This document shows positions 1 to 64,000 of a stretch of 64,000 nucleotides of DNA, piece by piece. The notes under the pieces are model-generated. The model did no database searches, had not been told where the DNA came from, and saw nothing but the letters and a program-made list of their open reading frames with translations. Every line of letters begins with the position of its first letter. Positions within the stretch are counted from its first letter, which is position 1. Both the position numbers and the translations under genes were made by a program. Source of the stretch: a virus; IMG/VR virus record IMGVR_UViG_3300028027_000047, positions 52,221-116,220 of that record. One strand, given 5' to 3'.

Positions 1-34
1 ATACACTTAGTAGACACAAGAAGGCGGAACACAA

Positions 35-238
35 ATGACAACGAGAGTAAAAGTAGATCTTTCCTTTACTAGAAATCTTGGTAACTATGAAAGCATTAAG
101 ATTGGCGTAGGCATTGAAGATGATGTAAGGCAGGGAGAGACAGTAGAAGCTGCAACAGAAAGAGTATATACTTTTGTTGAGAACAAACTAATTCAAAAAA
201 CAGAAGAGGTCGAGGAAGAGCTAAAGCGTGGCAAATAG
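35..238 (+). CDS. small hypothetical protein
   Basis: A 67-residue acidic protein opening the replication operon. The ATG follows a purine-rich AAGGCGG stretch. The C-terminal half is predicted helical and rich in Glu and Lys. I recognise no family. It overlaps the next gene by 11 nt, so the two are probably translationally coupled and co-transcribed with the helicase and primase genes. Confidence 0.7.
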   Translation: MTTRVKVDLSFTRNLGNYESIKIGVGIEDDVRQGETVEAATERVYTFVENKLIQKTEEVEEELKRGK

Positions 239-551
239 TAAAGAGCCATATATCCTTCTCTCTCTCTATCAAAACCTTTACAAAGAGAAGTATGGTAAGG
301 CCCCATCAATAAACAAGTTCCGTGAAAAATGGGCTATGCAAGATGTGATTGATAGTGTAGGATTTGATCGTGCTAAAGAGTTGCTTGAATACTATTTCAA
401 TCTAACAAAGCACGGACATACTATCCAGTTTTTTTTATACAACTTTGACAAGATGGATACAGTCAGGACTGAGATTGAAAAGGATAAGGCAAAGCGTCGT
501 TTGTTACTAGAGGAAACGAAGAAGATGGTAGAGCAAGGCGGACTAGAGTGA
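228..551 (+). CDS. hypothetical protein upstream of the replicative helicase
   Basis: A 107-residue, mostly helical protein read from a GTG start inside the end of the preceding gene; its last codons overlap the helicase start by 4 nt. It has no cysteine cluster or nucleotide-binding motif. The position directly before a DnaB-type helicase suggests a helicase loader or other replication accessory protein, but that is inference from context only. Confidence 0.65.
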   Translation: MANSKEPYILLSLYQNLYKEKYGKAPSINKFREKWAMQDVIDSVGFDRAKELLEYYFNLTKHGHTIQFFLYNFDKMDTVRTEIEKDKAKRRLLLEETKKMVEQGGLE

Positions 552-1810
552 ATACAGAAGCAGAGTTAATCTCAGCGGTATGCAAAAATAAAGATATTAG
601 TACGCTACTTGCGGATAACGTAGACGATTTATTTACATCACATAAAGATATCTGGGATGGCCTAAAGTCATACTACTATAAGTTTAAAGCCGTACCAGAA
701 GCTGGAATTCTTCAAGAAAAGTTTAAAGACTTTGAGCCAGTAGATGTTAAAGGCCAGACTGGATACTATCTAGACACGCTTAAGAATGAATTTATTTCAA
801 ACAAACTTAAGACTATTATTCTCCGTGCTGGATCATCACTTAAAGAAGATGCTGCCTCAAGAGTTCTTGAGAACATGCAGTCTCAATTAGCTGGCCTCAG
901 CAGGTTCACAAACAATGTTCGAGATCTAGACATAACGGATGCAGATGCAGCAATTAGATATATGGAATTATTAAAGGTACGCTCTGCCGAGATGGGCGGT
1001 TCTCCAGGCATCAAGACTGGTTTTGAGGCCATAGATTTAGCATACCCAACAGGTATGGCTCCAGGCCACCTTATCGTCGCTATTGGCTGGCCAGGACGTG
1101 GTAAGACATGGTTTACATCCTACCTTGCCTGTAAAGCGTGGGAGCAAGGGTTTAAGCCTATGATTGTATCCCTTGAAATGTCACCAGAGAATATGCGTGA
1201 TCGTATTTATACAATGCTTGGCTCTGGACTATTTAAGGCTTCCGATTTTTCAAAGGGAGATATTAATATAGATGACTTCCGCTCATGGTCAACAAAGAAA
1301 TTTGCTGATAAGAATAGCTTTATCCTTATTTCAAATGAGGGCAATACGGAAGTCACACCAGCAACTATTCAAGGAAAGATTGATCAGCATAAGCCAGACT
1401 TAGTTATCCTTGATTATCATCAATTATTTAATGATAACAAGCGAAGCAATTCTGAAGTTGAAAGAAACCGAAATGTTTCTCGTGAATTTAAAATGCTAGC
1501 AGTATCTAACAATATTCCTATTATCGATATCACAGCAGCCACTGCAGATGATGTATCTGATCAGGACAATCCGCCGATGATGTCTCAGGTTGCGTGGTCA
1601 AAAGCTATTGAGTACGATGCCGATATGGCTATGGCCGTACACAGATATCCAGGGACTAACATGATTGAGATTGTGTCACGCAAGAATCGACATGGACATG
1701 AATTTGGTTTATACTTAGATTGGGATATCAACAGGGGTATCGTCAAAGAGATTTATGAGAATCCGTTCCAAAATAATGAATCACAAACCGATAAAAAGAT
1801 TCCAGGTTAG
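548..1810 (+). CDS. DnaB-like replicative DNA helicase
   Basis: A 420-residue RecA-fold ATPase expected to unwind DNA at the phage fork. A Walker A motif (GWPGRGKTW) lies near residues 180-188 and a Walker B (LVILDYHQL) near residue 285, followed by an Arg/His-rich segment typical of DnaB C-terminal domains. The N-terminal 150 residues resemble a short DnaB N-terminal helical domain. The GTG start overlaps the previous gene by 4 nt. The downstream primase supports a primosome role. An alternative is a UvsW/Dda-type helicase, but the spacing of the motifs favours the DnaB/gp41 type. Confidence 0.88.
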   Translation: MNTEAELISAVCKNKDISTLLADNVDDLFTSHKDIWDGLKSYYYKFKAVPEAGILQEKFKDFEPVDVKGQTGYYLDTLKNEFISNKLKTIILRAGSSLKEDAASRVLENMQSQLAGLSRFTNNVRDLDITDADAAIRYMELLKVRSAEMGGSPGIKTGFEAIDLAYPTGMAPGHLIVAIGWPGRGKTWFTSYLACKAWEQGFKPMIVSLEMSPENMRDRIYTMLGSGLFKASDFSKGDINIDDFRSWSTKKFADKNSFILISNEGNTEVTPATIQGKIDQHKPDLVILDYHQLFNDNKRSNSEVERNRNVSREFKMLAVSNNIPIIDITAATADDVSDQDNPPMMSQVAWSKAIEYDADMAMAVHRYPGTNMIEIVSRKNRHGHEFGLYLDWDINRGIVKEIYENPFQNNESQTDKKIPG

Positions 1811-2066
1811 AGTTGAATTTTTAGATGACTCTGATATGGTTCGCATTAAGTATCAATATGAAAGCATGCTTACGCACCAAATGAGAGACAAAGGGTATCT
1901 TAGGGTACTTGACATAGACACTAACTTTTCGGTAGAATTTGATGGCACAACATGGATGTTCTTAATGACACTCTATGGCACTTATGTAGGAAAGAAGACG
2001 GCATGGCGGCACGAAGCAATTACGCAAGGAAAGCTGATACCACGCAATACTCTAAGCAGCATATAA
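1776..2066 (+). CDS. hypothetical protein overlapping helicase and primase
   Basis: A 96-residue protein whose ATG at 1776 lies inside the helicase 3' end and whose last 64 nt overlap the primase gene. It is beta-rich with many aromatic and charged residues and has no known motif. I chose the ATG at 1776 rather than one at 1755 because the latter lies deeper in the helicase frame. It fills an otherwise empty 190-nt gap between helicase and primase, which supports it being real. Confidence 0.6.
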   Translation: MNHKPIKRFQVRVEFLDDSDMVRIKYQYESMLTHQMRDKGYLRVLDIDTNFSVEFDGTTWMFLMTLYGTYVGKKTAWRHEAITQGKLIPRNTLSSI

Positions 2067-3007
2067 AGGCGATTGTAAAAAGCCTTGGCTTACAGGTAGC
2101 GGGTGAAACAGATATAGAGATCTCTTTCTACTGCCCATTTCATTCCAATAGACATAGTGCTAGCTGCAGCATAAGTAAAACAACTGGTGCATGGCTATGC
2201 TTTAATCCATCCTGTGGTGAAACTGGATCGCTGATAGAGATAGTTAAAAGAGTTTTGCATAAGAATGATTTTGAAGCTATGAGATACGTATATTCAAAAG
2301 AGGCAGAGACACTAGAAAACTTTGATGATCTTCTAAACGATATGTTAGAAGACAAGCCAGACTTTGTAGAGTTCCCAGAAGAGATACTAAAGAATTTATA
2401 TAACGACCTGATTGCCAGTCCAGAGGCACAAAATTATTTTAAGTCTAGGGGCATTGATATGTCTTCGATAGCGCACTTTTCTTTAGGCTATTCCCCAAAG
2501 CAAGACATGGTTACTGTTCCAGTACACAGCCCAGACGGCCTTGCAGTTGGTATTGTTGGCAGATCAATATCAGAAAAGAAATTTAAGAACAGTACTAATT
2601 TACCAAGAAGTAAAACTATGTTTAACATTCACCGTGCTAAAAAAATAGGTGACAATGTTATTATTGTAGAGTCTAGCTTTGATGCAATCCGTGTGCATCA
2701 GGCTGGATTCCCCAATGTTATTGCAACACTTGGTGGCCATATATCCACAGAAAACTTGGCATTAATAAATAGATATTTTAATAAGGTTACTCTAATGACT
2801 GATGCGGACCACGCTGGGCGTGAGCTTGCCAATAGCATAGTCTCTAGATTAAACAATAAAGACCTCTTGTGGGCTTCGTATGAATATGGTAAGATATATC
2901 CACATGATGCAAAAGATGCTGGCGATATGACCGAAGAGGAAATTAAAGCCTGTATTAAAAACGCAGTTTCCAATATTGAATATCAATCTTGGACCCATCA
3001 AAAATAA
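2003..3007 (+). CDS. DnaG-like primase with zinc finger and TOPRIM domain
   Basis: A 334-residue primase. The N-terminal zinc-binding region shows the CHC2 pattern (CPFHSNRHSAS, then C-F-N-P-S-C around residues 35-65). The TOPRIM domain shows the catalytic Glu in VIIVESSFDA and the DADHAG motif. I place the start at ATG 2003, behind an AGGAAAGA ribosome-binding site, rather than at 1952, which would overlap the preceding gene further. It makes RNA primers for the phage replisome together with the upstream helicase. Confidence 0.88.
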   Translation: MAARSNYARKADTTQYSKQHIKAIVKSLGLQVAGETDIEISFYCPFHSNRHSASCSISKTTGAWLCFNPSCGETGSLIEIVKRVLHKNDFEAMRYVYSKEAETLENFDDLLNDMLEDKPDFVEFPEEILKNLYNDLIASPEAQNYFKSRGIDMSSIAHFSLGYSPKQDMVTVPVHSPDGLAVGIVGRSISEKKFKNSTNLPRSKTMFNIHRAKKIGDNVIIVESSFDAIRVHQAGFPNVIATLGGHISTENLALINRYFNKVTLMTDADHAGRELANSIVSRLNNKDLLWASYEYGKIYPHDAKDAGDMTEEEIKACIKNAVSNIEYQSWTHQK

Positions 3008-3049
3008 TAAACAGATGGATTTATACCATCAACTACAAAGGAGAAATAT

Positions 3050-3721
3050 ATGGGAATAGTAAAAGGTCTAAAAGATCTTAATAAAGTTATGGACAAACCA
3101 CAATCAAGTGGTGGCGAAGGCACAAAGGGTCGCTGGGTAAAGTTAGAGGATGCAGAAAGCGTAAAGATTCGCTTCTTGCAGGAACTAGATCCAGACTCAC
3201 CAACATACAACGAAAAGGCTGGTCTAGGATTTATTGCTGTAGAGCACACAAATCCAAAAGATTATCGCCGTAAGGGTCTTTGCACAATGGAAGACCAAGG
3301 CAAGTGCTACGGATGTGAGCAACACCGTAAAGATTACAAGGCGGGATGGAAGGGTCGTTCACGACTTTACATTAATGTTCTTGTTGACGATGGCAAGGAA
3401 GATCCATACGTGGCTATTCTTTCTCAGGGATCAAGTGGTAAAACAATTACCCCAACACTAATTGAATATGCTGGCGAAATGGGAAGCATCACTAATCTGA
3501 TGTGGCGTGTTAAGCGTTCTGGAACAAAGACAGATACAAGTTACACAATCATTCCTTTAGCAAAAGATGAGGCTGCTTTTGATGCTTCATCACTAGAACT
3601 GTTTGAGCTTGAAACAGCAGCAGTTCGTGACATGCCTTATACAGAACAAGAAGCTTTCTTTGCTGGCGAAAGTACTCATGCAGATGAGCCTTCAGCAACT
3701 AGCAGCAACTTAGACTGGTAA
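3050..3721 (+). CDS. single-stranded DNA-binding protein, gp32-like
   Basis: A 223-residue protein with an OB-type core, a cysteine/histidine cluster (C-x6-C-x2-C-x2-H near residues 77-92) like the zinc site of T4 gp32, and an acidic C-terminal tail ending S-N-L-D-W, the usual tail for recruiting replication partners. An AAGGAG ribosome-binding site precedes the ATG. It lies between primase and polymerase genes and is followed by a strong terminator, so it ends the first replication transcript. Confidence 0.75.
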   Translation: MGIVKGLKDLNKVMDKPQSSGGEGTKGRWVKLEDAESVKIRFLQELDPDSPTYNEKAGLGFIAVEHTNPKDYRRKGLCTMEDQGKCYGCEQHRKDYKAGWKGRSRLYINVLVDDGKEDPYVAILSQGSSGKTITPTLIEYAGEMGSITNLMWRVKRSGTKTDTSYTIIPLAKDEAAFDASSLELFELETAAVRDMPYTEQEAFFAGESTHADEPSATSSNLDW

Positions 3722-3735
3722 AAAATTAAATAGCG

Positions 3736-3763
3736 GGGGCAGTCTATTGACTGCCCCTGTATT
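3736..3763 (+). terminator. rho-independent-like hairpin after the SSB gene
   Basis: A perfect 9-bp stem (GGGGCAGTC with GACTGCCCC) around a 4-nt loop, followed by a T/A-rich run. The right arm also supplies the -35 hexamer of the next promoter. Confidence 0.75.
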
Positions 3764-3775
3764 ATTTAGTAGAAT
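3747..3775 (+). promoter_or_regulatory. sigma70-type promoter, leaderless architecture
   Basis: TTGACT, 17-nt spacer, TAGAAT. The -10 box ends 6 nt before the ATG at 3782, so transcription should start on the start codon. The -35 box lies in the loop and right arm of the upstream terminator. Confidence 0.75.
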
Positions 3776-3781
3776 GACAAC

Positions 3782-3988
3782 ATGATCTCATACGAAATAC
3801 CAGATCCTTTTGATACTTTTGTGGCGCACAAGTATAAAGACTATAAGGGAATGCTCTATGACTTCTTTGCAAAAGAATGGCATTTAAAGGCAGCTTGTTG
3901 TGGCGAAGATTTATATGCACCAAATAAAAAAACAATGACAAAGATTAGACTTTATCATACTAGAAACGAATGCATGGGCGGATATTAA
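3782..3988 (+). CDS. hypothetical protein upstream of DNA polymerase
   Basis: A 68-residue protein, probably translated from a leaderless mRNA. It contains an adjacent Cys pair and another Cys near the C-terminus, and many Lys and Tyr residues. No family recognised. It ends in a TAATG overlap with the polymerase start, so it heads the polymerase operon. Confidence 0.65.
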   Translation: MISYEIPDPFDTFVAHKYKDYKGMLYDFFAKEWHLKAACCGEDLYAPNKKTMTKIRLYHTRNECMGGY

Positions 3989-6900
3989 TGAGTTTTACAC
4001 ACCTACATGTTCATTCATACTATTCATTAATGGATGGACTAAATTCACCTAAAGAATTATGCCAAGCAGCGTTAGATGCTGGGCAAACTGCGATTGCAAT
4101 TACAGACCATGGTACTCTCTCGTCACACAGAGATATGCAAATTGCCGCAAAGGAAACTGGCATTAAGCCAATTCTTGGTGTTGAGGCGTACATTTCTCCA
4201 ACCGATAGGTTTGACAGATCATCTAAAACAGATAAGTCTATTCAGGCCTACAACCATATTATTTTGCTAGCGAAAAATAAAAAGGGGCTGGAGAACATAA
4301 ACATTCTGCAAGAGCTTGCTTGGAACGAAGGCTTTTATCATAAGCCACGCATTGATAGAGAGGTTTTAAATGAGTACAAAGAAGGCATTATCGTTCTTTC
4401 TGGATGTCTTAATGGTCTTATTTCGAAGTGCATTGAAAAGGGTGAGTTCGAAGAAGCAAGGTCTATCTTACAAAATTTTAAGAAAAATTTTGCTGAGGAT
4501 TTCTATATTGAAGTGCAGTCTCACAATCCCGAAGAAATAAATTCAAAGCTTCTTGAATTAGCCGATGAACTTAAAATTAAGGCGGTGGCAACAGGAGATG
4601 CCCATTTTGCTAAAGAAGAAGACAGAATTCTAGAAGAAGCATTACTCATTCTATCAACATCTCCAAAGGCTGATAAAGATATGGACTTTGATATCTCCAG
4701 AAATATGAAGGATATGTTAGATAGATTTAACTATCTTTATCCTGACCGTAGAATCTCATTCCAGGATATGAATTTGTTTATTCAAAGCCGTTCCGAGATA
4801 GAGGCAGACTTTAATAAAGCTGGGATTAATCGAACAGACATCTATGAAAATACAATGGAAATTGCAGATAAGGTTGGAGACTATGACTTCTACCAGGGCC
4901 TGGACCTACTGCCAGTCCCGAAGACTGATGCCGATGAAAGACTAAGGGAGTTGGCTGAAAAGGGCTTACAGAGGCTTCAGAAGGCTTCAGACCCTATTTA
5001 TATGGACAGGCTTAACGAAGAGCTTGGGATTATTGCCAAGAAAAATTTTGCTTCGTATTTCCTTGTTGTTGGAGATATGATTAATTGGGCTAAAGAAAAT
5101 AATATTATGGTTGGGCCTGGGCGTGGTTCTGCCGCTGGATCTTTAGTTTGTTATACATTAGGAATTACTGATGTGGATCCAATTAAGTACGACCTACTGT
5201 TCTTTAGATTTATTAATGAAGAGCGTAATGACTTTCCAGATATTGATACTGACTTTGAAGACCGCAGAAGAAAAGAAGTTAAAGATTATTTAAAGAAAAG
5301 GTTCAAGCACGTTGCTTCTATTTCTACATACACTTATTTTAAAGATAAGGGTGTTGTTAGAGATGCTGCTCGTGTATTTATGGTTCCTCTTCAAGAAGTT
5401 AATCGTGCACTAAAATCTGTAGATACATTTGAAGACTTTATAGATTCTCCAAATACAAAAGAATTTAGAATGCGCTACCCAGAAGTTGTTTGGCTTGCCG
5501 ATAGACTTCGTGGAAGAATCAGATCAGTAGGCGTACACGCTGCTGGTGTTGTTGTTGCAAAAGATGATTTAAGAAAGTTTGCGCCAGTTGAATCTCGTGA
5601 AGACTCTCAAGATAAAGTATCGGGAAGAATTCCAGTCGTCGCATACGACATGGATACGGTTGCAGATATAGGTCTTATTAAGCTAGATGCACTAGGTCTT
5701 AAGACTTTGTCTGTGATCTCTGATACATTGAAGTCGATTAAAGATAGGCACGGCAAGACAATTAATCTTTCCGAAATGACTATGGATGACGCCAATGTTT
5801 ACAAGATGTTGAACGATGGGTATACAAAGGGTGTATTCCAAGCAGAAGCAACTCCTTACACAAACCTTTTGATTAAGATGGGTATAGATAAGTTTGAAGA
5901 TCTTGCTGCTTCTAATGCACTTGTGCGCCCTGGCGCAATGAATACAGTGGGTGCAGCCTACATTAGTCGCAAGAATGGCAACGAAGCTGTGGACTACATG
6001 CACACAATCATGAAGCCTTTTACCGAGAATACATATGGTGTTATTATATATCAAGAGCAAGTTATGCAGGCATGCGTACACTTGGGCGGTATGACTTGGG
6101 CAGAGGCTGATAAGGTCCGCAAGATTATTGGAAAGAAAAAGGATGCAAAAGAGTTTGACCAGTTCAAAGATAAGTTTATTGCTGGGGCTTCAGAACACAT
6201 TACTAAGAAAAAAGCCGAAGCGCTATGGCATGATTTTGAAGCGCATGCTGGTTATTCTTTTAACCGTTCCCATGCTGTTGCTTACTCTATGCTTAGTTAT
6301 TATACTGCTTGGCTTAAGTTTTATTATCCGCTTGAGTTCATGTTTTCAATTCTTAAAAATGAAAATGATAAAGACGCAAGAACAGAATATTTAATTGAGT
6401 CAAAAAGACTTGGGCTAAAAGTACTGCTACCTCATATCAATGAGTCCCAGGTTTATTTTTCTTTACAAGATAATGCAATTAGATTTGGATTGGCTGAAGT
6501 AAAGTTTATTTCAGACAGTATTGCAAACAAGATAATAGAAAGAAGACCGTTCAGTGACTATGCTGACTTTATTGATAAGGCATCGAAAAAGGGTTCTGGC
6601 ATTAATAGCCGTGCTATTGCTGCTCTTAACTCCATCGGCGGTGCTGCGTTTACTGATAACAAAAGGCAAGGAAATGAAAAAGACAATTACTATGAATACT
6701 TAGGTATTCCAACATTTAATCTTGAAGGAATTCCTCCAAGGATTAAAGCTCAGGCAAGACCAATTGAAGAGTTTGACGATCTTGGTTCATTTGTAATGTT
6801 TGGAATGGCTAAGTCCATCAAGCGTGGAAATGGGTGGGCTAGAGTTGAGCTAGTTGATGAGACTGGTTCTGTTGGTTTATTCCATACTGAGCAAACACAA

Positions 6901-7257
6901 ATTGAAACAGGACAGATGTATTTTATTCTAGTTGGAGACAACAGAATAGCTAGGTATATAAAGGTGTCCGATATAAGCCCAGACTCTAGTGACCTATTTG
7001 TTGATTATCTGTACAGAAAAAAGTATGATCTTGAAGAAGACGAGTACATTGTGGTAAACTTTACACCTTACACAACCAAGGCTGGGAAGCAAATGAGCCA
7101 CATCGTCTTATCGGACAGAGACAAAAAGTTAACAAGAGCTATTGCTTTCCCAGCAATGTATAAAATGACTTTAGCAAAAATGCGAGAAGGAATGAAATGT
7201 AAAGTGACGTTAGCTAAACTAGATGACGGGACATTAAATATCAAGGAGATAAAATGA
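3988..7257 (+). CDS. DNA polymerase III alpha subunit (DnaE-like)
   Basis: A 1089-residue C-family replicative DNA polymerase. The N-terminal PHP domain has the metal-binding HLHVHS motif at residues 4-9. The palm shows GPGRGSAAGS near residue 376 and the catalytic PDIDTDF motif near residue 418. A helix-hairpin-helix and an OB-like domain follow at the C-terminus. It is close to bacterial DnaE length. I start it at ATG 3988, overlapping the previous stop, not at an upstream in-frame ATG at 3970. No separate proofreading exonuclease gene is visible, so the intact PHP motif may matter for fidelity. Confidence 0.95.
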   Translation: MSFTHLHVHSYYSLMDGLNSPKELCQAALDAGQTAIAITDHGTLSSHRDMQIAAKETGIKPILGVEAYISPTDRFDRSSKTDKSIQAYNHIILLAKNKKGLENINILQELAWNEGFYHKPRIDREVLNEYKEGIIVLSGCLNGLISKCIEKGEFEEARSILQNFKKNFAEDFYIEVQSHNPEEINSKLLELADELKIKAVATGDAHFAKEEDRILEEALLILSTSPKADKDMDFDISRNMKDMLDRFNYLYPDRRISFQDMNLFIQSRSEIEADFNKAGINRTDIYENTMEIADKVGDYDFYQGLDLLPVPKTDADERLRELAEKGLQRLQKASDPIYMDRLNEELGIIAKKNFASYFLVVGDMINWAKENNIMVGPGRGSAAGSLVCYTLGITDVDPIKYDLLFFRFINEERNDFPDIDTDFEDRRRKEVKDYLKKRFKHVASISTYTYFKDKGVVRDAARVFMVPLQEVNRALKSVDTFEDFIDSPNTKEFRMRYPEVVWLADRLRGRIRSVGVHAAGVVVAKDDLRKFAPVESREDSQDKVSGRIPVVAYDMDTVADIGLIKLDALGLKTLSVISDTLKSIKDRHGKTINLSEMTMDDANVYKMLNDGYTKGVFQAEATPYTNLLIKMGIDKFEDLAASNALVRPGAMNTVGAAYISRKNGNEAVDYMHTIMKPFTENTYGVIIYQEQVMQACVHLGGMTWAEADKVRKIIGKKKDAKEFDQFKDKFIAGASEHITKKKAEALWHDFEAHAGYSFNRSHAVAYSMLSYYTAWLKFYYPLEFMFSILKNENDKDARTEYLIESKRLGLKVLLPHINESQVYFSLQDNAIRFGLAEVKFISDSIANKIIERRPFSDYADFIDKASKKGSGINSRAIAALNSIGGAAFTDNKRQGNEKDNYYEYLGIPTFNLEGIPPRIKAQARPIEEFDDLGSFVMFGMAKSIKRGNGWARVELVDETGSVGLFHTEQTQIETGQMYFILVGDNRIARYIKVSDISPDSSDLFVDYLYRKKYDLEEDEYIVVNFTPYTTKAGKQMSHIVLSDRDKKLTRAIAFPAMYKMTLAKMREGMKCKVTLAKLDDGTLNIKEIK

Positions 7258-7505
7258 CAGAAGACATTAAAGTAAGTACAGCAGAAGATGTATTTGGCGC
7301 ACTTAGTGTACCAAAGATTTTGATTGCTGCCCTAGAAACACTTGGCACAATCACTGTGTCAACAGACTTATTTATGAATGCAGCAACGGATGACCAAGAG
7401 CTTAAAGTTGATTATAATTCAGATGATCAAACATTTACATTTACACTAAAAGGAAAAGATGAATCAGGGACAGATAACGACCAGCTCATTACAGACTTCG
7501 AGTAA
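7254..7505 (+). CDS. hypothetical acidic protein
   Basis: An 83-residue, strongly acidic protein overlapping the polymerase stop by 4 nt and the next gene by 47 nt. It has a predicted helical front and a beta-rich back half with repeated Asp. No family recognised. Its position suggests a polymerase or nucleotide-pool accessory role, which is only a guess. Confidence 0.65.
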   Translation: MTEDIKVSTAEDVFGALSVPKILIAALETLGTITVSTDLFMNAATDDQELKVDYNSDDQTFTFTLKGKDESGTDNDQLITDFE

Positions 7506-7848
7506 AGATCTAGAGCTTGTGACTGATTATGGACTAGACGTCCTGTCAGCATTATTGCATGAGACGGCAATTGAAAAAGGTTTTTGGGATAAGCCAAAAA
7601 ACTTTGATGTGCTTGGAAATAAGTTGGCTTTAATACACTCGGAAGTAACTGAAGTTCTTGAAGCTATTAGAAAGAATAAAGGCTCGGAAGAAATTGTAGA
7701 AGAGATGGTCGACATCTTAATTAGAACTCTTGACCTATATGCATCAATGCGTAACGGTGGATTTGTAGAACATAGTTTAGATGAAGTTTTATTTAAAAAA
7801 ATGGAAATTAATAAAGAAAGACCAAGGCTTCACGGCAATTTATTTTAA
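7459..7848 (+). CDS. MazG-like nucleotide pyrophosphohydrolase
   Basis: A 129-residue all-helical protein with the MazG-type metal-binding pattern: an E-x2-E pair in a helix around HSEVTEVLEA (about residues 59-68) and a second helix with E-x3-D in EEMVDILIRTLD (about residues 81-92). Such enzymes hydrolyse (d)NTPs to monophosphates or act on alarmones. The start has an AAAGGA site 5 nt upstream despite the long overlap with the previous gene. Exact substrate cannot be told from sequence. Confidence 0.75.
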   Translation: MNQGQITTSSLQTSSKDLELVTDYGLDVLSALLHETAIEKGFWDKPKNFDVLGNKLALIHSEVTEVLEAIRKNKGSEEIVEEMVDILIRTLDLYASMRNGGFVEHSLDEVLFKKMEINKERPRLHGNLF

Positions 7849-7857
7849 TGATATAAT
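7849..7857 (+). promoter_or_regulatory. extended -10 promoter before recA
   Basis: TGA followed by TATAAT (7852-7857), an extended -10. The ATG is 21 nt further on behind an AAAGAAAGAG leader, so this gene is not leaderless. No clear -35 box. Confidence 0.55.
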
Positions 7858-7878
7858 TGTATAAAAGAAAGAGAATAA

Positions 7879-8883
7879 ATGACTATAGCGATAGACGATA
7901 TCCTAGCGGCACTAGATCCAAAAACAAGAGCAAGAGTTAAAGCAGCACAAGATGTAAAAGTAGAAAAGCAAAAGACACCAAGCATTGGCCTAAACATGGC
8001 ATTAAAGGGAGGTCTTGGCTACGGAAGACAGGTTCTTGTTTGGGGAAATAAATCCGCAGGAAAGTCTTCATTCTGTTTACAGATGATTGCGCTTGCTCAA
8101 AAAGAAGGCAAGACTTGTGCATGGATTGACGCCGAAGCATCATACGATCAGGCTTGGGCTGAGATGCTTGGGGTAGATTCCTCTTCCCTTATCTATTCAC
8201 CAGCTAAAACAGTTAATGATATGGTTGATGTTGCTACAAAGCTAATGGATGCTGGTGTTGATATTATTGTAGTAGATTCTATATCTGCCCTACTGCCAGC
8301 CATTTATTTTGAAAAAGATGGTAATGAAATGAAAGATTTGCAAGACACAAAGCAAATCGGCGCTGAAGCAAAGGATATGACTCACGCAGTCAAGATGTTA
8401 AACTATGCAAACAAGAACACACTATTGGTACTCATCTCACAACAAAGAAATCAGTTTGGATCTATGCATGCCTCCCACATACCGACAGGAGGAATGGCAG
8501 TCAAGTTCTTCTCTTCCACCGTCATTAAGCTTTGGTCTTCTGAGGCTGAAGCTAATGCTATCAAAGCAGGCGTTAAGGTTGGTGACAAGATTATTGAACA
8601 AAGAGTTGGCAGACCAGTCAATTGGATTATTGATTACAACAAGCTCGGCCCCCCTAACTTATCTGGACAATACGATTTCTACTACCAAGGAGAATCTCTA
8701 GGAGTTGATCTTGTTGGAGAGACTCTGGATGTCGCAGAAATGGTTGGCGCTATAGAAAAGGGCGGCGCTTGGTACACTATAAATGGAGAAAGATTACAGG
8801 GTCGTGCAAAAGCTGTCACATACTTAAAAGATAATCCAAAGGTTGTTGATCAGCTAATTAAGGACATTGATGCCAAATCTTAA
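7879..8883 (+). CDS. recA: RecA-like recombinase
   Basis: A 334-residue strand-exchange ATPase. Walker A GNKSAGKSS is at residues 56-64 and Walker B is in VDIIVVDSIS near residue 130. The L1/L2 region contains the ISQQRNQFG segment expected after the ATPase core. It is close to bacterial RecA length but lacks much of the C-terminal acidic tail. It has its own extended -10 promoter and overlaps the next small gene. It should act in phage recombination and repair with the Cas4-like nuclease and RuvC-like resolvase downstream. Confidence 0.92.
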   Translation: MTIAIDDILAALDPKTRARVKAAQDVKVEKQKTPSIGLNMALKGGLGYGRQVLVWGNKSAGKSSFCLQMIALAQKEGKTCAWIDAEASYDQAWAEMLGVDSSSLIYSPAKTVNDMVDVATKLMDAGVDIIVVDSISALLPAIYFEKDGNEMKDLQDTKQIGAEAKDMTHAVKMLNYANKNTLLVLISQQRNQFGSMHASHIPTGGMAVKFFSSTVIKLWSSEAEANAIKAGVKVGDKIIEQRVGRPVNWIIDYNKLGPPNLSGQYDFYYQGESLGVDLVGETLDVAEMVGAIEKGGAWYTINGERLQGRAKAVTYLKDNPKVVDQLIKDIDAKS

Positions 8884-9067
8884 TGAATTTTTAAAAAATA
8901 TTAATGTTGAAGAAAATATTCTTGATGAAAATATTCAAATAATAAAACAGATGAGGCCTTGCTCAAAGTGTGATTTATATGTTGAGTCATATGAATTCAA
9001 CACAAATTCCATGGAGATGTACTGGAAATGTAAGGATGGGCATGAGACAAGGTATAGTGTTGGCTGA
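8870..9067 (+). CDS. small zinc-ribbon-like protein
   Basis: A 65-residue protein with a CSKCD motif and a later W-K-C-K-D-G-H, fitting one zinc site (Cys3His or similar). The ATG at 8870 overlaps the recA end; a TTG three bases earlier is possible but less likely. No family recognised. Confidence 0.65.
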   Translation: MPNLNEFLKNINVEENILDENIQIIKQMRPCSKCDLYVESYEFNTNSMEMYWKCKDGHETRYSVG

Positions 9068-9369
9068 TGTCAGAAAGATCAGAAGTCAAAAGGGATGGGG
9101 CTAAGGCTCAAAAAAACAGTGGGCGTGGAGATTATCAAAAGGGCGACGCTCAATGGAAACAGTTCCTTGTTGATTATAAAGAAGCAGGATCATCATTCAC
9201 TTTAAATAAAGACATCTGGGCAAAGATATGCACAGATACATTTAAAGTAAATAGAGATATGTACCCAGCGTTAAAAATTATTATAGGTAAAGACTCCAAG
9301 GTTCGACTTGGAATTATCGAGTGGGCAGTTCTTGAAGAGCTGATTCAGTTTTGGGAGAACAACCAGTGA
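9067..9369 (+). CDS. possible PD-(D/E)XK nuclease or resolvase-like protein
   Basis: A 100-residue protein starting on the last base of the previous stop. It has a charged, Gly-rich N-terminus, an Asp in GDAQWKQ, and FLVDYKEAGSSF, which resembles the D-x-K end of a small Holliday-junction-resolvase-type nuclease core, then a helical C-terminus. The match is by eye and weak; an unrelated DNA-binding protein is possible. Its place between recA and other recombination genes fits a nuclease role. Confidence 0.4.
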   Translation: MSERSEVKRDGAKAQKNSGRGDYQKGDAQWKQFLVDYKEAGSSFTLNKDIWAKICTDTFKVNRDMYPALKIIIGKDSKVRLGIIEWAVLEELIQFWENNQ

Positions 9370-9371
9370 CT

Positions 9372-9470
9372 ATGTTTTTATTTGGATTAATGGTAGGATT
9401 TATTATTGGGTATCCAGTCGGACTATTCATTGACAAGTGGGATAAGAGGATTAAAAATGGCGGAAGATAA
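9372..9470 (+). CDS. single-span membrane micro-protein
   Basis: A 32-residue protein consisting of one hydrophobic segment (about residues 2-19) and a short Lys/Arg-rich tail. A GTG at 9366 in frame would add two residues and overlap the previous stop. It overlaps the next gene by 14 nt. No function assigned. Confidence 0.55.
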   Translation: MFLFGLMVGFIIGYPVGLFIDKWDKRIKNGGR

Positions 9471-9795
9471 GAACACACTTCAATTAATTAGTGATATAAC
9501 AGAGTTCAATGATCTGCACGAATATATGCAAGATGAGCACCTAGACAAAGCATTGGCTATTGTTGTAAAGCTATTGATGACACCAGATGTTCCATCAGCA
9601 AAAGCCCCTATCCTTATTATGGAACTTCAAGCAATGTCCACCAAGTTTGCCGTAATGTCTTCTGTGTATTCAACCATTGCTAAGGATAAAGCGGGAACAG
9701 TAAATAACAATAAAAAGAACGTTTATTATTCAGTAAAGGAGTCCATAGACAAACTTGTAGATGCACTCAAGTATGTCGTTAGGTACAACTCATAA
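9457..9795 (+). CDS. hypothetical helical protein
   Basis: A 112-residue, mostly helical protein. I use ATG 9457 behind an AAGAGGA site; a TTG upstream at 9406 would run through the previous gene. It ends directly before the Cas4-like gene with no gap. The pattern of short helices is reminiscent of phage recombination accessory proteins, but no family is recognised. Confidence 0.6.
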   Translation: MAEDKNTLQLISDITEFNDLHEYMQDEHLDKALAIVVKLLMTPDVPSAKAPILIMELQAMSTKFAVMSSVYSTIAKDKAGTVNNNKKNVYYSVKESIDKLVDALKYVVRYNS

Positions 9796-10587
9796 ATGGC
9801 TAGAGATATTGTAAAGAACCTTAAGTTTAAGAAACATACTGGAAAGTTCTTTGACCCAGAAAAGTTTGCGTCATTGCTTGACGAGTCATATCGTAATACC
9901 AAAAGAGCAGACGGACAGATGACAAAGAAGTCATTTAGCCCAAGCTCACTTGGATATGGGCACGGAACATGCCCTAGATATTGGTATATGGCTTTTTCTG
10001 GTGCAGTATTTATTGATGATAACGATGCTGTAGCGGTTGCCAATATGGCACAAGGAACCCAGGCTCACGAAAGACTTCAAAAGCTTATTGCTACAATGCC
10101 AGAATGGAAAGCGGAAGAAGAGGAGATAATTAATGAGTATCCCCCCATCAGAGGTTTTATAGATCTAATCATGGAGTACGATGGCGAGACTGTAATTGGT
10201 GAAATCAAAACGGCGAAGCAAGAAGTTTGGGACACCAGACAGTCAGAAATGAAGTCGTCAGCAAACCATATGCTTCAGCTATTAACCTATATGAAATTAA
10301 AGAATGCTAAAGAAGGATTCTTTCTGTATGAAAACAAAAACACCCAAGAGATATTAATTATTCCTATTTCAATGAATGATAAGAATAAAGCAATAATCGA
10401 AGAGGCATTTTCTTGGATGGAGCAAGTCTGGGATAACTTTCAAAATGGAGACCTACCAGTAAGGCCATCAGGATCAACTAAGTCAAAGATGCCCTGTACT
10501 TATTGCCCAGTTAAAAAGGAATGCTATGACAAGTCTGGTCCAGTGGGCACAGTAGAAATAGATTTATATAAGGTTCCTAAGATATGA
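9796..10587 (+). CDS. Cas4/RecB-like PD-(D/E)XK exonuclease with Fe-S cysteines
   Basis: A 263-residue nuclease. The RecB-family core is visible: a His in QAHERLQ, Asp in RGFIDLIMEY, the E-x-K in GEIKTAK, and Gln/Tyr in MLQLLTYM. Cysteines for an iron-sulfur cluster flank it: one in GTCPRYWY near residue 55 and three in CTYCPVKKEC near residue 235. This is the Cas4 / AddB-type arrangement of one plus three cysteines. There is no CRISPR array here, so a role in phage recombination and end processing with RecA is the natural reading. Confidence 0.82.
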   Translation: MARDIVKNLKFKKHTGKFFDPEKFASLLDESYRNTKRADGQMTKKSFSPSSLGYGHGTCPRYWYMAFSGAVFIDDNDAVAVANMAQGTQAHERLQKLIATMPEWKAEEEEIINEYPPIRGFIDLIMEYDGETVIGEIKTAKQEVWDTRQSEMKSSANHMLQLLTYMKLKNAKEGFFLYENKNTQEILIIPISMNDKNKAIIEEAFSWMEQVWDNFQNGDLPVRPSGSTKSKMPCTYCPVKKECYDKSGPVGTVEIDLYKVPKI

Positions 10588-10862
10588 TTTGTGCTAATAA
10601 GGAATGCGCTAAAGATTTTATTGGGAAAACCCATAATCAAAAATATTGTACAGATGAGTGTTGCAGAGTTGCAACAAATAAAAGAATCATGGAAAAGTAT
10701 TATGAAAAAAAAGCTATCAAAAAAGGTGCAGTCAGGTTATGTAAAACATGTAAATCTCAGCTTAGCAGATACAACTCAGATGAAGTTTGCTCTTCCTGTT
10801 TAAAGAAATCAAATTCTAAATCAAAGAAATTATTACAAGGAATAGTAGATGAAATTAGCTAG
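10584..10862 (+). CDS. double zinc-finger protein
   Basis: A 92-residue basic protein with two cysteine clusters: C-x4-C plus C-x3-CC near the N-terminus and C-x2-C with C-x2-C near residues 53-72. It overlaps both neighbours, and the RuvC-like gene starts within its end. Likely nucleic-acid binding; otherwise unrecognised. Confidence 0.65.
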   Translation: MICANKECAKDFIGKTHNQKYCTDECCRVATNKRIMEKYYEKKAIKKGAVRLCKTCKSQLSRYNSDEVCSSCLKKSNSKSKKLLQGIVDEIS

Positions 10863-11415
10863 CCTCATAAAGACAAAAGCAAATAGGGTTTTAGGGATAG
10901 ATGCCTCAACCAACTCTATAGCCTTTTGTTTAATGGAAGACGATATTCCCCTAAAGTGGGGAAAGATAAATCTTGTTGGCGAAGATATATATGAAAAAAT
11001 TTATGATGCAAAAAACAAAATGGCAATGATGCTAGATGAATTAAAGAGTGATTATATTGCCGTAGAGGGTGCAATACTTGTCAGATCACCAGATGCTGTG
11101 ATAAAATTGTCTTATGTCTATGGAGTTGTTATTGCTGAGCTTATGTCTACTGGTGCTAAGGTTATTACTATTAGCCCATCATCGTGGCAGGCGTACATTG
11201 GCAACAAAAATCCTACGAAAGATGAGAAGTCTGCAATAAGGTTGGCTAATCCAGGTTATGCTGAGTCTTGGTATAAAAATCAGTTAAGAAATATGAGAAA
11301 GCAAAGAACTGCTGATTACTTTAATAAAAAATACGGTTTAGAAATTATAGATTTTGATGTTGCAGATAGCTTTGGAATTGCACACTATAGCAACCAGGTG
11401 CTTACTAAGCGATGA
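10849..11415 (+). CDS. RuvC-like Holliday junction resolvase
   Basis: A 188-residue RNase H-fold nuclease. The acidic catalytic set is visible: Asp in VLGIDASTNS (about residue 17), Glu in IAVEGA (about residue 75) and the Asp pair in DFDVADSFGIAHY near residue 170. Length and order fit RuvC-type resolvases. It should cut branched replication and recombination intermediates before packaging. It follows an AAGGAAT site and overlaps the next gene by 4 nt. Confidence 0.82.
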   Translation: MKLASLIKTKANRVLGIDASTNSIAFCLMEDDIPLKWGKINLVGEDIYEKIYDAKNKMAMMLDELKSDYIAVEGAILVRSPDAVIKLSYVYGVVIAELMSTGAKVITISPSSWQAYIGNKNPTKDEKSAIRLANPGYAESWYKNQLRNMRKQRTADYFNKKYGLEIIDFDVADSFGIAHYSNQVLTKR

Positions 11416-11558
11416 AACTTTATCAAAGCAAAGATTGGCTATACAGAAGATACATAGTTCAAAAGAAAACAGTTACAGAAATAGGTAAAGAGTGCGGGGT
11501 CTCTGCTATGACTATACAGAGATATTTACAAGAGTTTGGATTGTTGAGAAAAAAATGA
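11412..11558 (+). CDS. small helix-turn-helix protein
   Basis: A 48-residue protein that is essentially one helix-turn-helix: VTEIGKECGVSAMTIQRYLQ reads as helix, turn, recognition helix. It overlaps the upstream and downstream genes by 4 nt each (ATGA). It could bind DNA alone or pair with a neighbour. Confidence 0.65.
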   Translation: MKLYQSKDWLYRRYIVQKKTVTEIGKECGVSAMTIQRYLQEFGLLRKK

Positions 11559-11881
11559 GTGAGTACCCAAATAAAGATGGCGGATACCAGGCTTGGATAA
11601 CAGACCTTCAGTTGATTGCAACAGATGCTCCTTCTGGACATAAAATCATTAGAGAGTGTTTAGAGATTTCAGAGATGCTCATAAAGAAGAATATATCATA
11701 TGGCAACTCTGCGCTTGATCCAATTCGTATATTTTCCAAGGCGGATTCAACAGAACAAATTCGTGTTCGTATTGATGATAAATTAAATAGAATTCAAAAT
11801 GATAAGGCGTTTCCTGGCGATAATGATATTGATGATTTAATAGGATATTTAATTCTTCTTAAAATAGCCAATAAGTCCTAG
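11555..11881 (+). CDS. Nmad1/DUF1599-like protein
   Basis: A 108-residue helical protein. The pattern KNISYGNSALDP, then RVRIDDKLNRI, then DIDDLIGYLILL resembles the DUF1599 family, also called nucleotide-modification-associated domain 1. Recognition is by eye. If right, it could act on modified nucleotides, but its biochemistry is not settled. I use ATG 11555, overlapping the previous stop. Confidence 0.55.
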   Translation: MSEYPNKDGGYQAWITDLQLIATDAPSGHKIIRECLEISEMLIKKNISYGNSALDPIRIFSKADSTEQIRVRIDDKLNRIQNDKAFPGDNDIDDLIGYLILLKIANKS

Positions 11882-11893
11882 TCAACTAAAACA

Positions 11894-11902
11894 TGGTATA
11901 AT
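11894..11902 (+). promoter_or_regulatory. extended -10 promoter, leaderless
   Basis: TGG then TATAAT (11897-11902), with exactly 6 nt between the box and the ATG at 11909. Confidence 0.65.
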
Positions 11903-11908
11903 TTAATT

Positions 11909-12445
11909 ATGAATGAAATAGAGCCAGCGGTTCACTTTGACCGTATGAACAAGGTTGTAGAAGAGCTTTTAAAAGGTAATTCAGCAACTCAAATAGCTAC
12001 ACTTACAGGATTTTCCCGCAAAGAAGTTTTAGAGTATGTAGATGAATGGAAGTCTGTCGTGCATAACGATAGCAATATCCGTGATCGTGCTCGTGAAGCA
12101 ATATCTGGCGCAGACCAGCATTATGCAATGCTAATAAAAGAAGCCTGGAAAACAGTAGAGGATGCCGATACGCAAGGAGCGCTTGCGGTAAAATCTGGCT
12201 CTTTAAAGCTAATAGCCGATATAGAGACTAAAAGAATAGCCATGCTTCAGTCTGTAGGTGTTTTAGAAAACACTCAAATAGCTTCTCAAATTGCAGAGAC
12301 AGAACGCAAGCAGGAAATATTAGTTGGAATATTAAAAGAAGTGACTGCATCTTGTCCTAAATGTAAAATGGATGTTGCAAAAAGGCTCTCTCAAATTACT
12401 GGCATAGTTGAAGCAGTAATAATTGAGGATGCTGATGTCGTTTGA
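11909..12445 (+). CDS. candidate terminase small subunit
   Basis: A 178-residue protein with an N-terminal helix-turn-helix (ATQIATLTGFSRKEVLEYV, about residues 27-45), a long helical middle and a C-terminal C-x2-C. It lies directly before the large terminase and overlaps it by 11 nt, the usual place and build of a DNA-recognition subunit. Expected to bind the packaging site. It is probably leaderless. A transcription factor is the main alternative. Confidence 0.55.
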   Translation: MNEIEPAVHFDRMNKVVEELLKGNSATQIATLTGFSRKEVLEYVDEWKSVVHNDSNIRDRAREAISGADQHYAMLIKEAWKTVEDADTQGALAVKSGSLKLIADIETKRIAMLQSVGVLENTQIASQIAETERKQEILVGILKEVTASCPKCKMDVAKRLSQITGIVEAVIIEDADVV

Positions 12446-14237
12446 TTTTTCAGATTTAATTGACATTTTAGATGGCGAAGAGTTTGAAGAAAAGCCAGTA
12501 GACCTTCGTACATTTGTCAACGACCCAAACTATCTAGGGCTCCCACCACTTTCAGATTATCAATACACTTTAATTGAAAAAAGCTCACAGATATATAAAG
12601 AAGCAACATTAAAAAAATTATTTGGAGACGAAGAAGGATCTATTAGATTTAAGCAAACGGCAAATGAAGTTGTAGCACAGCTTGGAAAAGGTTCTGGAAA
12701 AGACTACTGCTCAACAATTGCAGTTGCTTATATAGTGTATTTACTATTGTGTTTAAAAGACCCAGCAACATATTATGGCAAGCCGCCAGGAGATTCAATT
12801 GATATTATTAACATTGCTATTAACTCACAGCAAGCAAGCAATGTCTTTTTTAAAGGCTTTAGAAGCCGCATAGACAAATCCCCATGGTTCATTGGTAAAT
12901 ACTATGCCAAGGCATCAGAAATTCAGTTTAACAAGGCTATAACAGTGCATTCAGGGCACTCAGAGAGAGAGGCCTGGGAAGGCTACAACGTTTTAGTTGT
13001 AATCTTGGATGAAATTTCTGGCTTTGCAATTGACAATACAACTGGCCACGATCAAGCAAAAACAGGTAGTGCAGTTTATGATATGTATAGAGCATCAGTA
13101 GATTCCCGTTTTCCAGATTTTGGTAAAGTTATTCTTTTATCATTCCCTAGATTTAAGAATGATTACATACAGCAAAGATATGATGCGGTTGTAGGAGAAA
13201 AAGAAACTGTAATTAGGGACCACAAGTTTAAGATGTACGAGGAGCTCCCAGACGGTACAGAGGGAAATGAGTTTGAGATACAATGGGAAGAAGACCATAT
13301 CATATCTTATAAAATACCTAAAGTATATGCAATTAAGCGCCCAACTTGGGAGATTAACCCAGTTAGAAAAATTGACGATTTCAAAACAGCATTCTATACA
13401 AACCCGACAGATGCGCTTTCAAGATTTGCGTGTATGCCACCAGATGCAGTAGATGCATTTTTTAAATCTAGAGAAAAAGTAGAGAAAGCTTTTAACGTCG
13501 GATCGATTGCAGTCGATAACTTCGGAAGACTTGAAGAATGGTTTCTCCCAGACCCAGATAAAAAATATTATATACATGTAGACTTAGCACAAAAGCACGA
13601 CCATTGTGCTGTAACAATGGCGCATGTTAATAAATGGGTTAATGTAAAGGTGACTGACACCTATTCGCAGCCAGCTCCAATAGTAGAAGTTGATGCTGTA
13701 AGATACTGGACTCCAACCCCAGACAAATCAGTTGACTTTACAGAAGTTAAAGACTACATCCTTTCTCTTAAAACTAGAGGCTTTAACATAGCAATATGCA
13801 CCTTTGACAGATGGAACTCTCATGACATGATGCAACAACTAAAACAATATGGTATCAATACAGAGATTCTGTCTGTCGCTAAAAAACATTATGATGATAT
13901 GGCAATGATTGTAGCGGAAGAAAGGCTTATTGGTCCACATATACCCCTGCTTATAGATGAGCTTTGTCAGCTTAGGATTATGAGAGATAAGGTAGACCAC
14001 CCAAGAAAAGGATCTAAAGACTTGGCGGATGCTACATGTGGAGCAATATTTAATTCAATCAGCAGAACAAGGTTTGATAATAATCAAGAAATAAATATAC
14101 ATACATACGAATCAATGAACTATGATAATGACTTTGGGGCCAAAGATGACCCAGACACAACATCTTATAACATGATTAGGGCGCCAAGAATGCCTGAAGG
14201 TTTGAGAGAAGCAATGGACAGGATGCAAATACTATGA
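12435..14237 (+). CDS. terL: terminase large subunit
   Basis: A 600-residue packaging motor. The ATPase domain has a Walker A-like GKGSGKDY near residue 83 and a Walker B LVVILDEIS with Asp192-Glu193. The nuclease domain has the RNase H-like acidic residues: Asp in YIHVDLAQKHD near 383, Asp in CTFDRWNSHD near 458, and Asp in KGSKDLADA near 530. Length is normal. I start at ATG 12435. It defines the window as a tailed phage. Confidence 0.9.
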   Translation: MSFDFSDLIDILDGEEFEEKPVDLRTFVNDPNYLGLPPLSDYQYTLIEKSSQIYKEATLKKLFGDEEGSIRFKQTANEVVAQLGKGSGKDYCSTIAVAYIVYLLLCLKDPATYYGKPPGDSIDIINIAINSQQASNVFFKGFRSRIDKSPWFIGKYYAKASEIQFNKAITVHSGHSEREAWEGYNVLVVILDEISGFAIDNTTGHDQAKTGSAVYDMYRASVDSRFPDFGKVILLSFPRFKNDYIQQRYDAVVGEKETVIRDHKFKMYEELPDGTEGNEFEIQWEEDHIISYKIPKVYAIKRPTWEINPVRKIDDFKTAFYTNPTDALSRFACMPPDAVDAFFKSREKVEKAFNVGSIAVDNFGRLEEWFLPDPDKKYYIHVDLAQKHDHCAVTMAHVNKWVNVKVTDTYSQPAPIVEVDAVRYWTPTPDKSVDFTEVKDYILSLKTRGFNIAICTFDRWNSHDMMQQLKQYGINTEILSVAKKHYDDMAMIVAEERLIGPHIPLLIDELCQLRIMRDKVDHPRKGSKDLADATCGAIFNSISRTRFDNNQEINIHTYESMNYDNDFGAKDDPDTTSYNMIRAPRMPEGLREAMDRMQIL

Positions 14238-14488
14238 GCGAATATCAAGAGATGGCAAGGCAGTGTAAGTGTTGCACAAAGCATGTGCCTTTGCCAACCG
14301 TAATGAAGACATACAATGGGCTAATCGTATGCCCAACAACACTACAAAATATAATAGAGTACAACAGGCTGTGGGAGACTTTCGGATCAAGACCTATGGG
14401 CAGTATTAGAAAACATTTCTCCGAGTACGTACAGCAAATTGTAGAAAATCAATATTCAAATAAGGAAGGTATTAATGGAAATACTTGA
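14234..14488 (+). CDS. small cysteine-rich protein
   Basis: An 84-residue basic protein with C-x2-CC near residues 11-14 and another Cys at about 33. It overlaps the terminase stop by 4 nt and the next gene by 14 nt. No family recognised. Confidence 0.6.
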   Translation: MSEYQEMARQCKCCTKHVPLPTVMKTYNGLIVCPTTLQNIIEYNRLWETFGSRPMGSIRKHFSEYVQQIVENQYSNKEGINGNT

Positions 14489-15131
14489 ACCATTTTTAGG
14501 ACTCCGCATATATAAAAATGCCATGCCTAACCCTAAAGATATACCAAAAAGACTTGAAGAGTTGCTATCAGTTAACCCAACTGAAATATTTAAATGGAAC
14601 GATGTAGCCGTTTCGTTTCGAAAAAAAGATCACAGCGTTAGAAATTGTGTAGACCATAAGGTAAATAAATTAAGCTTTAAGCTAATGTCTGAAGATAAAA
14701 AAGATTTAGAGATTGTATGGCAAGAGACAAAAGATGCAATAGTAGTATGTTTAAATGAATACATGGAACAGTTTGTAAATACACCGCCATTAAACTATAT
14801 GGAATCAATTAATTTTATAAAATATGAACCTGGCGCTTATTTTAAATCACATGTAGACCACGGACCATCTTACTCTTCTGTAGTTTCTTGTGTTGTATAT
14901 TTTAATGATGATTTTGAAGGCGGAGAGTTATCCTTCCCATATTTTGATAACTATACATATAAGCCAGAAGCTGGTGATATATTATTTTTTCCATCTAATA
15001 TTATGTATCTTCATGAAGCAAAAAGTGTAATTTCTGGCACAAAGTATTCTGCAGTTACAATGTTTGATTTTAATGATATAAACCATAGATTGCAAACTGG
15101 TGACAGGACCCCAGCAGTAAAAAACTATTGA
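14475..15131 (+). CDS. 2-oxoglutarate/Fe(II) oxygenase, prolyl-4-hydroxylase type
   Basis: A 218-residue double-stranded beta-helix oxygenase. The iron ligands H-x-D are in KSHVDHG and the distal His in MYLHEAK; the FNDDFEGGELSFP stretch is a hallmark of prolyl-4-hydroxylase-like phage enzymes. The usual Arg that binds 2-oxoglutarate (GTRYS) is Lys here (GTKYS). It is one of at least nine oxygenases in the window. Substrate unknown. Confidence 0.8.
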   Translation: MEILEPFLGLRIYKNAMPNPKDIPKRLEELLSVNPTEIFKWNDVAVSFRKKDHSVRNCVDHKVNKLSFKLMSEDKKDLEIVWQETKDAIVVCLNEYMEQFVNTPPLNYMESINFIKYEPGAYFKSHVDHGPSYSSVVSCVVYFNDDFEGGELSFPYFDNYTYKPEAGDILFFPSNIMYLHEAKSVISGTKYSAVTMFDFNDINHRLQTGDRTPAVKNY

Positions 15132-15155
15132 CAAATCTAATTTATATTATATACT
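15128..15155 (+). promoter_or_regulatory. promoter of the tRNA cluster
   Basis: TTGACA, 16-nt spacer, TATACT, ending about 10 nt before the first tRNA. The -35 box overlaps the stop codon of the upstream oxygenase gene. Confidence 0.7.
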
Positions 15156-15165
15156 TAACAAACTA

Positions 15166-15239
15166 GCGACAGTAGCTTAGTTGGTTAAAGCCCCGAACTC
15201 ATAATTCGGTAATCGTAGGTTCGAGTCCTACCTGTCGCA
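15166..15239 (+). tRNA. tRNA-Met (CAT)
   Basis: A 74-nt cloverleaf: 7-bp acceptor GCGACAG/CTGTCGC, anticodon loop CTCATAA with CAT, T-loop TTCGAGT. No encoded CCA. A lysidine-modified Ile tRNA cannot be excluded. Confidence 0.88.
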
Positions 15240-15243
15240 CAAT

Positions 15244-15316
15244 CCCTTCGTAGCTCAGAGGATAGAGCGAGGCTCTTCTAAGGCCTGCGTCGCACGTTCG
15301 AATCGTGCCGAGGGGG
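15244..15316 (+). tRNA. tRNA-Arg (TCT)
   Basis: A 73-nt cloverleaf with acceptor CCCTTCG/CGAGGGG, anticodon loop CTTCTAA (TCT, reads AGA) and T-loop TTCGAAT. No encoded CCA. Confidence 0.87.
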
Positions 15317-15320
15317 CGTC

Positions 15321-15393
15321 GCCCCCCTAGCCCAGCGGTAGAGGCAGTGGACTTAAAATCCATACAGCACTGGTTCGAATCCAGTGGGGGGCA
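15321..15393 (+). tRNA. tRNA with UAA anticodon (Leu), short variable loop
   Basis: A 73-nt cloverleaf: acceptor GCCCCCC/GGGGGGC, anticodon loop CTTAAAA with TAA (reads UUA, Leu), T-arm ACTGG/CCAGT. The variable loop is only 5 nt (ACAGC), whereas bacterial tRNA-Leu normally has a long variable arm. The codon assignment is firm; the amino acid is inferred. Confidence 0.8.
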
Positions 15394-15397
15394 CAAA

Positions 15398-15470
15398 GCT
15401 TCTATAGCTCAGCTGGTAGAGCAGCAGACTTTTAATCTGCGGGTCGTTGGTTCGAAACCAACTGGAGGCA
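15398..15470 (+). tRNA. tRNA-Lys (TTT)
   Basis: A 73-nt cloverleaf with acceptor GCTTCTA/TGGAGGC, anticodon loop CTTTTAA (TTT) and T-loop TTCGAAA. No encoded CCA. Confidence 0.88.
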
Positions 15471-15521
15471 CTAAATGGTATACTAATACTTTAATACCAA
15501 ATATACAATAGGAGAAGTAAA

Positions 15522-16100
15522 ATGGCAGCAGAACAGGGTACGGCAGCAAGATTAGTAGAGGTAGCACTAGCAGAAGTTGGCACTATCGAAGGTCCAAAAG
15601 AAAATGAAACGAAGTATGGTAAGTTTACAAAATCAAACTTTCAACCATGGTGCGGAAGTTTCTGTATGTGGGTGGCAGATCAGGCTGGCGTAAAGATTCC
15701 TAACACGGTTTACACACCAGCAGGAGCACAGGCATTTATTAAAGCAGGTGCATGGCAGATGGCAGAAGTAGCAACACCAGAAGTAGGAGATATTGCCTAT
15801 TTTGATTTCCCATCAGATGGCGTCGATAGAATTTCTCATGTAGGAATTGTTGTCGCAGTCAATACTGACGGAACGGTAGATGTTGTAGAAGGAAATACAT
15901 CTTCAGATAAGAAGGGCGATCAAAGAAATGGTGGAGAGTGTTGCCTTAAGAATCGTGCTTACAAAAAGAAGAACGGATCAAAGCTTCGCAGAAGCCAAAT
16001 CGTAGGAATTGTTGGATTTGGAAGACCATCATTTGGCAAGCCAGTAGTTAAAAAAACAGCAGCTCCAGCAAAGAAATCTGTAGTCAAGAAGACTAAGTAA
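15522..16100 (+). CDS. endolysin with CHAP-type peptidase domain
   Basis: A 192-residue cell-wall hydrolase. The CHAP/NlpC-like catalytic set is visible: Cys44 in PWCGSFCMWVA, His in RISHVGIVV near residue 108 and an acidic/Asn residue in VVEGNTS. The C-terminus is a Lys/Ala/Pro-rich tail (KKTAAPAKKSVVKKTK) that may bind the wall or nucleic acid. No signal peptide, so a holin is needed; several holin-like membrane proteins are encoded downstream. An AGGAGAAG site precedes the ATG. Confidence 0.8.
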   Translation: MAAEQGTAARLVEVALAEVGTIEGPKENETKYGKFTKSNFQPWCGSFCMWVADQAGVKIPNTVYTPAGAQAFIKAGAWQMAEVATPEVGDIAYFDFPSDGVDRISHVGIVVAVNTDGTVDVVEGNTSSDKKGDQRNGGECCLKNRAYKKKNGSKLRRSQIVGIVGFGRPSFGKPVVKKTAAPAKKSVVKKTK

Positions 16101-16507
16101 TGTACGAGTACTACGTTAGAAAAGTAGAAGGTGTAGTCGATGGGGATACAATTGATGTCCTCATCGACCTAGGCTTTGACATACTATTTGCATCAAGAGT
16201 AAGACTTGCTGGTATAGACACCCCAGAATCAAGAACTAAAGATTTGGCTGAAAAAAAGCTAGGACTTGAAGCAAAAGAGTATTTAAAATATAAGATAAAA
16301 GATGCCAAATCTGTTAAAATTAAAACAGAAAAAATGGACTCTTCTGAAAAATATGGAAGAATCCTAGGCTGGATATTTATTGATGACCAGACAACTTCAA
16401 TTAATGAGCAGATGATTTCAGATGGTTATGCCTGGGGATATCTTGGAGATACTAAGGTCAAGGACTTTGAAGCACTTGCTAAAGCAAGAGCAAAGTCTAA
16501 AAAATAA
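16100..16507 (+). CDS. staphylococcal-nuclease-like (SNase) protein
   Basis: A 135-residue OB-fold nuclease of the thermonuclease family: VDGDTIDV at the N-terminus (calcium-binding Asp), RLAGIDTPE with the catalytic Arg/Asp, a Glu-containing segment, and KYGRILGWIF with the second Arg. It starts on the last base of the endolysin stop. No signal peptide, so it may act inside the host, for example on host DNA or RNA. Confidence 0.8.
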   Translation: MYEYYVRKVEGVVDGDTIDVLIDLGFDILFASRVRLAGIDTPESRTKDLAEKKLGLEAKEYLKYKIKDAKSVKIKTEKMDSSEKYGRILGWIFIDDQTTSINEQMISDGYAWGYLGDTKVKDFEALAKARAKSKK

Positions 16508-16508
16508 C

Positions 16509-16538
16509 TTGCAATCTTAGTTATCTAAATGCTATAAT
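16509..16538 (+). promoter_or_regulatory. promoter of the Hsp20 gene
   Basis: TTGCAA, 18-nt spacer, TATAAT with a TGC extension. The expected start is within the inverted repeat at 16542-16568; the leader before the ATG is about 50 nt and includes an AAAAGGAGC ribosome-binding site. Confidence 0.7.
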
Positions 16539-16541
16539 AGA

Positions 16542-16568
16542 TTAGTACCTGCCAAAAGGGGGTACTAA
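16542..16568 (+). promoter_or_regulatory. CIRCE-like inverted repeat at the Hsp20 transcription start
   Basis: TTAGTACCT, 9 nt, GGGTACTAA. The HrcA operator (CIRCE) is TTAGCACTC-N9-GAGTGCTAA, so spacing is identical and each arm differs at a few positions. It sits at the expected +1 of a heat-shock gene. It may instead be a 5' mRNA hairpin like those seen at other promoters here. Confidence 0.45.
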
Positions 16569-16594
16569 TTTAACTCGCTTAAAAGGAGCACAAA

Positions 16595-17011
16595 ATGGTA
16601 ACACAGTTCGCCATGGATCTTTTCAAAGATCCATTTTTTATTGGTTTCAACCGAGAGTTGGAACGATTCAATAGTCTTAGTAAAGTAAATAATACAGCAT
16701 TTCCGCCGTATGATTTATTGAAGTTAGACGAAGACAACTACCAGCTATCGCTGGCAGTTGCTGGATTTACAAGAGACGATTTAACTGTATCAATTGAAGA
16801 CGGAAGTCTTTGGATTACAGGTGAAATTACAGAAGTAACAGATGCAGAGGTTGTCCACAAGGGAATTGCTGCACGTAAGTTCACAAGAATCTTTGAACTA
16901 AGTGAATACATGGAAGTTTCAAATGTAGAGCTAAAAGACGGAATGCTACACATTCTTGTTGTTAGAAATCTACCAAAAGAAAAACAACCTAAAATTCTAA
17001 AAATTAAATAA
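16595..17011 (+). CDS. small heat-shock protein, Hsp20 family
   Basis: A 138-residue alpha-crystallin-type chaperone: PPYDLLKLDEDNYQLSLAVAGF opens the beta-sandwich, followed by the typical GSLWITGE, ARKFTRIFELSEYMEV and a closing L-K-D-G-M-L segment. IbpA-like length. Phage Hsp20 proteins are known in other large phages and are thought to protect virion assembly. It ends in a TAATG overlap with a 13-codon reading frame. Confidence 0.88.
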   Translation: MVTQFAMDLFKDPFFIGFNRELERFNSLSKVNNTAFPPYDLLKLDEDNYQLSLAVAGFTRDDLTVSIEDGSLWITGEITEVTDAEVVHKGIAARKFTRIFELSEYMEVSNVELKDGMLHILVVRNLPKEKQPKILKIK

Positions 17012-17062
17012 TGTTGAGACCTGAGTATGTCCTAAAACTGCTCACTACATAATTGGAGTACA

Positions 17063-17659
17063 GTGGGATATATTAATGAGGATCGTGGTCTTGATGGAAG
17101 AAATCATGATACAGCTGTCCTGACTGCGGAGTTTACAATAGGACTTGCTATTGCTTCTTATAGAGGCATACCAATGTATTTAGAAAATCAGCGAAATCAT
17201 AAATGGATATTTAGCCAACAGCAGAGCCTTGATGGGAAAATGATTGCTGTAATTGGAAATGGCCATATTGGTAAAAGAATTCAAGCAATTAAATCATTTG
17301 CCCCAAGAGCTCAGGTAACTAATTTCTCAAGAACTGGTAGTGAAGGCTCATTAATTATAGATAAGTTCTTCCCAATGCTAGAAAGATTTGATATAATTAT
17401 AGTATTAGCAGAGCTAAATGATTCAACTCGAAACATGTTTAATAAAGATGTGTTTTCAAGAATGAAAAATGGATCTCTATTTATAAATATGAGCAAGGGT
17501 CCCATTGTAAATACAATGGACTTAGTAGAAGAGTTACATAAAAATAGAATATTTGCTGCAATTGATCAGGTTGATCCAGACCCACTTCCAGCAGACCACC
17601 CTTTATGGGATTGTCCGAATCTCATACTAACACCACACGTAGCGAGTAATGCAAAATAA
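17063..17659 (+). CDS. truncated D-2-hydroxyacid dehydrogenase, NAD-binding domain only
   Basis: A 198-residue protein matching only the NAD-binding half of the D-isomer-specific 2-hydroxyacid dehydrogenases: GxGxxG in VIGNGHIGKRI, then the HPLWDCPNLILTPHVAS end with the catalytic His. The catalytic Arg is Lys (NMSKGPIV) and the Glu of the DP-EP motif is Asp. The N-terminal substrate domain is missing. The GTG start has a GGAG site 6 nt upstream. It may be a relic or a repurposed Rossmann domain. Confidence 0.7.
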   Translation: MGYINEDRGLDGRNHDTAVLTAEFTIGLAIASYRGIPMYLENQRNHKWIFSQQQSLDGKMIAVIGNGHIGKRIQAIKSFAPRAQVTNFSRTGSEGSLIIDKFFPMLERFDIIIVLAELNDSTRNMFNKDVFSRMKNGSLFINMSKGPIVNTMDLVEELHKNRIFAAIDQVDPDPLPADHPLWDCPNLILTPHVASNAK

Positions 17660-17847
17660 TGCCAGTATACGAATACAAATGTTCATATGACGAAGCTCAT
17701 GCTTCAATGTCCATACACAGATCAATCAAAGATGACGATCCAGGATACACTTGTGTAGAGTGTGAATCAGAAATGATAAGATTTTTTACTCCATTTGGCA
17801 TACAGTTTAAAGGTAATGGTTTTTACAAAACAGATAATCCTAAGTAG
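17659..17847 (+). CDS. FmdB-like zinc-ribbon protein
   Basis: A 62-residue protein with the FmdB-family signature: it begins MPVYEYKC, has a C-x2-C in YTCVECES, and ends FKGNGFYKTDN. The first C-x2-C of the family is degenerate (one Cys). It starts on the last base of the previous stop. Function of the family is not established. Confidence 0.72.
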   Translation: MPVYEYKCSYDEAHASMSIHRSIKDDDPGYTCVECESEMIRFFTPFGIQFKGNGFYKTDNPK

Positions 17848-17865
17848 TTTAAACTAACATTCTGC

Positions 17866-17902
17866 TATAATTAACAGGTAAGCAAAAATATTGCATTACC
17901 TG
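17866..17902 (+). promoter_or_regulatory. promoter -10 with 5' hairpin
   Basis: TGC-TATAAT (17866-17871) is followed 3 nt later by an inverted repeat, CAGGTAAGC with GCATTACCTG, one bulged base. The hairpin would sit at or near the 5' end of the mRNA for the secreted coiled-coil protein. Confidence 0.55.
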
Positions 17903-17914
17903 GGGGTCCCTTAG

Positions 17915-20092
17915 TTGACTAAGAAGTTAAGAATATTTACAGCCTTCCTACTCTCAGTGGGTTGGCTTTTTGCTGGTCCCTCCCAAGCTAATGCTGCAGA
18001 CACACTAATAAACGGATCCTTCTCGTCAACTGGCGGAGGATGGTCTGGAGCAAATATTACTGGGGCTGTAAATAATAATGATGCCTGCGCTGATGCTGGA
18101 CCAAGCCTTGGAGTTTGGCAAGAGAATGCTTTAGTTATGTCATACGGCACAGACAGGCCAGTCACACAAGTAGTAGTAATATCTCAACCTTCATCTGTAG
18201 TATTTACAGTAAATGCTCGGAACAGATCAGATGTTCCTGGGGCACAAGCAACAATTAGACTTCAAGACTCTAATCAAAATAATTCAACAGGCGGCAACTA
18301 TTCTACTAGTGGAATTAATAAAACGCTAACAGTAACAACCACATCTCCAAATGAAAATGTAACAATAACAATAAGCGGAACAGACGGATTAGGCTGGGCT
18401 GGATGCTACGGAACTATATTTACTAATGCCTCTTTATCTGTGACACCAACAGTTGTTAAAACCATTGGAGCCCCAAGAAATTTAACTATATCTAGCAATG
18501 AAACATCAACCGTCCTGTCCTGGCAAGCACCAGATACTGGTAACACACAGCCAGAAAGATATGCTATAAGTTTTAATTGCTCTGGGTGTAATGGCTGGGG
18601 AATTGCAACTGGAAATGTTGGCGGACCAAATTCTTTAAACACAACAATTACAATTGATCACTCCTTGTTAGACGGACTTCGCCCTGCAGGAACCGTATGG
18701 TCATTCCATATTAGATCAGATAACGACACGTTTGCTCTTTACTCTGCAAACTCAAATGTTGTTACTGGGTCTACATATGTAGCACCAACCCCCACACCAG
18801 AGCCTTCACCGACACCAACCCCCACACCAACCCCAACACCAGAACCTAGTCCAACTCCTACGCCTACACCAACTCCTACACCAACTCCCGAACCTTCACC
18901 AACGCCCGTTACAACAACGACTCCAGATCCAGGGCCAGTTACAGTAGCACCGACTGGGCCAACTGAAGCAGAAATTGCAGCACAGGCAGCAGCACAGGCA
19001 GCAGCACAGGCAGCACAGGCAGCAGCAAATGCCGCAGCGTTAGCAGCAGCACAGGCACAAGCCGAAGCACAAATTGCAGCAACAACCGCAGCGCAAGCAG
19101 CAGCGCAAGCAGCAGAAGCAGCAAGAATAGAGGCTGAAACAGCAGCATTAATTGCACAGCAAGCAGCAGCAGCAAAAGCAGAGGCTGATAGAATTGCTGC
19201 AGAAGAAGCAGCTAAAGAAGCAGCAAGAATTAAAGCAGAGGCGGAACTAAAAGAAAAGGCTGACCGTGAAGCAGCGGAGATTGAAGCAGCAAGAATTAAA
19301 GCAGAAGCAGAAGCCAAAGAAGAAGCAGATCGTATTGCAGCAGAAGTTAAAGCAGCAGAAGAAAAAGCAGAAGCAGAGGCTAAGGCAGAGTCTGATCGTA
19401 TAGAAGCAGAGCGTATAGCGGAAGAAAAAAGAATTGCTGAAGAAGCAGAAGCAGAGCGTATAGCAGCAGAAGAAGAAGCAATTGCAGAAACAAAGAAAGA
19501 AGCAGAGGCTAAAGCACTTGCAGAAGAAGAAAAAATTGCAGAAGAGTTAGCGGCAATTAAAGAAGAAGAAGAAAAGGTTGTCGAAGAAATAGAAAAAGCT
19601 GTAGAGTCTGGTAAAGAATTAACTGAAGAGCAAAAAGATATTGTAGTAGCGGCATTAATAGAAACATTGGCACCAGGAGAATCAATTTCAGTAGCAGAAG
19701 TTGTAGCAGCTGGGGTTGAACTTAAAGATTTGCCACCAGATACTCCAATTGAAGTTAGAACATCAGAGTCTGGCGAAGTTTTAATTATTACCGCTGAGGT
19801 AGCAGCAAATATTGAATTAGTTACAGATCCAGGAGCATTGGTAGAAGCAATATTTACAGATCCACAGGCAGCACTTGCTGCTATTGGAAGCATAGGCGCT
19901 GACATGACGGATGAGGAAAGAACAGAAGCAACCGAGATGGTTGTAGCAACAGTTGTAGCAACAGGTGCAGCATTGAATGCTGTAAGTGCCGCTACAGGAA
20001 CCACTGGAGGATCCACAGGCAGTAGTTCTGGAGGATCAGGTGGTGGAGGAGCCTCTGGCGATTCCAAGGGAATAAGGAGAAGAAGACCATGA
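17915..20092 (+). CDS. secreted multidomain protein: signal peptide, FN3-like domain, PT repeats, Ala-rich coiled coil
   Basis: A 725-residue protein from a TTG start, the only in-frame start that gives a full signal peptide (basic KK, hydrophobic core, A-N-A-A cleavage near residue 27). Order: a beta-sandwich (about 30-180), a fibronectin-III-like domain (about 185-285, IGAPRNLTISS...), Pro/Thr repeats (about 290-345), a long Ala/Glu/Lys-rich coiled coil (about 350-570), and a Gly/Ser-rich tail ending RRRRP. A signal peptide is unusual for a virion protein; it may be exported to alter the host surface. Codon use shifts to GCA/GAA-rich repeats. Confidence 0.75.
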   Translation: MTKKLRIFTAFLLSVGWLFAGPSQANAADTLINGSFSSTGGGWSGANITGAVNNNDACADAGPSLGVWQENALVMSYGTDRPVTQVVVISQPSSVVFTVNARNRSDVPGAQATIRLQDSNQNNSTGGNYSTSGINKTLTVTTTSPNENVTITISGTDGLGWAGCYGTIFTNASLSVTPTVVKTIGAPRNLTISSNETSTVLSWQAPDTGNTQPERYAISFNCSGCNGWGIATGNVGGPNSLNTTITIDHSLLDGLRPAGTVWSFHIRSDNDTFALYSANSNVVTGSTYVAPTPTPEPSPTPTPTPTPTPEPSPTPTPTPTPTPTPEPSPTPVTTTTPDPGPVTVAPTGPTEAEIAAQAAAQAAAQAAQAAANAAALAAAQAQAEAQIAATTAAQAAAQAAEAARIEAETAALIAQQAAAAKAEADRIAAEEAAKEAARIKAEAELKEKADREAAEIEAARIKAEAEAKEEADRIAAEVKAAEEKAEAEAKAESDRIEAERIAEEKRIAEEAEAERIAAEEEAIAETKKEAEAKALAEEEKIAEELAAIKEEEEKVVEEIEKAVESGKELTEEQKDIVVAALIETLAPGESISVAEVVAAGVELKDLPPDTPIEVRTSESGEVLIITAEVAANIELVTDPGALVEAIFTDPQAALAAIGSIGADMTDEERTEATEMVVATVVATGAALNAVSAATGTTGGSTGSSSGGSGGGGASGDSKGIRRRRP

Positions 20093-20268
20093 TAAAGAAA
20101 ATAATAAAAGATATGATAGATCAACTTTGGACACTTCTAGGTATGTTTATTGCCTGGGTAGTCCTTGATGGTTCTGCAAAAACAGTAGTAGGTTATGCAA
20201 TTGTAGGTACATTAATTGCATGGGGAATTACATACCCAATTAGAAATAAAGAATGGGATGAAGAATAA
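20089..20268 (+). CDS. two-span membrane protein, holin-like
   Basis: A 59-residue protein with two hydrophobic segments (about residues 15-27 and 32-48), a basic N-terminus and an acidic C-terminus, the build of a small holin. It overlaps the previous stop (ATGA) and the next start (TAATG). Confidence 0.6.
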   Translation: MIKKIIKDMIDQLWTLLGMFIAWVVLDGSAKTVVGYAIVGTLIAWGITYPIRNKEWDEE

Positions 20269-20558
20269 TGGCAAAGGCATATATTGAAGAGCCAACACAG
20301 GTAGGTTCAGGAGCAATTGCAAACATTAATAATATTGTAATGCGAATAATTGCAGTATTTGCTGCATCTGGATTATCCGTAATTGGAGCAGGAGCAATAG
20401 TAGGAATTGAAACCTACAAAGCAGTTATATTAGCAGGTACTCTTGGCGTTGCCACCGTAGTTGAAAGGCTTGCACGAGGTTTCCTAGACGACGGGAAATT
20501 AACGGTAGCAGAAATAAATGCTGCCTTCTTAGCAGTAGATAAAAAAGCTTCTAAGTAA
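20268..20558 (+). CDS. membrane protein, putative holin
   Basis: A 96-residue protein with two hydrophobic segments (about 22-45 and 50-68) and a C-terminal DDGKLTVAEINAAF motif that resembles an EF-hand-like loop. The protein at 60401 has a comparable mix of membrane helices and an EF-hand-like motif. A holin role is inferred from build and from the endolysin nearby. Confidence 0.6.
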   Translation: MAKAYIEEPTQVGSGAIANINNIVMRIIAVFAASGLSVIGAGAIVGIETYKAVILAGTLGVATVVERLARGFLDDGKLTVAEINAAFLAVDKKASK

Positions 20559-20573
20559 TGCTATAATTAGACT

Positions 20574-20717
20574 ATGAATAAATACCGCATTAAATTAGAT
20601 GTAGAGGTAGAGGTAGAAGCCTTTAATTCAGAAGATGCAGGCGAGTATATTCATGACATATTTAATATAGATGACGAAATTAAAAAAGTCAATATCGTTA
20701 AAATACAACAAAAGTAA
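20574..20717 (+). CDS. small hypothetical protein, leaderless
   Basis: A 47-residue protein whose ATG lies exactly 6 nt after a TATAAT box (20562-20567). It has a beta-strand-like front (KYRIKLDVEVEVEAF) and an acidic middle. No family recognised. Confidence 0.6.
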   Translation: MNKYRIKLDVEVEVEAFNSEDAGEYIHDIFNIDDEIKKVNIVKIQQK

Positions 20718-20729
20718 ATGCAGACAGCA

Positions 20730-20759
20730 TTGACATATATTTTAAAAGCAGTGTATAAT
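20730..20759 (+). promoter_or_regulatory. sigma70-type promoter
   Basis: TTGACA, 18-nt spacer, TATAAT. The gene at 20787 follows after about 27 nt with an AAAGGA ribosome-binding site. Confidence 0.7.
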
Positions 20760-20786
20760 CGTACATAACGCTTTTTAAAGGATAGA

Positions 20787-21518
20787 ATGAATATATATCA
20801 AGATGAAATAAATAGTTTGAATGAAAACTATAAGATATGGCTGTCCAACAACATAGAGCCTATGGTTGAATTTGAAACTCAATGGATGAAAGATAACGAA
20901 TATACTTTAAATAACCACGGTCTTAGATGTGATAATTTTTATAAAATAGAAAATAAAAAAGATCACATACTTTTTGCTGGATGTGAGTATTCTTTGGCCA
21001 TAAGCCATGAGGTGAAATTTTCTTGGGCTTACATGTTGTACAGCTACCTACTAGGATCCGTTGGCACGTACAGGAACATCTCCTATCCAGGAGCAAACCC
21101 AGAAAAAATTATTGCAAATTTAATTAAGTATGTTGATGCATATGGGGCACCATACAAAATGTTTGTTCTTATGCCAGAAATAATAAGAGATTATGGGTAC
21201 TGGCCAGATGGCAAAGTTTACAAGCCAAAGATGTATAGACAGCTAAAAGGAAATGGTGGCGTAGAGCATAACGATGTTGCTATACCAAATGATGTTCCAT
21301 TAAACTTATTGCTATTAAGATATGTAAGATCTATTAGAATTTTAGAGTCGTACTGCAGCGCCCTTGGAATAGATCTAATCTGGACAACATGGGACAGAGA
21401 CTCGTCAGAAATACTATCACAAATGGACTTTAAGTACTTCTTCCCAGCACAGATTAACCCAGATGATCAAAATGATATATATAATCATTTTGTTAAACAG
21501 ATTAAGGAAAATAGATGA
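20787..21518 (+). CDS. hypothetical protein, possible SGNH-hydrolase-like fold
   Basis: A 243-residue protein. ILFAGCEYSLA followed by NISYPGANPEKI resembles the first blocks of SGNH hydrolases, but the nucleophilic Ser (GDS) is replaced (GCE), so it may be inactive or different. It overlaps the following oxygenase gene by 4 nt, which suggests joint action. No firm family. Confidence 0.4.
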   Translation: MNIYQDEINSLNENYKIWLSNNIEPMVEFETQWMKDNEYTLNNHGLRCDNFYKIENKKDHILFAGCEYSLAISHEVKFSWAYMLYSYLLGSVGTYRNISYPGANPEKIIANLIKYVDAYGAPYKMFVLMPEIIRDYGYWPDGKVYKPKMYRQLKGNGGVEHNDVAIPNDVPLNLLLLRYVRSIRILESYCSALGIDLIWTTWDRDSSEILSQMDFKYFFPAQINPDDQNDIYNHFVKQIKENR

Positions 21519-22225
21519 GCGATCAAGATAATAAAATTTGGTCTTATTACGCCGAGGATTTTAACAAAATAGGTAGGCTTAAAGACAACGTAGTACACAT
21601 TAAAAATTTTTTAGAACCAGAAGACTTGTTGGCCATCAGCAATTATTTAAAAACACACCAGGATGATCCAGAGTTTTCTGGTGGCAAAATGATAAATTTT
21701 GAAAAAGCCAGCCAGGAAAATCCAGAAGTTGCACAGCTTTTAATTAAATATGAAAAAAGAATATATGATGTTGTTGAAAAAAACTTTTGTCAAAAGTATA
21801 ATATAAAGATTAAAAGAAAGCCTTGGGTCGAATTACATTTTATTAAATGGAGGCCAGGAATGGGCTCTAAACTACATTCAGACTGCCAGTATCCAAATGG
21901 GGATCCATTAATGAAGTCTAATTATTATAAATTAAACTTAACTGCATTGATATACCCAAATGAAGATTATACTGGTGGGGAAATAGGGTGGCCAGAATAT
22001 GGAATAGAAATCAAGCCATCTGCTGGAGACCTTGCTGTGTTCCCAGCCAATAATGACTACTTACATTATGTTAATGATGTAATGACTGGCACAAGATACA
22101 CTATGCCAATATGGTACACATTTGATAATGGCGCACCAGAAAAAGAAATGATCTACGACCCTGAAGCCTCAAAAAATTTATGGCTTAATGAAGGTGAAGA
22201 CACAAATCAATTAAGATCCTATTGA
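21515..22225 (+). CDS. 2-oxoglutarate/Fe(II) oxygenase
   Basis: A 236-residue oxygenase: H-x-D in KLHSDCQ, distal His in DYLHYVND, and the 2-oxoglutarate-binding Arg in GTRYTMP, with YTGGEIGWP in the usual GGE position. All key residues are present. It is coupled to the SGNH-like gene upstream. Confidence 0.8.
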   Translation: MSDQDNKIWSYYAEDFNKIGRLKDNVVHIKNFLEPEDLLAISNYLKTHQDDPEFSGGKMINFEKASQENPEVAQLLIKYEKRIYDVVEKNFCQKYNIKIKRKPWVELHFIKWRPGMGSKLHSDCQYPNGDPLMKSNYYKLNLTALIYPNEDYTGGEIGWPEYGIEIKPSAGDLAVFPANNDYLHYVNDVMTGTRYTMPIWYTFDNGAPEKEMIYDPEASKNLWLNEGEDTNQLRSY

Positions 22226-22250
22226 CATCACTTTGTCAATATTGTATAAT
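22222..22250 (+). promoter_or_regulatory. sigma70-type promoter
   Basis: TTGACA, 17-nt spacer, TATAAT. The predicted start falls at an ATG (22258) that opens a two-codon frame ending TAA, directly followed by the real ATG at 22267. Confidence 0.75.
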
Positions 22251-22266
22251 TATAAAGATGGAATAA

Positions 22267-22500
22267 ATGCTAAATTTAACAGAACAAGGTGTTGAAATAT
22301 TTATCAAAAAATTTCAATCAAGCGTACAAAAATCTTTTTGGAACAACTATGATTTAGTTATATGGAAAAAAGATCACGGCGGGTACACAGATACAAAAGG
22401 CATGTATTATAACAATACATGGGGAAAGGCAGAAAAAATTTCTGTCGATAAAAAAGGAATCTGGAAACTGCCGAAAAAATATGTCAGATATTTTAAATAG
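22267..22500 (+). CDS. hypothetical basic protein
   Basis: A 77-residue basic protein rich in Lys, Trp and Tyr. It is preceded by ATG-GAA-TAA, a two-codon frame whose stop abuts its ATG. It overlaps the WhiB gene by 20 nt. No family recognised. Confidence 0.6.
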   Translation: MLNLTEQGVEIFIKKFQSSVQKSFWNNYDLVIWKKDHGGYTDTKGMYYNNTWGKAEKISVDKKGIWKLPKKYVRYFK

Positions 22501-22792
22501 CTTAGGTGTTGAGCAAGATAATATTAAATGGTGGGACCTAGCCCTTTGTCATGGGATGGACACTAATTTATTTTTTGATAAATACGAGTCAGATATAAAT
22601 GTAGCAAAGAGTATTGACGAGGCATGCCTATCTTGCCCAGTCATAAAGTTATGTCATGAAAGTGGTGTAGAAAATTCAGACTACGGAGTCTGGGGCGGAA
22701 TATACCTTGCTTCAGGGTCCACAGATAAAGCACGTAATGCACACAAAACAAAAGATATTTGGAAGCGAATAAGGGAAAAGCATGTTTATTGA
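22481..22792 (+). CDS. WhiB-family [4Fe-4S] transcriptional regulator
   Basis: A 103-residue protein with the four WhiB cysteines: Cys23 in DLALCHGMD, Cys49 and Cys52 in ACLSCPV, Cys58 in KLCHESG, plus the GVWGG turn at residues 70-74 and a basic C-terminus. WhiB proteins are confined to Actinobacteria and their phages and bind the principal sigma factor. A phage copy could redirect host transcription. It is transcribed with its neighbours at 22267 and 22782. Confidence 0.92.
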   Translation: MSDILNSLGVEQDNIKWWDLALCHGMDTNLFFDKYESDINVAKSIDEACLSCPVIKLCHESGVENSDYGVWGGIYLASGSTDKARNAHKTKDIWKRIREKHVY

Positions 22793-23102
22793 TAAGAATA
22801 AAAACCATTTTAAGTACGGAATTAACGAATGGACAGGTGAGCCAAATAAGCCAACGTTCTACACAAAAGAAATGGCGCTCAAAATAAGAGAACTTAAAAA
22901 ACCTACTTCAACACTTGAAATGGATATAGTTAAGTACCCAGACTTTTTAGCAATCAGATTATATGAGAATAATTTTGCACAATACGACGGCTCAATGAGA
23001 GTCAGAGTTATAGAATATGTAGAAATGGTAAAGAATATCTTGGAATCATACGGAGTAAGAGTAGAGCTTGAAGGAAAGCCAGGAGGAAAAAATCATGGAT
23101 AA
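22782..23102 (+). CDS. hypothetical protein
   Basis: A 106-residue mixed alpha/beta protein overlapping the WhiB gene by 11 nt and the next zinc protein by 8 nt. It has no cysteines. No family recognised. Confidence 0.6.
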   Translation: MFIDKNKNHFKYGINEWTGEPNKPTFYTKEMALKIRELKKPTSTLEMDIVKYPDFLAIRLYENNFAQYDGSMRVRVIEYVEMVKNILESYGVRVELEGKPGGKNHG

Positions 23103-23331
23103 AGTATTGTGTTATTCCTGCAATAAAAGCAAGAACGAGCTTTCGGCAAAGAAATCTGTTTTGCTACCAATAAATTTGTTGCTGTGTAAATCATGTACGG
23201 ACAACAAATTAGAACCAAGATGGATAGTTATTTTAGCAGGAAGACAATATGGCTCTGATCATGTAAAAGAACATATTGCAAAAAAGAAGTATGTGGGCGT
23301 AGATATAACAGCCTCTGAGTTATTAATTTAA
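23095..23331 (+). CDS. zinc-ribbon protein
   Basis: A 78-residue protein with CYSC near residues 5-8 and CKSC near residue 30, fitting a treble-clef or ribbon zinc site. The ATG at 23095 has an AGGAGG site; an upstream TTG is less likely. Confidence 0.65.
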   Translation: MDKVLCYSCNKSKNELSAKKSVLLPINLLLCKSCTDNKLEPRWIVILAGRQYGSDHVKEHIAKKKYVGVDITASELLI

Positions 23332-23360
23332 TATAGATTGTACGGTATAATATTCATATA

Positions 23361-23669
23361 ATGAATATTCCTCTAACTGAGATACTAATAACTCTCTTTG
23401 CAGCCGCTATAAGTGGGCTACTAACAGCACAGATAGGCGCTAGAAGGTCAAAAAAAGAAAAGGCGGAGCGCCAGGTAGAAAAGGCACACGACCAACTCCT
23501 ATTGGAATTAAAAGACCTTGAGATTAAATTATATAAATTAGAAAAAGATCTAAATGAATGGAAAGACAAATACTTTGAGGCCTTACAGGAATTAATTCGT
23601 GTTAAGGCAGAATTAGAGGGAACTCTGCTTAAATTAAGCCATCTAGAAATTCATTCTGATGAGCACTAG
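23361..23669 (+). CDS. membrane-anchored coiled-coil protein
   Basis: A 102-residue protein with one N-terminal hydrophobic segment (about residues 5-24) and a long charged coiled coil to the end. The build is like a spanin or a phage membrane anchor. A TATAAT lies 9 nt before the ATG, so the leader is very short. Confidence 0.6.
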   Translation: MNIPLTEILITLFAAAISGLLTAQIGARRSKKEKAERQVEKAHDQLLLELKDLEIKLYKLEKDLNEWKDKYFEALQELIRVKAELEGTLLKLSHLEIHSDEH

Positions 23670-23701
23670 CACTACAAAAATAAAAATAGTATACTAATAT
23701 T

Positions 23702-24259
23702 ATGACTTGTATTGTTGCTATCGCCCAAAATGGGGTTGTGTATATGGGGTCTGACCATGCCGCCTCAGACGATAAAACTGGCTGGATCCTATCAAGAAAA
23801 GAACCAAAAGTTTTTAAAAACGGTCAATACGGAATTGCATTTACAGACTCATTTCGTATGGGACAAATTCTACAGTACATGTGGACCCCTCCAAAATATA
23901 CACCAACTAAAACTAACTCTGGGTTAGATAAATTTATGCGAACCAAATTTGTTGATTCTGTTAAGGCTGCATTTAAAGATCATGGCTATGGAAGTATTGG
24001 CTCCGCATCAGAAGAAGATACTGGTGGAATTTTTATAGTTGGAGTATGCGGTAGACTCTTTACCATAGATGAAGACTTTCATGTTGGAGAAAATATTGTA
24101 AACTACATGGCTGAAGGAAGCGGCGGACAGATAGCCCTTGGAGCCCTTCATGCAACAAAAAAGCAACAAAACCCAAAGCTTAGATTAAAAGCAGCATTAG
24201 AAGCGGCAACCGAGTTCAATATGAGCGTAGCAGCACCCTATACATACATCCAAGTTTAG
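23702..24259 (+). CDS. proteasome/HslV-like Ntn hydrolase
   Basis: A 185-residue protein with the proteasome-beta layout: it begins Met-Thr, so removing Met exposes Thr as nucleophile, followed by VYMGSDHAAS (Asp17-like), a Lys in EPKVFKNG at the Lys33 position, and a Gly-rich GSGGQIALGAL near residue 140. No propeptide. The mRNA appears leaderless (TATACT, 6 nt, ATG). No ATPase partner gene is visible here. It could degrade host or phage proteins, or mature virion proteins. Confidence 0.75.
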   Translation: MTCIVAIAQNGVVYMGSDHAASDDKTGWILSRKEPKVFKNGQYGIAFTDSFRMGQILQYMWTPPKYTPTKTNSGLDKFMRTKFVDSVKAAFKDHGYGSIGSASEEDTGGIFIVGVCGRLFTIDEDFHVGENIVNYMAEGSGGQIALGALHATKKQQNPKLRLKAALEAATEFNMSVAAPYTYIQV

Positions 24260-24273
24260 TGTATAATTGAATC

Positions 24274-24630
24274 ATGGAAACCGTTGCCTACATACTAATA
24301 GCTTTTTTTATTATCTCATCTTTTAGATGGCTGAGGGCAAGGTACACTCTTGGAATTTATTATATTAACAAGTTAGAAGAACTACGGGAGCAGTCACAAA
24401 AGAGAGAGTACCCTCTAAGTATTAGCGACTTGAAACCAGAAAATTATGATCATGCGATGGATTTAAGAGGAGCACCAACCCACCTATGCCCATGCGGATG
24501 CAATATATGGAATGTAAAGGTTATATTTGAAGAGTTTGAAATAGCTACATATTTTCTTGATATGGAATGTGCTAACTGCGGAAGCATGGCAACAGCACCT
24601 ACGCTACTAGACAGAGAGATACAAGAATGA
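24274..24630 (+). CDS. membrane protein with C-terminal zinc ribbon
   Basis: A 118-residue protein with an N-terminal hydrophobic helix (about 2-18) and a C-terminal cytoplasmic zinc ribbon (C-x-C-x-C near 75, C-x2-C near 102). TATAAT lies exactly 6 nt before the ATG. No family recognised. Confidence 0.6.
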   Translation: METVAYILIAFFIISSFRWLRARYTLGIYYINKLEELREQSQKREYPLSISDLKPENYDHAMDLRGAPTHLCPCGCNIWNVKVIFEEFEIATYFLDMECANCGSMATAPTLLDREIQE

Positions 24631-24797
24631 GAAAGTCAGAAAGATTAAGGCAGCTTGAGATTGCTGTTATTAGAATGGAAATGCATGTCGAATTGCTTTC
24701 AGCAACTCTATCTAATCTATTAGATTCACAAGGCATGGACACCGCCCCGTCGCTAGATAACGGTAAGTGGTACAAAAAACCAACAGACACCCCTTGA
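24627..24797 (+). CDS. small coiled-coil protein
   Basis: A 56-residue protein, helical through the first 35 residues. It overlaps the previous gene by 4 nt. Its TGA stop is part of the -35 box (TTGACA) of the next promoter. Confidence 0.6.
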   Translation: MRKSERLRQLEIAVIRMEMHVELLSATLSNLLDSQGMDTAPSLDNGKWYKKPTDTP

Positions 24798-24821
24798 CAT
24801 CCTGCCATTATTTAGTAGAAT
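24794..24821 (+). promoter_or_regulatory. sigma70-type promoter, leaderless
   Basis: TTGACA, 16-nt spacer, TAGAAT, then 6 nt to the ATG at 24828. Confidence 0.75.
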
Positions 24822-24827
24822 TAGGTT

Positions 24828-25946
24828 ATGAATAAAAAACTAATATCTGCGTTAATCGCACTCACACTATCAGTACCTACAACCGCTCATGCAGCGGGAC
24901 TACAGAATCGTACAGATTCGAAGCCAGCAGTTGCTATTCTTGATACAGCAATTGACACATCCCTACCAGCATTTCAAGGAAAAATTATTCAAGAGGTATG
25001 TATCCTAGAATGGACAACATGCCCTAACGGTGCATCATTCATGGAAGGACCTGGGGCGGCATCAATGCCAGCAGGCCTTATATCAAAAAATGGATTCGAT
25101 CACGGAACATATATGACATCGGTATTTGTTGCAACCAACCCAAATGTAAATATTGTTTTTATTAAAATTATTGGTAATACTTCAACTGGTATGCGTCAGA
25201 ATGCTGGGGAAGCTGCAGTATACAATGCTCTTAATTGGGTAAAGTCTAATGCATCAAAGTACAACATTCAAGCAGTTACTATGTCCCAGGGAATGCATAA
25301 CCTAGGTGCCCCAGGAACAAACTACTGCCCTAAAACACCAGTAACACAGCAGTCTATTAAAGATTTAATTGCTATTGGTATCCCCACTTTTTTCCCTTCA
25401 GGAAATGGAAGAGATTACCAGCGTATTGATTGGCCAGCATGCCTAGAAGAATCTATCTCAGTCGGCTACGTCGATCAACAAAACGAAATCTCATCGAACA
25501 GCAACAATGATTCAGCAATACTTGACTTTTTTGCACCAGGATTTTTTACAATTGCTGGTCCAGGCAATGTCTCAAAGAATATCGCTGGGTCTTCTTCCGC
25601 AATTCAGGTTGCAGGAGCGCAATGGATGAAGCTAAAAGCAGCAAAGCCAACATTTACATATGATCAATTGCTTACTGCTTTTCGTTCTACTGCATCTTCT
25701 ACAATTGGAAGACAAGGAACGTTTACTAAATTAATTAATATCAACGCAGCGCTTTCCTATACAGCAATAGTTGCAGCACCAGCAGGACCGACTCCTGAAG
25801 AATTAGCTGCAGCCAAGGCAGCACTACAGGCAGACGTTAACGCACAAATTGCAAAAGCGCAGGCTGAGTACGATGCAGCAGTCAAAGCAGCATCAGACAA
25901 ACTTGCAGCACTTCGAGCAGCACAGTTAGCTAGATTAAATGGATAA
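24828..25946 (+). CDS. secreted subtilisin-like serine protease
   Basis: A 372-residue S8-type protease. Signal peptide residues 1-23 (ends T-A-H-A-A). Catalytic Asp in VAILDTAID near 40, His in FDHGTYM near 88, oxyanion Asn in SGNGRD near 189, and Ser in AGSSSAIQVAG near 260. No propeptide domain is obvious. The last 50 residues form an Ala/Lys-rich helix like the tails of the proteins at 17915 and 26691. The mRNA is predicted leaderless. A phage-encoded secreted protease could process surface proteins on the host or on exported phage proteins. Confidence 0.82.
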   Translation: MNKKLISALIALTLSVPTTAHAAGLQNRTDSKPAVAILDTAIDTSLPAFQGKIIQEVCILEWTTCPNGASFMEGPGAASMPAGLISKNGFDHGTYMTSVFVATNPNVNIVFIKIIGNTSTGMRQNAGEAAVYNALNWVKSNASKYNIQAVTMSQGMHNLGAPGTNYCPKTPVTQQSIKDLIAIGIPTFFPSGNGRDYQRIDWPACLEESISVGYVDQQNEISSNSNNDSAILDFFAPGFFTIAGPGNVSKNIAGSSSAIQVAGAQWMKLKAAKPTFTYDQLLTAFRSTASSTIGRQGTFTKLININAALSYTAIVAAPAGPTPEELAAAKAALQADVNAQIAKAQAEYDAAVKAASDKLAALRAAQLARLNG

Positions 25947-26148
25947 CAAGCTAACAGTACTTGAAGAAATTATTAAAGAGATTGGTGAGGAGTTGTACCA
26001 GAAATGGTACAACGCCCTTGCTATTGAAGACAGGACTGAGGAGGCTTCAAAAGCAATGTCAGCCAACGCAGGAGAAACCGCAGTTTGGGTGATCCAAACA
26101 TTTATGAATAAATTCAATAACGCAGCGGATGAACTAAAAGGAGATTAA
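25939..26148 (+). CDS. hypothetical helical protein
   Basis: A 69-residue helical protein overlapping the protease gene by 8 nt. No family recognised. Operon position suggests co-expression with the protease and thioredoxin. Confidence 0.6.
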   Translation: MDNKLTVLEEIIKEIGEELYQKWYNALAIEDRTEEASKAMSANAGETAVWVIQTFMNKFNNAADELKGD

Positions 26149-26149
26149 G

Positions 26150-26452
26150 TTGATAGTCACAGACGAATCTTTTGATTCTGTTCTGCAGAATCACAAGTTG
26201 GTGCTTATAGATTTTTGGGCACCGTGGTGCGGACCATGCAAAAGGATATCTCCAATACTAGATGAGATATCAAATGAGCGTGGTTTATGGGTTGGAAAGT
26301 TAAATGTTGATGAGAATCCTATCAAATCAGCAGAATACTCTGTAACCTCCATACCATATATGGTACTATTTAAGTCTGGGGTCCCAGTTAAAACTATTTC
26401 TGGTGCAAAACCTAAGCACGTAATGCTTGAGGAGCTATCAGAATGGATCTAG
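26150..26452 (+). CDS. thioredoxin
   Basis: A 100-residue thioredoxin-fold protein from a TTG start with a GGAG site. Active-site W-C-G-P-C with Cys27 and Cys30, and the cis-Pro in SVTSIPYMV. Canonical length for a minimal thioredoxin. Phage thioredoxins can supply electrons to ribonucleotide reductase; a class II reductase is encoded at 58398. Confidence 0.9.
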   Translation: MIVTDESFDSVLQNHKLVLIDFWAPWCGPCKRISPILDEISNERGLWVGKLNVDENPIKSAEYSVTSIPYMVLFKSGVPVKTISGAKPKHVMLEELSEWI

Positions 26453-26643
26453 GAGATGAAGAAGGATACATCAATCACGTAGAGTTTGAAATATGGCTCA
26501 AAAATGGTTATGACAGAGGATGGATTTCTGATGTGTTTTGCAATACACACGATGGTCCTCCTATGACAGAAGAAGAAATGCAAGAATGGGATGAAGGCGG
26601 AGATCCTTGTTCATTCCAGGTGAAAGTAATAGAACTAAACTAA
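26443..26643 (+). CDS. hypothetical acidic protein
   Basis: A 66-residue acidic protein with two cysteines, overlapping the thioredoxin end by 10 nt. No family recognised; possibly a thioredoxin substrate or partner. Confidence 0.55.
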   Translation: MDLGDEEGYINHVEFEIWLKNGYDRGWISDVFCNTHDGPPMTEEEMQEWDEGGDPCSFQVKVIELN

Positions 26644-26690
26644 ATTTCTGTTCTCATCAAGAGACAGAGGAAATAAGGAGAATAAATTAA

Positions 26691-27791
26691 ATGAACTCAT
26701 TTAAGAAACTATCAATCGCTACTGCTGCAGCCCTAGCGATTATCAGCGTCCCTGTATCACCAGCATCGGCAGCACCATTAGTCGTAACGGTGGCAACAGT
26801 AACTAACGCAACCACATCTGCAGCACCAGCAACGGTGGCAGTACCATCAAGCAATGTTATTGCTTCTGGAAACACTATCGCACTTGCAGCAACAGCAGAT
26901 ACAGGAACAGTTGTTTCTTTTACTGCATCATCAACAGTTAAGTTAGTATCAGCACTAAACACAACAGATGCACCAAAGACAGTTGCTTCAGGGGTTCCAG
27001 CCCTTTCAGTAACTTCAGCAGGCGTAGCGGTTACAGTTTATGCATACACAACCACAACAGCAGTTGGAACGGTTACCATTACAAATGGTGCTTATTCAAC
27101 AATCGTATATGTTAAGGGAACAGCAGGAGCAGCGTCAAACGTTGCAGTTGCAGTCCCTGCAGCAACAGCAGTTGGAACAATTCCAACAATCACAGTTTCA
27201 GCAACAGATGTTTTTGGAAACGTAGTAGCAACAGGTGAAACAATCACCGCTACAGTAATCGGCTCAACATTTGCTGATGGCACAGTCACAAAGACCCTAG
27301 TTACTACAACAACAGCAGAAGGCGCAGCAGATACAACTTTAGTAGTTGGATCAAAGACAGCGGCACTTGCCACAGCAGTAGCAGGAACAATTCAGGTTGT
27401 TGTTACTGGTGTCACATCAGCAGCAACAGTTACTGGGCTCACAGCACCAGTTAAGGCAGCAACTGCATCATTTACAGTTTCAGATCTTAATGGAACAATC
27501 GCTAAGTTAACAGCAGATCTTGCAGCAGAAAAGGCTGGCCGTGCACTTGATGCACAGGCAGCAGCAACTGCTAAGGCAACTGCAGCATCAACTGCAGCAG
27601 CAGAACTTGCTTTAGCTAAGGCAGAAACAGCCAAGGTGTCAGCAGATGCAGCAGCAGCAAAGATTGCAGCAGATGCTTCATCAAAGGCCGCAGCAGATCT
27701 TGCTAAGGCTACATACAAGGCGGAATACAATGCACTAGCAGCTAAATGGAATAAGAAGTTTCCTAAGCTGAAGGTTGCATTAAAGAAGTAA
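26691..27791 (+). CDS. secreted Ala/Thr/Val-rich protein with coiled-coil tail
   Basis: A 366-residue protein with a clear signal peptide (about 1-28, ends P-A-S-A-A). Residues 30-260 are beta-rich, Thr/Val/Ala-rich, with repeated Ig-like blocks; residues 265-335 are an Ala-rich coiled coil; the end is basic. It resembles bacterial surface-layer or adhesin-type proteins. Codons are more uniform (GCA, ACA, GTT) than in neighbours, as in highly expressed genes or a recent transfer. It has its own AAGGAG site and ends at a strong terminator. Confidence 0.7.
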   Translation: MNSFKKLSIATAAALAIISVPVSPASAAPLVVTVATVTNATTSAAPATVAVPSSNVIASGNTIALAATADTGTVVSFTASSTVKLVSALNTTDAPKTVASGVPALSVTSAGVAVTVYAYTTTTAVGTVTITNGAYSTIVYVKGTAGAASNVAVAVPAATAVGTIPTITVSATDVFGNVVATGETITATVIGSTFADGTVTKTLVTTTTAEGAADTTLVVGSKTAALATAVAGTIQVVVTGVTSAATVTGLTAPVKAATASFTVSDLNGTIAKLTADLAAEKAGRALDAQAAATAKATAASTAAAELALAKAETAKVSADAAAAKIAADASSKAAADLAKATYKAEYNALAAKWNKKFPKLKVALKK

Positions 27792-27798
27792 TTTGAGT

Positions 27799-27828
27799 CC
27801 TGGTGGGCGAAAGCCCACCAGGGTTTTT
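27799..27828 (+). terminator. rho-independent terminator
   Basis: A perfect 10-bp stem (CCTGGTGGGC with GCCCACCAGG) closed by a GAAA tetraloop and followed by five T. The ATG of the next gene begins on the base after the T run. Confidence 0.92.
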
Positions 27829-28605
27829 ATGAAATCAATCTATTTTAATCATATTCCAAGAACTGGCGGGACAACTATATCCAGGATGCTGTACAGCTCT
27901 GGAATAGGTAACTCTAGATTAAAAGTATTTACAAAAGAGATGTCAGCCTATCAAAAAAAAGAATTTAACCATACAAATTTATCAAATAGCGATATAATAA
28001 TGGGTCATTATGGAATTGCACCATCAATAATAAATCCAGGCATAGACACAATTACATTTTTAAGAAATCCAGTTGATCAAGTAGTAAGCATGTTCTCTAA
28101 ATTATATAAAGAAAGCCAATCTCAAGAAGCAAATTCTATTGATTTTAACCTAATAAGATTAAGTAAATTCAAAGATGATCCAGTAAATTTATTTAGAGAA
28201 TGGCTCTATGATGAAAAGTCTAAACGCTATACAAATAATGGGCAAATATCTAATCTAATTAATACAAGATACCCCTATTTATACGACATAGATACAAAAG
28301 AAGTATCTGATATGGAAACAGATATAGAAGTAACCGAATCAAATGCAAAGGAAAAAATAGAATCTCTTCTTTTTATAGGGGCTACAGAGAATCTGTATGA
28401 AGGATATATAAAAGTTATAGACATCATAAATGATAGATTTAATATTAATTTACTCAAGTCCAATAAAATTGGTAAAGATAATTCAATCGGTACTACCAAC
28501 GATATATTAAGTACATTAAATAAAGAGGAAATAGATTATATTTTAGCCAAAAATAGCATAGACAACTATTACTGGGGGCTGTCAAAGCAAGATCTTGGAC
28601 AATGA
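27829..28605 (+). CDS. sulfotransferase-like protein
   Basis: A 258-residue protein with the PAPS-binding motifs of sulfotransferases: HIPRTGGTTISRML at residues 7-20 (5' phosphosulfate loop) and TFLRNPVDQVVSMFS near residue 78 (3' phosphate loop). I start at ATG 27829, right after the terminator T run; a TTG at 27793 would include the terminator. A second sulfotransferase is at 56487 on the other strand. Together with the APS kinase at 32042 this suggests PAPS-dependent sulfation. Confidence 0.72.
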   Translation: MKSIYFNHIPRTGGTTISRMLYSSGIGNSRLKVFTKEMSAYQKKEFNHTNLSNSDIIMGHYGIAPSIINPGIDTITFLRNPVDQVVSMFSKLYKESQSQEANSIDFNLIRLSKFKDDPVNLFREWLYDEKSKRYTNNGQISNLINTRYPYLYDIDTKEVSDMETDIEVTESNAKEKIESLLFIGATENLYEGYIKVIDIINDRFNINLLKSNKIGKDNSIGTTNDILSTLNKEEIDYILAKNSIDNYYWGLSKQDLGQ

Positions 28606-28635
28606 TATAATAGATATACTATAATAGGAGATGAT

Positions 28636-28836
28636 ATGGAAACTACAAAAAAGAGTTATATAAAGACATTTAGCTGGGAAGCTTTTCATTTCACAGTGCT
28701 TGCTGGAATCATTTATTTATTTACAGGCGACTGGGAATACTCGGGCATTGGGGCATTAGTTTATATTGGAATTGAATCTTTAGGGTATTTTGTACATGAA
28801 AGATTATGGGCAAGATTTGGGAATAAGCTTAAATGA
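28636..28836 (+). CDS. DUF2061-like membrane protein
   Basis: A 66-residue membrane protein with two hydrophobic segments and the family-like signature Y-I-K-T-x-S-W near the start and F-V-H-E-R-x-W near the end. The protein at 32843 is a second member. DUF2061 proteins are often encoded with sulfate-activation genes. An AGGAG site precedes the ATG. Confidence 0.65.
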   Translation: METTKKSYIKTFSWEAFHFTVLAGIIYLFTGDWEYSGIGALVYIGIESLGYFVHERLWARFGNKLK

Positions 28837-29744
28837 AATTTCCAATATTGCAAGAACAGTTCTATACTCAAGAAGAATTAGATTCAGCCAATAGTTTTAT
28901 GAAAAGCATATTAGATGCACCAACATGGAGAATGCTTAAAGAAATAACTAGAGAGCAGATTGAAACCGATATGCTTGTTCCAGTAGTTGATCACTTTTTA
29001 GCAAGAGCACAATGCTCGCTTCCAGAACATAAGGTGCCAGAAGAAATTTTAAGAAAACCAAAAGAAGAAGCAAAAAAAATTAATCCCAACGCACAGATTA
29101 GATTTGTTTCTTTTGTTAGATACTCAAATCAATTTGGCTTTCCTCAACTAGGACCACACCTAGATCCAGTATCAAAAGAACATTTCTTTTTTGATGTACA
29201 GCTAGACGGTAACGTAGATTGGCCAATAGTTGTTGCAGAAGAAGACCCAGAAGCCCCAGATAAGAAGGGCAATGTAGTGGGGTATAGTTTAAAGAACAAT
29301 GATTCTTTGTGTATTGAAATTACTAGACAAGCGCATTGGAGAACCCCAGTTAAATTTAAAGATGGGGACTTCATCGATATGATATTTATAAGCTTTGAGG
29401 ATCCCAACATTGAACCGCCAACACTTGAGTGGCAAACGGAGATCGGATTGAAGTATATGGATGACTATGAGGCAGAACTTGAATTAATATATCCAAAAAA
29501 CACTACAATAACATTTGATCAACGTGCAGAGTATGCAAAAAATAATGTTAAGCAGATGGGCAAGCTAGATCTAAATGCAGTATCTGCAGAAGAGGGTTCT
29601 GGAAAGAAGCAGGACAATGAAATAAGCTTCTTAGACAATAAAAAAGATTTTTATACATTAAAGCAAGAGGCAGAAGCAAAGAAAAAAAATGATGACCCAA
29701 GCTGTATGGTAGAAATGATGAATGAAATGAGGGAAAAAAATTAA
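28833..29744 (+). CDS. divergent 2OG/Fe(II) oxygenase-like protein (DW subfamily)
   Basis: A 303-residue protein with H-x-D in GPHLDPVSKEH, a DWPIVVAEE block and a distal His in RQAHWRTP, the order expected for a double-stranded beta-helix oxygenase. The C-terminal 100 residues are charged and helical. The gene after it (29740) and those at 31449 and 34785 share the HxD...DW...H(W/F)R pattern, so they form a subfamily. Activity is inferred. Confidence 0.62.
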   Translation: MKFPILQEQFYTQEELDSANSFMKSILDAPTWRMLKEITREQIETDMLVPVVDHFLARAQCSLPEHKVPEEILRKPKEEAKKINPNAQIRFVSFVRYSNQFGFPQLGPHLDPVSKEHFFFDVQLDGNVDWPIVVAEEDPEAPDKKGNVVGYSLKNNDSLCIEITRQAHWRTPVKFKDGDFIDMIFISFEDPNIEPPTLEWQTEIGLKYMDDYEAELELIYPKNTTITFDQRAEYAKNNVKQMGKLDLNAVSAEEGSGKKQDNEISFLDNKKDFYTLKQEAEAKKKNDDPSCMVEMMNEMREKN

Positions 29745-30459
29745 ATTCCCTTTTGTAATAAAAGACATTCTAACTGAAGAAGAGCTAAATTTGTTTAGAA
29801 ATTTCATGGATGATCTATTAAAAAACAAAAATTATATAATGCTTTCTGATATTTCTAGAGAAACAATTGAAACAAATATGAATGATTGGGTGGTCGACCA
29901 CTACCTTGGACGAATTCAATGCAGCTTGCAGGACTGGGAGATGTCTGATGAATTAAAGCAAATAATAACCAAATTTGCAAAACAATTTAATGAAAATGCT
30001 GAATTTAGATACGTTTCTTTTGTAAGATATTCAAAAGATTTTGGTTTCCCACAGTTGGGGCCACATTTAGATCCTCCAACAAAAGAACATTTCATGTTTG
30101 ATATACAGCTAAGGTCGACTTTAGACTGGCCAATAGTTGTCGCACAAGATGATGAAATAAAAGAGTATACATTAAATACAAATGACGCTCTTGTTTTAGA
30201 AATAACTAGAAATGCTCATTGGAGAAAACCACTAAGGTTTGAAGACAGTGATTATTTAGATATGCTATTTTTTAGCTATACTGACAACAGTCTAGACATA
30301 CCATCCTTAGAATGGCAGTCAGAGACTGGTTTAAAACATATGGATTCATACAATGAAGAATTGGCTACGGTTTATCCAGAGTCAGAAAAAGAAATTAGAG
30401 ATAGATATACTAACTCTATAAAAAAAGAAAACTTTATACTTCAAGGGCAGGTAAGATAA
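29740..30459 (+). CDS. divergent 2OG/Fe(II) oxygenase-like protein, probable ATT start
   Basis: A 239-residue paralogue of the preceding gene: GPHLDPPTKEH, DWPIVVAQD and NAHWRKP. Alignment with the paralogue (which begins M-K-F-P) places the start at ATT 29740, where I-K-F-P is encoded, overlapping the previous TAA in an ATTAA junction and preceded by GAGGG with 6-nt spacing. No ATG, GTG or TTG occurs in frame before a TTG at 29791, which would remove 17 conserved residues. Confidence 0.62.
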   Translation: MKFPFVIKDILTEEELNLFRNFMDDLLKNKNYIMLSDISRETIETNMNDWVVDHYLGRIQCSLQDWEMSDELKQIITKFAKQFNENAEFRYVSFVRYSKDFGFPQLGPHLDPPTKEHFMFDIQLRSTLDWPIVVAQDDEIKEYTLNTNDALVLEITRNAHWRKPLRFEDSDYLDMLFFSYTDNSLDIPSLEWQSETGLKHMDSYNEELATVYPESEKEIRDRYTNSIKKENFILQGQVR

Positions 30460-30602
30460 TGGGAAAGCATCACGATAAAATTAAGAAGGCTTTAGAGCAA
30501 AGAATTGCCGCTACCCCAAATGGGTCTGGCTACAAAAAGCCAGGATCAATGAATAAGAAAAAGACAGGGTACCGTGGCCAAACAGCCAAAGGATCTAAAT
30601 AG
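30459..30602 (+). CDS. small basic protein
   Basis: A 47-residue Lys/Gly-rich protein starting in a TAATG overlap and ending on the first base of the next GTG start. Possibly nucleic-acid or virion associated. No family recognised. Confidence 0.55.
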   Translation: MGKHHDKIKKALEQRIAATPNGSGYKKPGSMNKKKTGYRGQTAKGSK

Positions 30603-30724
30603 TGCTTGGTGATTTATGCGAATGGAACGGCTGTGGCAAAAAAGCAACAAGGATAGCAGCTAAGCCAGCAGGAATGATAATAGATATATGTGATGAATGC
30701 TGGCACGAGTATTACAGATCCTAA
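30602..30724 (+). CDS. small zinc-finger protein
   Basis: A 40-residue protein from a GTG start with C-x4-C and C-x2-C (CEWNGC and CDEC), a minimal zinc site. Coupled to the preceding gene. Confidence 0.55.
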   Translation: MLGDLCEWNGCGKKATRIAAKPAGMIIDICDECWHEYYRS

Positions 30725-30736
30725 TCAACTAAATGC

Positions 30737-30778
30737 TATAATAGTCTTATGAGCGGAATACTAGTCCCGCTTAAATAA
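30737..30778 (+). promoter_or_regulatory. promoter with leader hairpin and possible 9-residue leader peptide
   Basis: TGC-TATAAT (30737-30742) lies exactly 6 nt before an ATG (30749) that opens a 9-codon frame ending TAA at 30778. The same stretch holds an inverted repeat AGCGG/CCGCT. The next real gene has its own TAGGAG site. Confidence 0.45.
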
Positions 30779-30799
30779 ATAACCTATAGGAGTAAGAAA

Positions 30800-30946
30800 A
30801 TGACAGACGGATTGAATTTAACAGGATTTAACGAAGTAAAGCCAGCAGTACAGCACACAATCGGAGAGCAGTACGCTGCCGATCCATCAGCAGCATTCCC
30901 TGCATCAGATGTATCTAACCAGCCATCAGCACAAGGCCCAAAGTAA
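30800..30946 (+). CDS. small hypothetical protein
   Basis: A 48-residue Ala/Pro/Ser-rich protein with a good TAGGAG site. No family recognised. It heads a group of four tiny genes. Confidence 0.6.
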   Translation: MTDGLNLTGFNEVKPAVQHTIGEQYAADPSAAFPASDVSNQPSAQGPK

Positions 30947-30948
30947 AA

Positions 30949-31128
30949 ATGGATCTATTTGATAAAGAAGAAGTAACTGCTCCATCAATTGAAGCAGCTA
31001 TCGCTGAGGCTGTAAAGCCAGTAGCACCAACACCAACGCCTGCACCAGTAAAGTCTGGCGCAGAGTGCACAAGAGACACAAGAGGCGAAGCTGATTGTGC
31101 AGTAAAGAATTGTGAGAACTGCAACTAA
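30949..31128 (+). CDS. small Pro-rich, Cys-rich protein
   Basis: A 59-residue protein: acidic helix, then a Pro/Thr run (VAPTPTPAPV), then four cysteines in the last 20 residues (C-x9-C-x4-C-x2-C). It could bind metal. No family recognised. Confidence 0.55.
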   Translation: MDLFDKEEVTAPSIEAAIAEAVKPVAPTPTPAPVKSGAECTRDTRGEADCAVKNCENCN

Positions 31129-31235
31129 TGTGTTACGAATGCGGATGCGAAACATTAGGTAGCCCCAAAGGCGCTACCCCAGTCACAATTACAGATGTAT
31201 CTAGAGATGGTGAGTCGGGCTTAACCAATGAGTAA
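31128..31235 (+). CDS. micro-protein with CxxCxC
   Basis: A 35-residue protein beginning MCYECGCE. It starts on the last base of the previous stop and overlaps the next gene by 8 nt. No family recognised. Confidence 0.5.
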   Translation: MCYECGCETLGSPKGATPVTITDVSRDGESGLTNE

Positions 31236-31434
31236 TAGTTTTAAAAAAGAAGACGGTACTGGCATGGTGCCACCAGCAAATGCTGGTGCGCCTGCTGGTG
31301 CTGTTACCAGCACTAATACTCCAAAGAAGTATCCAAGACAGGGTGTAAAGATAGATACAAATAAGCACGGAATAAGAAGAGAGACAAGCTTAATTCCAAA
31401 ACCCACTAAAAAACCAAGATACAAAAAACCTTAA
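31228..31434 (+). CDS. small basic hypothetical protein
   Basis: A 68-residue protein with an Ala/Gly/Pro-rich front and a Lys/Arg-rich back half ending in PRYKKP. No family recognised; probably disordered. Confidence 0.5.
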   Translation: MSNSFKKEDGTGMVPPANAGAPAGAVTSTNTPKKYPRQGVKIDTNKHGIRRETSLIPKPTKKPRYKKP

Positions 31435-31448
31435 GAACGGAACAATCT

Positions 31449-32045
31449 GTGAAATCATTTTATGAAAAAAATGTTTTTGAAGAAGAAGATTTTAATGCTT
31501 TAAAAGAAATAGCATTCAAAGACCTGTCATCAGAAAACATATATTTTTCAGAAGCCTATAGTAGATACTATGCTATAACTGATTTTCCAGAAAATATAAA
31601 GGCAAAGATCGTTGACTTGGCGAATAAAAAATTTAATACAAAAGATTTAGACATTGTTTATACACATGCAGTAAAGTACCAAATAGTAAATGGCATAAAG
31701 CCTAGCCTTAAAAAGCATTTAGATAATTTGCCATCAACCCATGTTATTGATTTATGTGTAGAGACTACATTGCCAGATTGGGGACTTACCGTTGGTGATG
31801 ATTTTTTTCAAGACGACCCCAACTCTGCAGTATTTCTATACGGGAAAGAAGATATTCATTTTAGGCCAGACTATACTTCTGAAGATGAAAATGATTACTG
31901 CGTAATGTTTCTTATTAATTTGGCACCCCCAGGTCATTGGGGGCATAAAGCCGCAGACTCTTTAAAGTTAATGCCAGAACACTTAAGGCAAAAAATGATA
32001 GACCAGCTGACACCACACCACAGAAAGAAAGACATGAACAAATGA
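31449..32045 (+). CDS. divergent 2OG/Fe(II) oxygenase-like protein (DW subfamily)
   Basis: A 198-residue protein from a GTG start. KKHLDN gives the H-x-D, LPDWGLTV the DW block and DIHFRPD the distal His. It belongs with 28833, 29740 and 34785. It overlaps the APS kinase fusion gene by 4 nt, tying the oxygenases to the sulfate-activation gene. Confidence 0.55.
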   Translation: MKSFYEKNVFEEEDFNALKEIAFKDLSSENIYFSEAYSRYYAITDFPENIKAKIVDLANKKFNTKDLDIVYTHAVKYQIVNGIKPSLKKHLDNLPSTHVIDLCVETTLPDWGLTVGDDFFQDDPNSAVFLYGKEDIHFRPDYTSEDENDYCVMFLINLAPPGHWGHKAADSLKLMPEHLRQKMIDQLTPHHRKKDMNK

Positions 32046-32797
32046 TTATTCAAGTAATAGGACTACCAGGTTCTGGCAAAACTACATTTTCAAAAGAGCT
32101 AGCAGATAGAATTAATGCTGTGCATTTAAATGCAGATGCAGTAAGAGCAGAACTAAATAAAGATCTAGGATTTAGCCCAGAAGATAGGATTGAGCAAGCC
32201 CGTAGGATGGGTGCGCTGTCTAGGCTTCTTTCAGAGCAAGGATACCATGTAGTAGTAGATTTTGTTAATCCAACAAAAGAAACAAGGTCTTCATTCGGAA
32301 AGCCAGATAAAATTGTTTGGATGAATAGAAAGCCCGTAAGAGATTTCCCAGATACAACTGCGATGTGGGAGTACCCAGAGGGTGTTGACCTAATGTTTGA
32401 CGACAATACAGAATCAAATTTAGCTGCGAGGCTTGCGTGTGTTGACTTTCAATTACACGATTGGAGGGAGCCAACTACACTAATGCTTGGGAGATACCAG
32501 CCGTGGCATGAGGGGCACCACGCTTTATATAAAGAGGCGGGTGAACGAACAAAGCAAGTAATGCTTGGTGTAAGAAATACGTACAAGACTAGTAATAAAG
32601 ACCCACTAGATTTTGACCAAGTAATGGCATATATTGCAGAGGATCCAGTAATGGATAAAGCAATGGTAATTAAGATGCCTAACATTACGAATATAGTCTA
32701 TGGTCGTGATGTAGGATATAAGATTGAACAGGTATCTTTAGGAGCAGAAATTGAAGCTATTAGTGCTACTCAAAAACGTAAAGAGATGGGCATATAA
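32042..32797 (+). CDS. APS kinase-like domain fused to HxGH nucleotidyltransferase
   Basis: A 251-residue two-domain protein. Residues 1-140: P-loop kinase with Walker A GLPGSGKT at residues 7-14 and a following LNADAVRAELNKDLGFSPEDR segment, which is the APS-kinase (CysC) pattern, so it may make PAPS from APS. Residues 145-251: nucleotidyltransferase with GRYQPWHEGHH, similar to NMN adenylyltransferases and, more loosely, to ATP sulfurylase. If the second domain is sulfurylase-like the protein could turn sulfate into PAPS alone; otherwise the substrate is unknown. Confidence 0.72.
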   Translation: MIIQVIGLPGSGKTTFSKELADRINAVHLNADAVRAELNKDLGFSPEDRIEQARRMGALSRLLSEQGYHVVVDFVNPTKETRSSFGKPDKIVWMNRKPVRDFPDTTAMWEYPEGVDLMFDDNTESNLAARLACVDFQLHDWREPTTLMLGRYQPWHEGHHALYKEAGERTKQVMLGVRNTYKTSNKDPLDFDQVMAYIAEDPVMDKAMVIKMPNITNIVYGRDVGYKIEQVSLGAEIEAISATQKRKEMGI

Positions 32798-32842
32798 GGT
32801 GTGGGACTTTGTATCTAAGCCAAACAATATTGAGTGGCCATC

Positions 32843-33055
32843 ATGAATGTTACTAAACAAAGATCAGCATTAAAAGCAATTACATGGCGTGTAATTGGAA
32901 CAGCAGACACGTTTGTTATATCATGGGCCATAACCAAAGAGCCAGTAACAGCAGGAGCAATTGCAAGCTTTGAGGTATTTACAAAAACAATTCTTTACTA
33001 TTTTCATGAGCGTGGATGGAATAGAGTTAAGTGGGGCAGAAAAAATGATAGATAG
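32843..33055 (+). CDS. DUF2061-like membrane protein
   Basis: A 70-residue membrane protein with the same plan as the one at 28636: R-S-x-x-K-A-I-T-W-R near the start, two hydrophobic segments, and YYFHERGWNR at the end. It follows the APS kinase fusion after a 15-codon GTG frame (32799-32846) that overlaps its ATG. A GTG at 32834 would add three residues. Confidence 0.68.
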   Translation: MNVTKQRSALKAITWRVIGTADTFVISWAITKEPVTAGAIASFEVFTKTILYYFHERGWNRVKWGRKNDR

Positions 33056-33317
33056 AAACATAGATGAATTAAAAAATGAAATTGCTAACCATTTGCAAAA
33101 TACAAACTACCCCCCAGTCACCCTTGATCTCATAGACTCCTGTATTGAAGCAATCAGGCTAGCTGAAGACAAAAAGTGGGACCATTTGGTAAAGCTACCA
33201 GACTCTGTTAAATTTAATGGGGCTGAGTATGCGACAGTAAACGATATAATTGCGGGGCAAAGGCTAGAAAAATGGTTAGACGTTTCTGATCATGCACAAA
33301 CATTTGGAGCAAATTAA
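33045..33317 (+). CDS. hypothetical protein, paralogue of the one at 48647
   Basis: A 90-residue protein. The stretch HLQNTNYPPVTLDLIDSCIE, then KLPDSVKFNG and EKWLDVSD, matches block for block the protein encoded at 48647-48910 (minus). It overlaps the DUF2061 gene by 11 nt. Function unknown. Confidence 0.62.
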   Translation: MIDRNIDELKNEIANHLQNTNYPPVTLDLIDSCIEAIRLAEDKKWDHLVKLPDSVKFNGAEYATVNDIIAGQRLEKWLDVSDHAQTFGAN

Positions 33318-33916
33318 TGCGTGTATTAAATTGGATATCAGTTCAAGGACTTTCTTTAGAGCAGGTTTATAAAAAGGTGGACGATGAGCTGAAATCATCA
33401 AATCATTTATGGTTTGATGACTATATCATTGGAGGCGGAAGATGGAATACTGGGGTTGATTTGGAGCTGTGCGCTAAAGCAAAAACTAAAACTAAGCTAC
33501 CAGACAATGTAACATTTGATGGTGATGGAAAAATTCATCACAATATGCTGCTAAACTATAATCTAAGGAGCGAAGACTTTAACACAATAATTAAAGACAT
33601 CCAAGCGGCAAGATCAATGACAATGGAAAATTTTAAAAAAAGATATCCAAATTTACTTGAAACTATTCCAAAAGATATGGATGACTATTCAAATGGCGAT
33701 GAGTCTAATTTATATGGTAATGAAAATGAACAAAATAGATATAGCATGAAGCATATTATGAATATTATTAATGGCGAATGGACAGAAGATAGCTATTTTT
33801 ATGATTTAAAAATGAAAACAAGCAAAATGACATTTTTTAAAGAAAGACTAAGCAATACAGGGTCAGACCAAGAGTGGCTTGTACCAGTAGATTTTCACAT
33901 TAGAGAGTATAGATAG
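33317..33916 (+). CDS. hypothetical protein
   Basis: A 199-residue protein starting on the last base of the previous stop. The N-terminal part has WFDDYIIGGGRWNTG, a distinctive Gly/Trp motif; the C-terminal part is charged. No family recognised. Confidence 0.6.
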   Translation: MRVLNWISVQGLSLEQVYKKVDDELKSSNHLWFDDYIIGGGRWNTGVDLELCAKAKTKTKLPDNVTFDGDGKIHHNMLLNYNLRSEDFNTIIKDIQAARSMTMENFKKRYPNLLETIPKDMDDYSNGDESNLYGNENEQNRYSMKHIMNIINGEWTEDSYFYDLKMKTSKMTFFKERLSNTGSDQEWLVPVDFHIREYR

Positions 33917-33924
33917 GAAATAAA

Positions 33925-34788
33925 ATGACTGGTAAATTAATTGTAGGATCCATGCCGCTAGGCAATTTAGAAGATATAACATTGAGAATGCTTGATGCAT
34001 TTAAAAATGCAGATATTATTTTATCCGACTACCCGACAACATATGCAGATCAACTATTGGAAAAATATGAAATCAATAAAAATTTAATAATCTTAAAAAG
34101 CTTTCATTCGTGTCACGCAGATAGGGAGCAGCTAGACTATGTAATTAGTTCTATCAGGGATGGGCTAACTGTCTTAATCATTTGTTCGGAGGGCCAGGTT
34201 GCCGTATCCGATCCAGGAGTACAATACATTCAGGAGTGCATTAGGCTAAGCCTGCCGTACGTGGTGCTTCCAGGCCCTAACGCAGGCATACAGGCACTTG
34301 TAGCAAGCGGACTATCAAATGGAAGGGTTTTTATACATCCCACAATTGAACCTAAAAATGTTGATACTGAATTCCCATTGCTTAAGGATGTTCAGACAAG
34401 CCTAACTGTTTATGTCTGGGGTAAGGATATACCAAAAATTCTTGAAATTATTGAAAAAGATTTTAAGTGGGAAACAGATCAAAATGAGCAATATGCAAAT
34501 AAACTTATATCATTTTGCTGCGATCTAACATTGCCTACAGAGTTTATAGTTACTGGGTGGGCACACGAAATATCTAAGCACCCAGACCTGCAAAAGATTA
34601 CTACTAGAACTAAGGTTACTATTGTTATGGGAGAAATGATGCACATGGAAGATTGTGATCATCATATTTGTAATTCAATTAGAAGCCTGTACCCAGGACA
34701 AAAGTATCTAGGTGAGCCACAAAAGCCAGTGGATACTACAAAGTTTTATTGTGAGCACCCAAAAGATCCGTGGACTTATAGCAATTAG
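33925..34788 (+). CDS. RsmI-like SAM-dependent methyltransferase
   Basis: A 287-residue tetrapyrrole-methylase-fold protein. GKLIVGSMPLGNLEDITLRM matches the RsmI opening (family: GxLYVVaTPIGNLxDIT), and GQVAVSDPG matches the second block (family: GTPLISDPG). RsmI 2'-O-methylates C1402 of 16S rRNA. The GTP/Leu positions differ (SMPLG, EGQVAV) so the substrate may have changed. An AGGAAAT site precedes the ATG. It ends against a convergent gene with a 4-nt overlap. Confidence 0.75.
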   Translation: MTGKLIVGSMPLGNLEDITLRMLDAFKNADIILSDYPTTYADQLLEKYEINKNLIILKSFHSCHADREQLDYVISSIRDGLTVLIICSEGQVAVSDPGVQYIQECIRLSLPYVVLPGPNAGIQALVASGLSNGRVFIHPTIEPKNVDTEFPLLKDVQTSLTVYVWGKDIPKILEIIEKDFKWETDQNEQYANKLISFCCDLTLPTEFIVTGWAHEISKHPDLQKITTRTKVTIVMGEMMHMEDCDHHICNSIRSLYPGQKYLGEPQKPVDTTKFYCEHPKDPWTYSN

Positions 34789-35420
34789 CTAGAATACTTT
34801 TCGTCTTTATTACCAATGCCAGTGAGATCTATTAAAAAGTTAGACCTTTCATCTTGCATCTTAAAATGATTTTCTTGCAAAGGTCTGTCTGGTAGATAAG
34901 AGAAGTTGCATACAAGCATATCAATTTCTGCGTCTTCTCTTAAATCAATGTGCTCTCTCCAGTGCTGCTGCTGGGTTCCAGCGAATATTAAACCTTGGTT
35001 GTATTTAAGTACTGTTTCTTTGCCTTCTACAACAACTCCCCAATCTTGATTTGAATTAAGCTGGATGTCAATTGTTACTCTTTGAGACACCCTATCGTCA
35101 TAATGTGGGAACAATTTAGGAATATATCCATATTTTGGGTTGTATCTAATAAAGAAATACTCTTTTAGTATTAGAGTTATTCCAATTTTATCTCTAATTA
35201 CTTGATTCAGTCTTTGATACATATGCTTGTCTACCATTAAGTTCCAGCTTTTTCTTCCGCCCCAAGCTTGAACAGTAGACTCACTTTGTTCAATAATTTT
35301 GTACAAATCTTTAATATTTTCTTCTGTGAGAACGTCGTCTACGACTCTAATTTCAAAGTCCTCATCAATTATAGGACCCTGATTTTTTTTAAATTCATTA
35401 TATTTATCTTGATCTATCAT
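34785..35420 (-). CDS. divergent 2OG/Fe(II) oxygenase-like protein (DW subfamily)
   Basis: A 211-residue protein and the only minus-strand gene in this region. FPHYDDRVSQ gives H-x-D, NQDWGVVVEG the DW block and QQHWREHI the distal His. A TATAAT box (35427-35432, read on the minus strand) lies exactly 6 nt before its ATG, so it is leaderless. It probably moved or inverted within the island. Confidence 0.58.
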   Translation of the reverse strand: MIDQDKYNEFKKNQGPIIDEDFEIRVVDDVLTEENIKDLYKIIEQSESTVQAWGGRKSWNLMVDKHMYQRLNQVIRDKIGITLILKEYFFIRYNPKYGYIPKLFPHYDDRVSQRVTIDIQLNSNQDWGVVVEGKETVLKYNQGLIFAGTQQQHWREHIDLREDAEIDMLVCNFSYLPDRPLQENHFKMQDERSNFLIDLTGIGNKDEKYSS

Positions 35421-35444
35421 ATACTAATTATACCGCAAAGAATA

Positions 35445-35473
35445 TTGACATCACAATTTATATTGTATATAAT
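35445..35473 (+). promoter_or_regulatory. promoter of tRNA-Asn
   Basis: TTGACA, 17-nt spacer, TATAAT; the tRNA starts 11 nt later. It is divergent from the leaderless promoter of the minus-strand gene ending its ATG at 35420. Confidence 0.78.
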
Positions 35474-35483
35474 GGTTATAAGA

Positions 35484-35556
35484 TGCCCCATAGCTCAGTT
35501 GGTAGAGCACCGAACTGTTAATTCGGGTGTCCCTGGATCGAGGCCAGGTGGGGCAG
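35484..35556 (+). tRNA. tRNA-Asn (GTT)
   Basis: A 73-nt cloverleaf with acceptor TGCCCCA/TGGGGCA, anticodon loop CTGTTAA and T-arm CCTGG/CCAGG. The T-loop reads ATCGAGG rather than the usual TTC start. No encoded CCA. Confidence 0.85.
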
Positions 35557-35571
35557 CAAAGAAAGGTAACA

Positions 35572-36156
35572 ATGCGTAATTTGAATACAATATTTTTTTC
35601 TTCTAATTTTTTTGATTTAAATATAGATAAAAATGAGTCAGATATTATTAATGAACTGTTTTTACATTGTAAAAGTAAGTTTAATTTAGAGTTTAATATG
35701 GAAATAATAAATGAACAGTCTGATGGAGACGGAATATCTGTAATTGTAGTAAGCGATTATGATACAGAAATAGTGTTTGAAGACACTGCAGATATATTAA
35801 GGTTCCCAGATAAAAAAAGAATAAGTGCTAGCCCTGGCGACATTATTTCTTTCCACAGCTCAAATAATTTTATATCTAATCAAACAATTAAATTGTATAA
35901 CTTTAATTACAAGATAGATGAAAAAGTTTTTGGGGAGGGGTCAAAGTTATTTGAGGTAACGGCCACCCTTAAAGACGAATACAAGATAAGGGTTAAATCT
36001 GATAGCTATGAGGATGCAATAAAACAGGCCTACTCAATAAATCTTACAGAATGGAAGCACGTGGAATTAAATACTAATCTTCCATCTATTCAGATAAACA
36101 GATATACTAAATGGGGAATGCTTGATGCATTTGAGTTGCCCAAAAATCCTGGTTGA
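35572..36156 (+). CDS. hypothetical protein, possibly a degenerate beta-helix protein
   Basis: A 194-residue protein behind an AGAAAGG site. The ISASPGDIISFHSSNNF segment resembles the GD-x2-xF strand of 2OG oxygenases, but no H-x-D is present. Given the oxygenases on both sides it could be a degenerate relative; this is weak. Confidence 0.5.
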   Translation: MRNLNTIFFSSNFFDLNIDKNESDIINELFLHCKSKFNLEFNMEIINEQSDGDGISVIVVSDYDTEIVFEDTADILRFPDKKRISASPGDIISFHSSNNFISNQTIKLYNFNYKIDEKVFGEGSKLFEVTATLKDEYKIRVKSDSYEDAIKQAYSINLTEWKHVELNTNLPSIQINRYTKWGMLDAFELPKNPG

Positions 36157-36181
36157 CTTTTCTACTCTAAAGTGAGATAAT
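36153..36181 (+). promoter_or_regulatory. sigma70-type promoter, leaderless
   Basis: TTGACT, 17-nt spacer, GATAAT, then 7 nt to the ATG at 36189. Confidence 0.68.
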
Positions 36182-36188
36182 GATTTGT

Positions 36189-36785
36189 ATGATAGAAAAA
36201 ACAGATCCTATGTCAGAAAAATTAGGCAATAGCATTGATAATATAAAAATTATTAAAAACTATATGCCGCATAATCATATTGATGAAATTTTAAGCTACA
36301 CTGATCTATACCTTGACAAAAATCCAACATTAGATTTAAAAATTAAAATTAAAAATGCTTATTCTCAAAGAGAGCTTTTAAAAGCATACGAGTACCTGCT
36401 TAGATCTGAAGCCGAAAAGCTTTATGGCTGGGAGTTTGAAAGAGATAGAACAGTAGACTTTAATAATCGTGAGGCTGGTTCCTCTGTTCCAGAGCATACA
36501 GATATGATTCAACCTCATTTTTTTGATCCGCTCGAACCAGTATATTCTTGGTATCAAAATCAATATTCTTGGAGCGGACATCTATCTTTAATCGTATATC
36601 TAAATGATGATTTTGAAGGCGGGGAGTTGGTATTCCCGCAGCACAACTTAACAATTAAACCAGAAAAGGGAATGCTTATTGCTTTTCCTGGAAACCTTTA
36701 CTTCCATCATGAAGTCAAAGAGGTTAAGTCTGGAACAAGAAAAACAATTTCTTTATGGACAAAATTTAAAGGATTTTCTTTATGA
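36189..36785 (+). CDS. 2-oxoglutarate/Fe(II) oxygenase, prolyl-4-hydroxylase type
   Basis: A 198-residue oxygenase with all key residues: H-x-D in PEHTDMI, LNDDFEGGELVFP, distal His in YFHHEV and Arg in SGTRKTI. I prefer ATG 36189 because it lies 7 nt after the -10 box; an ATG at 36180 overlaps the box. Coupled to the next small gene. Confidence 0.82.
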   Translation: MIEKTDPMSEKLGNSIDNIKIIKNYMPHNHIDEILSYTDLYLDKNPTLDLKIKIKNAYSQRELLKAYEYLLRSEAEKLYGWEFERDRTVDFNNREAGSSVPEHTDMIQPHFFDPLEPVYSWYQNQYSWSGHLSLIVYLNDDFEGGELVFPQHNLTIKPEKGMLIAFPGNLYFHHEVKEVKSGTRKTISLWTKFKGFSL

Positions 36786-36952
36786 AAAGAATAATATGCA
36801 TGATCAAGGGCCATATGTCTAGAGAGTCTAGCTGTCCATTTACTGGGAATCTGTATGACATATGTGACAATTGTGGCAAGAAAAATGTAATCGGCAACAT
36901 ATCTAATCAATACAAATTTGATGAGATAAATAAGACTTGGAGAACAATATGA
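36782..36952 (+). CDS. small zinc-finger protein
   Basis: A 56-residue protein with cysteines at about 6, 18, 27 and 30 (C-x2-C in CDNC). It overlaps both neighbours by 4 nt. No family recognised. Confidence 0.6.
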   Translation: MKRIICMIKGHMSRESSCPFTGNLYDICDNCGKKNVIGNISNQYKFDEINKTWRTI

Positions 36953-37080
36953 TACCTATCGGAACTATAGAATGTGAAACATGCAATGAAACTATTGAAT
37001 TAACTGTAAACCATTTGCTAGAATCTGGTAATTATTGTCAATCTTGCTATCAAAAGGATGTTGACAAAATAAATGGCTAG
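36949..37080 (+). CDS. small zinc-ribbon protein
   Basis: A 43-residue protein with CETC and CQSC, a minimal zinc ribbon. It overlaps the CDGSH-oxygenase gene by 8 nt. Confidence 0.6.
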   Translation: MIPIGTIECETCNETIELTVNHLLESGNYCQSCYQKDVDKING

Positions 37081-37804
37081 AGACTGTGTTTGTGGAAGAT
37101 CCCTTAAGTTTCCATATTGTGATGGCACACACAATAGGTTAGAGAAGCTTAATTTAAAACCAGCACCTCCTAAAGATACATCGACTATACACGGAATGCT
37201 GCTCGATGATGGGCTTCCGTACAAAGTATATAAAAATCTTATGCCAGAGGAAACAAGAATAAGGCTTTTAAATATGATGAAGACATTGGATCAAGAGTTT
37301 TGGCACGACAGCTCTTGCACAAATGACCCAGTAGATCAACTACGAATGCATATGCCAAGATCAATTAATCATGAGTTATGGAAAGTTGGCGCAGAAAATT
37401 ACCTTGAATGGGCAAAGCTATTTAATGCAGAAGTTAACAATGTCAGCTACTCACACCCGCTAGACCATGGAAGAATTGTAGACAGAAGAGGCCCAGGTGC
37501 CTTCTTAGGAAAGCATCAAGACGTTCCAACTGGAGATTTTGCTAAATATTTTGGAGCAGCTCCAGGTGAATCTTTAATGGAATTTACTCAAATTTTTTAT
37601 TGGAATGATGATTTTGAAGGGGGCGAGCTAGTATTTTGTGAAAGCGACTTTATAAAAGAGCCAATAGTCTACAAACCAGTTGCTGGTGACGTAATAGTTT
37701 TTAGATCCCACCATGAGCACGAGATACTCCCAATTATTGCTGGCGAAAGATACTCTTCCCAATATTTCTTCTACAACAAGAAAAAGCCTAGACCCCCTGC
37801 TTAA
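37073..37804 (+). CDS. CDGSH iron-sulfur motif fused to 2-oxoglutarate/Fe(II) oxygenase
   Basis: A 243-residue fusion. Residues 5-20 match the CDGSH [2Fe-2S] consensus C-x-C-x2-S-x3-P-x-C-D-G-T-H at every position. Residues 45-240 form an oxygenase: H-x-D in LGKHQDVP, WNDDFEGGELVF, distal His in HEHEILP and Arg in GERYSS. The Fe-S motif may deliver electrons to keep the iron reduced or sense redox state. I have not met this fusion before; that needs a domain-architecture search. Confidence 0.82.
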   Translation: MARDCVCGRSLKFPYCDGTHNRLEKLNLKPAPPKDTSTIHGMLLDDGLPYKVYKNLMPEETRIRLLNMMKTLDQEFWHDSSCTNDPVDQLRMHMPRSINHELWKVGAENYLEWAKLFNAEVNNVSYSHPLDHGRIVDRRGPGAFLGKHQDVPTGDFAKYFGAAPGESLMEFTQIFYWNDDFEGGELVFCESDFIKEPIVYKPVAGDVIVFRSHHEHEILPIIAGERYSSQYFFYNKKKPRPPA

Positions 37805-37808
37805 ACTA

Positions 37809-37837
37809 TTGACTACATTTATGTTATATAGTATACT
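37809..37837 (+). promoter_or_regulatory. sigma70-type promoter, leaderless
   Basis: TTGACT, 17-nt spacer, TATACT, then 6 nt to the ATG at 37844. Confidence 0.78.
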
Positions 37838-37843
37838 AACTAT

Positions 37844-37999
37844 ATGAAAAAAAATAATGTAGCAAAGTCCCAGGCTGGAATAAAGCGCCAAAAGAAAAAT
37901 TTAAAAAGGCTGGCATCCAAGCCTCAATCTAGTGCATTTGAAAGAAAGCAAGCATTAATTATGGAGCAGATGAGAATTATCTCTAATGAAAGAGCCTAA
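37844..37999 (+). CDS. small basic protein, leaderless
   Basis: A 51-residue Lys/Arg/Gln-rich helical protein. Likely nucleic-acid binding or structural. No family recognised. Confidence 0.6.
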   Translation: MKKNNVAKSQAGIKRQKKNLKRLASKPQSSAFERKQALIMEQMRIISNERA

Positions 38000-38003
38000 A
38001 ATA

Positions 38004-38090
38004 ATGAAGATGGACTGGCGTTCGTTAGGGTATTGGCCAGTTTACAAAGATGGAAAACTTACATGGGAAAAGGATCCAGAAAATGATTGA
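38004..38090 (+). CDS. micro-protein
   Basis: A 28-residue Trp/Asp-rich protein; its stop overlaps the next start. Supported only by tight spacing on both sides. Confidence 0.45.
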   Translation: MKMDWRSLGYWPVYKDGKLTWEKDPEND

Positions 38091-38352
38091 TTGGTTAGTT
38101 AATAGAATATTTAGATGGGATTCACTTCGCAAGGCGGTATTTGATGAGGTAAGAATGTACCAGTCCATAGACAGATCAATGTGGGAATATGAAAAAGAAG
38201 GACCAACTAATCTAACATGGTCAGAAGGAGATAGATGGTACGGGTGGACTTACAATAGTAACGCTAAGCGTTATTACTTTGATGATATTGGTAACGAATC
38301 ATTAATAGGCTTATGGGAAGATCAATGGCTTCGTGAAGCGGATGCTCATTGA
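38083..38352 (+). CDS. hypothetical aromatic-rich protein
   Basis: An 89-residue protein with nine Trp residues. ATG 38083 overlaps the previous stop by 8 nt. No family recognised. Confidence 0.58.
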   Translation: MIDWLVNRIFRWDSLRKAVFDEVRMYQSIDRSMWEYEKEGPTNLTWSEGDRWYGWTYNSNAKRYYFDDIGNESLIGLWEDQWLREADAH

Positions 38353-38357
38353 CAATA

Positions 38358-38585
38358 ATGCTGAGTGCTTTCTGCGTTATTTGTAATAAAAACGTAGACG
38401 GAAGGCTAACCGAGATGGTTGTCTTAGATTCAGGTAAATGGTTGCACAAAGGCGAATGTCCAAACTGTTTATATGAAATTAAGCGAATTGTCCCTAAAGA
38501 CAGTTCAGGTTCCTATAATGGCCGTAGAGCAGTTTCCGAAACTGATAATGAAGGTCCGATTCCTTCACCTGAAGCTGATGAGTAA
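38358..38585 (+). CDS. zinc-ribbon protein
   Basis: A 75-residue protein with CVIC near the start and CPNC near residue 35, then a disordered acidic tail. A TTG at 38349 that overlaps the previous stop is an alternative start. Confidence 0.55.
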   Translation: MLSAFCVICNKNVDGRLTEMVVLDSGKWLHKGECPNCLYEIKRIVPKDSSGSYNGRRAVSETDNEGPIPSPEADE

Positions 38586-38775
38586 ACAATGGGAAGACAA
38601 GTCTCAGTGGATCACACACTGCCCCATATGCTTTTGTTCAGTCACACATCAATTATATGACTTTCATATGCAATATCATGAAAATAAGATCGCAATTAGT
38701 GAAATCGGCGGCGGTAGAGAGATCCCAGTCAACTACGTTGACACATTTAGGGTAGGGTTTGATGAAAATTTGTAG
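38578..38775 (+). CDS. C2H2-type zinc-finger protein
   Basis: A 65-residue protein: CPIC, then H-x3-H (YDFHMQYH), a C2H2-like finger. It overlaps the gene before it by 8 nt and the HNH gene by 14 nt. Confidence 0.6.
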   Translation: MSKQWEDKSQWITHCPICFCSVTHQLYDFHMQYHENKIAISEIGGGREIPVNYVDTFRVGFDENL

Positions 38776-39307
38776 TTCATGCAAGGTTGCTGAATCAATA
38801 AGTGGTAGCTATTGCAAGCCATGTAGGTCTATTTATAATGCTGCCTACCATAGAGCAAATCCAGAGAAAAGTAGACAAACCAGTAAAAAATATGATAAAG
38901 AAAATAGAGACAAAAGAGTGGTTCATGAGCAAAAATATAAAAAATCCAACCCAGAGAAAGTAAAAGAATGGGGAAGAAAGAAAAATAGAAAGCGTGAAGC
39001 TTTAAAAAGAAACAATGCACATGCACCTTACTCTGAGAAGCAGGTTCTAGATAAGTATGGGAATTTATGCCATATCTGCCAAACCCCAATAGATTTATCT
39101 GCCCCAAGACAGTGTGGTAAGCCTGGATGGGATAATGGCTTGCATATAGATCACCTATATCCTTTATCAAAAGGTGGTTCAGATAACTTAGATAATGTTA
39201 GACCAGCACACGGAAGATGTAATGTAATTAAAAGTGCAAAGGTGTTTAAGGCAATGAGTGATAGCCCTTGGGGCACGATGAAGGCGGGGAAGCCTAAAGG
39301 TGTATAA
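38762..39307 (+). CDS. HNH endonuclease
   Basis: A 181-residue protein with an N-terminal zinc pair (CSSCK, CKPC), a highly basic linker (about 30-90) and an HNH core: LCHICQTP, HIDHLYPLSKGGSDNLDNVRPAHGRCN. Near packaging or homing roles; it is free-standing, not inside a gene. The terminal TAA overlaps the next TATAAT. Confidence 0.85.
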   Translation: MKICSSCKVAESISGSYCKPCRSIYNAAYHRANPEKSRQTSKKYDKENRDKRVVHEQKYKKSNPEKVKEWGRKKNRKREALKRNNAHAPYSEKQVLDKYGNLCHICQTPIDLSAPRQCGKPGWDNGLHIDHLYPLSKGGSDNLDNVRPAHGRCNVIKSAKVFKAMSDSPWGTMKAGKPKGV

Positions 39308-39348
39308 TAGTTCTATAAGGGAATATTCCCTTTAATAGAGAAAGAACT
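39303..39348 (+). promoter_or_regulatory. promoter -10 followed by a long inverted repeat
   Basis: TATAAT at 39303-39308, then an inverted repeat with outer arms AGTTCT/AGAACT and a perfect inner palindrome AAGGGAATATTCCCTT (39317-39332). It would fold at the 5' end of the mRNA of the next gene. Confidence 0.5.
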
Positions 39349-39351
39349 ACA

Positions 39352-39549
39352 ATGGCATCACCAATGTGTAAGACATGTTCAATAGAGACAAATAGAGCAG
39401 CATGGGCAAACTATCCAGATATGCTCGATCTCTGCAAAATGTGCAAATCCTTTCAGAAATCCATAGAACATACAATAAACTCAGCCGAAAAGATACGAAA
39501 GAAAGCTGCAGCAATAGGCAGTAAATTAGAGCATAAAGCAGTTGACTAG
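39352..39549 (+). CDS. small zinc-finger protein
   Basis: A 65-residue protein with CKTC and CKMC (C-x2-C pairs) and a basic C-terminus. Its stop overlaps the next -35 box. Confidence 0.62.
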   Translation: MASPMCKTCSIETNRAAWANYPDMLDLCKMCKSFQKSIEHTINSAEKIRKKAAAIGSKLEHKAVD

Positions 39550-39571
39550 AATTATATCAATATAGTATAAT
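39542..39571 (+). promoter_or_regulatory. sigma70-type promoter, leaderless
   Basis: TTGACT, 18-nt spacer, TATAAT, then 6 nt to the ATG at 39578. Confidence 0.75.
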
Positions 39572-39577
39572 TACTAT

Positions 39578-39862
39578 ATGGCTAAAAAGAAATATAAGGG
39601 TCAATCTAGAGCATCTATCGAAGCTGAGAAAAAGAAAAGTCTATCTGATATTGAAAAGACTAGACGCAAGCTTCAAGCAATTGATGGGCGGGAATTGGAA
39701 AGTAAGAGACTTTCTGCTAAGGATATGATAGAACTCAATAGAGCAATACAAGACCTAGATAAGAATAAAGCTTTGATTGAAGATACATATATGGGAACAC
39801 CTAGCCATAAAGTCTCAACCTGGACTAGAAAGTCTAAAGTCAATAAAAGCAAAATATGGTAA
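39578..39862 (+). CDS. hypothetical basic coiled-coil protein
   Basis: A 94-residue Lys-rich, helical protein, probably leaderless. No family recognised. Confidence 0.6.
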   Translation: MAKKKYKGQSRASIEAEKKKSLSDIEKTRRKLQAIDGRELESKRLSAKDMIELNRAIQDLDKNKALIEDTYMGTPSHKVSTWTRKSKVNKSKIW

Positions 39863-39871
39863 ACTAGAACT

Positions 39872-40471
39872 ATGAAAAAGATCCTAATTGCTGATGTGAT
39901 CAAAGATATATCTGACTCATACCTTGAAGAACGTGCTCTGAGAATTAAAGAGCTCACTGATCAGTTTAATATAACCAAAGACGATGCAACTAATATTGTC
40001 GACAATTATAGTGATTATGATACTCAAGATTTGATTGCCAAAGCAATGGAAGCCTATGACCTAGATTTAGGCGAAGCAGAGATGTTTGTGGATGATCACC
40101 CAAATGAGTCTACATGGGCAGACTATGAGTCTGCAGCAGAGGCAATGGGTGTGGATATCACAGATGTTGATGATGATGATGTTGAAGCAGTAAATATGGC
40201 GGGGGCAAGTGGAGAGATAGAATCTTCATCAGGACCCATAAGATACAAATACATACTAGGCATAGGATATATGGTTCATCTAGTGTTAAATGGCAAAGAT
40301 ATCATGTACCAGAATATAGAACCAGATGTAATGTCTGATTGGATAAATGCTGATTCTGCTGGAAATTACTATTTAGATAATATTCGTAGCAATGTAGCTT
40401 TAGATCAAGAACTCTGTGGATGTAATGACAAGCCCTGTGTAGACACAGATATAGCACAAATTAACAGCTAA
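39872..40471 (+). CDS. hypothetical acidic protein
   Basis: A 199-residue acidic protein: helical first half with many Asp/Glu, then a beta-rich C-terminal part ending C-x-C-x4-C. TAAACT lies 6 nt before the ATG. It is the last plus-strand gene before the strand switch. Confidence 0.62.
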   Translation: MKKILIADVIKDISDSYLEERALRIKELTDQFNITKDDATNIVDNYSDYDTQDLIAKAMEAYDLDLGEAEMFVDDHPNESTWADYESAAEAMGVDITDVDDDDVEAVNMAGASGEIESSSGPIRYKYILGIGYMVHLVLNGKDIMYQNIEPDVMSDWINADSAGNYYLDNIRSNVALDQELCGCNDKPCVDTDIAQINS

Positions 40472-40507
40472 CTCCTATATCCCCCTCCCATTTATCTCCT
40501 CTCTAAT

Positions 40508-40528
40508 AGCCCTTCTAGGGCTTTTTTT
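40508..40528 (+). terminator. rho-independent terminator
   Basis: A 6-bp stem (AGCCCT/AGGGCT), 3-nt loop and seven T. It closes the plus-strand operon before the strand switch. Confidence 0.85.
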
Positions 40529-40820
40529 GTGGAGTAAAGTGGAGCATTGTGGAGAATTTATACTATAGATAGCATATCATATACTATAGTTATATATAGT
40601 TAGATATACATATGTAATGACGCATCCTTAATAGATAACGTATCGTAATGTCTATTCATTTGGGCATACATGCATGCATATTGATCCATATTTGTCAATA
40701 GATTTCATGAGGAATTTTGATCTATTTTGCCAAATTCTCTACACATTTGTCGACATTCTATATGTATAATTAATCATATAGACATATTGTGTAGCATTTT
40801 CAGGGATTTTTGTCAAGGCT

Positions 40821-40843
40821 TCGTAAATAGAAAATTTGGCCCA
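40821..40843 (+). repeat. 23-nt direct repeat, copy 1
   Basis: Begins TCGTAAATAG and ends TTTGGCCCA; identical to 40868-40890, 47 bp apart. Confidence 0.85.
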
Positions 40844-40867
40844 AGCTTCAGGGGTTTTGATCATGTA

Positions 40868-40890
40868 TCGTAAATAGAAAATTTGGCCCA
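40868..40890 (+). repeat. 23-nt direct repeat, copy 2
   Basis: Identical to 40821-40843. Confidence 0.85.
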
Positions 40891-40920
40891 CATGCCCACA
40901 CATACAAAAAATCCACAGGA

Positions 40921-40941
40921 TGTGGATAACCCTGTGGATAA
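40921..40941 (+). promoter_or_regulatory. two DnaA-box 9-mers
   Basis: TGTGGATAA at 40921-40929 and 40933-40941 (complement TTATCCACA, the standard DnaA box). A partial box precedes them. Confidence 0.5.
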
Positions 40942-41002
40942 TTTGGGCTAGATATGTTTATCTATCTAACCAGGCATTCGATCTCTCATTGTATGTATGC
41001 CT

Positions 41003-41374
41003 CTATTGACTGAATGGGTCTTCTTCTTCCCGCCAACCAAAGATTCGTTCTCTTACTGGTTCCTCCCGTTTTACTTTGTAAGAACGGGACGGCAACTTAA
41101 GATTAACTAAGTTGTTATCTTGCTGATATGCCTTGATACATTCATTCAGTTCCTTGGCTAATGCTAGACCTTCTGTATATGTACCTTGATTTGAATATAC
41201 ATCATACATCTTTGCCTGCTCTGATATTACTGATACAACCATTTCCATAATTCGGTCAATTGTATAGATTGGCTGTTCCGCCAGATATCGACCAAAGATA
41301 GTTGGATTGAACCAATGGTCATCCATTAGATTAACTAATGATTCTGCTACTTTGATTTCTTGTGTTTTACTCAT
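41003..41374 (-). CDS. hypothetical protein
   Basis: A 123-residue protein, helical first two thirds, then a charged tail. A GGCGGA site precedes the ATG and TACAAT lies further upstream. Last gene of the minus-strand block. No family recognised. Confidence 0.62.
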   Translation of the reverse strand: MSKTQEIKVAESLVNLMDDHWFNPTIFGRYLAEQPIYTIDRIMEMVVSVISEQAKMYDVYSNQGTYTEGLALAKELNECIKAYQQDNNLVNLKLPSRSYKVKREEPVRERIFGWREEEDPFSQ

Positions 41375-41407
41375 TCGTCCGCCTTCCGCCTAACTGTCAA
41401 TTGTACC

Positions 41408-41451
41408 AAAAATAAGAGAGGAGGTCAAGGACCAACGAAGCCCCGACCTCC
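41408..41451 (-). terminator. terminator after the Lsr2-tail-like gene
   Basis: Read on the minus strand: GGAGGTC/GACCTCC 7-bp stem with an 18-nt loop, then a T-rich run. Confidence 0.55.
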
Positions 41452-41461
41452 ACCCCTGGAA

Positions 41462-41611
41462 TTACTTAGCCTTATTGCTTGGTGTTTCTGCAGTAAATGT
41501 AACGCCCTTGGCTACAGCTTCCGCTAGAGCTACCTTGGCTGCTCCTGAGAAACGACCACGTACACCGACTGTAATGCCTTGCTGCTTTAGATATTCACGC
41601 TTTGTTGTCAT
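41462..41611 (-). CDS. small Lsr2-tail-like DNA-binding protein
   Basis: A 49-residue protein: YLKQQGITVGVRGRFSGAAK resembles the C-terminal DNA-binding part of actinobacterial Lsr2, where an R-G-R enters the minor groove of AT-rich DNA. It lacks Lsr2's N-terminal oligomerisation domain. A GAAAGGGG site precedes the ATG; the -10 is TATACT. It could compete with host Lsr2 on the AT-rich phage genome. Confidence 0.55.
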   Translation of the reverse strand: MTTKREYLKQQGITVGVRGRFSGAAKVALAEAVAKGVTFTAETPSNKAK

Positions 41612-41698
41612 TTGAATCCCCTTTCAAGAGATGTTTTATTTAGTATATCAGTTTTCAGGGGTATTGTAAATACCCCTCGTAAGACAAAATTTTTGCCC

Positions 41699-41839
41699 CT
41701 ACGAAAGATCTGCTTGTTCAATACGATCTTTAATTAATTTAGCAATGATGTTATGGGCCTCAATATTTTCTGTTTCGGATCCACCCCACAAAAGCTTTTG
41801 TGCTGTATTTAATTGATCATTCAGGTAGTTGTCACTCAT
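41699..41839 (-). CDS. small hypothetical protein
   Basis: A 46-residue helical protein overlapping the acidic-tail gene by 8 nt. No family recognised. Confidence 0.55.
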   Translation of the reverse strand: MSDNYLNDQLNTAQKLLWGGSETENIEAHNIIAKLIKDRIEQADLS

Positions 41840-42149
41840 CTTCATCTTCGTCTTCTTCCTCTTCCTCAAACATTGTGTCTACAATGTATTCACGATTCAT
41901 CATCCATTCAAGTACATCGTCCTGATGTTGTTCCGCCCCGTACTCTAGAGAGAAGCCCTGGCCCGCCTCCACGGCCTCGCAGAGGTGCCCCCACATCTCG
42001 TCTATGGTGCAGTTCTGCTTGTAGGTCTCATCCTCAAAGATGTTGTTAATTGTCGACCACGTCCACAGCCATACTAGTGACAGCCCTAGGTCCGTAGTGT
42101 CTAGAATCTTTAAACATTCGTTTAGTTTATCTTTGTCTTCAGGCTTCAT
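41832..42149 (-). CDS. hypothetical protein with acidic tail
   Basis: A 105-residue protein ending in about 14 consecutive Glu/Asp. Several Trp and Cys in the middle. The DNA at 41935-42015 is richer in GC than its surroundings. It overlaps neighbours at both ends. Confidence 0.6.
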   Translation of the reverse strand: MKPEDKDKLNECLKILDTTDLGLSLVWLWTWSTINNIFEDETYKQNCTIDEMWGHLCEAVEAGQGFSLEYGAEQHQDDVLEWMMNREYIVDTMFEEEEEDEDEDE

Positions 42150-42415
42150 AGTGTACGTGCTCCAATCGCAAATGATAATTGATAAGTTAATTGATACAGT
42201 TCGACTAGCATATCTAGGCGACCTTCACATTCTGTACGGACCATAGAGTCCATTGCCTCTTCTGATATCTCTTCTTGTTCTATTGCACTTGCTAGGTCCT
42301 GCTCAGCAATGAGCATTAGATTCTTTAGTTCTCCGTGCATAATGTCAAGGCCCGATACTCCAGCGTTGACCATACGTTGCAAATGGGGCGGGAGCCCAAT
42401 ATCTTCTGCATTCAT
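42146..42415 (-). CDS. hypothetical helical protein
   Basis: An 89-residue, mostly helical protein with an AACGAAAGGG site upstream, driven by the GTCAGT-N9 promoter at 42442-42462. No family recognised. Confidence 0.62.
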   Translation of the reverse strand: MNAEDIGLPPHLQRMVNAGVSGLDIMHGELKNLMLIAEQDLASAIEQEEISEEAMDSMVRTECEGRLDMLVELYQLTYQLSFAIGARTL

Positions 42416-42416
42416 T

Positions 42417-42596
42417 TTATACCCTTTCGTTAGTAGAATTCATTATATCAGTAGCCACTGACAATAAATGCCTGGTTGCTTCAATTTGTCCTGGGATATC
42501 AATTACATTGATAGATTCAGGATTCATTTCTAAATCTTGTTCAAGACTAATTAAATGAAGTTTCATATACTCCATAAACTGTGATGACTTAGTCAT
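42417..42596 (-). CDS. small hypothetical protein containing a downstream promoter
   Basis: A 59-residue protein behind an AGGAG site. Its last 15 codons contain the whole GTCAGT-N9-TATAAT promoter and AACGAAAGGG ribosome-binding site of the next gene, and its stop lies 1 nt before that ATG. Confidence 0.58.
   Translation of the reverse strand: MTKSSQFMEYMKLHLISLEQDLEMNPESINVIDIPGQIEATRHLLSVATDIMNSTNERV
42442..42462 (-). promoter_or_regulatory. GTCAGT-N9 promoter
   Basis: Read on the minus strand: GTCAGT, 9 nt, TATAAT. Drives the gene at 42146. Confidence 0.75.
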
Positions 42597-42705
42597 AGTA
42601 ATATTCTCCTGTCTCTCTATTGAAGTATCTTACCATAGAGCACTGACAAGTAAAAATTCCAGGGACATCTGAACACTCCCAGTAATGCTGACATTTAGCC
42701 CCCAT
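42589..42705 (-). CDS. small cysteine-containing protein
   Basis: A 38-residue protein with four Cys (two in C-x-C). It starts in a TAATG overlap with the gene before it and overlaps the next by 8 nt; it also spans the promoter at 42627. Confidence 0.5.
   Translation of the reverse strand: MGAKCQHYWECSDVPGIFTCQCSMVRYFNRETGEYYYD
42627..42647 (-). promoter_or_regulatory. GTCAGT-N9 promoter
   Basis: GTCAGT, 9 nt, TAAGAT on the minus strand; weaker -10. Drives the gene at 42417. Confidence 0.6.
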
Positions 42706-42881
42706 TAGTCAAAGTACCCTTCTGCCCATAGGCCTTGCAGGAAATCATTTGCTTTCAACAAACCTTCAACTAAAGGGTCTTTGTCTACTTGCTCAACATC
42801 TGATTTCATAATATAAAAAAGCTTTGCATCGTGTATAGCATTAGACATCTGATCGATATCTTCTTTTGTGTAGCCTAACAT
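42705..42881 (-). CDS. hypothetical protein
   Basis: A 58-residue acidic, helical protein. I start at ATG 42881 behind a perfect AGGAGG; an in-frame ATG 12 codons earlier lacks a site. No family recognised. Confidence 0.6.
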   Translation of the reverse strand: MLGYTKEDIDQMSNAIHDAKLFYIMKSDVEQVDKDPLVEGLLKANDFLQGLWAEGYFD

Positions 42882-43051
42882 TATGCCTCCTCTAATTCCC
42901 AAGACGTATCGGGCCAACCTAAATCATATTTGATAATGCTTTCAACTTGGCCAAGGTCGTCAAGATGTCCATTGATTTTCTCAATTGCTTCTTCTTCGCT
43001 ATTAGCGCCAACGGCGCCGTGTAATTTAATTACGAAGTTATAGTATGTCAT
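42881..43051 (-). CDS. hypothetical protein
   Basis: A 56-residue protein with alternating strand and helix. Its stop shares a base with the next start. No family recognised. Confidence 0.58.
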   Translation of the reverse strand: MTYYNFVIKLHGAVGANSEEEAIEKINGHLDDLGQVESIIKYDLGWPDTSWELEEA

Positions 43052-43284
43052 TCTGCGTTCTCATCCCATTGTAGGTAGTAATTATCTGTTGGACTTAAAT
43101 CGTGAAACTGATTGAACCTGCCTTTTAGATAATTGCTGTTAGACATATCGGCAACACACCAATCGGCATATAGTTGCCCTTCATCTAAATTAGAGTTCAT
43201 CCAATCTTCAACGAGTTGTTCTCCAATTTCAGAGAAGATTGCGTCAATCAACATTTCATTTTCATTTTCTAAGAAACTAGACAT
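43048..43284 (-). CDS. hypothetical acidic protein
   Basis: A 78-residue acidic protein, helical first half, overlapping the DUF1281-like gene by 8 nt. No family recognised. Confidence 0.6.
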   Translation of the reverse strand: MSSFLENENEMLIDAIFSEIGEQLVEDWMNSNLDEGQLYADWCVADMSNSNYLKGRFNQFHDLSPTDNYYLQWDENAE

Positions 43285-44068
43285 TTAGTGCCTCTTCCTG
43301 TGTGTAGGTTTTCAAAGGTAATAATACCATATGGGTCTGACATTCTTTCATAGCCACTTCATCCTGCCAAGAGCCCTCATTGCATTCTGAGCAGAATTCA
43401 CCGCAGTCATTCTCGCAATAGTCAATACAATCAAAAGACTGGCAAGCATAGCAACGGTTCTCATATGCCAATAGTTCTTTTACTTCACCACGGACAATCT
43501 CATATTCCCCACCCCAACCTGTTTCTTCCTCAAACTCTAATGTGAGCAGGCAGTTCGGAACAAGATTACTTAGTTTAGTTAAGATAGTTACAGCAGGTGA
43601 CCAAGCAGTCTCATACTTATATACAAGCCAGTTGTCATCACCTTCTGATTTGTATTCAAGTAATTCTGTATTAGAATACTTTTCCTCATCAGATACGGCT
43701 ACATCCCACTTAGTTCCCCAATTAGAGTTATTCCACGAATACCAATCCTTCTGAGTCTTAGCAAACTCAACAGACTTGCGGAACCAATCAGGGTCATTCT
43801 TGATATCTATGTCACCACGATTAGGTTGGCAGGCATATTCTTCATCAGTAATACCTTCATCCTTATATGAGTGGATATTAAAGAAAGCGAATACAGGATT
43901 ATTATATTCAACTAATTTAATTTTGGTGGGGAAACCCATAGATGAAATATCACCCATACCATATGTCTCTTGTGCTAATGTAAATGGAGCATTCAATCTA
44001 TCTTTAATCATATCTACCTCAGACTTAGGTCCTTGGATAGTTAATGTGTTGTAACACCAATTTGGCAT
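43277..44068 (-). CDS. DUF1281/YubB-like protein
   Basis: A 263-residue protein opening MPNWCYNTLTIQGP, the signature start of the DUF1281 (YubB, Api92-like ferredoxin-fold) family on plasmids and phages. The middle is Trp-rich; the C-terminus has a cysteine cluster (about six Cys near residues 220-245) that could bind zinc. I use ATG 44068 behind AACGAAAGG. Function of the family is unknown. Confidence 0.75.
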   Translation of the reverse strand: MPNWCYNTLTIQGPKSEVDMIKDRLNAPFTLAQETYGMGDISSMGFPTKIKLVEYNNPVFAFFNIHSYKDEGITDEEYACQPNRGDIDIKNDPDWFRKSVEFAKTQKDWYSWNNSNWGTKWDVAVSDEEKYSNTELLEYKSEGDDNWLVYKYETAWSPAVTILTKLSNLVPNCLLTLEFEEETGWGGEYEIVRGEVKELLAYENRCYACQSFDCIDYCENDCGEFCSECNEGSWQDEVAMKECQTHMVLLPLKTYTQEEALNV

Positions 44069-44096
44069 TTTATATCCTTTCGTTGATATGTTCCAA

Positions 44097-44117
44097 TTAT
44101 ACAATGGACCACTGACA
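44097..44117 (-). promoter_or_regulatory. GTCAGT-N9 promoter
   Basis: GTCAGT, 9 nt, TATAAT on the minus strand. Drives the DUF1281-like gene. Confidence 0.78.
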
Positions 44118-44162
44118 TTTGGAATAGATTTTGCCTGTGATACAGGCCACATTATTCAGCTT

Positions 44163-44178
44163 TGTGGTCAAGATCACA
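44163..44178. promoter_or_regulatory. CRP/GlxR-like palindrome
   Basis: TGTGG-N6-TCACA, one mismatch from TGTGA-N6-TCACA; 66 bp from the -10 box of the promoter at 44097. Confidence 0.5.
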
Positions 44179-44248
44179 AATTTTCAGGAGTTTTGCTATT
44201 GACCTCGTAAAAGAGATATGTTACCCTCGCCCTTGCGGGCAAAAAATT

Positions 44249-44282
44249 CCCCCTAGGCTCAGAGTTGAAGCTGACTAGGGGG
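44249..44282 (-). terminator. terminator-like hairpin
   Basis: 8-bp stem CCCCCTAG/CTAGGGGG, 18-nt loop, followed by AATTTTTT on the minus strand. Confidence 0.55.
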
Positions 44283-44380
44283 TAATGAATATGGCTGCTG
44301 ATTTCCAACGAAAGAAATAAACCGCTTTACTTAGCGCCTGGCCCGTAGACTAGTTAGGCGCACCATTTCATTTCTGTATT

Positions 44381-44400
44381 AAAACCAGGACCAAGGTCCT
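44381..44400 (-). terminator. terminator-like hairpin
   Basis: 6-bp stem AGGACC/GGTCCT with a 2-nt loop and TTTT on the minus strand, 8 nt after the stop of the next gene. Confidence 0.5.
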
Positions 44401-44407
44401 AGATTAA

Positions 44408-44776
44408 TTATACCACACTTAGTTGACTACAATATTTAGCAACAAATGCCTCAAGGCTTGTACTGAATACTACAGTCTGCAGGTCTTCTTCCATTAATGT
44501 GAAAGTTTTATTCTTCCAATCAATAATAGGGACCTTGTGCTCATTGTCGGCCAATTCATTAACGCTAATTCCCCAGCCTGTTTCGCTAGCCCATTCGTCA
44601 CCAATCATTTGACTAATAGTAATACGTGTTGCATATGCCTCGTCATTCCAACGTGGATGTGCAATCTGCACGGCGTCCGCTAAGTTCTCTAGCATTCGGT
44701 GCCCCGCCCAGTGACCGTATAGAAATACAATATTTTCCTTGGAATCTCTGAATCCAAAGTTTGCTCTGTCGCCCAT
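44408..44776 (-). CDS. hypothetical protein
   Basis: A 122-residue protein opening MGDRANFGFRDSKENIVFLYGHWAG. I know the opening from other phage proteins but no function. It ends near a terminator hairpin. Confidence 0.65.
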   Translation of the reverse strand: MGDRANFGFRDSKENIVFLYGHWAGHRMLENLADAVQIAHPRWNDEAYATRITISQMIGDEWASETGWGISVNELADNEHKVPIIDWKNKTFTLMEEDLQTVVFSTSLEAFVAKYCSQLSVV

Positions 44777-44777
44777 T

Positions 44778-44963
44778 TTATTCCGCCTTTGTTAGTTGGT
44801 CTTGCTCGTAGTTTAGTAATTGTACCATTTCTTCGGCCCAGTCCACAAGAGATTCGCCCTGTGAATTTTTATGATGTCCACAAAAATAAAGAGACATTGC
44901 ATCTTTCTTTGCTTCCCACATAGCTTGGGCTGCACATTGATCACACTTAAGCCATTCAGCCAT
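44778..44963 (-). CDS. DUF7455-like zinc protein
   Basis: A 61-residue protein with CDQCAAQAMWEA and LYFCGHHKN, the pattern of an actinobacterial zinc-binding family (DUF7455-like). A GTG one codon earlier is possible. It is overlapped by the next gene's stop. Confidence 0.68.
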   Translation of the reverse strand: MAEWLKCDQCAAQAMWEAKKDAMSLYFCGHHKNSQGESLVDWAEEMVQLLNYEQDQLTKAE

Positions 44964-45109
44964 CACAGTGTTCCACCTTCAATCATTTCTGAAAGACGGT
45001 CAAGGATCCAAGTATCGATGTCAGCGATATCAATCTCTGATAACTTTTCCATCATCTCTTCACGAGCAAACTTATACCCGTCTTGAAATCCATCTTTATA
45101 GTCTGACAT
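44963..45109 (-). CDS. small acidic protein
   Basis: A 48-residue acidic helical protein with an AGGAGA site. Its TGA overlaps the next ATG. No family recognised. Confidence 0.58.
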   Translation of the reverse strand: MSDYKDGFQDGYKFAREEMMEKLSEIDIADIDTWILDRLSEMIEGGTL

Positions 45110-45117
45110 TTTATCTC

Positions 45118-45321
45118 CTAGTATCCCGTCGCTTCTTTGTCTGACCAGTATGATTCTTTTAAATTATACTTATCACGAATACGACTAACTTTCTCAATAC
45201 TACCAGTTCCAACATTGAATGTCAACGGTGGCATAAATTCAGGGTCAAGCCCAGTAATTTGTGCATCCCAATAAGCCATCTCAAGAGATAGCCTATCGGG
45301 AGCGGTCAACTCAAAGTACAT
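45118..45321 (-). CDS. hypothetical protein
   Basis: A 67-residue protein with mixed strands and helices, starting on the last base of the previous stop. No family recognised. Confidence 0.6.
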   Translation of the reverse strand: MYFELTAPDRLSLEMAYWDAQITGLDPEFMPPLTFNVGTGSIEKVSRIRDKYNLKESYWSDKEATGY

Positions 45322-45977
45322 TAGTTCTCACGCACATTACATACTTCTTGGTCATTGATTTCAATGTTACCGTTATGTGAATCAGCAAAGATTGCATCTG
45401 TAATTTCTGACTCAAGGTCTAAGTCATAATCGTTTTCAAGAATGTTATATGAATATGTTCCGCTAACTTCAATAGATGCAGACCATTCAACTTCTTTAAT
45501 AAGTTCAATACCAAGCGCCTCAGCGATTTCACGCAATGTGTCTTGGTCTTGTGAGTCTGCATATGCTTCGCAGATAATTTCTTTAGCAGAATCAATCTTG
45601 CTATTTAGAACGCCGACAGTCTTCTGAGATTGGCGTCCATTGTGTAGGTCCCACTCAAGACTTGTAATCTTGTCAGTTGCATATTCTGCATCTGAGAATC
45701 CGCGGATAACTTTGTAGGTTACCAATAGATTAGAGTTATATGACTCAGGGATTTGTGTTGTTGTTGGTTCCATTTTTTCCTCTTTCGTTTGGGTTATAGG
45801 AGCAATTGTAGCATTGACCACTGACACCAAGGTGGTCTTTCGACCACACGGGCACGTGAGTTCTGTCACACCTGATGGAAATCCAAACCCGTCAGATGAT
45901 GTTAATTCAATTAGGCAGTCACATTCATCTGGGTCACAGACAAATGTATATTTACTTGATACTAGTTCGTTGGTCAT
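45321..45977 (-). CDS. zinc-motif protein with internal in-frame promoter and second start
   Basis: A 218-residue frame. Residues 1-55 carry a zinc-like cluster (C-x4-C-x-C and C-P-C). Residues 69-218 are a separate acidic domain. A full GTCAGT-N9 promoter (45805-45825) and an AACGAAAGAGG site lie in frame just before Met69 (45773), so a 150-residue product is likely made too. The first ATG (45977) is leaderless, 7 nt after TATAAT. It overlaps the next gene by 1 nt. Confidence 0.65.
   Translation of the reverse strand: MTNELVSSKYTFVCDPDECDCLIELTSSDGFGFPSGVTELTCPCGRKTTLVSVVNATIAPITQTKEEKMEPTTTQIPESYNSNLLVTYKVIRGFSDAEYATDKITSLEWDLHNGRQSQKTVGVLNSKIDSAKEIICEAYADSQDQDTLREIAEALGIELIKEVEWSASIEVSGTYSYNILENDYDLDLESEITDAIFADSHNGNIEINDQEVCNVREN
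45805..45825 (-). promoter_or_regulatory. GTCAGT-N9 promoter inside a coding frame
   Basis: GTCAGT, 9 nt, TACAAT on the minus strand, in frame within the gene above. Confidence 0.72.
45855..45870. promoter_or_regulatory. CRP/GlxR-like palindrome
   Basis: CGTGA-N6-TCACA, one mismatch; exactly 50 bp from the -10 box at 45805. Confidence 0.45.
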
Positions 45978-45984
45978 GATGAGA

Positions 45985-46005
45985 ATTATACACGAGCCCA
46001 CTGAC
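45985..46005 (-). promoter_or_regulatory. GTCAGT-N9 promoter, leaderless
   Basis: GTCAGT, 9 nt, TATAAT on the minus strand; the ATG at 45977 is 7 nt from the box. Confidence 0.78.
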
Positions 46006-46034
46006 ATTTACAATAGCTTTCAGGGCTTTTTTTA

Positions 46035-46050
46035 TGTGACACGTAACACA
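46035..46050. promoter_or_regulatory. CRP/GlxR-like palindrome
   Basis: TGTGA-N6-ACACA, one mismatch; exactly 50 bp from the -10 box at 45985. It overlaps a CGTAA element. Confidence 0.45.
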
Positions 46051-46082
46051 CTTTTAATTCCCTTAATATTGCGGGCGCTTTG

Positions 46083-46156
46083 CGATCTGTAACGGACTTG
46101 AACCGTCGACCTCTACCGTGACAGGGTAGCGCTCTAACCAACTGAGCTAACAGACC
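46083..46156 (-). tRNA. tRNA-Asp (GTC)
   Basis: A 74-nt cloverleaf on the minus strand: acceptor GGTCTGT/ACAGATC, anticodon loop CTGTCAC, T-arm GACGG/CCGTT. No encoded CCA. Confidence 0.88.
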
Positions 46157-46167
46157 AAGAAAAATTG

Positions 46168-46190
46168 TGAGCAGTTTTAAATCTTGCTCA
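46168..46190 (-). terminator. terminator-like hairpin between DUF932-like gene and tRNA-Asp
   Basis: 6-bp stem TGAGCA/TGCTCA, then CAATTTTT on the minus strand. The plus strand also has a T-rich run, so it may act both ways. Confidence 0.5.
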
Positions 46191-46211
46191 GGATTTTTAT
46201 TTATTTTTTTT

Positions 46212-47216
46212 TTAGAAAGTTGCAACCATTCGATACAACTTATTTTTTTCTGCGGTTAGAACTGGGTCAAACCCTGATGCACCCGCCATAAGTGTTTCGC
46301 CATTGCCACGACCTGAACGATAATAATCAAGGCGCTCAGTTAGTGCATTGAACGCACCCCACTTTGTTCCCTTGATTGTAGCGTTAGTAGGTGAGTTATG
46401 ATAAAGGTCATCAAGCAGAACAACTTTGTTCTCCCACTTTTTGATTGCACCCTTAGCATCTTTTTCTGGCTTAGGATAGATTGTCTGAATCAACTTAGAG
46501 AATTCAGCATCGGTGATTGCTTGTGAGTAAAGTGCTTTTGCTTGAACTTCGAATTCATCGAAATATCCAAGAGCAAGCCCAAGAGTTTCACGAGCAACTT
46601 GAATACGACCTTCAACAGATTGCGTGTGGCGAATCTTGAAAGATTGCTTAGCATTCTTCATTGCAAGGTTTAGCGTATTTTGGCATACAACACGAACAGG
46701 TGTAACGGCTGCCTGAACAGCAACAGAACCATCGTGTGATGTCCATACGATTAGATATAACTTTGTCTCATCATTGGCGCCTTGTGGGTCAAGAACCATT
46801 GTGCGAGGAATATCAACAGTGCCGAATACAACTTTACCCTTTTTTAATGAGCCAGCAGATTCCCAACGGCAGTCAGCGTTAGCATCGTGAATTGCATCAG
46901 CGAATGCAAATAGTTCCTCATTCTGCACAGGCTTGTAACGCTTGCCAACAGTAGCAAGAACATCAGTTCCGCCGTTGAATGGGTTATCACGAATGACAAG
47001 AGATGCAGTTGAAACATCATTCCAAGATTCTGGAATGTGTTCGGTGATTGGAGATAAGCGAACATTCCAATTTGCTAACTTTGCCTCTTCAAGCATTGTT
47101 GCGGTTGTAACTTCTTCATCTTGTGTGAAGATGCGATTTGCTAGATTGTGCCAAGCAGGTGCGCCACGGAGAGCGAAAGCAACTTCGCCATTTTCCATTT
47201 CTAGATTGTGAGCCAT
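46212..47216 (-). CDS. DUF932 / phage-plasmid-like protein (TIGR03299 type)
   Basis: A 334-residue protein: MAHNLEMENGEVAFALRGAP...WHNL is the usual opening of the DUF932 family found on phages and plasmids; further matches are TPVRVVCQNTL and FNALTERLDYYR near the C-terminus. Function unknown, often linked to replication. I use ATG 47216 behind AACGAAAGGT; an upstream start would run through the promoter. Confidence 0.78.
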   Translation of the reverse strand: MAHNLEMENGEVAFALRGAPAWHNLANRIFTQDEEVTTATMLEEAKLANWNVRLSPITEHIPESWNDVSTASLVIRDNPFNGGTDVLATVGKRYKPVQNEELFAFADAIHDANADCRWESAGSLKKGKVVFGTVDIPRTMVLDPQGANDETKLYLIVWTSHDGSVAVQAAVTPVRVVCQNTLNLAMKNAKQSFKIRHTQSVEGRIQVARETLGLALGYFDEFEVQAKALYSQAITDAEFSKLIQTIYPKPEKDAKGAIKKWENKVVLLDDLYHNSPTNATIKGTKWGAFNALTERLDYYRSGRGNGETLMAGASGFDPVLTAEKNKLYRMVATF

Positions 47217-47247
47217 ATATTTTTTACCTTTCGTTTGATTAGTTGTA

Positions 47248-47268
47248 AGTATAACAGGTGGCACTGAC
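47248..47268 (-). promoter_or_regulatory. GTCAGT-N9 promoter
   Basis: GTCAGT, 9 nt, TATACT on the minus strand. Drives the DUF932-like gene. Confidence 0.78.
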
Positions 47269-47307
47269 ATTGTCTAGATTAGATAGTCATTTGTCCGAAT
47301 TGTGCGG

Positions 47308-47323
47308 TGTGATCATTCTCACA
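47308..47323. promoter_or_regulatory. CRP/GlxR consensus palindrome
   Basis: Exact TGTGA-N6-TCACA; exactly 60 bp from the -10 box at 47248. Confidence 0.62.
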
Positions 47324-47331
47324 AACTTTCA

Positions 47332-47369
47332 GGGTTATCCACAAGCACTCGTAAACCTGTGGATAACCC
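47332..47369. repeat. 12-bp inverted repeat with two DnaA-box 9-mers
   Basis: GGGTTATCCACA and TGTGGATAACCC, 14-nt loop. Each arm holds an exact DnaA box (47335-47343, 47358-47366). The loop contains the CGTAA element. Confidence 0.6.
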
Positions 47370-47395
47370 CCCAAAAGCGGGGGCCGAGCTGGAGA

Positions 47396-47656
47396 TTAAA
47401 TCCCCACCTCTACCTTTTTAGCATTGCTAATTAGATTTTTATTAAACTCAACTGTGGTCTCATCAAGAAACATCGCAGTTGTTTTTTTCTTTTTTACATT
47501 ATCAAAAACATAAGCGTTAATCTTTCCGCTAAAGTTTCTGATGTTGCTGAATACTAATTCAGTTAAGTATTCTTTATCAACACCTTGATCTGAATAAATC
47601 GTGATGTCATTTGCTTTGTTTGCATCGTAGATTTCTACTCTGAAACGATTTGCCAT
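47396..47656 (-). CDS. hypothetical basic protein
   Basis: An 86-residue protein with a Lys run (VKKKKTT). Its leader contains a TCC(TTCG)GGGA hairpin. No promoter of the N9 class precedes it, so it is probably co-transcribed with the gene at 47780. No family recognised. Confidence 0.6.
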   Translation of the reverse strand: MANRFRVEIYDANKANDITIYSDQGVDKEYLTELVFSNIRNFSGKINAYVFDNVKKKKTTAMFLDETTVEFNKNLISNAKKVEVGI

Positions 47657-47779
47657 TGTATTACCTTTGTTAGTAGTTCCCCGAAGGAGAGCAGTTTGGC
47701 GACTTACTCAGGTCGTTCGCAATTTAGCGTTATGCGAGAACGATTGGGTTCAGGACTTTAGTTCTGCCCCCCAAATTAT

Positions 47780-48202
47780 TTAGAGATAACGAGCAACCGC
47801 TTGATAAGTTGATGTGGAAACTGTTTCCTCATCTGTCATCTTTAGAATACGGATTGCGTTTTCCATCTCCTCTTTCATCTCACGATAAGTGTGCTGATGA
47901 ATTACCTCAAAGTCCTTTTCAGGTTCTGTTGGGAAAGAAGTTTCCTCTGTGATGATGTCAAAATCAACATTGAGTGTCTTGTTCCAAGAGCGATAGTTTG
48001 TGCGAAGGTTCTCTGCTTTTGAGAAATTAGCAATAGCCCACTTGCCGATTTCTTTTTGCCAAGCCTTGTAAGCCTTTTGATACTTTGCTTCGTTTGCTTC
48101 TTGTGCCTGATAGTCTTTAGTTAGTTGTGCTAACTTAGTTTCTAGTGCCTTGATTACCTTTGGTGTTGCGATTTTTACTGAGATTGCTTTTCCTCTAGCC
48201 AT
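47780..48202 (-). CDS. hypothetical helical protein
   Basis: A 140-residue charged coiled-coil-like protein with an AACGAAAGAGG site. No family recognised. A structured 120-nt spacer separates it from the next gene. Confidence 0.62.
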   Translation of the reverse strand: MARGKAISVKIATPKVIKALETKLAQLTKDYQAQEANEAKYQKAYKAWQKEIGKWAIANFSKAENLRTNYRSWNKTLNVDFDIITEETSFPTEPEKDFEVIHQHTYREMKEEMENAIRILKMTDEETVSTSTYQAVARYL

Positions 48203-48240
48203 TTATTTTCCTCTTTCGTTGGTTGGTTGTTGTTAGTTGT

Positions 48241-48261
48241 AGTATAGCAGGGGGGTCTGAC
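48241..48261 (-). promoter_or_regulatory. GTCAGA-N9 promoter
   Basis: GTCAGA, 9 nt, TATACT on the minus strand. No CRP-like site upstream. Confidence 0.7.
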
Positions 48262-48372
48262 ATTTCCCCCGAAGGGGGGAGAGTTCTTACTTACGACATT
48301 GGACTAGATACTCTCCTAAACTGTCCCTGTTTCGTGGCTTAGCACCCGATTATGGTGTATGCCTCCGTCTTA

Positions 48373-48552
48373 TTAGCCAAGTAGTGTCTTGGCTGATACT
48401 GAAGTCCAGCGAGTTTCCCTGCTAGGTAGTTCCAGTAGCACACGCACCGAGCCAGATGCCTGTGGGTGTATCTCTTTGATAACACCTGTCTTTTTTGACT
48501 TTAGGCTGGTGAATAAATCGCCGACCTGATAGAGTTTTCCTTCTATTGTCAT
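48373..48552 (-). CDS. hypothetical protein, possibly SH3-like
   Basis: A 59-residue protein of short strands (MTIEGKLYQVGDLFTSLKSK) that could form a small beta barrel. Driven by the promoter at 48580. No family recognised. Confidence 0.58.
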   Translation of the reverse strand: MTIEGKLYQVGDLFTSLKSKKTGVIKEIHPQASGSVRVLLELPSRETRWTSVSAKTLLG

Positions 48553-48579
48553 TTTTGCCTCTTTTCTTTGTTAGGTAGT

Positions 48580-48600
48580 ATTGTAGCATTGGGGTCTGAC
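48580..48600 (-). promoter_or_regulatory. GTCAGA-N9 promoter
   Basis: GTCAGA, 9 nt, TACAAT with a TGC extension on the minus strand. Confidence 0.7.
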
Positions 48601-48639
48601 ATTAGTCTAGCCCTATCTCATTATGTGAGAATGTTATTG

Positions 48640-48655
48640 TGTGACCTTAGTCACT
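48640..48655. promoter_or_regulatory. CRP/GlxR-like palindrome
   Basis: TGTGA-N6-TCACT, one mismatch; exactly 60 bp from the -10 box at 48580. Confidence 0.5.
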
Positions 48656-48910
48656 TTCTTGTAGCCAAGCGTGTAAGTGATGCTGTTCTACTATTGCGTG
48701 TGCGGGTGCAAACTTATCTCCTCGATAAGATACGCCTTCAGGCATTTCGATCAATTTATCATACTCATCTGCCCAGTATGCGTCAATAGCCTCGATGCAA
48801 GGTTGCACCATAGAAAGTGGAACGGGTGGATAGTGATTACCCTGTAAGTGAATAGAGATACCTTGCTCTAATCCTAAGTCTGATAAATCTAACGCTGTTG
48901 TGTATCCCAT
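48647..48910 (-). CDS. hypothetical protein, paralogue of the one at 33045
   Basis: An 87-residue protein: HLQGNHYPPVPLSMVQPCIE, EMPEGVSYRG and HAWLQESD match the plus-strand protein at 33045 block for block. It starts on the last base of the previous stop. Function unknown. Confidence 0.62.
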   Translation of the reverse strand: MGYTTALDLSDLGLEQGISIHLQGNHYPPVPLSMVQPCIEAIDAYWADEYDKLIEMPEGVSYRGDKFAPAHAIVEQHHLHAWLQESD

Positions 48911-49116
48911 TAGTTAGCCACCTTTAGAATTGCGTATGAGCCGTTTTCGTTGATGTGGTCAATTACTGGCTGAATTGCAGATACCAATAAATCTTTTAGC
49001 ATTGACTCTAGCATAGCAATTTGTGATTGTTCATCTAATTGTAAGAATTGTTTTGCGATAGGATGTGTTTCGTCAAACTCGGTTACGAATTTGAGTGAGT
49101 GTTCTACTGATGTCAT
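48910..49116 (-). CDS. hypothetical protein
   Basis: A 68-residue helical protein with an AACGAAAGGT site, driven by the promoter at 49145. No family recognised. Confidence 0.62.
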   Translation of the reverse strand: MTSVEHSLKFVTEFDETHPIAKQFLQLDEQSQIAMLESMLKDLLVSAIQPVIDHINENGSYAILKVAN

Positions 49117-49144
49117 TTGTTACCTTTCGTTGTTGGATAAGAGT

Positions 49145-49165
49145 ATTATAGCATTGGCCACTGAC
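49145..49165 (-). promoter_or_regulatory. GTCAGT-N9 promoter
   Basis: GTCAGT, 9 nt, TATAAT with a TGC extension on the minus strand. Confidence 0.8.
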
Positions 49166-49199
49166 ATTACCTAATCCATTATGGGCGTGTCGCAGCTTT

Positions 49200-49215
49200 T
49201 GTGATAATACTCACA
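49200..49215. promoter_or_regulatory. CRP/GlxR consensus palindrome
   Basis: Exact TGTGA-N6-TCACA within the longer palindrome TTGTGA-N6-TCACAA; 55 bp from the -10 box at 49145. Confidence 0.62.
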
Positions 49216-49226
49216 ATTCCAGGGGT

Positions 49227-49256
49227 TGTGGATAACCCCCGTAAGCCTGTGGATAA
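49227..49256. promoter_or_regulatory. two DnaA-box 9-mers
   Basis: TGTGGATAA at 49227-49235 and 49248-49256, each followed by CCCCC or CCCC; a CGTAA element lies between them. Confidence 0.5.
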
Positions 49257-49295
49257 CCCCCCACAATATTGCGGGCCAACTTGACTTTGTCAAGT

Positions 49296-49305
49296 CGACA
49301 CGCCG
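49296..49305. repeat. CGACACGCC dispersed repeat (one of eight)
   Basis: Copies at 49183-49192 (inverse), 49296-49305, 50471-50480, 51941-51950, 51984-51993, 52033-52042, 52901-52910 and 53170-53179 (inverse). All are in gene-free spacers of this block; the core GACACGCC is shared by all. Confidence 0.75.
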
Positions 49306-49452
49306 TTACCAACGATTAGGCAAATCATCTTTTCCGTCATTGTCGTTATCAAATTTTGCACCATTCCACATGTACACTGCTAGCACAATTGGTGAGAATA
49401 AGAATGCAATTAATAAAATTCCAATTAAGGATCCGAGAATGTCATACATCAT
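49306..49452 (-). CDS. small membrane protein with EF-hand-like tail
   Basis: A 48-residue protein: one hydrophobic segment (about 6-28) and a FDNDNDGKDDLP tail like a calcium-binding loop. It overlaps the GP88-like stop by 4 nt. Similar membrane-plus-Asp-loop proteins are at 20268 and 60401. Confidence 0.58.
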   Translation of the reverse strand: MMYDILGSLIGILLIAFLFSPIVLAVYMWNGAKFDNDNDGKDDLPNRW

Positions 49453-50168
49453 TTTTTACTCGCAGAAAATCTAATATCCGCTTTACCGTATACGCATAGG
49501 CCACAAGATACGCAGGCGGACCCATTGCTAGAGATAAGCGGAATACTCTTCATATTCTCAGGACACTTAGCGCCAGGCTTGCCAGTCAATTCTTTCATTG
49601 TGTTTTCCGTTGCAGAGAATGTCTTTCCTAGGTATGCAAGGCGGACCTTAGAATTAGTTTTCAAATCGAATGCTATTTCTTTATTCTCATCATCGGTAGA
49701 ATAGTATAAAGATAGATTAGATACATCCTTAAGAATAAGCGCTGCAGACTTTACTCGTGTATAAACCCAAAATTGAACATCGGGATGATTAGCAATAACA
49801 GTCTTCCAGGCATAAGTATAAACATCATTAAAAAAATCTCCGTCCCAATGGATACGGAATAACTTAGGCGCCTCTTTCTTTTCACAGTCAGCAATAAATT
49901 CAACAATCATCTCATCCAATAGAATAAGCATTGTGTCCATATCTGCATTACGTAGGAGCTCCCAATTGTGTAACAAATTAACTTTAACGCTAGGGAATAC
50001 CTTTTCTAATTTTCCTGCATAGCAGACACTCTCGCAAATAGACGTTGCGCCAGGACAAGAATAATTCTTTCCAGCAGGTAATCCGAACGTGTTGGCAATT
50101 GCTGCCTGCTTTCCATTTTTTGTGACAAGGTTAGCGACCTTTCTATCATTAGAACGTTTTAATTTCAT
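49449..50168 (-). CDS. GP88-like protein
   Basis: A 239-residue protein with clustered cysteines (CPGATSICESVCYAG near residue 39 and CVSCGLC near 225) and RIHWDGDFFNDVYTYAWK, the pattern of the actinophage GP88 family, whose function is unknown. Fe-S or zinc binding is likely. I start at ATG 50168, 7 nt after a TATAAT, because upstream ATGs lie inside the promoter. Confidence 0.72.
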   Translation of the reverse strand: MKLKRSNDRKVANLVTKNGKQAAIANTFGLPAGKNYSCPGATSICESVCYAGKLEKVFPSVKVNLLHNWELLRNADMDTMLILLDEMIVEFIADCEKKEAPKLFRIHWDGDFFNDVYTYAWKTVIANHPDVQFWVYTRVKSAALILKDVSNLSLYYSTDDENKEIAFDLKTNSKVRLAYLGKTFSATENTMKELTGKPGAKCPENMKSIPLISSNGSACVSCGLCVYGKADIRFSASKK

Positions 50169-50175
50169 AGGGGTA

Positions 50176-50196
50176 ATTATAGCGGTGGCCTCTGAC
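50176..50196 (-). promoter_or_regulatory. GTCAGA-N9 promoter, leaderless
   Basis: GTCAGA, 9 nt, TATAAT on the minus strand, 7 nt from the ATG of the GP88-like gene. Confidence 0.75.
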
Positions 50197-50199
50197 ATA

Positions 50200-50409
50200 T
50201 TAGTAATCCTCATCCATACCGTGGCCTGCAGACGCTAGGGCGTCAGAATCAGACCAGCCAATAGTTTCAAAGAATTCCATTTCCTCAGACGCATAGCATT
50301 CAGCGCAGATATAATCATCGCCATAAATTTCATATTCTGAATCATTGTCAAAAGTTTCTTGAGCGCCACAAATTTCATAGTTCAAGCAAGATACTGTAAA
50401 TAGTTCCAT
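50200..50409 (-). CDS. acidic zinc-motif protein
   Basis: A 69-residue acidic protein with cysteines spaced C-x5-C and C-x2-C (ICAEC). AACGAAAGAGG site upstream; promoter at 50440. No family recognised. Confidence 0.6.
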   Translation of the reverse strand: MELFTVSCLNYEICGAQETFDNDSEYEIYGDDYICAECYASEEMEFFETIGWSDSDALASAGHGMDEDY

Positions 50410-50439
50410 AGTGGACCTCTTTCGTTGGTAGATACGGAA

Positions 50440-50460
50440 ATTATAGCAGAATGGACTGAC
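50440..50460 (-). promoter_or_regulatory. GTCAGT-N9 promoter
   Basis: GTCAGT, 9 nt, TATAAT on the minus strand. Confidence 0.78.
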
Positions 50461-50503
50461 ATATCAAAATCGACACGCCGTAAAATTTCAGGCAATTCGG
50501 ACA

Positions 50504-50519
50504 TGTGTCGTAATTCACA
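50504..50519. promoter_or_regulatory. CRP/GlxR-like palindrome
   Basis: TGTGT-N6-TCACA, one mismatch, inside ATGTG/CACAT; 64 bp from the -10 box at 50440. Confidence 0.45.
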
Positions 50520-50560
50520 TGAAGCCCCCACAAAAGAGCGGGCAGCTGCATATTTATGCG

Positions 50561-50692
50561 CTACTCTGAATATTTATTTTTATGTTTGATCTTGCGTGTG
50601 TATTTTTTTTTATTGCGAACAGGTTGCGCCGCATTACTGCGGCGCAATTCCTGAATGCGTTTTACTTTATCTTGAAGTGAATTTAGGAACAT
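50561..50692 (-). CDS. small basic protein
   Basis: A 43-residue Arg/Lys-rich protein overlapping the previous gene by 26 nt. Its DNA holds a perfect 10-bp hairpin, TTGCGCCGCA/TGCGGCGCAA (50624-50647). Probably nucleic-acid binding. Confidence 0.5.
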   Translation of the reverse strand: MFLNSLQDKVKRIQELRRSNAAQPVRNKKKYTRKIKHKNKYSE

Positions 50693-50858
50693 TGTAATTA
50701 CTCGCTTCGTGAAATCTTGCTACATCAAATCGCTCATTATCTTTCGCAAACATTTCAGCGAAATCATTTACGATTTTAGAAAATAAAGCGGGGTGCGTTT
50801 TATCGCTTGCATACTTTAGAATTTCTGCCGTTGCTACATAGTCTTTTCGTGTCATCAT
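50667..50858 (-). CDS. hypothetical protein
   Basis: A 63-residue helical protein. Its ATG overlaps the previous TGA and lies behind a CGAAAGG site. No family recognised. Confidence 0.6.
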   Translation of the reverse strand: MMTRKDYVATAEILKYASDKTHPALFSKIVNDFAEMFAKDNERFDVARFHEASNYNVPKFTSR

Positions 50859-51061
50859 TTTGTTACGACCTTTCGTCCTTCACGATAGAAAACTCGTGTG
50901 TGCATTTTGCCAGTTGGCGTCATTAGATTTACAGTTGAGTATTCGTTAGCAAATCCCCAATCGGTGAAAAGGAAAAAGTTTTCCCACGCACCAAATTCGT
51001 TTTCGTATTCTGCTGACCAATGCGGAGCATTTGAGTCATAAGCGCAAGTCAATTTATACAT
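50855..51061 (-). CDS. hypothetical aromatic-rich protein
   Basis: A 68-residue beta-rich protein with many Phe, Tyr and Trp. AACGAAAGGG site; promoter at 51106. No family recognised. Confidence 0.6.
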   Translation of the reverse strand: MYKLTCAYDSNAPHWSAEYENEFGAWENFFLFTDWGFANEYSTVNLMTPTGKMHTRVFYREGRKVVTK

Positions 51062-51105
51062 TAGTTTCCCTTTCGTTAGTTACGCATTTACATTGTGTTA
51101 TTTGT

Positions 51106-51126
51106 ATTGTATCAGTTAGCACTGAC
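51106..51126 (-). promoter_or_regulatory. GTCAGT-N9 promoter
   Basis: GTCAGT, 9 nt, TACAAT on the minus strand. Confidence 0.72.
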
Positions 51127-51178
51127 ACAACGGCAAGGGTATCGCAATTATCGCAAATCCACATCCCCGCTATTTGGC

Positions 51179-51304
51179 TCATTCAAAAGCCCCCTCATTC
51201 AGTAGCCCTAATTCAATGTTGAACATTTCATCGGGTGTTGCTTCGGATAAATCTACCCAGCCCGCACCTTCATCATCCATACGGAAAATCTCAATGTATC
51301 CCAT
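51179..51304 (-). CDS. small acidic protein
   Basis: A 41-residue acidic protein. TAATAATG at its start follows the stop of the gene at 51307. No family recognised. Confidence 0.55.
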   Translation of the reverse strand: MGYIEIFRMDDEGAGWVDLSEATPDEMFNIELGLLNEGAFE

Positions 51305-51306
51305 TA

Positions 51307-51474
51307 TTATTCACACTCGCATTTCTTATCGTAGTCAAATTCGCAATAGTAGCAACCCATTTGCTCGCCGTGTTCTTTACACACATAAACAAATTGGCTT
51401 TCATCACAATGAAATTTCATTTCATCTTTTATGAAATAGAATTCGGTTTCGTCAATGTATTTTGTATCTAACAT
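51307..51474 (-). CDS. small multi-cysteine protein
   Basis: A 55-residue protein with Cys at about 23, 32, 41, 44, 52 and 54 plus a His, likely a zinc site. It starts on the last base of the previous stop. Confidence 0.58.
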   Translation of the reverse strand: MLDTKYIDETEFYFIKDEMKFHCDESQFVYVCKEHGEQMGCYYCEFDYDKKCECE

Positions 51475-51674
51475 TAGTCACCTACCTTTACCGCTAAATA
51501 ACGATAAGTATCGCTAAAAGAATTAGAGGGGCGAACCTGAACACGATAAGTATCGCAATCGGCATACCAAACCTTAGAGGTTTTTTCTGCGTCAATTATT
51601 TCGCCCTTTACTGAGCGAGAGTAATACATTTTCCCAATAAGTAGGGACTCTACGGAATAAACATTTGCTGACAT
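51474..51674 (-). CDS. hypothetical protein
   Basis: A 66-residue beta-rich protein with an AACGAAAGGT site encoded in the previous gene. No family recognised. Confidence 0.6.
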   Translation of the reverse strand: MSANVYSVESLLIGKMYYSRSVKGEIIDAEKTSKVWYADCDTYRVQVRPSNSFSDTYRYLAVKVGD

Positions 51675-51793
51675 TAGTTGTCACCTTTCGTTGTTGTTGA
51701 TACGGACATTGTAGCAGATAGCACTGACAAGGCTTCTGCCTTACTTGCTTCACGGGTGGCGGTGATGTGCGCCTTGAATTCATCTAGGTTCAT
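51674..51793 (-). CDS. small protein containing a downstream promoter
   Basis: A 39-residue protein. Its last 20 codons contain the full GTCAGT-N9-TACAAT promoter and AACGAAAGGT site of the next gene, whose ATG overlaps its stop (TAATG). Confidence 0.5.
   Translation of the reverse strand: MNLDEFKAHITATREASKAEALSVLSATMSVSTTTKGDN
51708..51728 (-). promoter_or_regulatory. GTCAGT-N9 promoter inside a coding frame
   Basis: GTCAGT, 9 nt, TACAAT on the minus strand. Confidence 0.72.
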
Positions 51794-51826
51794 TACTGAC
51801 CTTCTTTCGTTGTTGTTATAGTAGAC

Positions 51827-51847
51827 ATTATACATTAGGGCACTGAC
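51827..51847 (-). promoter_or_regulatory. GTCAGT-N9 promoter
   Basis: GTCAGT, 9 nt, TATAAT on the minus strand. Drives the gene at 51674. Confidence 0.75.
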
Positions 51848-51897
51848 ATTTCTCTACCTACTAGCCAGTAAGTCCACATAGTAAGACGCTCAACCTA

Positions 51898-51913
51898 TGT
51901 GATACTCATCACA
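51898..51913. promoter_or_regulatory. CRP/GlxR consensus palindrome
   Basis: Exact TGTGA-N6-TCACA; 71 bp from the -10 box at 51827. Confidence 0.6.
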
Positions 51914-52005
51914 CAAATATGTCCGATATGTCTGTCAAATCGACACGCCGTAGAATTCCAGGGCTTCTGTAACAATCTCGTAACGACACGCCCGACCCCG
52001 TGCCT

Positions 52006-52042
52006 TTGCGGGCCAGATTGACATTGTCAAGCCGACACGCCG
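52006..52042 (-). repeat. 37-nt imperfect repeat after a gene
   Basis: Resembles 49269-49305; both carry GCGGGCC, a TTGAC/GTCAA palindrome and CGACACGCCG, and both directly follow the stop codon of a minus-strand gene. Confidence 0.65.
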
Positions 52043-52237
52043 CTATTCTTCTTCTAATTCTGCTAAGTAGTCCTCGTGCTCCACTAGTCCAATAGCAAAC
52101 GCAACAGGATCACAGCACTCTAGTATCTCGGCGGGTGTGAAGGTAGAGTAACCAATCTTTACTGTAGGATAAACATCATTTAGTAAATCTATAAAGCTTT
52201 CTTTTATCTCTATGTCTTTTTCTAATTGTGATTTCAT
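52043..52237 (-). CDS. hypothetical acidic protein
   Basis: A 64-residue acidic helical protein with a Cys pair. It overlaps the previous stop by 1 nt. No family recognised. Confidence 0.6.
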   Translation of the reverse strand: MKSQLEKDIEIKESFIDLLNDVYPTVKIGYSTFTPAEILECCDPVAFAIGLVEHEDYLAELEEE

Positions 52238-52347
52238 TAGTTGAGTCCATTCTCTCTAAGGTCTTTTATTACTAGGCGAAGCATTAGCAGGGCGGGAATA
52301 CCGATACCTAATTGCACTAAGGTAGTTAGTAGGCGAGTAGTAGTCAT
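52237..52347 (-). CDS. single-span membrane micro-protein
   Basis: A 36-residue protein with one hydrophobic helix (about 6-26) and a charged end. Coupled on both sides. Confidence 0.52.
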   Translation of the reverse strand: MTTTRLLTTLVQLGIGIPALLMLRLVIKDLRENGLN

Positions 52348-52499
52348 TACTTATTCTTCTTTCTCTTGTAAATCTTATAGGCGGTTACTAGTAAGGCGGT
52401 GATGATTATAGTGTGCCAAGGTAAGTAGATAGCCCCTAAGAAACTATCAAACTCTAAGCCGTATTCGTTTAGTGCTAATTCTAATCCGTTGCTAATCAT
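52347..52499 (-). CDS. small membrane protein
   Basis: A 50-residue protein with a hydrophobic segment near residues 22-42 and a Lys/Arg-rich tail. No family recognised. Confidence 0.55.
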   Translation of the reverse strand: MISNGLELALNEYGLEFDSFLGAIYLPWHTIIITALLVTAYKIYKRKKNK

Positions 52500-52502
52500 T
52501 TA

Positions 52503-52685
52503 TTATGCCTCCCAAGTAAGTGTGAATAGTTTTGCTAATTCCTCATCATCAACATCATCAAAATCATCAACGGGAGGTTGTTCCTCATCTACCTCATCAA
52601 GGTAGGCGTATGCGTCTGCGACATCTGATTGAATAGAGGCGTATTTATCTATTGAGTTAGTTTGGTATGAGTATGCGTATGACAT
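52503..52685 (-). CDS. small acidic protein
   Basis: A 60-residue Asp/Glu/Tyr-rich protein with a run VDDFDDVDDEE. CGAAAGG site lies in the previous gene. No family recognised. Confidence 0.58.
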   Translation of the reverse strand: MSYAYSYQTNSIDKYASIQSDVADAYAYLDEVDEEQPPVDDFDDVDDEELAKLFTLTWEA

Positions 52686-52834
52686 TACATTGAAACCTTT
52701 CGTAGGTGTGCTACTACATTACTAGAAATTGTCTGTAGTTCTTTTACTGTCTTGTTCATTTCTTCTGCGCTAGTAGCGGTGAAATCCACGCCTAGTAGTT
52801 GAGCGCCGTCCCATAGTGAGTAAGTGATAGTCAT
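52685..52834 (-). CDS. hypothetical protein
   Basis: A 49-residue helical protein with an AACGAAAGA site; promoter at 52870. Its stop overlaps the next start (TAATG). Confidence 0.58.
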   Translation of the reverse strand: MTITYSLWDGAQLLGVDFTATSAEEMNKTVKELQTISSNVVAHLRKVSM

Positions 52835-52869
52835 TATCTGTTCTTCTTTCGTTAGTAGTTATAGTAGGA

Positions 52870-52890
52870 ATTGTAGCGTATCGGGCTGAC
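52870..52890 (-). promoter_or_regulatory. GTCAGC-N9 promoter
   Basis: GTCAGC, 9 nt, TACAAT on the minus strand. Confidence 0.68.
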
Positions 52891-52929
52891 ATTATCAACA
52901 CGACACGCCGTAGAGCGGAGAGCCTAGCG

Positions 52930-52945
52930 TGTGAGTTGCCTCACA
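52930..52945. promoter_or_regulatory. CRP/GlxR consensus palindrome
   Basis: Exact TGTGA-N6-TCACA; exactly 60 bp from the -10 box at 52870. It overlaps the stop codon of the next gene. Confidence 0.6.
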
Positions 52946-53096
52946 GGCAGTTGATACACTCGCAACCCTTAGAGCGGATAAGGTAGGCAAGGATTTCCTT
53001 GCGTGTGTAAGCGTTTAGCCCATAAGAGGATTTTACGCCACCATTGTGGAAATCGTGCACGATAGTGCTAAATAGTGTTTCGGTTAGTTGAGTCAT
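52941..53096 (-). CDS. small protein with C-terminal cysteines
   Basis: A 51-residue protein ending C-x-C-x2-C. CGAAAGGGG site; promoter at 53132. It is the first gene of the minus-strand block. No family recognised. Confidence 0.6.
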   Translation of the reverse strand: MTQLTETLFSTIVHDFHNGGVKSSYGLNAYTRKEILAYLIRSKGCECINCL

Positions 53097-53131
53097 TTTG
53101 ACCCCTTTCGTTTGTTTTTCTTTATACCTTT

Positions 53132-53152
53132 ATCATAGCAGGGGGGACTGAC
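53132..53152 (-). promoter_or_regulatory. GTCAGT-N9 promoter
   Basis: GTCAGT, 9 nt, TATGAT on the minus strand. Confidence 0.7.
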
Positions 53153-53201
53153 ATTTAGAGGTGTTTCTCGGGCGTGTCGCAAATAAATCTTAGAAAAACC
53201 C

Positions 53202-53217
53202 TGTGAGTTGCGCCACA
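53202..53217. promoter_or_regulatory. CRP/GlxR-like palindrome
   Basis: TGTGA-N6-CCACA, one mismatch; exactly 70 bp from the -10 box at 53132. Confidence 0.48.
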
Positions 53218-53345
53218 TTCACGCTCATTATGTGCGGTCTATCCTAAATGTCCGAATTTTTCTGTAGTGTGTATCGTACAAGATAAAAATATATTAACAT
53301 TTTTTCAAATTTGAAATAACATTAACCCTGGTATAATTATTTAAT

Positions 53346-54245
53346 ATGGCTACCTATAATAAAGATTTACACCCAGAGATGATGCGCCAACTAGAACCAT
53401 TTGTTGAAGCAGAGATGATTCGTCATGCTTCGATGAGTGAACAATGGTATCCACATGAGTATGTCCCATGGTCGGATGGAGAAAATTTTGATGGTCCATT
53501 AAATGGGAAAGCCTGGGATCAGTCTCAGTCTAAAATATCTAAACTTGTAGCAGATGCAATAATACTAAACCTGGTTACTGAAGATAATTTGCCTCAGTAT
53601 CACGCAGAGCTAGTCTCAAACTTTGGCAGGAATCATCCTTGGAAAAAATGGATTGATAGATGGACTGCTGAGGAGGCCAGGCATAGCATGGCATTGAGAG
53701 ACTATGTTTTAACAACTCGTGCAATTGATCCAAAAAAACTTGAGGACATTAGAATAGCTTTTATGTCAGATAATTTACAGATGCCAATGTTTGCACACGA
53801 TTGGCTACACATGTTGCTATATACATCCATTGAGGAGCTTGCTGCAAGAATATGCCATAGAAATACTGGTTTGGTTTGCGGAGATCCAGTAGGGGATGCT
53901 CTAATGGCTCAGATTGCTAGAGACGAAAATCTACATATGATATTTTATAGAAATGTAGCAAAAAAATGTTTTGAGATAGATCCAGAAGCTACTATAGGGG
54001 CTCTAGCAGATGTTATAACAAACTTTGAGATGCCAAGTGTTAATATGGAGGGGTATAGAGATATAGCTGGCTCAGTTGCAGAAGCTGGTATCTATAATTT
54101 ACCAATACACATGAATGAAGTAGTTGCACCTATGTTAAAATTTTGGAATATCGACAATTTAGATCTATCACAAAACGGACAAATGCATAGAAATAGAATA
54201 AATACCTTTGTTCTTTTAAAAAATAAACAGATAAATAAAAAATAA
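53346..54245 (+). CDS. acyl-ACP desaturase (di-iron, stearoyl-ACP desaturase family)
   Basis: A 299-residue ferritin-fold desaturase. Di-iron ligands are visible: an N-terminal Glu, EEARHS (E-E-x2-H) near residue 109, a Glu in SIEELAAR near 160, and DENLHM (E-x2-H) near 195. This matches the soluble acyl-ACP desaturases (DesA type) of Actinobacteria. It would introduce a double bond into fatty acids and so change membrane fluidity. TATAAT lies 8 nt before the ATG, so the leader is very short. No ferredoxin gene is adjacent. Confidence 0.85.
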   Translation: MATYNKDLHPEMMRQLEPFVEAEMIRHASMSEQWYPHEYVPWSDGENFDGPLNGKAWDQSQSKISKLVADAIILNLVTEDNLPQYHAELVSNFGRNHPWKKWIDRWTAEEARHSMALRDYVLTTRAIDPKKLEDIRIAFMSDNLQMPMFAHDWLHMLLYTSIEELAARICHRNTGLVCGDPVGDALMAQIARDENLHMIFYRNVAKKCFEIDPEATIGALADVITNFEMPSVNMEGYRDIAGSVAEAGIYNLPIHMNEVVAPMLKFWNIDNLDLSQNGQMHRNRINTFVLLKNKQINKK

Positions 54246-54249
54246 ATCC

Positions 54250-54277
54250 TTGACAACGAAAATAGAAATAGTATAAT
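54250..54277 (+). promoter_or_regulatory. strong promoter with unexplained transcript
   Basis: TTGACA, 16-nt spacer, TATAAT. No gene starts within 150 bp; the next 110 bp hold GGGGGGTC repeated twice (about 54284-54301) and AAGACCT-type 7-mers in tandem (about 54338-54354). Confidence 0.62.
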
Positions 54278-54441
54278 TTTTCTAGGGGGGTCGGGGGGTC
54301 AGTAAATCAATAAATAATAAATATTAAATATATAGTAAGACCTAAGACCTAAGATCAAGTGATAAGTCCAAAAAAATATTTTATTAACATTTTACAATTA
54401 TGTAATATTACAGTCAACTAGAATTATGGTACAATAGATTT

Positions 54442-54561
54442 ATGAAATGTGACTTTTGCGAAAACCCAAAGTATGTAGAGCGTATAAACGCTAAAGGCAT
54501 ACTTGAAAACTTTTGCACACACTGTATTGAAAAATTAATCGGCGGGAATCGAATACGCTAG
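54442..54561 (+). CDS. small zinc-ribbon protein, leaderless
   Basis: A 39-residue protein with CDFC and CTHC. TACAAT lies exactly 6 nt before the ATG. Confidence 0.62.
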   Translation: MKCDFCENPKYVERINAKGILENFCTHCIEKLIGGNRIR

Positions 54562-54567
54562 TCCCTA

Positions 54568-54642
54568 GGGGATATAGCTTAATTTGGTTAAAGCACTTGT
54601 CTTATATGCAATAGATTCTGAGTTCAAATCTCAGTATCCCTA
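54568..54642 (+). tRNA. tRNA-Ile (TAT)
   Basis: A 75-nt cloverleaf: acceptor GGGGATA/TATCCCT with one G-T pair, anticodon loop CTTATAT (TAT, reads AUA), T-loop TTCAAAT. The anticodon stem is weak (four pairs). No encoded CCA. Confidence 0.78.
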
Positions 54643-54671
54643 CAATATAAAAGCAGTTGACTAGGATATAT

Positions 54672-54824
54672 ATGAAGAAGTTATGGGTGTTAGTAGTTCT
54701 AATTGCGATAGCAATCTCTTCTGGGTATGCTTTATTTGCAAGTTTAAAAAAGGTGGGACTAGAAGATATCTTTGATTTCGACCTAAACGAAGATATAGAT
54801 AATGAAGAACTCTCAGCTATATAG
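54672..54824 (+). CDS. small membrane or exported protein
   Basis: A 50-residue protein with an N-terminal hydrophobic helix (about 4-24) and an acidic C-terminus. Coupled to the next gene by a 23-nt overlap. No family recognised. Confidence 0.55.
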   Translation: MKKLWVLVVLIAIAISSGYALFASLKKVGLEDIFDFDLNEDIDNEELSAI

Positions 54825-54888
54825 GTCTATACAGATCCTTGGCCTAGTGCTAGTTGTTATATATGTAGCAAGTAGTATATTTTGGTAA
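54802..54888 (+). CDS. single-span membrane micro-protein
   Basis: A 28-residue protein that is mostly one hydrophobic helix. It overlaps neighbours at both ends. Confidence 0.45.
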   Translation: MKNSQLYRSIQILGLVLVVIYVASSIFW

Positions 54889-55151
54889 ATGCGGACGAAT
54901 CGGACAAATTAGCGAAATATCTAGCCGAAGTTCGTTATAAAGAAAATAATTATTTTGAAGCTAATAAACTTATGGCTATGTCTTCGCTAGAATGGGTCAT
55001 AGAAGGCCTCAAGAGCCGATTAGAGACATGTTTGAATGCAAGTTCAGGGGTATGTGACATATGGTACTTAGAATCCCATACAAGCTGTTTATTATTAATG
55101 AATCTAATATACGAATATAGTGGAGATCCCCTATATGATGCTAAATTCTAA
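54882..55151 (+). CDS. hypothetical helical protein
   Basis: An 89-residue protein from a TTG start overlapping the previous stop. Helical with two Cys near the middle. No family recognised. Confidence 0.55.
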   Translation: MVNADESDKLAKYLAEVRYKENNYFEANKLMAMSSLEWVIEGLKSRLETCLNASSGVCDIWYLESHTSCLLLMNLIYEYSGDPLYDAKF

Positions 55152-55205
55152 AATGGTCTCTTCTGCCGCCGCACTTCACTTTGCTGGATATAGTATACTT
55201 TAATA

Positions 55206-55295
55206 ATGTGTAAGAGTTGTGGGTCATGTGATAGAGAACATCAATCCAATATTGATGACAATATAGATTTAGTTCTAGATTCTCCTGTACTGTAA
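55206..55295 (+). CDS. leaderless micro-protein with Cys cluster
   Basis: A 29-residue protein starting MCKSCGSC. TATACT lies exactly 6 nt before the ATG. Confidence 0.52.
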   Translation: MCKSCGSCDREHQSNIDDNIDLVLDSPVL

Positions 55296-55303
55296 AGGTT
55301 TGT

Positions 55304-55837
55304 ATGAATAAGACATATTTAGATGATAATGTTTACACCATTGCTAATTTTTTAAGCGAAGAAGAGCTTCTTGCTCTTGATGCAATAATTTACGACGATG
55401 AACCTTGGGAACTCTCAGAGGTTTCCAAAACTAGCCATACATCTAACCTTAAAGATACTGTGTGGAAAACTAATATTAAGGTGATTAAAGATAAAAGCCT
55501 TCTTAAAGCAATTAATGACAAGATAAAGCTTCTGTACCCAGACTTACTAATAACCGAAGTACGTGCATTGCAAAGGTTATTCCCAGGACAAATACTAGAA
55601 GCTCATTTTGATAAAAGTAGATATAGCCCTTATGTAGAGCGTGGTTTCATTTGTTATATTAATGATAATTACGATGGAGGACAGTTGTATTATCCATATA
55701 AGGGGTTTGAATATAAGCCAGTTAGAGGTTCTTTTGCTTCTCACCCCGCTACTGAAGAGTATACTCATGGCGTAAAACCTTCATCCGATAATATAAGATA
55801 TATTCTGACATCATTTGGCATAGCCAAAAAAATTTAG
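55304..55837 (+). CDS. 2-oxoglutarate/Fe(II) oxygenase, prolyl-4-hydroxylase type
   Basis: A 177-residue oxygenase with H-x-D in EAHFDKS, NYDGGQLYYP, distal His in YTHGVK and Arg in NIRYIL. All key residues present. It lies outside the island and next to a minus-strand cluster with the second sulfotransferase. Confidence 0.8.
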   Translation: MNKTYLDDNVYTIANFLSEEELLALDAIIYDDEPWELSEVSKTSHTSNLKDTVWKTNIKVIKDKSLLKAINDKIKLLYPDLLITEVRALQRLFPGQILEAHFDKSRYSPYVERGFICYINDNYDGGQLYYPYKGFEYKPVRGSFASHPATEEYTHGVKPSSDNIRYILTSFGIAKKI

Positions 55838-55865
55838 TCTCTACCGTCGCCGCACTTTCGCACTA

Positions 55866-56033
55866 TTAGCGAAGCTTGATCAATTTTAAGTAAAAGTTAT
55901 AAATCTTATCTTTAATAGAATGAATTTTTTCTTCTGGGGATCCCTGCTTGTAATCATTTGCAGCAAAATGATACCAGTTACCAGCATTTTGTGTGTGGCT
56001 ACCAGTAAATTTAGCAAAGTATCTTGGGCTCAT
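55866..56033 (-). CDS. small hypothetical protein, leaderless
   Basis: A 55-residue basic protein. TATAAT (56040-56045, minus strand) lies exactly 6 nt before its ATG. No family recognised. Confidence 0.6.
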   Translation of the reverse strand: MSPRYFAKFTGSHTQNAGNWYHFAANDYKQGSPEEKIHSIKDKIYNFYLKLIKLR

Positions 56034-56057
56034 GAATTAATTATACACCCTATTTAA

Positions 56058-56156
56058 TAAAAAAAGAAAACCCAATCAGAGGCGGATCCGATTGGGTTTT
56101 TGTATCTTTACGATACTTTGTATGAGGAACATTTTGCAATGCTACTACTCATACAA
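56058..56156 (-). ncRNA. candidate small RNA with own promoter and terminator
   Basis: About 100 nt on the minus strand, no ORF. The expected 5' end falls at a 10-bp hairpin (TTTGTATGAG/CTCATACAAA, 56117-56157), followed by a GTATC/GATAC hairpin and a terminator, AAACCCAATC/GATTGGGTTT plus T-rich run (56062-56100). It is preceded by a perfect promoter. Confidence 0.6.
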
Positions 56157-56161
56157 ACATA

Positions 56162-56190
56162 ATTATATATTAGTTAAAAACTAATGTCAA
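56162..56190 (-). promoter_or_regulatory. consensus sigma70-type promoter of the small RNA
   Basis: TTGACA, exactly 17 nt, TATAAT on the minus strand; both hexamers match consensus. It overlaps the stop codon of the gene at 56187. Confidence 0.8.
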
Positions 56191-56399
56191 TCATTTTCTT
56201 CGTTAGGCCTAAAGGCTGGCTCTGGGCCCAATAGATATCCTTGTTCGTGATACTCTATCATTTTGCTAACTTCTTCTTGCCCTACAGATCCCTTTGCTAT
56301 TAAACTTAGCATGTCGTATATTCTGTGAAGCATAATATAGTTAACCATTGGAAGGTTCTCTTCCAGGTTATTTTTTTCATCAATCTGGTCTTCCAGCAT
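56187..56399 (-). CDS. hypothetical helical protein
   Basis: A 70-residue acidic helical protein. I use the ATG at 56399, overlapping the small gene before it by 20 nt. No family recognised. Confidence 0.58.
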   Translation of the reverse strand: MLEDQIDEKNNLEENLPMVNYIMLHRIYDMLSLIAKGSVGQEEVSKMIEYHEQGYLLGPEPAFRPNEEND

Positions 56400-56487
56400 C
56401 TTGCCACCATATCTCTCTACCCATTGCATCTGTTATGATCATTGGAGTTGACTCGTTTTCTAATATTTCTTTTGGATTTATTTCCAT
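56380..56487 (-). CDS. small hypothetical protein
   Basis: A 35-residue protein starting in a TAATG overlap with the sulfotransferase gene. No family recognised. Confidence 0.5.
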   Translation of the reverse strand: MEINPKEILENESTPMIITDAMGREIWWQDAGRPD

Positions 56488-57440
56488 TATACACCCCTAG
56501 ATTTAATAAAATCATACATTTCTACGTCATGCTGATTTCTATATAAAATTTTATCAATTACGTGCTTTGGCAAAGTTTTTTTAAATTCCGATGTAGAGAA
56601 AGGGCTTCTATTCAAATAGAGGTCATTTACTTTGTGTGACAAATACCCCTCTGACTGAATTAATGAATTAATTTTTATATCAAAGTCTTTTTTATTTTCT
56701 AGAGTACCTATTAAAGAAAATTTATTAATATGGTCTTTCCAATTTTTTTCATTTGTCTCTTTGGCCAGTGACCTGGGATCTTTTACGTAGGCATCATATG
56801 GACCTTGCTGACGCCTTATGTCTAAATCAGAAAGAGCAAAGCTGGAGATTGTTTTAGCAGATGTAATATCCAAAGAAGAAGTTATGTTCTTTGATTGTAA
56901 GTTTTTTGTGAATCTTTCAGACATCATGTATATCTGAAAGTCTTCTACGCTAGGCTGCTCTTCAGTTGTTATAAATTTATTTTTGTATAAATACTCGCTA
57001 ATGCATCTATCAACTGGATCCCTTAATAATGTAAAGGTATGTAATTTTTTATTATTTTTTAAAAATAAATCTACTGGGTATGAAGCAAAATGGCCGCTAA
57101 TAAAGCTAGATGATAATAGTAATTCATCGTTTATGTATGAAATATAGTTTCTATATATCTGTAAGTCATTGAAATAATCTACTAGGTTAGCGTACAACGA
57201 TACCCCAGATGTTTTATAAATATGCATATGGTAAAACGGTACTCTATTATCTTCTGGAACTACTTTTATATTTTTTATTTTGATGTTTCTATTTTCATCA
57301 ATTATTGTCATCCCTGGTTGCAAAAAAACAACTGGGAGATCTTTTATTTCTTTCCTGTCTGTATGTATAACCCAGGAGTCAGGAACAATTACTTTAAATA
57401 TTGTTTTATCTGGGTATGTCTTATTGTTTATTATTATCAT
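56487..57440 (-). CDS. sulfotransferase-like protein
   Basis: A 317-residue protein. After a 75-residue N-terminal extension, HMHIYKTSGVSLYANL forms the phosphosulfate-loop and FTLLRDPVDRCISEYLY the 3'-phosphate motif of PAPS-dependent sulfotransferases, also the order in the protein at 27829. The long N-terminus may bind substrate. It overlaps the upstream zinc protein gene by 20 nt. Confidence 0.72.
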   Translation of the reverse strand: MIIINNKTYPDKTIFKVIVPDSWVIHTDRKEIKDLPVVFLQPGMTIIDENRNIKIKNIKVVPEDNRVPFYHMHIYKTSGVSLYANLVDYFNDLQIYRNYISYINDELLLSSSFISGHFASYPVDLFLKNNKKLHTFTLLRDPVDRCISEYLYKNKFITTEEQPSVEDFQIYMMSERFTKNLQSKNITSSLDITSAKTISSFALSDLDIRRQQGPYDAYVKDPRSLAKETNEKNWKDHINKFSLIGTLENKKDFDIKINSLIQSEGYLSHKVNDLYLNRSPFSTSEFKKTLPKHVIDKILYRNQHDVEMYDFIKSRGV

Positions 57441-57642
57441 TTAAATTAACCCGCTTAACTATATTCTCATAAGTAGCTGCACCTATATTTTTCAGGTATT
57501 TGCACTCCAAGCAGTATAAAAAAATATTATCTTCTAAATCTTGATTACAAAAAAGAAGGGATTGGTCTACTGGGCATAAAAGCTTTTCAACCAATCCTTC
57601 TTCTGACATGGAGATGTAAGTTGATACGTATTGTATCCTCAT
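57421..57642 (-). CDS. small zinc-motif protein
   Basis: A 73-residue protein with Cys at about 23, 32, 44 and 47 (C-L-E-C). The first ATG has a GGAG site with 5-nt spacing, so I keep it. No family recognised. Confidence 0.6.
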   Translation of the reverse strand: MRIQYVSTYISMSEEGLVEKLLCPVDQSLLFCNQDLEDNIFLYCLECKYLKNIGAATYENIVKRVNLNDNNKQ

Positions 57643-57652
57643 CCCATCTCCT

Positions 57653-58195
57653 TTACTTTGTCGGAAATTTTAATAAAAATTCCTTAGCTCTTGGGGTCAT
57701 ACCCTTCCAAGCTGACCAATCGATACCGCCATTGGTCATATAGTACGTTATCTCTGCGTTTGTTACTGGGTCGAATAACTCTTTGTTACTCTGTAGACCA
57801 AATTTCTCAAGTCTTGTAGGACCAAGATCTCCGATCATATTTATCTGAAATAGTCCGTAAGAACTATCTCCTGTATTCCTATTCCCGTTATATGCAAGCG
57901 GTCTTCCATTAGATTCACGCTTTGCTATGGACCAAGCTTTTTTAAGGCCTACTCCTTCGAATCCTACAGTCTCCAGAAGTGTTAACAACTCTTGATCTGT
58001 AAGCATCTCAGACGGCTTGTAAATTTCTTTACTAAAACTATCTAAGACTTCTTGCTTTAATTGGGCTTCAGTTTTCACTAAAGGTTTTACTACAGGTAAA
58101 GCGTTTGCAGGTGATCCAAACAAAAATAACATTGTTACTGCTATTATTGTCCAGTCACGAACCAAATCGCTAAACTGTTGCTTTATATTCTCCAT
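57653..58195 (-). CDS. secreted lytic transglycosylase-like protein
   Basis: A 180-residue protein with a signal or anchor segment (about 14-33, ends S-P-A-N-A) and a lysozyme-like domain: AKRESNGRPLAYNGNRNTGDSSYGLFQINMIG carries the catalytic Glu and the GLFQIN motif of SLT-type enzymes. Start: ATG 58195 fits the GGAGG site better than the ATG two codons earlier. A signal peptide makes it independent of the holin, unlike the CHAP endolysin. Confidence 0.75.
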   Translation of the reverse strand: MENIKQQFSDLVRDWTIIAVTMLFLFGSPANALPVVKPLVKTEAQLKQEVLDSFSKEIYKPSEMLTDQELLTLLETVGFEGVGLKKAWSIAKRESNGRPLAYNGNRNTGDSSYGLFQINMIGDLGPTRLEKFGLQSNKELFDPVTNAEITYYMTNGGIDWSAWKGMTPRAKEFLLKFPTK

Positions 58196-58228
58196 TGGCA
58201 TTTCCTCCTATAGAGATAACGAACTCTA

Positions 58229-58258
58229 AGAATAGCATTGATTATAAACACCTGTCAA
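58229..58258 (-). promoter_or_regulatory. promoter of the transglycosylase operon
   Basis: TTGACA, 18-nt spacer, TATTCT on the minus strand. Confidence 0.55.
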
Positions 58259-58397
58259 GTTAGTTGACTAAAATGCTATCTCACATAATGATATTCTTTA
58301 AAATATTTTTTAGCCCTAGACCATTAAATAAAAGTTTGATACACTAGGACTTCACTTAAAATTAGCACCGCAAGGCGGAGAAAAGGTCGTATAATAA

Positions 58398-60332
58398 ATG
58401 TCACAAACTATTGAAAATCCTTATGAAAACTTTATTGCCCTATCCAGGTATGCAAAGTGGGTAGAAGCAGAAGGGCGTAGAGAAACTTGGGGAGAAACAG
58501 TAGATAGATATTTTACATTTATGACTAATCATTTAAAGACAAATCACAATTATATTCCAAATGAAAAGCTTGTTGCGGAATTAAAAGAGTTTGTTTTTGA
58601 AAGAAATGTAATGCCATCTATGAGATCAGTAATGACTTCAGGTGCTGCTTTAGAAAGAGATAATGTTGCTGGATATAACTGTGCCTTCCTTCCAGTTGAT
58701 TCCCCTCGTTCATTTGATGAAACAATGTATGTACTTATGTGTGGAACTGGTGTCGGATTCTCAGTTGAATACAAGTACATCAATAAGCTTCCCTCAGTAC
58801 CAGAAAAACTTGAAAAATCAGATACTGTAATTGTTGTTGAAGATTCAAAACAAGGTTGGGCTAAATCTTATCGTGAATTACTTGCATTACTGTGGACAGG
58901 TCATATCCCCGCAATCGATGTTTCTAAAGTTAGACCTGCTGGAGCAAGACTTAAGACAATGGGTGGAAGATCTTCTGGCCCACAACCACTTATAAACCTT
59001 TTTGATTTTACAATTGCAAAATTTAAAAATGCAGCAGGAAGAAATCTTAAGCCAATTGAATGTCACGACATAATGTGTAAAATTGGTGAAGTTGTTGTTG
59101 TGGGTGGCGTAAGACGATCAGCAATGATTTCTCTTTCTAACATCAACGATATTGAAATGGCGCAGGCTAAGTCGGGAAACTGGTGGGAGCCAAGTCCACA
59201 ACGTGCATTATCAAATAACTCTGTTGCATACTCACGCAAGCCAGAGATGGAGCAATTTATTGCAGAATGGAAATCTCTTTATGATTCAAAGTCGGGAGAA
59301 CGAGGCATATACAATGTGGCCGCAGCTCAAGCCCAGGCAGCCAAGTTTGGAAGAAGAGATCCAGATATACACTACGGAACTAACCCGTGCTCAGAAATTA
59401 TTTTACGTCCTTATCAGTTTTGCAACCTTTCAGAAGTGGTATTACGTGAAAATGATACAAAGAAAGACATTCAACGCAAAGTTGAGCTTGCTACAATTCT
59501 TGGAACTTGGCAGTCAACGCTAACTGACTTTAAGTACCTACGTAAAATTTGGAAAGATAACACAGAAGAAGAAAGGCTGCTTGGAGTTTCCCTTACAGGG
59601 CAGTTTGGCCATAAGTTTATGTCTGGCAAAGAAGATCTAGTAATGCTTGAGTCATTCTTAATGACAATGCGTGAAAGAGCAAGAGAAGTTAATAAAGAAG
59701 AGGCTGGGAAAATTGGGATTCCTGAGTCTGCCGCCATTACTTGCGTAAAGCCTTCTGGAACAGTATCTCAATTGGTCGGGGTATCTTCAGGAATGCATCC
59801 ATGGCATTCACCGTATTACATTCGCACAGTTCGTGGCTCAAAAGGAGATCCTATCTCTACATTTTTGAAGGAAGTCGGAATTCCAGTGGAAGACGACGTC
59901 ATGAAGCCAAACGACACTTATGTATTTTCATTTCCAGTAAAAGCGCCAGAAGGTGCAATTGTTAGAAATGATTTAACAGCCATTCAGCACCTAGACATAT
60001 GGCTAGTTTATCAACGTGCTTGGTGTGAGCATAAGCCATCGATTACAGTTTCCGTTAAAGAAGATGAATGGATGGAAGTAGGAGCTTGGGTATATAAAAA
60101 CTTTGATGAAGTTTCTGGCATATCTTTTCTGCCTCACTCAGATCACACATACAAGCAGGCCCCGTACCAGGAGGTATCAAAAAAAGAATATGATGACCTT
60201 GTATTAAAAATGCCCAAAGATATTCGTTGGGAAGATTTATCATTCTACGAAACAGAAGATGGGACATCACCCTCTGCCACGCTAGCTTGCAGTTCTGACG
60301 GTAATTGCGAACTTGTGGATATTTCCGCATAG
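58398..60332 (+). CDS. nrdJ: class II (adenosylcobalamin-dependent) ribonucleoside-triphosphate reductase
   Basis: A 644-residue monomeric ribonucleotide reductase of the RTPR type. Motifs: substrate-site Cys in AGYNCAFLP near residue 95, GTGVGFS, NPCSEI with the radical Cys near residue 330, and a C-terminal redox pair in ACSSDGNCE. Length is near Lactobacillus RTPR. It makes dNTPs from NTPs without oxygen dependence but needs vitamin B12. The thioredoxin at 26150 may reduce it. No intein is present. Confidence 0.9.
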   Translation: MSQTIENPYENFIALSRYAKWVEAEGRRETWGETVDRYFTFMTNHLKTNHNYIPNEKLVAELKEFVFERNVMPSMRSVMTSGAALERDNVAGYNCAFLPVDSPRSFDETMYVLMCGTGVGFSVEYKYINKLPSVPEKLEKSDTVIVVEDSKQGWAKSYRELLALLWTGHIPAIDVSKVRPAGARLKTMGGRSSGPQPLINLFDFTIAKFKNAAGRNLKPIECHDIMCKIGEVVVVGGVRRSAMISLSNINDIEMAQAKSGNWWEPSPQRALSNNSVAYSRKPEMEQFIAEWKSLYDSKSGERGIYNVAAAQAQAAKFGRRDPDIHYGTNPCSEIILRPYQFCNLSEVVLRENDTKKDIQRKVELATILGTWQSTLTDFKYLRKIWKDNTEEERLLGVSLTGQFGHKFMSGKEDLVMLESFLMTMRERAREVNKEEAGKIGIPESAAITCVKPSGTVSQLVGVSSGMHPWHSPYYIRTVRGSKGDPISTFLKEVGIPVEDDVMKPNDTYVFSFPVKAPEGAIVRNDLTAIQHLDIWLVYQRAWCEHKPSITVSVKEDEWMEVGAWVYKNFDEVSGISFLPHSDHTYKQAPYQEVSKKEYDDLVLKMPKDIRWEDLSFYETEDGTSPSATLACSSDGNCELVDISA

Positions 60333-60341
60333 TGGTAGAAT

Positions 60342-60384
60342 TATAGTATTCGGCCTAGCCGAAAATTCCAAGGGCAAATTGCCC
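60342..60384 (+). promoter_or_regulatory. promoter -10 and two leader hairpins
   Basis: TATAGT (60342-60347) is followed by TTCGGC-CTA-GCCGAA (60349-60363) and GGGCAAATTGCCC (60372-60384), then an AAGGAG site before the holin-like gene. Confidence 0.5.
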
Positions 60385-60400
60385 ACAAGGAGATAACAAA

Positions 60401-60640
60401 ATGGCTAAATTTGCAAAAGCAGATTTAAACAAAGATGGAAAGGTAACTATGCAAGAACAGATCCTAGCAGCACTAGCAAGCTACGGAAGAGCATTTCTTT
60501 CAGCAGCACTAGCCTTATACATGACAGGTAATACAAATCCTAAAGATTTGCTACTTGGCGGAATTGCAGCGGTAGCGCCCGTAATCCTAAAGGCATTAAA
60601 TCCAAATGATAAGAGTTTTGGATTTACCAACAAGGCCTAA
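60401..60640 (+). CDS. holin-like membrane protein with EF-hand motif
   Basis: A 79-residue protein: DLNKDGKVTMQE at residues 8-19 matches a calcium-binding EF-hand/dockerin loop, followed by two hydrophobic helices (about 25-42 and 50-66). Calcium-sensing holin action is a guess from these parts. Confidence 0.6.
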   Translation: MAKFAKADLNKDGKVTMQEQILAALASYGRAFLSAALALYMTGNTNPKDLLLGGIAAVAPVILKALNPNDKSFGFTNKA

Positions 60641-60660
60641 GTTATAGTCAATTGGGAAGT

Positions 60661-60690
60661 CCCTTATGCTAAAATTGGCATAAGGGCTTT
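60661..60690 (+). terminator. terminator overlapping a promoter -10
   Basis: 9-bp stem CCCTTATGC/GCATAAGGG, 8-nt loop, then CTTTT. The left arm and loop contain TGC-TAAAAT, an extended -10 that could start the next transcript. Confidence 0.75.
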
Positions 60691-60708
60691 TCTAATTTAG
60701 GGGTAAAT

Positions 60709-61053
60709 GTGGCAGCGCAAAAAAATTTCGAAGTAGACCAAAATACGACTTTTACATTTGAAGTTCAGTATCTTGACGAAGACCAAACCCCAATTCAGTT
60801 AAATTTTCATGAAGCAAAACTCCAAGTTAGAGATACCCAGGGTGGCAAAAAACTAGCATTTACATTAACAGAGCAAGATGGAATACAAATTAGCCCAACA
60901 GAAGGAAAGCTAAAGATTTCTATTTCTGCTGACAGAACAAACAAGATGTTCTATCCAAAATCTGCATACGACCTAGTTATAGTTGACCCAAGCGTTAATA
61001 AGACAAGATTATTAGAAGGGTACATGACTCTAAATAGGTCAGTAACGGTATAA
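60709..61053 (+). CDS. virion-associated protein, baseplate/fibre-linked (tentative)
   Basis: A 114-residue beta-rich protein from a GTG start, resembling N-terminal domains of baseplate upper or tail-fibre accessory proteins (FEVDQNTTFTFEVQYLDE). It begins the structural gene run. Assignment is tentative. Confidence 0.5.
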   Translation: MAAQKNFEVDQNTTFTFEVQYLDEDQTPIQLNFHEAKLQVRDTQGGKKLAFTLTEQDGIQISPTEGKLKISISADRTNKMFYPKSAYDLVIVDPSVNKTRLLEGYMTLNRSVTV

Positions 61054-61490
61054 TGGCAACACGTTTAATAGTAACCGAGAATAACCCCCTAGTAGTTGTA
61101 AGGTCTACTGGTGCGCCAGGGCGCACAATTATAAGCGGACAAGGAAATCCAAATAATGCTCTTGGAGTTCCTGGAGATTTTTATTTTGATACAAATACAA
61201 CAAGATTCTGGGGTCCAAAAGACACACAGACAAATACGTGGAATATAGCAAAAAGTTTCATTCTGGATAAGCAGATATCACTGACTCATTCTTGGGAACT
61301 AGCACAGATAGTTGGACCAGTAAATGGAATTTACTCGTTGCCAATAACACATAACCTTGGGTTCCACCCCAATGTGACTGTTAAGTCAAGTGCTGGGGAT
61401 ATATTAGAAACTGGAATAGACTATAATAGTATAAACATATTAACACTGACTATGGCACAACCGTTTTCAGGGACAGCATATCTGTCATAA
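61053..61490 (+). CDS. tail fibre-related protein
   Basis: A 145-residue protein with GVPGDFYFDTNTTRFWGPK, a motif common in phage tail fibre and collar proteins, and a beta-rich C-terminus. It starts on the last base of the previous stop. Confidence 0.6.
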   Translation: MATRLIVTENNPLVVVRSTGAPGRTIISGQGNPNNALGVPGDFYFDTNTTRFWGPKDTQTNTWNIAKSFILDKQISLTHSWELAQIVGPVNGIYSLPITHNLGFHPNVTVKSSAGDILETGIDYNSINILTLTMAQPFSGTAYLS

Positions 61491-61502
61491 GGGAGAAAGA
61501 AA

Positions 61503-62702
61503 ATGGCAAAAAAGTTTTTAGTTAGCATTGACCTCAATAAAAATGAGCTCTTAAATGCTAGAATTCAGAATTTAGGCTCAGCTCCATCTAATCCAGTAAT
61601 TGGTCAAATTTACTATAACAGTGGCGACAATGTTATGTACTACTACAATGGACTAGCATCACCAGACGGTCCATGGCAATCAATGAGCGGTTCTCAAGAA
61701 GTAATTCAAGATGTAATCGGCGCTTCAATTGAAGGCGGAGTTGGCTTAACAAGAACATACGTAGATTCTACAGGAATCACAACAATAGATTTAGATAATA
61801 CCGCAGTAACTGCTGGTTCATACGGATCACAAACAAAGATACCGACATTCACAGTAGATCAGCAAGGTAGATTAACTGCAGCTGGTCAGGTTGATGTAGC
61901 AACAGAGCTTGCAATAACTGGAGACACTGGAAATACATCCATTTCATTACTTACAGAAGGATTAACTGTAAATGGTGGAGAAGGAATTGATGTTGCTGTA
62001 ACAAATAATGCAATTACAATTTCTGGTGAAGACGCAAGCACAACAAACAAAGGTGTTGCTTCTTTTGATGCAGCAGACTTTAATGTAAACGCAGGCGTAG
62101 TATCTGTAAAAGATATTAATTTAGATTCACAAACAACAGGTGACTATGTAGCAACTATTGTAGGAACAGCAAATGAAATTACTGTTTCTCCAAATAGCGG
62201 ACACAACGCAGCGGTAACCGTAGGCTTGCCAGACAATGTAGAAATTACTGGAAACTTGCAGGTTGGTGGAAACCTCAATGTTATTGGAACTGTTAACTCT
62301 GTAAATACGACACAGATTAATATTGAAGATAATAAGGTAAAGCTAAATAGCAATTTTGCTGGCACACCAACGACAGATGCTGGAATAACAGTAGAGCGTG
62401 GACTAGATACAGATGTAGAAATTCTATGGAATGAAACTTCAGACAAATGGACATTAACAAATAATGGAACATCCTATCATGCAATTGCTAGAAAGTATGC
62501 AGAAACACTTGGTGCATCTGCTACATCTTATACAATAACACATGACTTGGGAACAACTGATGTAACTGTTCAAATATTTGAAGCAGCATCACCATTTGCA
62601 CAGATTGAAGCCGATGTAAAAAGGTCTAGCTCAAATACAGTAACAGTAGACTTTGCAGTAGCCCCGTCAGCTGGAGAATATAAAGTAGTAGTTGTAGGAT
62701 AA
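61503..62702 (+). CDS. tail fibre protein
   Basis: A 399-residue beta-rich, Gly/Thr/Asn/Val-rich protein. IGQIYYNSGDNVMYYYNG near residue 33 is a typical fibre head motif; the middle is made of repeated short strands such as NVEITGNLQVGGNLNVIG; the C-terminus is a compact jelly-roll-like domain. Structural role is inferred. Confidence 0.68.
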   Translation: MAKKFLVSIDLNKNELLNARIQNLGSAPSNPVIGQIYYNSGDNVMYYYNGLASPDGPWQSMSGSQEVIQDVIGASIEGGVGLTRTYVDSTGITTIDLDNTAVTAGSYGSQTKIPTFTVDQQGRLTAAGQVDVATELAITGDTGNTSISLLTEGLTVNGGEGIDVAVTNNAITISGEDASTTNKGVASFDAADFNVNAGVVSVKDINLDSQTTGDYVATIVGTANEITVSPNSGHNAAVTVGLPDNVEITGNLQVGGNLNVIGTVNSVNTTQINIEDNKVKLNSNFAGTPTTDAGITVERGLDTDVEILWNETSDKWTLTNNGTSYHAIARKYAETLGASATSYTITHDLGTTDVTVQIFEAASPFAQIEADVKRSSSNTVTVDFAVAPSAGEYKVVVVG

Positions 62703-62706
62703 TAAA

Positions 62707-63165
62707 ATGTCCAGACAAATGAAGGTTGCACTTAATCTTCTTACTTCTATGGAGAACCCCGACATAGCCACTGTTGGAGATATATATTTCAACGTAGTAA
62801 GCAAGAACTTAAGAATATATAACGGTACGGTTTGGGTAGAGCTTACCCCGCCCAGCACAGACCCAACACCATTTTATATGCACACCCATACATTTGATGG
62901 AAATGTTCATACAATTGATGTTCAAAATAAGATTACATTTAAGGAAACAAATACTTCAGATTCTCCCAATCTAGTATTACCACTTGTAATTGGATACGAC
63001 GGACAAAATCCTTCAACATCAAACCAAGGCGGAACATTTGAAAACCAAACATTGCTTGATGGCGGAAACCCAGAAGGCAGCGTTACAGTAGTACAAGACG
63101 AAGTTCTAGAAGGAGGAAGTTCTGCAGACAACGATGGTATAATTGTTGATGCAGGAGGTTCATAA
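62707..63165 (+). CDS. tail fibre-related protein
   Basis: A 152-residue protein with [24 protein letters not shown] near the start, the same head motif as the previous gene, then a Gly/Asp-rich tail. Likely a fibre subunit. Confidence 0.6.
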
Positions 63166-63166
63166 A

Positions 63167-64000
63167 ATGGCATCATTAAGAATACAACTTAGAAGAGACA
63201 CAGCAGCAAACTGGGTGTCTAACAACCCAATACTATTATCAGGTGAACTTGGCATTGAAACAGATACCCTTAAGTTTAAAATTGGTAATGGTTCAAGATG
63301 GAATGCAACAACTTCCTATGCATTTAAAGCTGGAGAAGCCAATGGCCTAGCCACACTAAACTCTTCTGGAAAAATTCCTTCATCTCAGCTACCAGATTCA
63401 ATATCAGTAGGAGGAGACTTTACAGCAGCAATTGCAGCTTTAACTACAAACTCTATTACAGAAGGCTCAACAAATAAATATTTTACAAATCAAAGAGCAA
63501 TCGACGCAGTGGCTTCAGCTATTTCATCTGCAATCGCAGCCGAAACTACAAATAGAAATACTGCCATTGCAACTGCAAAAACAGAGGCAATAAATACAGC
63601 TTCAAATGATGCTACAAACAAATCTGCAACTGCAAAAGCAGAAGCTATTGCTGCTGCTGGAATCGCAGCAGATAATAAAGATACAGCATCAGCAGCTTCT
63701 GCAGTCACAACAGCAAATTCTTATACAGATACTAAGATTGCAACAGAAGTTTCAAATAGAAGCAATGCAATAAATACAGCAATATCAACTGAAATTACAA
63801 ACAGAAATACTGCAATCACCGCAGCAGTTTCTGGCATTACTGCTGGTACTGGAACTCAAGGTCCTGCTGGCGAAACAGGCGCAACTGGTCCACAAGGATT
63901 AAAAGGTGACACTGGCGCAACAGGCGCAACTGGTCCACAAGGATTAAAAGGTGACACTGGCGCAACAGGCGCAACTGGTCCACAAGGATTAAAAGGTGAC
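63167..64000 (+). CDS. tail fibre with collagen-like repeats, 3' end beyond window
   Basis: At least 278 residues, open at the window end. [30 protein letters not shown] is a widespread fibre opening; then an Ala/Thr/Asn-rich helical coiled coil (about 80-225), then G-x-y collagen triplets ([22 protein letters not shown]). The collagen part starts near residue 228. It is a plausible hydroxylation substrate for the prolyl-4-hydroxylase-like enzymes. Confidence 0.78.
63866..64000 (+). repeat. 45-nt tandem repeat coding a 15-residue collagen-like unit
   Basis: Three units to the window end; the second (63911-63955) and third (63956-64000) are identical and the first differs at a few bases. Each encodes five G-x-y triplets. 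Confidence 0.9.

Follow-up and report, generated by a model that had tools for sequence, protein, structure and literature searches.

A minimal CDGSH-type knuckle joined to 2OG/Fe(II) oxygenases in environmental phages

What keeps 2OG oxygenases reduced in organisms that are free of ascorbate is an open question, and a partner that is fused or adjacent to such an enzyme offers a direct test of redox or iron supply. A candidate partner occurs in the window, by which we mean the whole 64,000-nucleotide stretch of DNA analyzed here, which spans bases 52221-116220 in a virus record of 116,220 bp. One of its genes had been read as a CDGSH iron-sulfur motif directly in front of a complete 2OG/Fe(II) oxygenase, and the original prediction proposed that this motif could supply or sense electrons in place of ascorbate. 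The locus thus raises the question of whether the fusion is genuine, whether its motif is a CDGSH domain, and what it could do for the enzyme. Its features are as follows.

36180-36785, plus strand: neighboring 2OG oxygenase without a knuckle (PF13640, E 1.5e-12)
36949-37080, plus strand: 43-aa CxxC...CxxC ORF, overlapping the fusion gene by 8 nt
37073-37804, plus strand: CDGSH-2OG oxygenase fusion gene, 243 aa (ORF and Pfam)
37085-37132, plus strand: mini-CDGSH knuckle, residues 5-20, CVCGRSLKFPYCDGTH (exact consensus and PF09360)
37133-37213, plus strand: linker, residues 21-47 (about 27 residues), predicted flexible (AlphaFold2 pLDDT)
37214-37777, plus strand: 2OG/Fe(II) oxygenase domain, predicted prolyl-hydroxylase fold (PF13640, Foldseek)
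37514-37522, plus strand: HxD iron ligands H148 and D150, invariant in 36 aligned oxygenases
37718-37720, plus strand: distal iron ligand H216, invariant in 36 aligned oxygenases
37748-37750, plus strand: R226, presumed 2OG-binding arginine, invariant in smaller alignments

The protein begins MARDCVCGRSLKFPYCDGTH..., and the ATG of its gene overlaps the stop codon of the preceding ORF (ATGGCTAG). As predicted, residues 5-20 match the consensus C-x-C-x2-S-x3-P-x-C-D-G-T-H exactly, with C5, C7, C16 and H20 as putative ligands and only the residues MARD ahead of the motif. The zf-CDGSH model (PF09360) matches the whole protein with an E-value of 1.6e-5 and 25.5 bits, under its 29.5-bit cut-off, and scores 29.9 bits, above the cut-off, in a six-frame search; the alignment spans only positions 32-48 of the 48 in the profile. 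The oxygenase that follows is complete, with an above-threshold match to 2OG-FeII_Oxy_3 (PF13640, E 4e-11) and, in alignments, the HxD...H triad and 2OG-binding arginine typical of 2OG/Fe(II) oxygenases; R226 is invariant both in the four-member family of the window and in six fused proteins. The AlphaFold2 model (mean pLDDT 74, core mostly 70-94) and Foldseek indicate a double-stranded beta-helix, with 4j25, 3dkq, 9qn0, 5c5t and PHD2 as neighbors (E 1e-7 to 3e-10), the best being Pseudomonas putida prolyl-4-hydroxylase, PiuC, a viral collagen prolyl hydroxylase and PHD2. The enzyme is thus classified, from sequence and model, as a predicted 2OG/Fe(II) oxygenase of prolyl-hydroxylase fold. The proposed arrangement holds insofar as the motif is N-terminal to the enzyme, but it does not lie directly in front: a flexible linker of about 27 residues intervenes (pLDDT about 36 over residues 21-40; residues 21-42 predicted disordered). 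The knuckle itself has a pLDDT of only 51-55 and no defined packing onto the enzyme, and the model leaves its position unsettled.

Two trivial origins of the fusion were ruled out. A chance match is opposed by the expectation of about 5e-7 consensus matches in the six frames of the 116-kb record, as well as by selection and recurrence. An assembly artefact is rejected because a 100% identical fusion protein occurs in two further IMG/VR contigs and other fusions come from many metagenomes. A scan of viral sequences with the general CDGSH consensus gave at least 120 matches, and those listed include numerous very small CDGSH ORFs of phages as well as additional 2OG oxygenase fusions. The complete scan of viral sequences for the sub-motif CGRS/T-xx-Y/F-PYCDGTH returned 60 stretches, and in 23 of them the knuckle is joined to a 2OG oxygenase: the window type accounts for two (the identical protein), the L142 type (family B) for one and the L088 type (family C) for 20. 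Searching with the L142 protein yielded 14 more family-B fusions, for a total of 15 family-B contigs, in which the four ligands are intact even though the oxygenase body, not the motif, was used for retrieval. This search also found L191 and L192, in which a family-C fusion comes after a family-B enzyme that lacks a fused knuckle. Besides the window's family, two oxygenase families therefore carry a knuckle of 20 N-terminal residues, in about 37 environmental phage contigs. Both domains were confirmed with Pfam in L142, L088, L177 and L191, zf-CDGSH being above the cut-off in L088 and the free knuckles and just under it in L142, L177 and L191.

Purifying selection acts on the knuckle as strongly as on the enzyme: in family C, pN/pS is 0.125 for the knuckle and 0.134 for the enzyme, and in family B 0.118 and 0.091, respectively. 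The C, C, C and H ligands are constant in all fused relatives found. Position 15 changes from Gly to Asn in most family-B fusions and to Glu in L191 and L192, where the CDGTH of the knuckle (L191:4028-4870) has become CDETH; CDGSH domains are said to be invariant at this position. Asn would be compatible with a left-handed backbone turn there, and Glu less so.

The three carriers appear to have acquired the knuckle separately. In a tree built with the knuckle trimmed, every carrier clusters with unfused oxygenases: the window oxygenase with L004 and L005 (SH-aLRT 98), L142 with L049 (SH-aLRT 98), and L031 with L064 (SH-aLRT 97). Placing the three carriers together costs 142 lnL units, which rules out a single ancestral fused oxygenase; the exact p-value is not to be trusted because the tree is a quick one with long branches. 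Unfused oxygenases occur in the carrier families (L004, L005, L191), and the nearest relatives of the window protein (L004-L006) begin at the oxygenase, without a knuckle.

Similarly, the knuckle recurs as a free-standing ORF of 30-45 aa. Among 18 distinct free knuckles, 15 have a 2OG gene no more than 60 nt away, a count in which related phages remain because deduplication was by exact sequence only; 33 of 178 other non-oxygenase genes of these loci are so placed (odds ratio 22, Fisher p 4.7e-8). L025 and L049 have, ahead of the family-C oxygenase that L088 carries as a fusion, a separate knuckle ORF that overlaps this gene by 4 nt and has 2OG genes on both sides. No 2OG gene was found in the fetched DNA of five free-knuckle contigs (L042, L070, L090, L160 and L167; three distinct sequences). 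Other phage CDGSH types (host-like, tandem, and KOW-like plus CDGSH) show absent or weaker linkage to 2OG genes. Our computational analysis shows that the knuckle is dedicated to 2OG oxygenases in these phages, being fused to three families or abutting 2OG genes and maintained by selection, and we consider it very probable that it is a dedicated partner module of these enzymes. The predicted fusion is thus real, recurs on three unrelated oxygenase families and is selected.

The genomic setting adds several observations. Terminases of the Gilson/Faust group of Streptomyces phages share 61-64% identity with that of the record, which marks it as a phage, probably of an actinobacterium; Gilson is classified in Stanwilliamsviridae. 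A collagen-like repeat at 63851-64000, the end of the record, also occurs at its start (L293:7); because one repeat runs off the end and onto the start, a circular record in which a collagen-like gene spans the junction is probable. Immediately 5' of the fusion gene lie tiny Cys-rich CxxC ORFs, the 43-aa ORF and a short one before it; the former has zinc-ribbon-like Pfam matches only, all sub-threshold, and both are possibly zinc-ribbon proteins. Four further proteins (28833-29744, 29791-30459, 31449-32045 and 34785-35420, minus strand) show an HxD-like pattern (PHLDP, PHYDD or KHLD) followed by HWR or HFR; they have no Pfam match and are possibly divergent 2OG oxygenases. Elsewhere, islands in L142 (666-6997), L177, L179, L188 and L190 encode two phrog_7084 proteins together with five to seven 2OG oxygenases in tandem and a collagen-like tail fibre, and look like fibre-modification cassettes. 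In L034, L041, L053, L101, L124 and L279, a small SH3/KOW-like domain precedes a C-terminal CDGSH motif (zf-CDGSH above the cut-off, KOW weak); L279 shares a 116-kb contig with the knuckle-less, window-type oxygenase L006.

Whether the knuckle is a CDGSH domain can be judged against Lin et al. 2011 (PMC3174974), who define the domain as a 17-residue module with an N-terminal strand and a lid-proline motif, the module opening with a hydrophobic residue that is part of that strand, and whose structures are all dimeric or tandem. The knuckle holds nine of the nine residues listed there as universally conserved. The residue before the first Cys is not hydrophobic, being D4 in the window protein and Q in the other fusions; the N-strand of solved structures is absent, since four residues alone precede the motif; and inspection of residues 1-47 found no GP-hydrophobic-x-hydrophobic lid-proline motif, although a proline elsewhere or in trans could take its place. 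The window protein has a single CDGSH motif. By sequence, the knuckle has the metal-binding signature of the family while departing from the structural criteria of types 1-7. It may nevertheless work in a CDGSH-like manner, the missing parts being replaced by the enzyme or by a second copy. Given the missing hydrophobic residue, strand and lid-proline motif, a [2Fe-2S] cluster is only plausible, and we put its presence at slightly better than even.

The reading we prefer is that of a phage 2OG/Fe(II) oxygenase to which a minimal metal-binding knuckle of CDGSH type is attached N-terminally by a flexible tether. We infer that three Cys and one His would bind a [2Fe-2S] cluster, at a site probably completed when the enzyme dimerizes or a partner joins. 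The knuckle would let the oxygenase dispense with ascorbate, acting as a source of iron or as the reductant of the Fe(III) that uncoupled turnover leaves behind. In trans, a single free knuckle could be enough for an array of 5-9 oxygenases, while fusion would tie it to one; a small carrier present once per such array resembles a shared supplier more than a tether. NEET clusters are redox-active, the one of mitoNEET having an Em of about 0 mV (PMC6006223), and CISD3, with an Em of -33 mV, is reduced to a significant fraction in E. coli cells (PMC10937110), which makes a reduced cluster in the bacterial cytoplasm reasonable. As to the substrate, the fold would suggest prolyl-type protein hydroxylation; the collagen-like fibre gene adjoining the oxygenase array in L142 (L142:5792-6997), together with the collagen-like repeats at the junction of the window's record, hints at prolyl or lysyl hydroxylation of protein.

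The full mechanism, in which the knuckle, acting in cis or in trans, maintains the iron of the oxygenase in a reduced state or ensures its loading, is a tentative proposal. Its more specific form, a minimal [2Fe-2S] CDGSH protein acting as a dedicated, ascorbate-free electron or iron donor that is shared by arrays and repeatedly fused, is put forward with somewhat greater reserve. Counting against the preferred reading are the missing CDGSH elements, the changes at G15, the low pLDDT of the knuckle, the bacterial SEC-C proteins described below, the unfused enzymes and the five free knuckles without a 2OG gene. Electron supply, as originally proposed, is partly supported and is one of two leading explanations. 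If this reading is true, some 20 CDGSH residues would work without the usual beta-sandwich.

The other leading explanation is that the knuckle would bind one zinc or iron ion and, without electron transfer, dock the enzyme on the ribosome, on a nascent chain or on a substrate protein. Its main evidence comes from bacteria: among the best 80 of 116 relatives in our genome scan, seven loci (L205, L208, L213, L220, L241, L243 and L272) have a SEC-C-like knuckle (CxCGx7C[C/H]) N-terminal to a 2OG oxygenase, in L205 above the Pfam cut-off. They agree with the phage knuckles in the spacing of the third Cys and in N-terminal placement, and the HIF prolyl hydroxylase PHD2, a fold neighbor of the window enzyme, carries an N-terminal MYND zinc finger. 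The SEC-C domain of SecA, on a flexible linker as is predicted for the phage knuckle, attaches to 70S ribosomes, and its metal in vivo may be iron (PMC6620043). Because of these bacterial oxygenases, a metal knuckle joined to a 2OG oxygenase appears to be a repeated design and docking a serious rival. Pfam nevertheless does not support the phage knuckle as a SEC-C domain (CxCx8(C)(C/H)): zf-CDGSH matches it whereas the SEC-C model (PF02810) does not at E<=1, an Asp follows its third Cys with no fourth Cys or His beside it, and it has the CDGSH-specific P11, D14 and H17. Moreover, a free knuckle of 40 aa cannot tether an enzyme unless it also binds that enzyme. Docking would on balance be rather unlikely.

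The supplier reading is also preferable to a sensor, in which the oxygenase would be turned on or off by a labile cluster responding to iron or oxidants. NEET clusters are indeed labile, and pH and redox state affect them (PMC6006223), but the sequence offers nothing that favors sensing over supply, and conserved free knuckles within oxygenase arrays better fit a shared supplier, which leaves the sensor improbable. That the knuckle only stabilizes the protein, or was captured by read-through with no specific role, is already disfavored and very improbable: related phages show both fusion and separation, which implies that accidents of stop-codon loss are frequent, but the knuckle is under purifying selection equal to the enzyme's, its ligands are invariant, it was fused three separate times and its neighborhood linkage is strong.

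The proposal that the fusion is new agrees with our searches. It was absent from isolate phages in tblastn searches with three fusions and one free knuckle (the 40-aa query having low sensitivity); no CDGSH motif was present in the best 80 of 116 relatives in bacterial genomes (418 pattern matches); no single Pfam, PHROGs or NCBIfam model spans both domains; and nothing relevant on phage CDGSH proteins or CDGSH with a dioxygenase appeared in the openly accessible literature searched. Both parts belong to known families, and it is their combination that has no match in the models, published CDGSH types and literature searched.

Compared with known systems, the knuckle shares the nine universal residues with CDGSH/NEET proteins (CISD types 1-7, PF09360; closest PDB sequence CISD3, 6avj), but consists of the 17-residue module only, without its hydrophobic first residue, N-strand or lid-proline motif. 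Oxygenase fusions are not among the seven published types, of which type 5 carries a glutamate synthase FMN-binding domain and type 7 a DUF1271. With the prolyl-hydroxylase/PKHD group (P. putida P4H 4j25, PiuC 9qn0, vCPH 5c5t and PHD2), the window protein shares the predicted fold, the HxD...H ligands and the arginine; it adds the N-terminal knuckle and has no close sequence relative of known function. Homology to phage 2OG oxygenases extends to the cyanophage 2OG-Fe(II) oxygenases of phrog_61, where the match covers the oxygenase only and the knuckle is unmatched. The bacterial SEC-C-2OG oxygenases (L205, L208, L213 and others) have in common with the phage fusion an N-terminal CxC...C knuckle before the oxygenase, and differ in the SEC-C-like knuckle, in falling mostly into one separate oxygenase clade and in being cellular; if the metal proves to be zinc, a docking principle would be common to both.

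Follow-up and report, generated by a model that had tools for sequence, protein, structure and literature searches.

A block of minus-strand genes at 44000-53300 of the window (the whole 64-kb stretch of viral DNA analysed here) is served by an unusual promoter class, found in this block only, in which an extended -10 element (TGnTATAAT) is preceded, exactly 10 bp further upstream, by a TGTCAG box. Dyads of the form TGTGA-N6-TCACA accompany 10 of the 17 TGTCAG-N10-TAnnnT promoters in the block. The features are as follows, with distances measured from the dyad centre to the T of TGTCAG.

42442-51729, minus strand: seven dyad-less promoters (first base of TGTCAG at 51729, 51127, 50197, 48262, 43342, 42648 and 42463)
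44096-44117, minus strand: TGTCAG-N10-TATAAT promoter of the DUF1281_C gene (frame 43277-44152), with two dyads upstream
44136-44151, minus strand: dyad, one mismatch, 26.5 bp from the TGTCAG at 44117
44163-44178, minus strand: dyad, one mismatch, 53.5 bp from the TGTCAG at 44117, off phase
45805-45826, minus strand: TGTCAG-N10-TACAAT promoter
45855-45870, minus strand: dyad, one mismatch, 36.5 bp from the TGTCAG at 45826
45985-46006, minus strand: TGTCAG-N10-TATAAT promoter
46035-46050, minus strand: dyad, one mismatch, 36.5 bp from the TGTCAG at 46006
47248-47269, minus strand: TGTCAG-N10-TATACT promoter of the DUF932 gene
47308-47323, minus strand: exact dyad, 46.5 bp from the TGTCAG at 47269
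48580-48601, minus strand: TGTCAG-N10-TACAAT promoter
48640-48655, minus strand: dyad, one mismatch, 46.5 bp from the TGTCAG at 48601
49145-49166, minus strand: TGTCAG-N10-TATAAT promoter
49200-49215, minus strand: exact dyad, 41.5 bp from the TGTCAG at 49166, out of phase by half a turn
50440-50461, minus strand: TGTCAG-N10-TATAAT promoter
50504-50519, minus strand: dyad, one mismatch, 50.5 bp from the TGTCAG at 50461, off phase
51827-51848, minus strand: TGTCAG-N10-TATAAT promoter
51898-51913, minus strand: exact dyad, 57.5 bp from the TGTCAG at 51848
52870-52891, minus strand: TGTCAG-N10-TACAAT promoter
52930-52945, minus strand: exact dyad, 46.5 bp from the TGTCAG at 52891
53132-53153, minus strand: TGTCAG-N10-TATGAT promoter
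53202-53217, minus strand: dyad, one mismatch, 56.5 bp from the TGTCAG at 53153

The block thus holds 11 dyads (4 exact and 7 with one mismatch), against a mean of 0 exact and 0.41 in total (maximum 3) in 100 shuffles of the same region. Across the full window, 13 dyads with at most one mismatch compare with 2.54 expected from dinucleotide shuffles, none of 100 of which attained 13. All four exact dyads of the complete 116-kb phage record lie inside the block, and three one-mismatch dyads lie outside it (window 27401 and 37118, and L005 2356), so that the scattering of matches named in the original prediction as an outcome against it was absent. That prediction had placed ten dyads, four exact and six with one mismatch, upstream of minus-strand promoters; on re-scanning, all ten coordinates and the split were correct, as were the spacings apart from a constant offset, and the position upstream of minus-strand promoters of one block is true of every site (26.5-57.5 bp). 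It omitted an eleventh dyad, at 44136, which shares its promoter with that at 44163, and its suggestion that the phage had tied a whole gene block to the host regulator was too broad, given that seven promoters have no dyad.

The promoter class itself appears to belong to the phage. A search for it returned at least 119 stretches with the spacer of 10, compared with 21 for a control spacer of 11, and we rejected it as a host promoter class, since the 101 genomes scanned from the candidate host family yielded only 3 matches (the family of genome bin G016, which holds a relative of 53% identity; the true host of the phage may differ). As a class, this phage-specific element is missing from those genomes, which makes a role for one or more phage factors at these promoters likely. 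The middle promoters of phage T4 that depend on MotA likewise combine an extended -10 element with a phage-specific box replacing the -35 element, although both the box and its spacing are different here.

To assess how the dyads are placed in related phages, we used 697 dyad sites from 82 related loci picked without regard to the dyad. In the window alone, the distances (26.5, 36.5 twice, 46.5 three times, 56.5 and 57.5 bp, with exceptions at 41.5, 50.5 and 53.5 bp) are not significantly phased for the ten originally predicted sites (Rayleigh P of approximately 0.11; approximately 0.05 for eleven), and the helical steps originally claimed could not have been sustained from them. In the relatives, the steps are strong: 559 of the 697 sites fall within 1 bp of 26.5, 36.5, 46.5, 56.5 or 66.5 bp, and the phase is kept, not lost as the original prediction had allowed. 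A relative with 72% protein identity still holds it (35.5 bp twice, 56.5 bp twice and 66.5 bp). A steady minority is off phase, at 41.5 bp (59 sites), 53.5-54.5 bp (50 sites) and 49.5-50.5 bp (21 sites), and at several orthologous promoters the dyad is missing in all or almost all relatives.

The raw counts in relatives are not independent, ancestry being shared, which, with the non-significant phasing of the window alone, is what would favour reading the pattern as chance or as one ancestral promoter copied by duplication. Collapsing related spacers left 119 of 138, 72 of 85, 46 of 55 and 32 of 41 clusters in phase, where 41.4, 25.5, 16.4 and 12.2, respectively, were expected and none of 5,000 simulations reached as high; even the 41 mutually dissimilar clusters thus keep the phase. 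The half-site spacing is also unique: in 80 relatives identified by protein, the spacer of 6 gave 446 exact dyads, whereas each of the remaining spacers between 0 and 12 gave 0-16 and each of five scrambled half-site controls gave 0-1. Moreover, the dyads of orthologous genes move by whole helical turns, with differences between recurrent distances inside orthologue groups falling at 9-11 bp (33 cases) and 19-21 bp (13 cases), compared with 17 at 2-8 bp and 10 at 12-18 bp. The spacer, orthologue-shift and cluster results contradict chance or duplication, which we consider barely credible.

The likeness to a CRP/GlxR consensus noted in the original prediction extends as far as the centre of the site. 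Inner bases had been left free by the search, and the central pair is T in 56% and A in 50%; a central TA occurs in 28.3% of 199 clusters, with a second TA peak (23.6%) two bases on. The central pair, TA included, agrees with the GlxR consensus, given as TGTGANNTANNTCACA in the available part of PMC4254451. Among actinobacterial Crp/GlxR orthologues, the helix GASRETVNKALAD was present in all 30 loci examined, and the CRP/FNR structure 3d0s, when aligned, has the identical helix. Elsewhere in the actinobacterial phylum, outside the candidate host family, the exact dyad was present in 141 of 246 genomes. The phage carries a WhiB gene (window 22481-22792), which points to an actinobacterium as host.

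These observations bear on whether the binder could instead be a dimeric regulator encoded by the phage, missed by Pfam, that coordinates the block as activator or repressor. Numerous phage proteins have no family, the phage-specific TGTCAG element already stands beside the dyads, and the dyad motif shows no excess on chromosomes of the candidate family, although that family may not be the host. Set against this, the dyad matches the actinobacterial GlxR/Crp consensus almost perfectly, its central TA included; WhiB was the only known regulator among the proteins scanned singly; and HTH_Crp_2 and cNMP_binding domains were not detected in 16 phage records, while control genomes were positive, on which basis we rejected a phage-encoded Crp. 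In related phages, the dyad also precedes promoters of other types (TGTCGG in L357 and TTGACA in L399) and is therefore not bound to the TGTCAG system. We regard a phage-encoded binder as unlikely, though a serious competitor.

The candidate host family, likely the Nanopelagicaceae, gave a less favourable picture. A GlxR/Crp orthologue occurs in most of its genomes, with no cNMP_binding match in bin G016 itself. Exact dyads were found in 6 of 101 genomes of this family, which may not be that of the host, at 8 sites compared with 23 for the reversed control, and one of the 8 sits on the relative's own phage contig. One-mismatch dyads in 15 genomes showed no excess (217, compared with 229 in the control), and all 38 of the family's sites examined lay within coding frames. 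Autoregulation of host crp via a consensus site was rejected, a site lying near the crp start in 1 of 30 loci. Co-binning in the genome collection gave two loci, of which one is a contig of 109,918 bases whose bin is labelled as a cyanobacterium, where it is probably misplaced; within the candidate family, DUF932 relatives were found in 2 of 296 genomes (56% and 33% identity), which is too little for naming a host.

We consider it rather probable that the dyads are sites of a host CRP/GlxR-family dimer activating the promoters from upstream, the best explanation for their clustering at block promoters, their phasing and whole-turn shifts, their GlxR-like consensus and the lack of a detected phage CRP domain. 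We infer the identity of the binder, activation over repression and any role for cAMP. A dimeric CRP/FNR-family protein, most likely host Crp/GlxR, would bind the dyads on one helix face, with centres near -54.5, -64.5, -74.5, -84.5 and -94.5 when the -10 box is placed at -12 to -7, and would act from upstream on the phage-specific promoter class, recruiting RNA polymerase via the C-terminal domain of its alpha subunit in the manner of class I CRP promoters. Promoters with dyads would then track host cAMP and nutrient state, and those without would not. In Escherichia coli, class I CRP-dependent promoters likewise carry upstream activator sites at approximately 10-bp steps, with centres at -61.5, -71.5 and -82.5; the phage phase lies approximately 3 bp away, leaving the class I register unmatched under the same -10 numbering, and the phage promoters differ further in lacking the usual -35 hexamer and carrying, 10 bp before the -10 element, a TGTCAG box. 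Of 29 centres at unrelated TTGACA-type phage promoters, 17 lie between -59.5 and -62.5 or between -69.5 and -72.5. The register offset, the off-phase minority, the second TA peak, the rarity of sites near the crp start, the lack of a cNMP_binding match in bin G016 and the absence of a consensus-site excess in the candidate family count against host Crp.

The same sites could instead put a metabolic brake on the block, repressing or delaying it, in the way that pir of phage T1 is repressed by CRP (PMC6737242, available part). The -10 boxes of dyad promoters and dyad-less promoters did not differ in strength, so the weak core expected of an activated promoter is absent, and some dyads lie half a turn off. 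Repression fits poorly with phased sites 26-67 bp upstream of TGTCAG, clear of the core promoter, and with whole-turn shifts, which are typical of polymerase contact on one helix face; we judge it quite improbable.

Phages that draw on host regulators are known. In the portions of these reports available, the nearest precedents are arrays of CtrA sites in alphaproteobacterial phages ('lytic deferment'; PMC9437464), for which binding and regulation were shown experimentally, and the CRP repression of T1 pir, tested in E. coli, which ties infection to host metabolism (PMC6737242). Like the former, the system here concentrates sites of a host-regulator type at promoters of one part of the genome; it differs in regulator and hosts, and in its whole-turn phasing relative to a fixed phage promoter class and its site swap in a sister lineage, neither described in the available text of PMC9437464. 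With T1 it shares host CRP acting at a phage promoter, putatively in our case, but T1 pir is a single repressed promoter, compared with 10 of 17 in one block. The same dyad (TGTGANNTANNTCACA, or TGTGA-N6-TCACA) is bound by GlxR of Corynebacterium glutamicum, including at activator sites, as the accessible parts of PMC4254451 and PMC7999487 report, although there the genes are chromosomal and bacterial and here the sites are putative and in a phage.

In sister phages with the same promoter class, TAAC-N6-GTTA dyads stand in place of TGTGA-N6-TCACA, and the upstream module therefore looks swappable. The system is not common to the Streptomyces phages NootNoot and EGole (Samistivirus; approximately 50% DUF932 identity), a candidate that we rejected: the first 14,000 bases of each held 1 and 0 sites, respectively, with at most one mismatch and lacked the TGTCAG class. 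The dyad signature before promoters suggests that viruses of a common freshwater bacterial virus group time the genes of one block by host state. More tentatively, as a possibility that we hold short of probable, widespread large freshwater actinophages may run one block from two-part promoters, in which a fixed TGTCAG-N10-TATAAT core is joined on one helix face by a plug-in host-regulator dyad; the CRP/GlxR plug-in would link the block to host cAMP, and in the sister lineage another regulator's TAAC-N6-GTTA site would have taken its place, perhaps as the host changed. If so, an abundant freshwater phage group would use a regulator of the host itself to sense host nutrient state, at many promoters together. 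The natural whole-turn shifts and swapped dyads also offer a ready experiment on upstream activators at promoters without a normal -35 element. In addition, the dyad system may hint at the hosts of uncultured phages.

The ten CRP/GlxR-type dyads (TGTGA-N6-TCACA) listed in the original prediction were all confirmed at their positions in the block of minus-strand genes at ~41–53.5 kb of the window, and one more was added, with the dyad count exceeding that of dinucleotide shuffles. Nor were matches scattered: across the whole record, exact dyads occurred only in the block, with three one-mismatch dyads outside it. The promoters that follow them form a phage-specific class, in which a TGTCAG box and an extended -10 box are separated by a constant 10 bp. 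Of the 20 TGTCAG hexamers on the minus strand between 41003 and 53500, 17 had their -10 box exactly 10 bp away and none had one at any other spacing from 5 to 18 bp, and no TGTCAG in the rest of the record had a -10 box at 10 bp. The promoter profile was AAA-TGTCAG-T(C/G)(C/G)C followed by the extended -10, and the predicted start was commonly an A; it was built on 1,307 promoters grouped into 297 clusters, some of the loci having been picked for the dyad. A dyad was present at 10 of the 17 window promoters.

The window is the final 64 kb of a virus record 116,220 bases long, and it encodes WhiB, a mark of actinophages (PMC10202952; PMC6802176), along with other phage genes:

22481-22792, WhiB gene
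16595-17011, HSP20-like protein
27793-28605, sulfotransferase-like protein
53346-54245, fatty acid desaturase
56487-57440, sulfotransferase-like protein

Among 601 phage records, the top matches to its DUF932 protein (46212-47207) were Streptomyces phages, at 51% identity, including NootNoot (Samistivirus, Stanwilliamsviridae). As closer relatives we took the best 80 of 310 IMG/VR stretches encoding a relative (92–100% identity). A more distant phage contig, L208 (109,918 bases), sits inside a genome bin labelled as a cyanobacterium, a placement that is probably an error.

The proposal that the dyads are phased in helical steps was not borne out by the window alone (p ~0.11 with ten sites and ~0.05 with eleven), but it held in the relatives. 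In 82 loci found by protein rather than by dyad (the 80 relatives, the window and L208), a dyad was present at 656 of 1,107 promoters, and 559 of 697 sites lay within 1 bp of 26.5, 36.5, 46.5, 56.5 or 66.5 bp (dyad centre to the T of TGTCAG). Once similar spacers were collapsed, 119 of 138, 72 of 85, 46 of 55 and 32 of 41 clusters were in phase (expected: 41.4, 25.5, 16.4 and 12.2, respectively), counts matched by none of 5,000 simulations. Off-phase distances also recurred among the 697 sites, at 41.5 (59), 53.5–54.5 (50) and 49.5–50.5 bp (21). Phasing was similar in a wider set with at least 119 stretches added, which is biased by the pattern used to choose them.

Whole-turn steps were also seen at one and the same gene when 1,158 promoters (protein-found and pattern-found loci pooled) were sorted into 97 orthologous gene groups, named here by the first base of TGTCAG. 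The dyad stood at 36.5 bp in 14 and 46.5 bp in 12 members of group 52891 (n = 32); at 56.5 in 21 and 46.5 in 14, but 41.5 in 7, of group 53153 (n = 48); and at 46.5 in 51, 45.5 in 12 and 26.5 in 8 of group 48601 (n = 80). Recurrent distances within groups differed by 9–11 bp in 33 pairs and 19–21 bp in 13, versus 2–8 bp in 17 and 12–18 bp in 10, with 19 pairs 1 bp apart. Some promoters keep the dyad (47269, 84/86; 49166, 40/40) and others lack or nearly lack it (48262, 0/87; 42463, 0/37; 43342, 2/48). Spacing was not lost with distance: L208, at 72% identity, retains dyads and phase, with five of seven dyads within 100 bp of a TGTCAG-class promoter (at 56.5, 35.5, 56.5, 35.5 and 66.5 bp). The array is real, selected and regulatory.

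If the -10 box occupies -12 to -7, the dyad centres fall at about -54.5, -64.5, -74.5, -84.5 and -94.5, roughly 3 bp away from the class I CRP positions of Escherichia coli. Scanning IMG/VR for dyads before TTGACA-N17-TATAAT recovered 29 sites in 28 stretches (some of them mutual copies, and two, L094 and L332, with many dyads), and 17 of the sites had their centres between -59.5 and -62.5 or between -69.5 and -72.5. A lone CRP-type site upstream of a phage promoter is thus no rarity; what is distinctive is the array.

The TGTCAG box can be separated from the dyad upstream of it, since each occurs with a different partner. TGTCAG promoters were present in a further 66 stretches and numbered at least three in 40 of these; an upstream dyad was seen in 29 of the 40 and not in the other 11. 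The TGTGA dyad was absent from L373, L375 and L381 (14, 13 and 8 promoters), where TAAC-N6-GTTA took its place at six promoters, at a distance of 41.5 bp in five cases and 40.5 bp in the sixth. A scan for TAAC-N6-GTTA returned 20 stretches; with the sister loci, 13 sites stood at 41.5 bp before TGTCAG in 11 loci, all sister phages without TGTGA dyads (L373, L375, L381, L425, L428-L432, L438 and L440), and the remaining sites were single cases plus one sequence shared by six contigs, at 56.5 bp. Conversely, L357 and L399 carry the TGTGA dyad upstream of TGTCGG or TTGACA-type promoters.

There are good odds that the array is CRP-type. The inner bases, which the search did not impose, favoured T and A at the centre across 199 site clusters (TA in 28.3%, versus 23.6% two bases further on), and the GlxR consensus, TGTGANNTANNTCACA, likewise has a central TA (PMC4254451). 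HTH_Crp_2 and cNMP_binding domains were not detected in the 16 phage records (G000 and 15 related), with control genomes positive. A host protein is the likely, putative binder. A candidate host family was chosen via genome bin G016, in which a 4.7-kb contig carries a 53%-identical relative and one exact dyad. A cNMP_binding protein was found in 79 of 101 genomes of this family (78 above the cut-off), with no match in the G016 bin itself, and helix GASRETVNKALAD was present in 30 of 30 fetched family loci and was matched exactly in the alignment with CRP/FNR structure 3d0s. The family chromosomes showed no motif excess, either for exact sites (8, in 6 of 101 genomes, versus 23 for the reversed control) or for one-mismatch sites in 15 genomes (217 versus 229). 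Sites examined in three genomes (12/12, 8/9 and 18/18) lay within long open frames in 38 of 38 cases; of two exact sites examined, one was intergenic and the other fell within a short frame where a contig ends. Across the whole phylum, exact sites occurred in 141 of 246 genomes. Taken together, these results suggest that the phage host may lie outside the candidate family, or that it may have a Crp acting at a small number of sites or at weak ones.

Phage use of host regulators is already known: earlier reports describe CtrA arrays (PMC9437464) and CRP action on phage T1 pir (PMC6737242). In the literature searched, mostly non-subscription papers, no phased CRP/GlxR site arrays were described in phage promoters.

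Other repeats were also noticed. Within the record, GGCGTGTCG occurs (on either strand) only in the block, in eight copies (49184, 49296, 50471, 51941, 51984, 52033, 52901 and 53171), and its core, GCGTGTCG, is also found in L208, L209 and the sister loci L373, L375 and L381. A DnaA-box-like sequence, TTATCCACA, is paired near two dyads (47335 and 47358; 49227 and 49248). The first 14 kb of the Streptomyces phages L088 and L089 are very rich in CGGACA (38 and 33 copies, both strands), which also turns up close to dyads here, in the form TGTCCGA.
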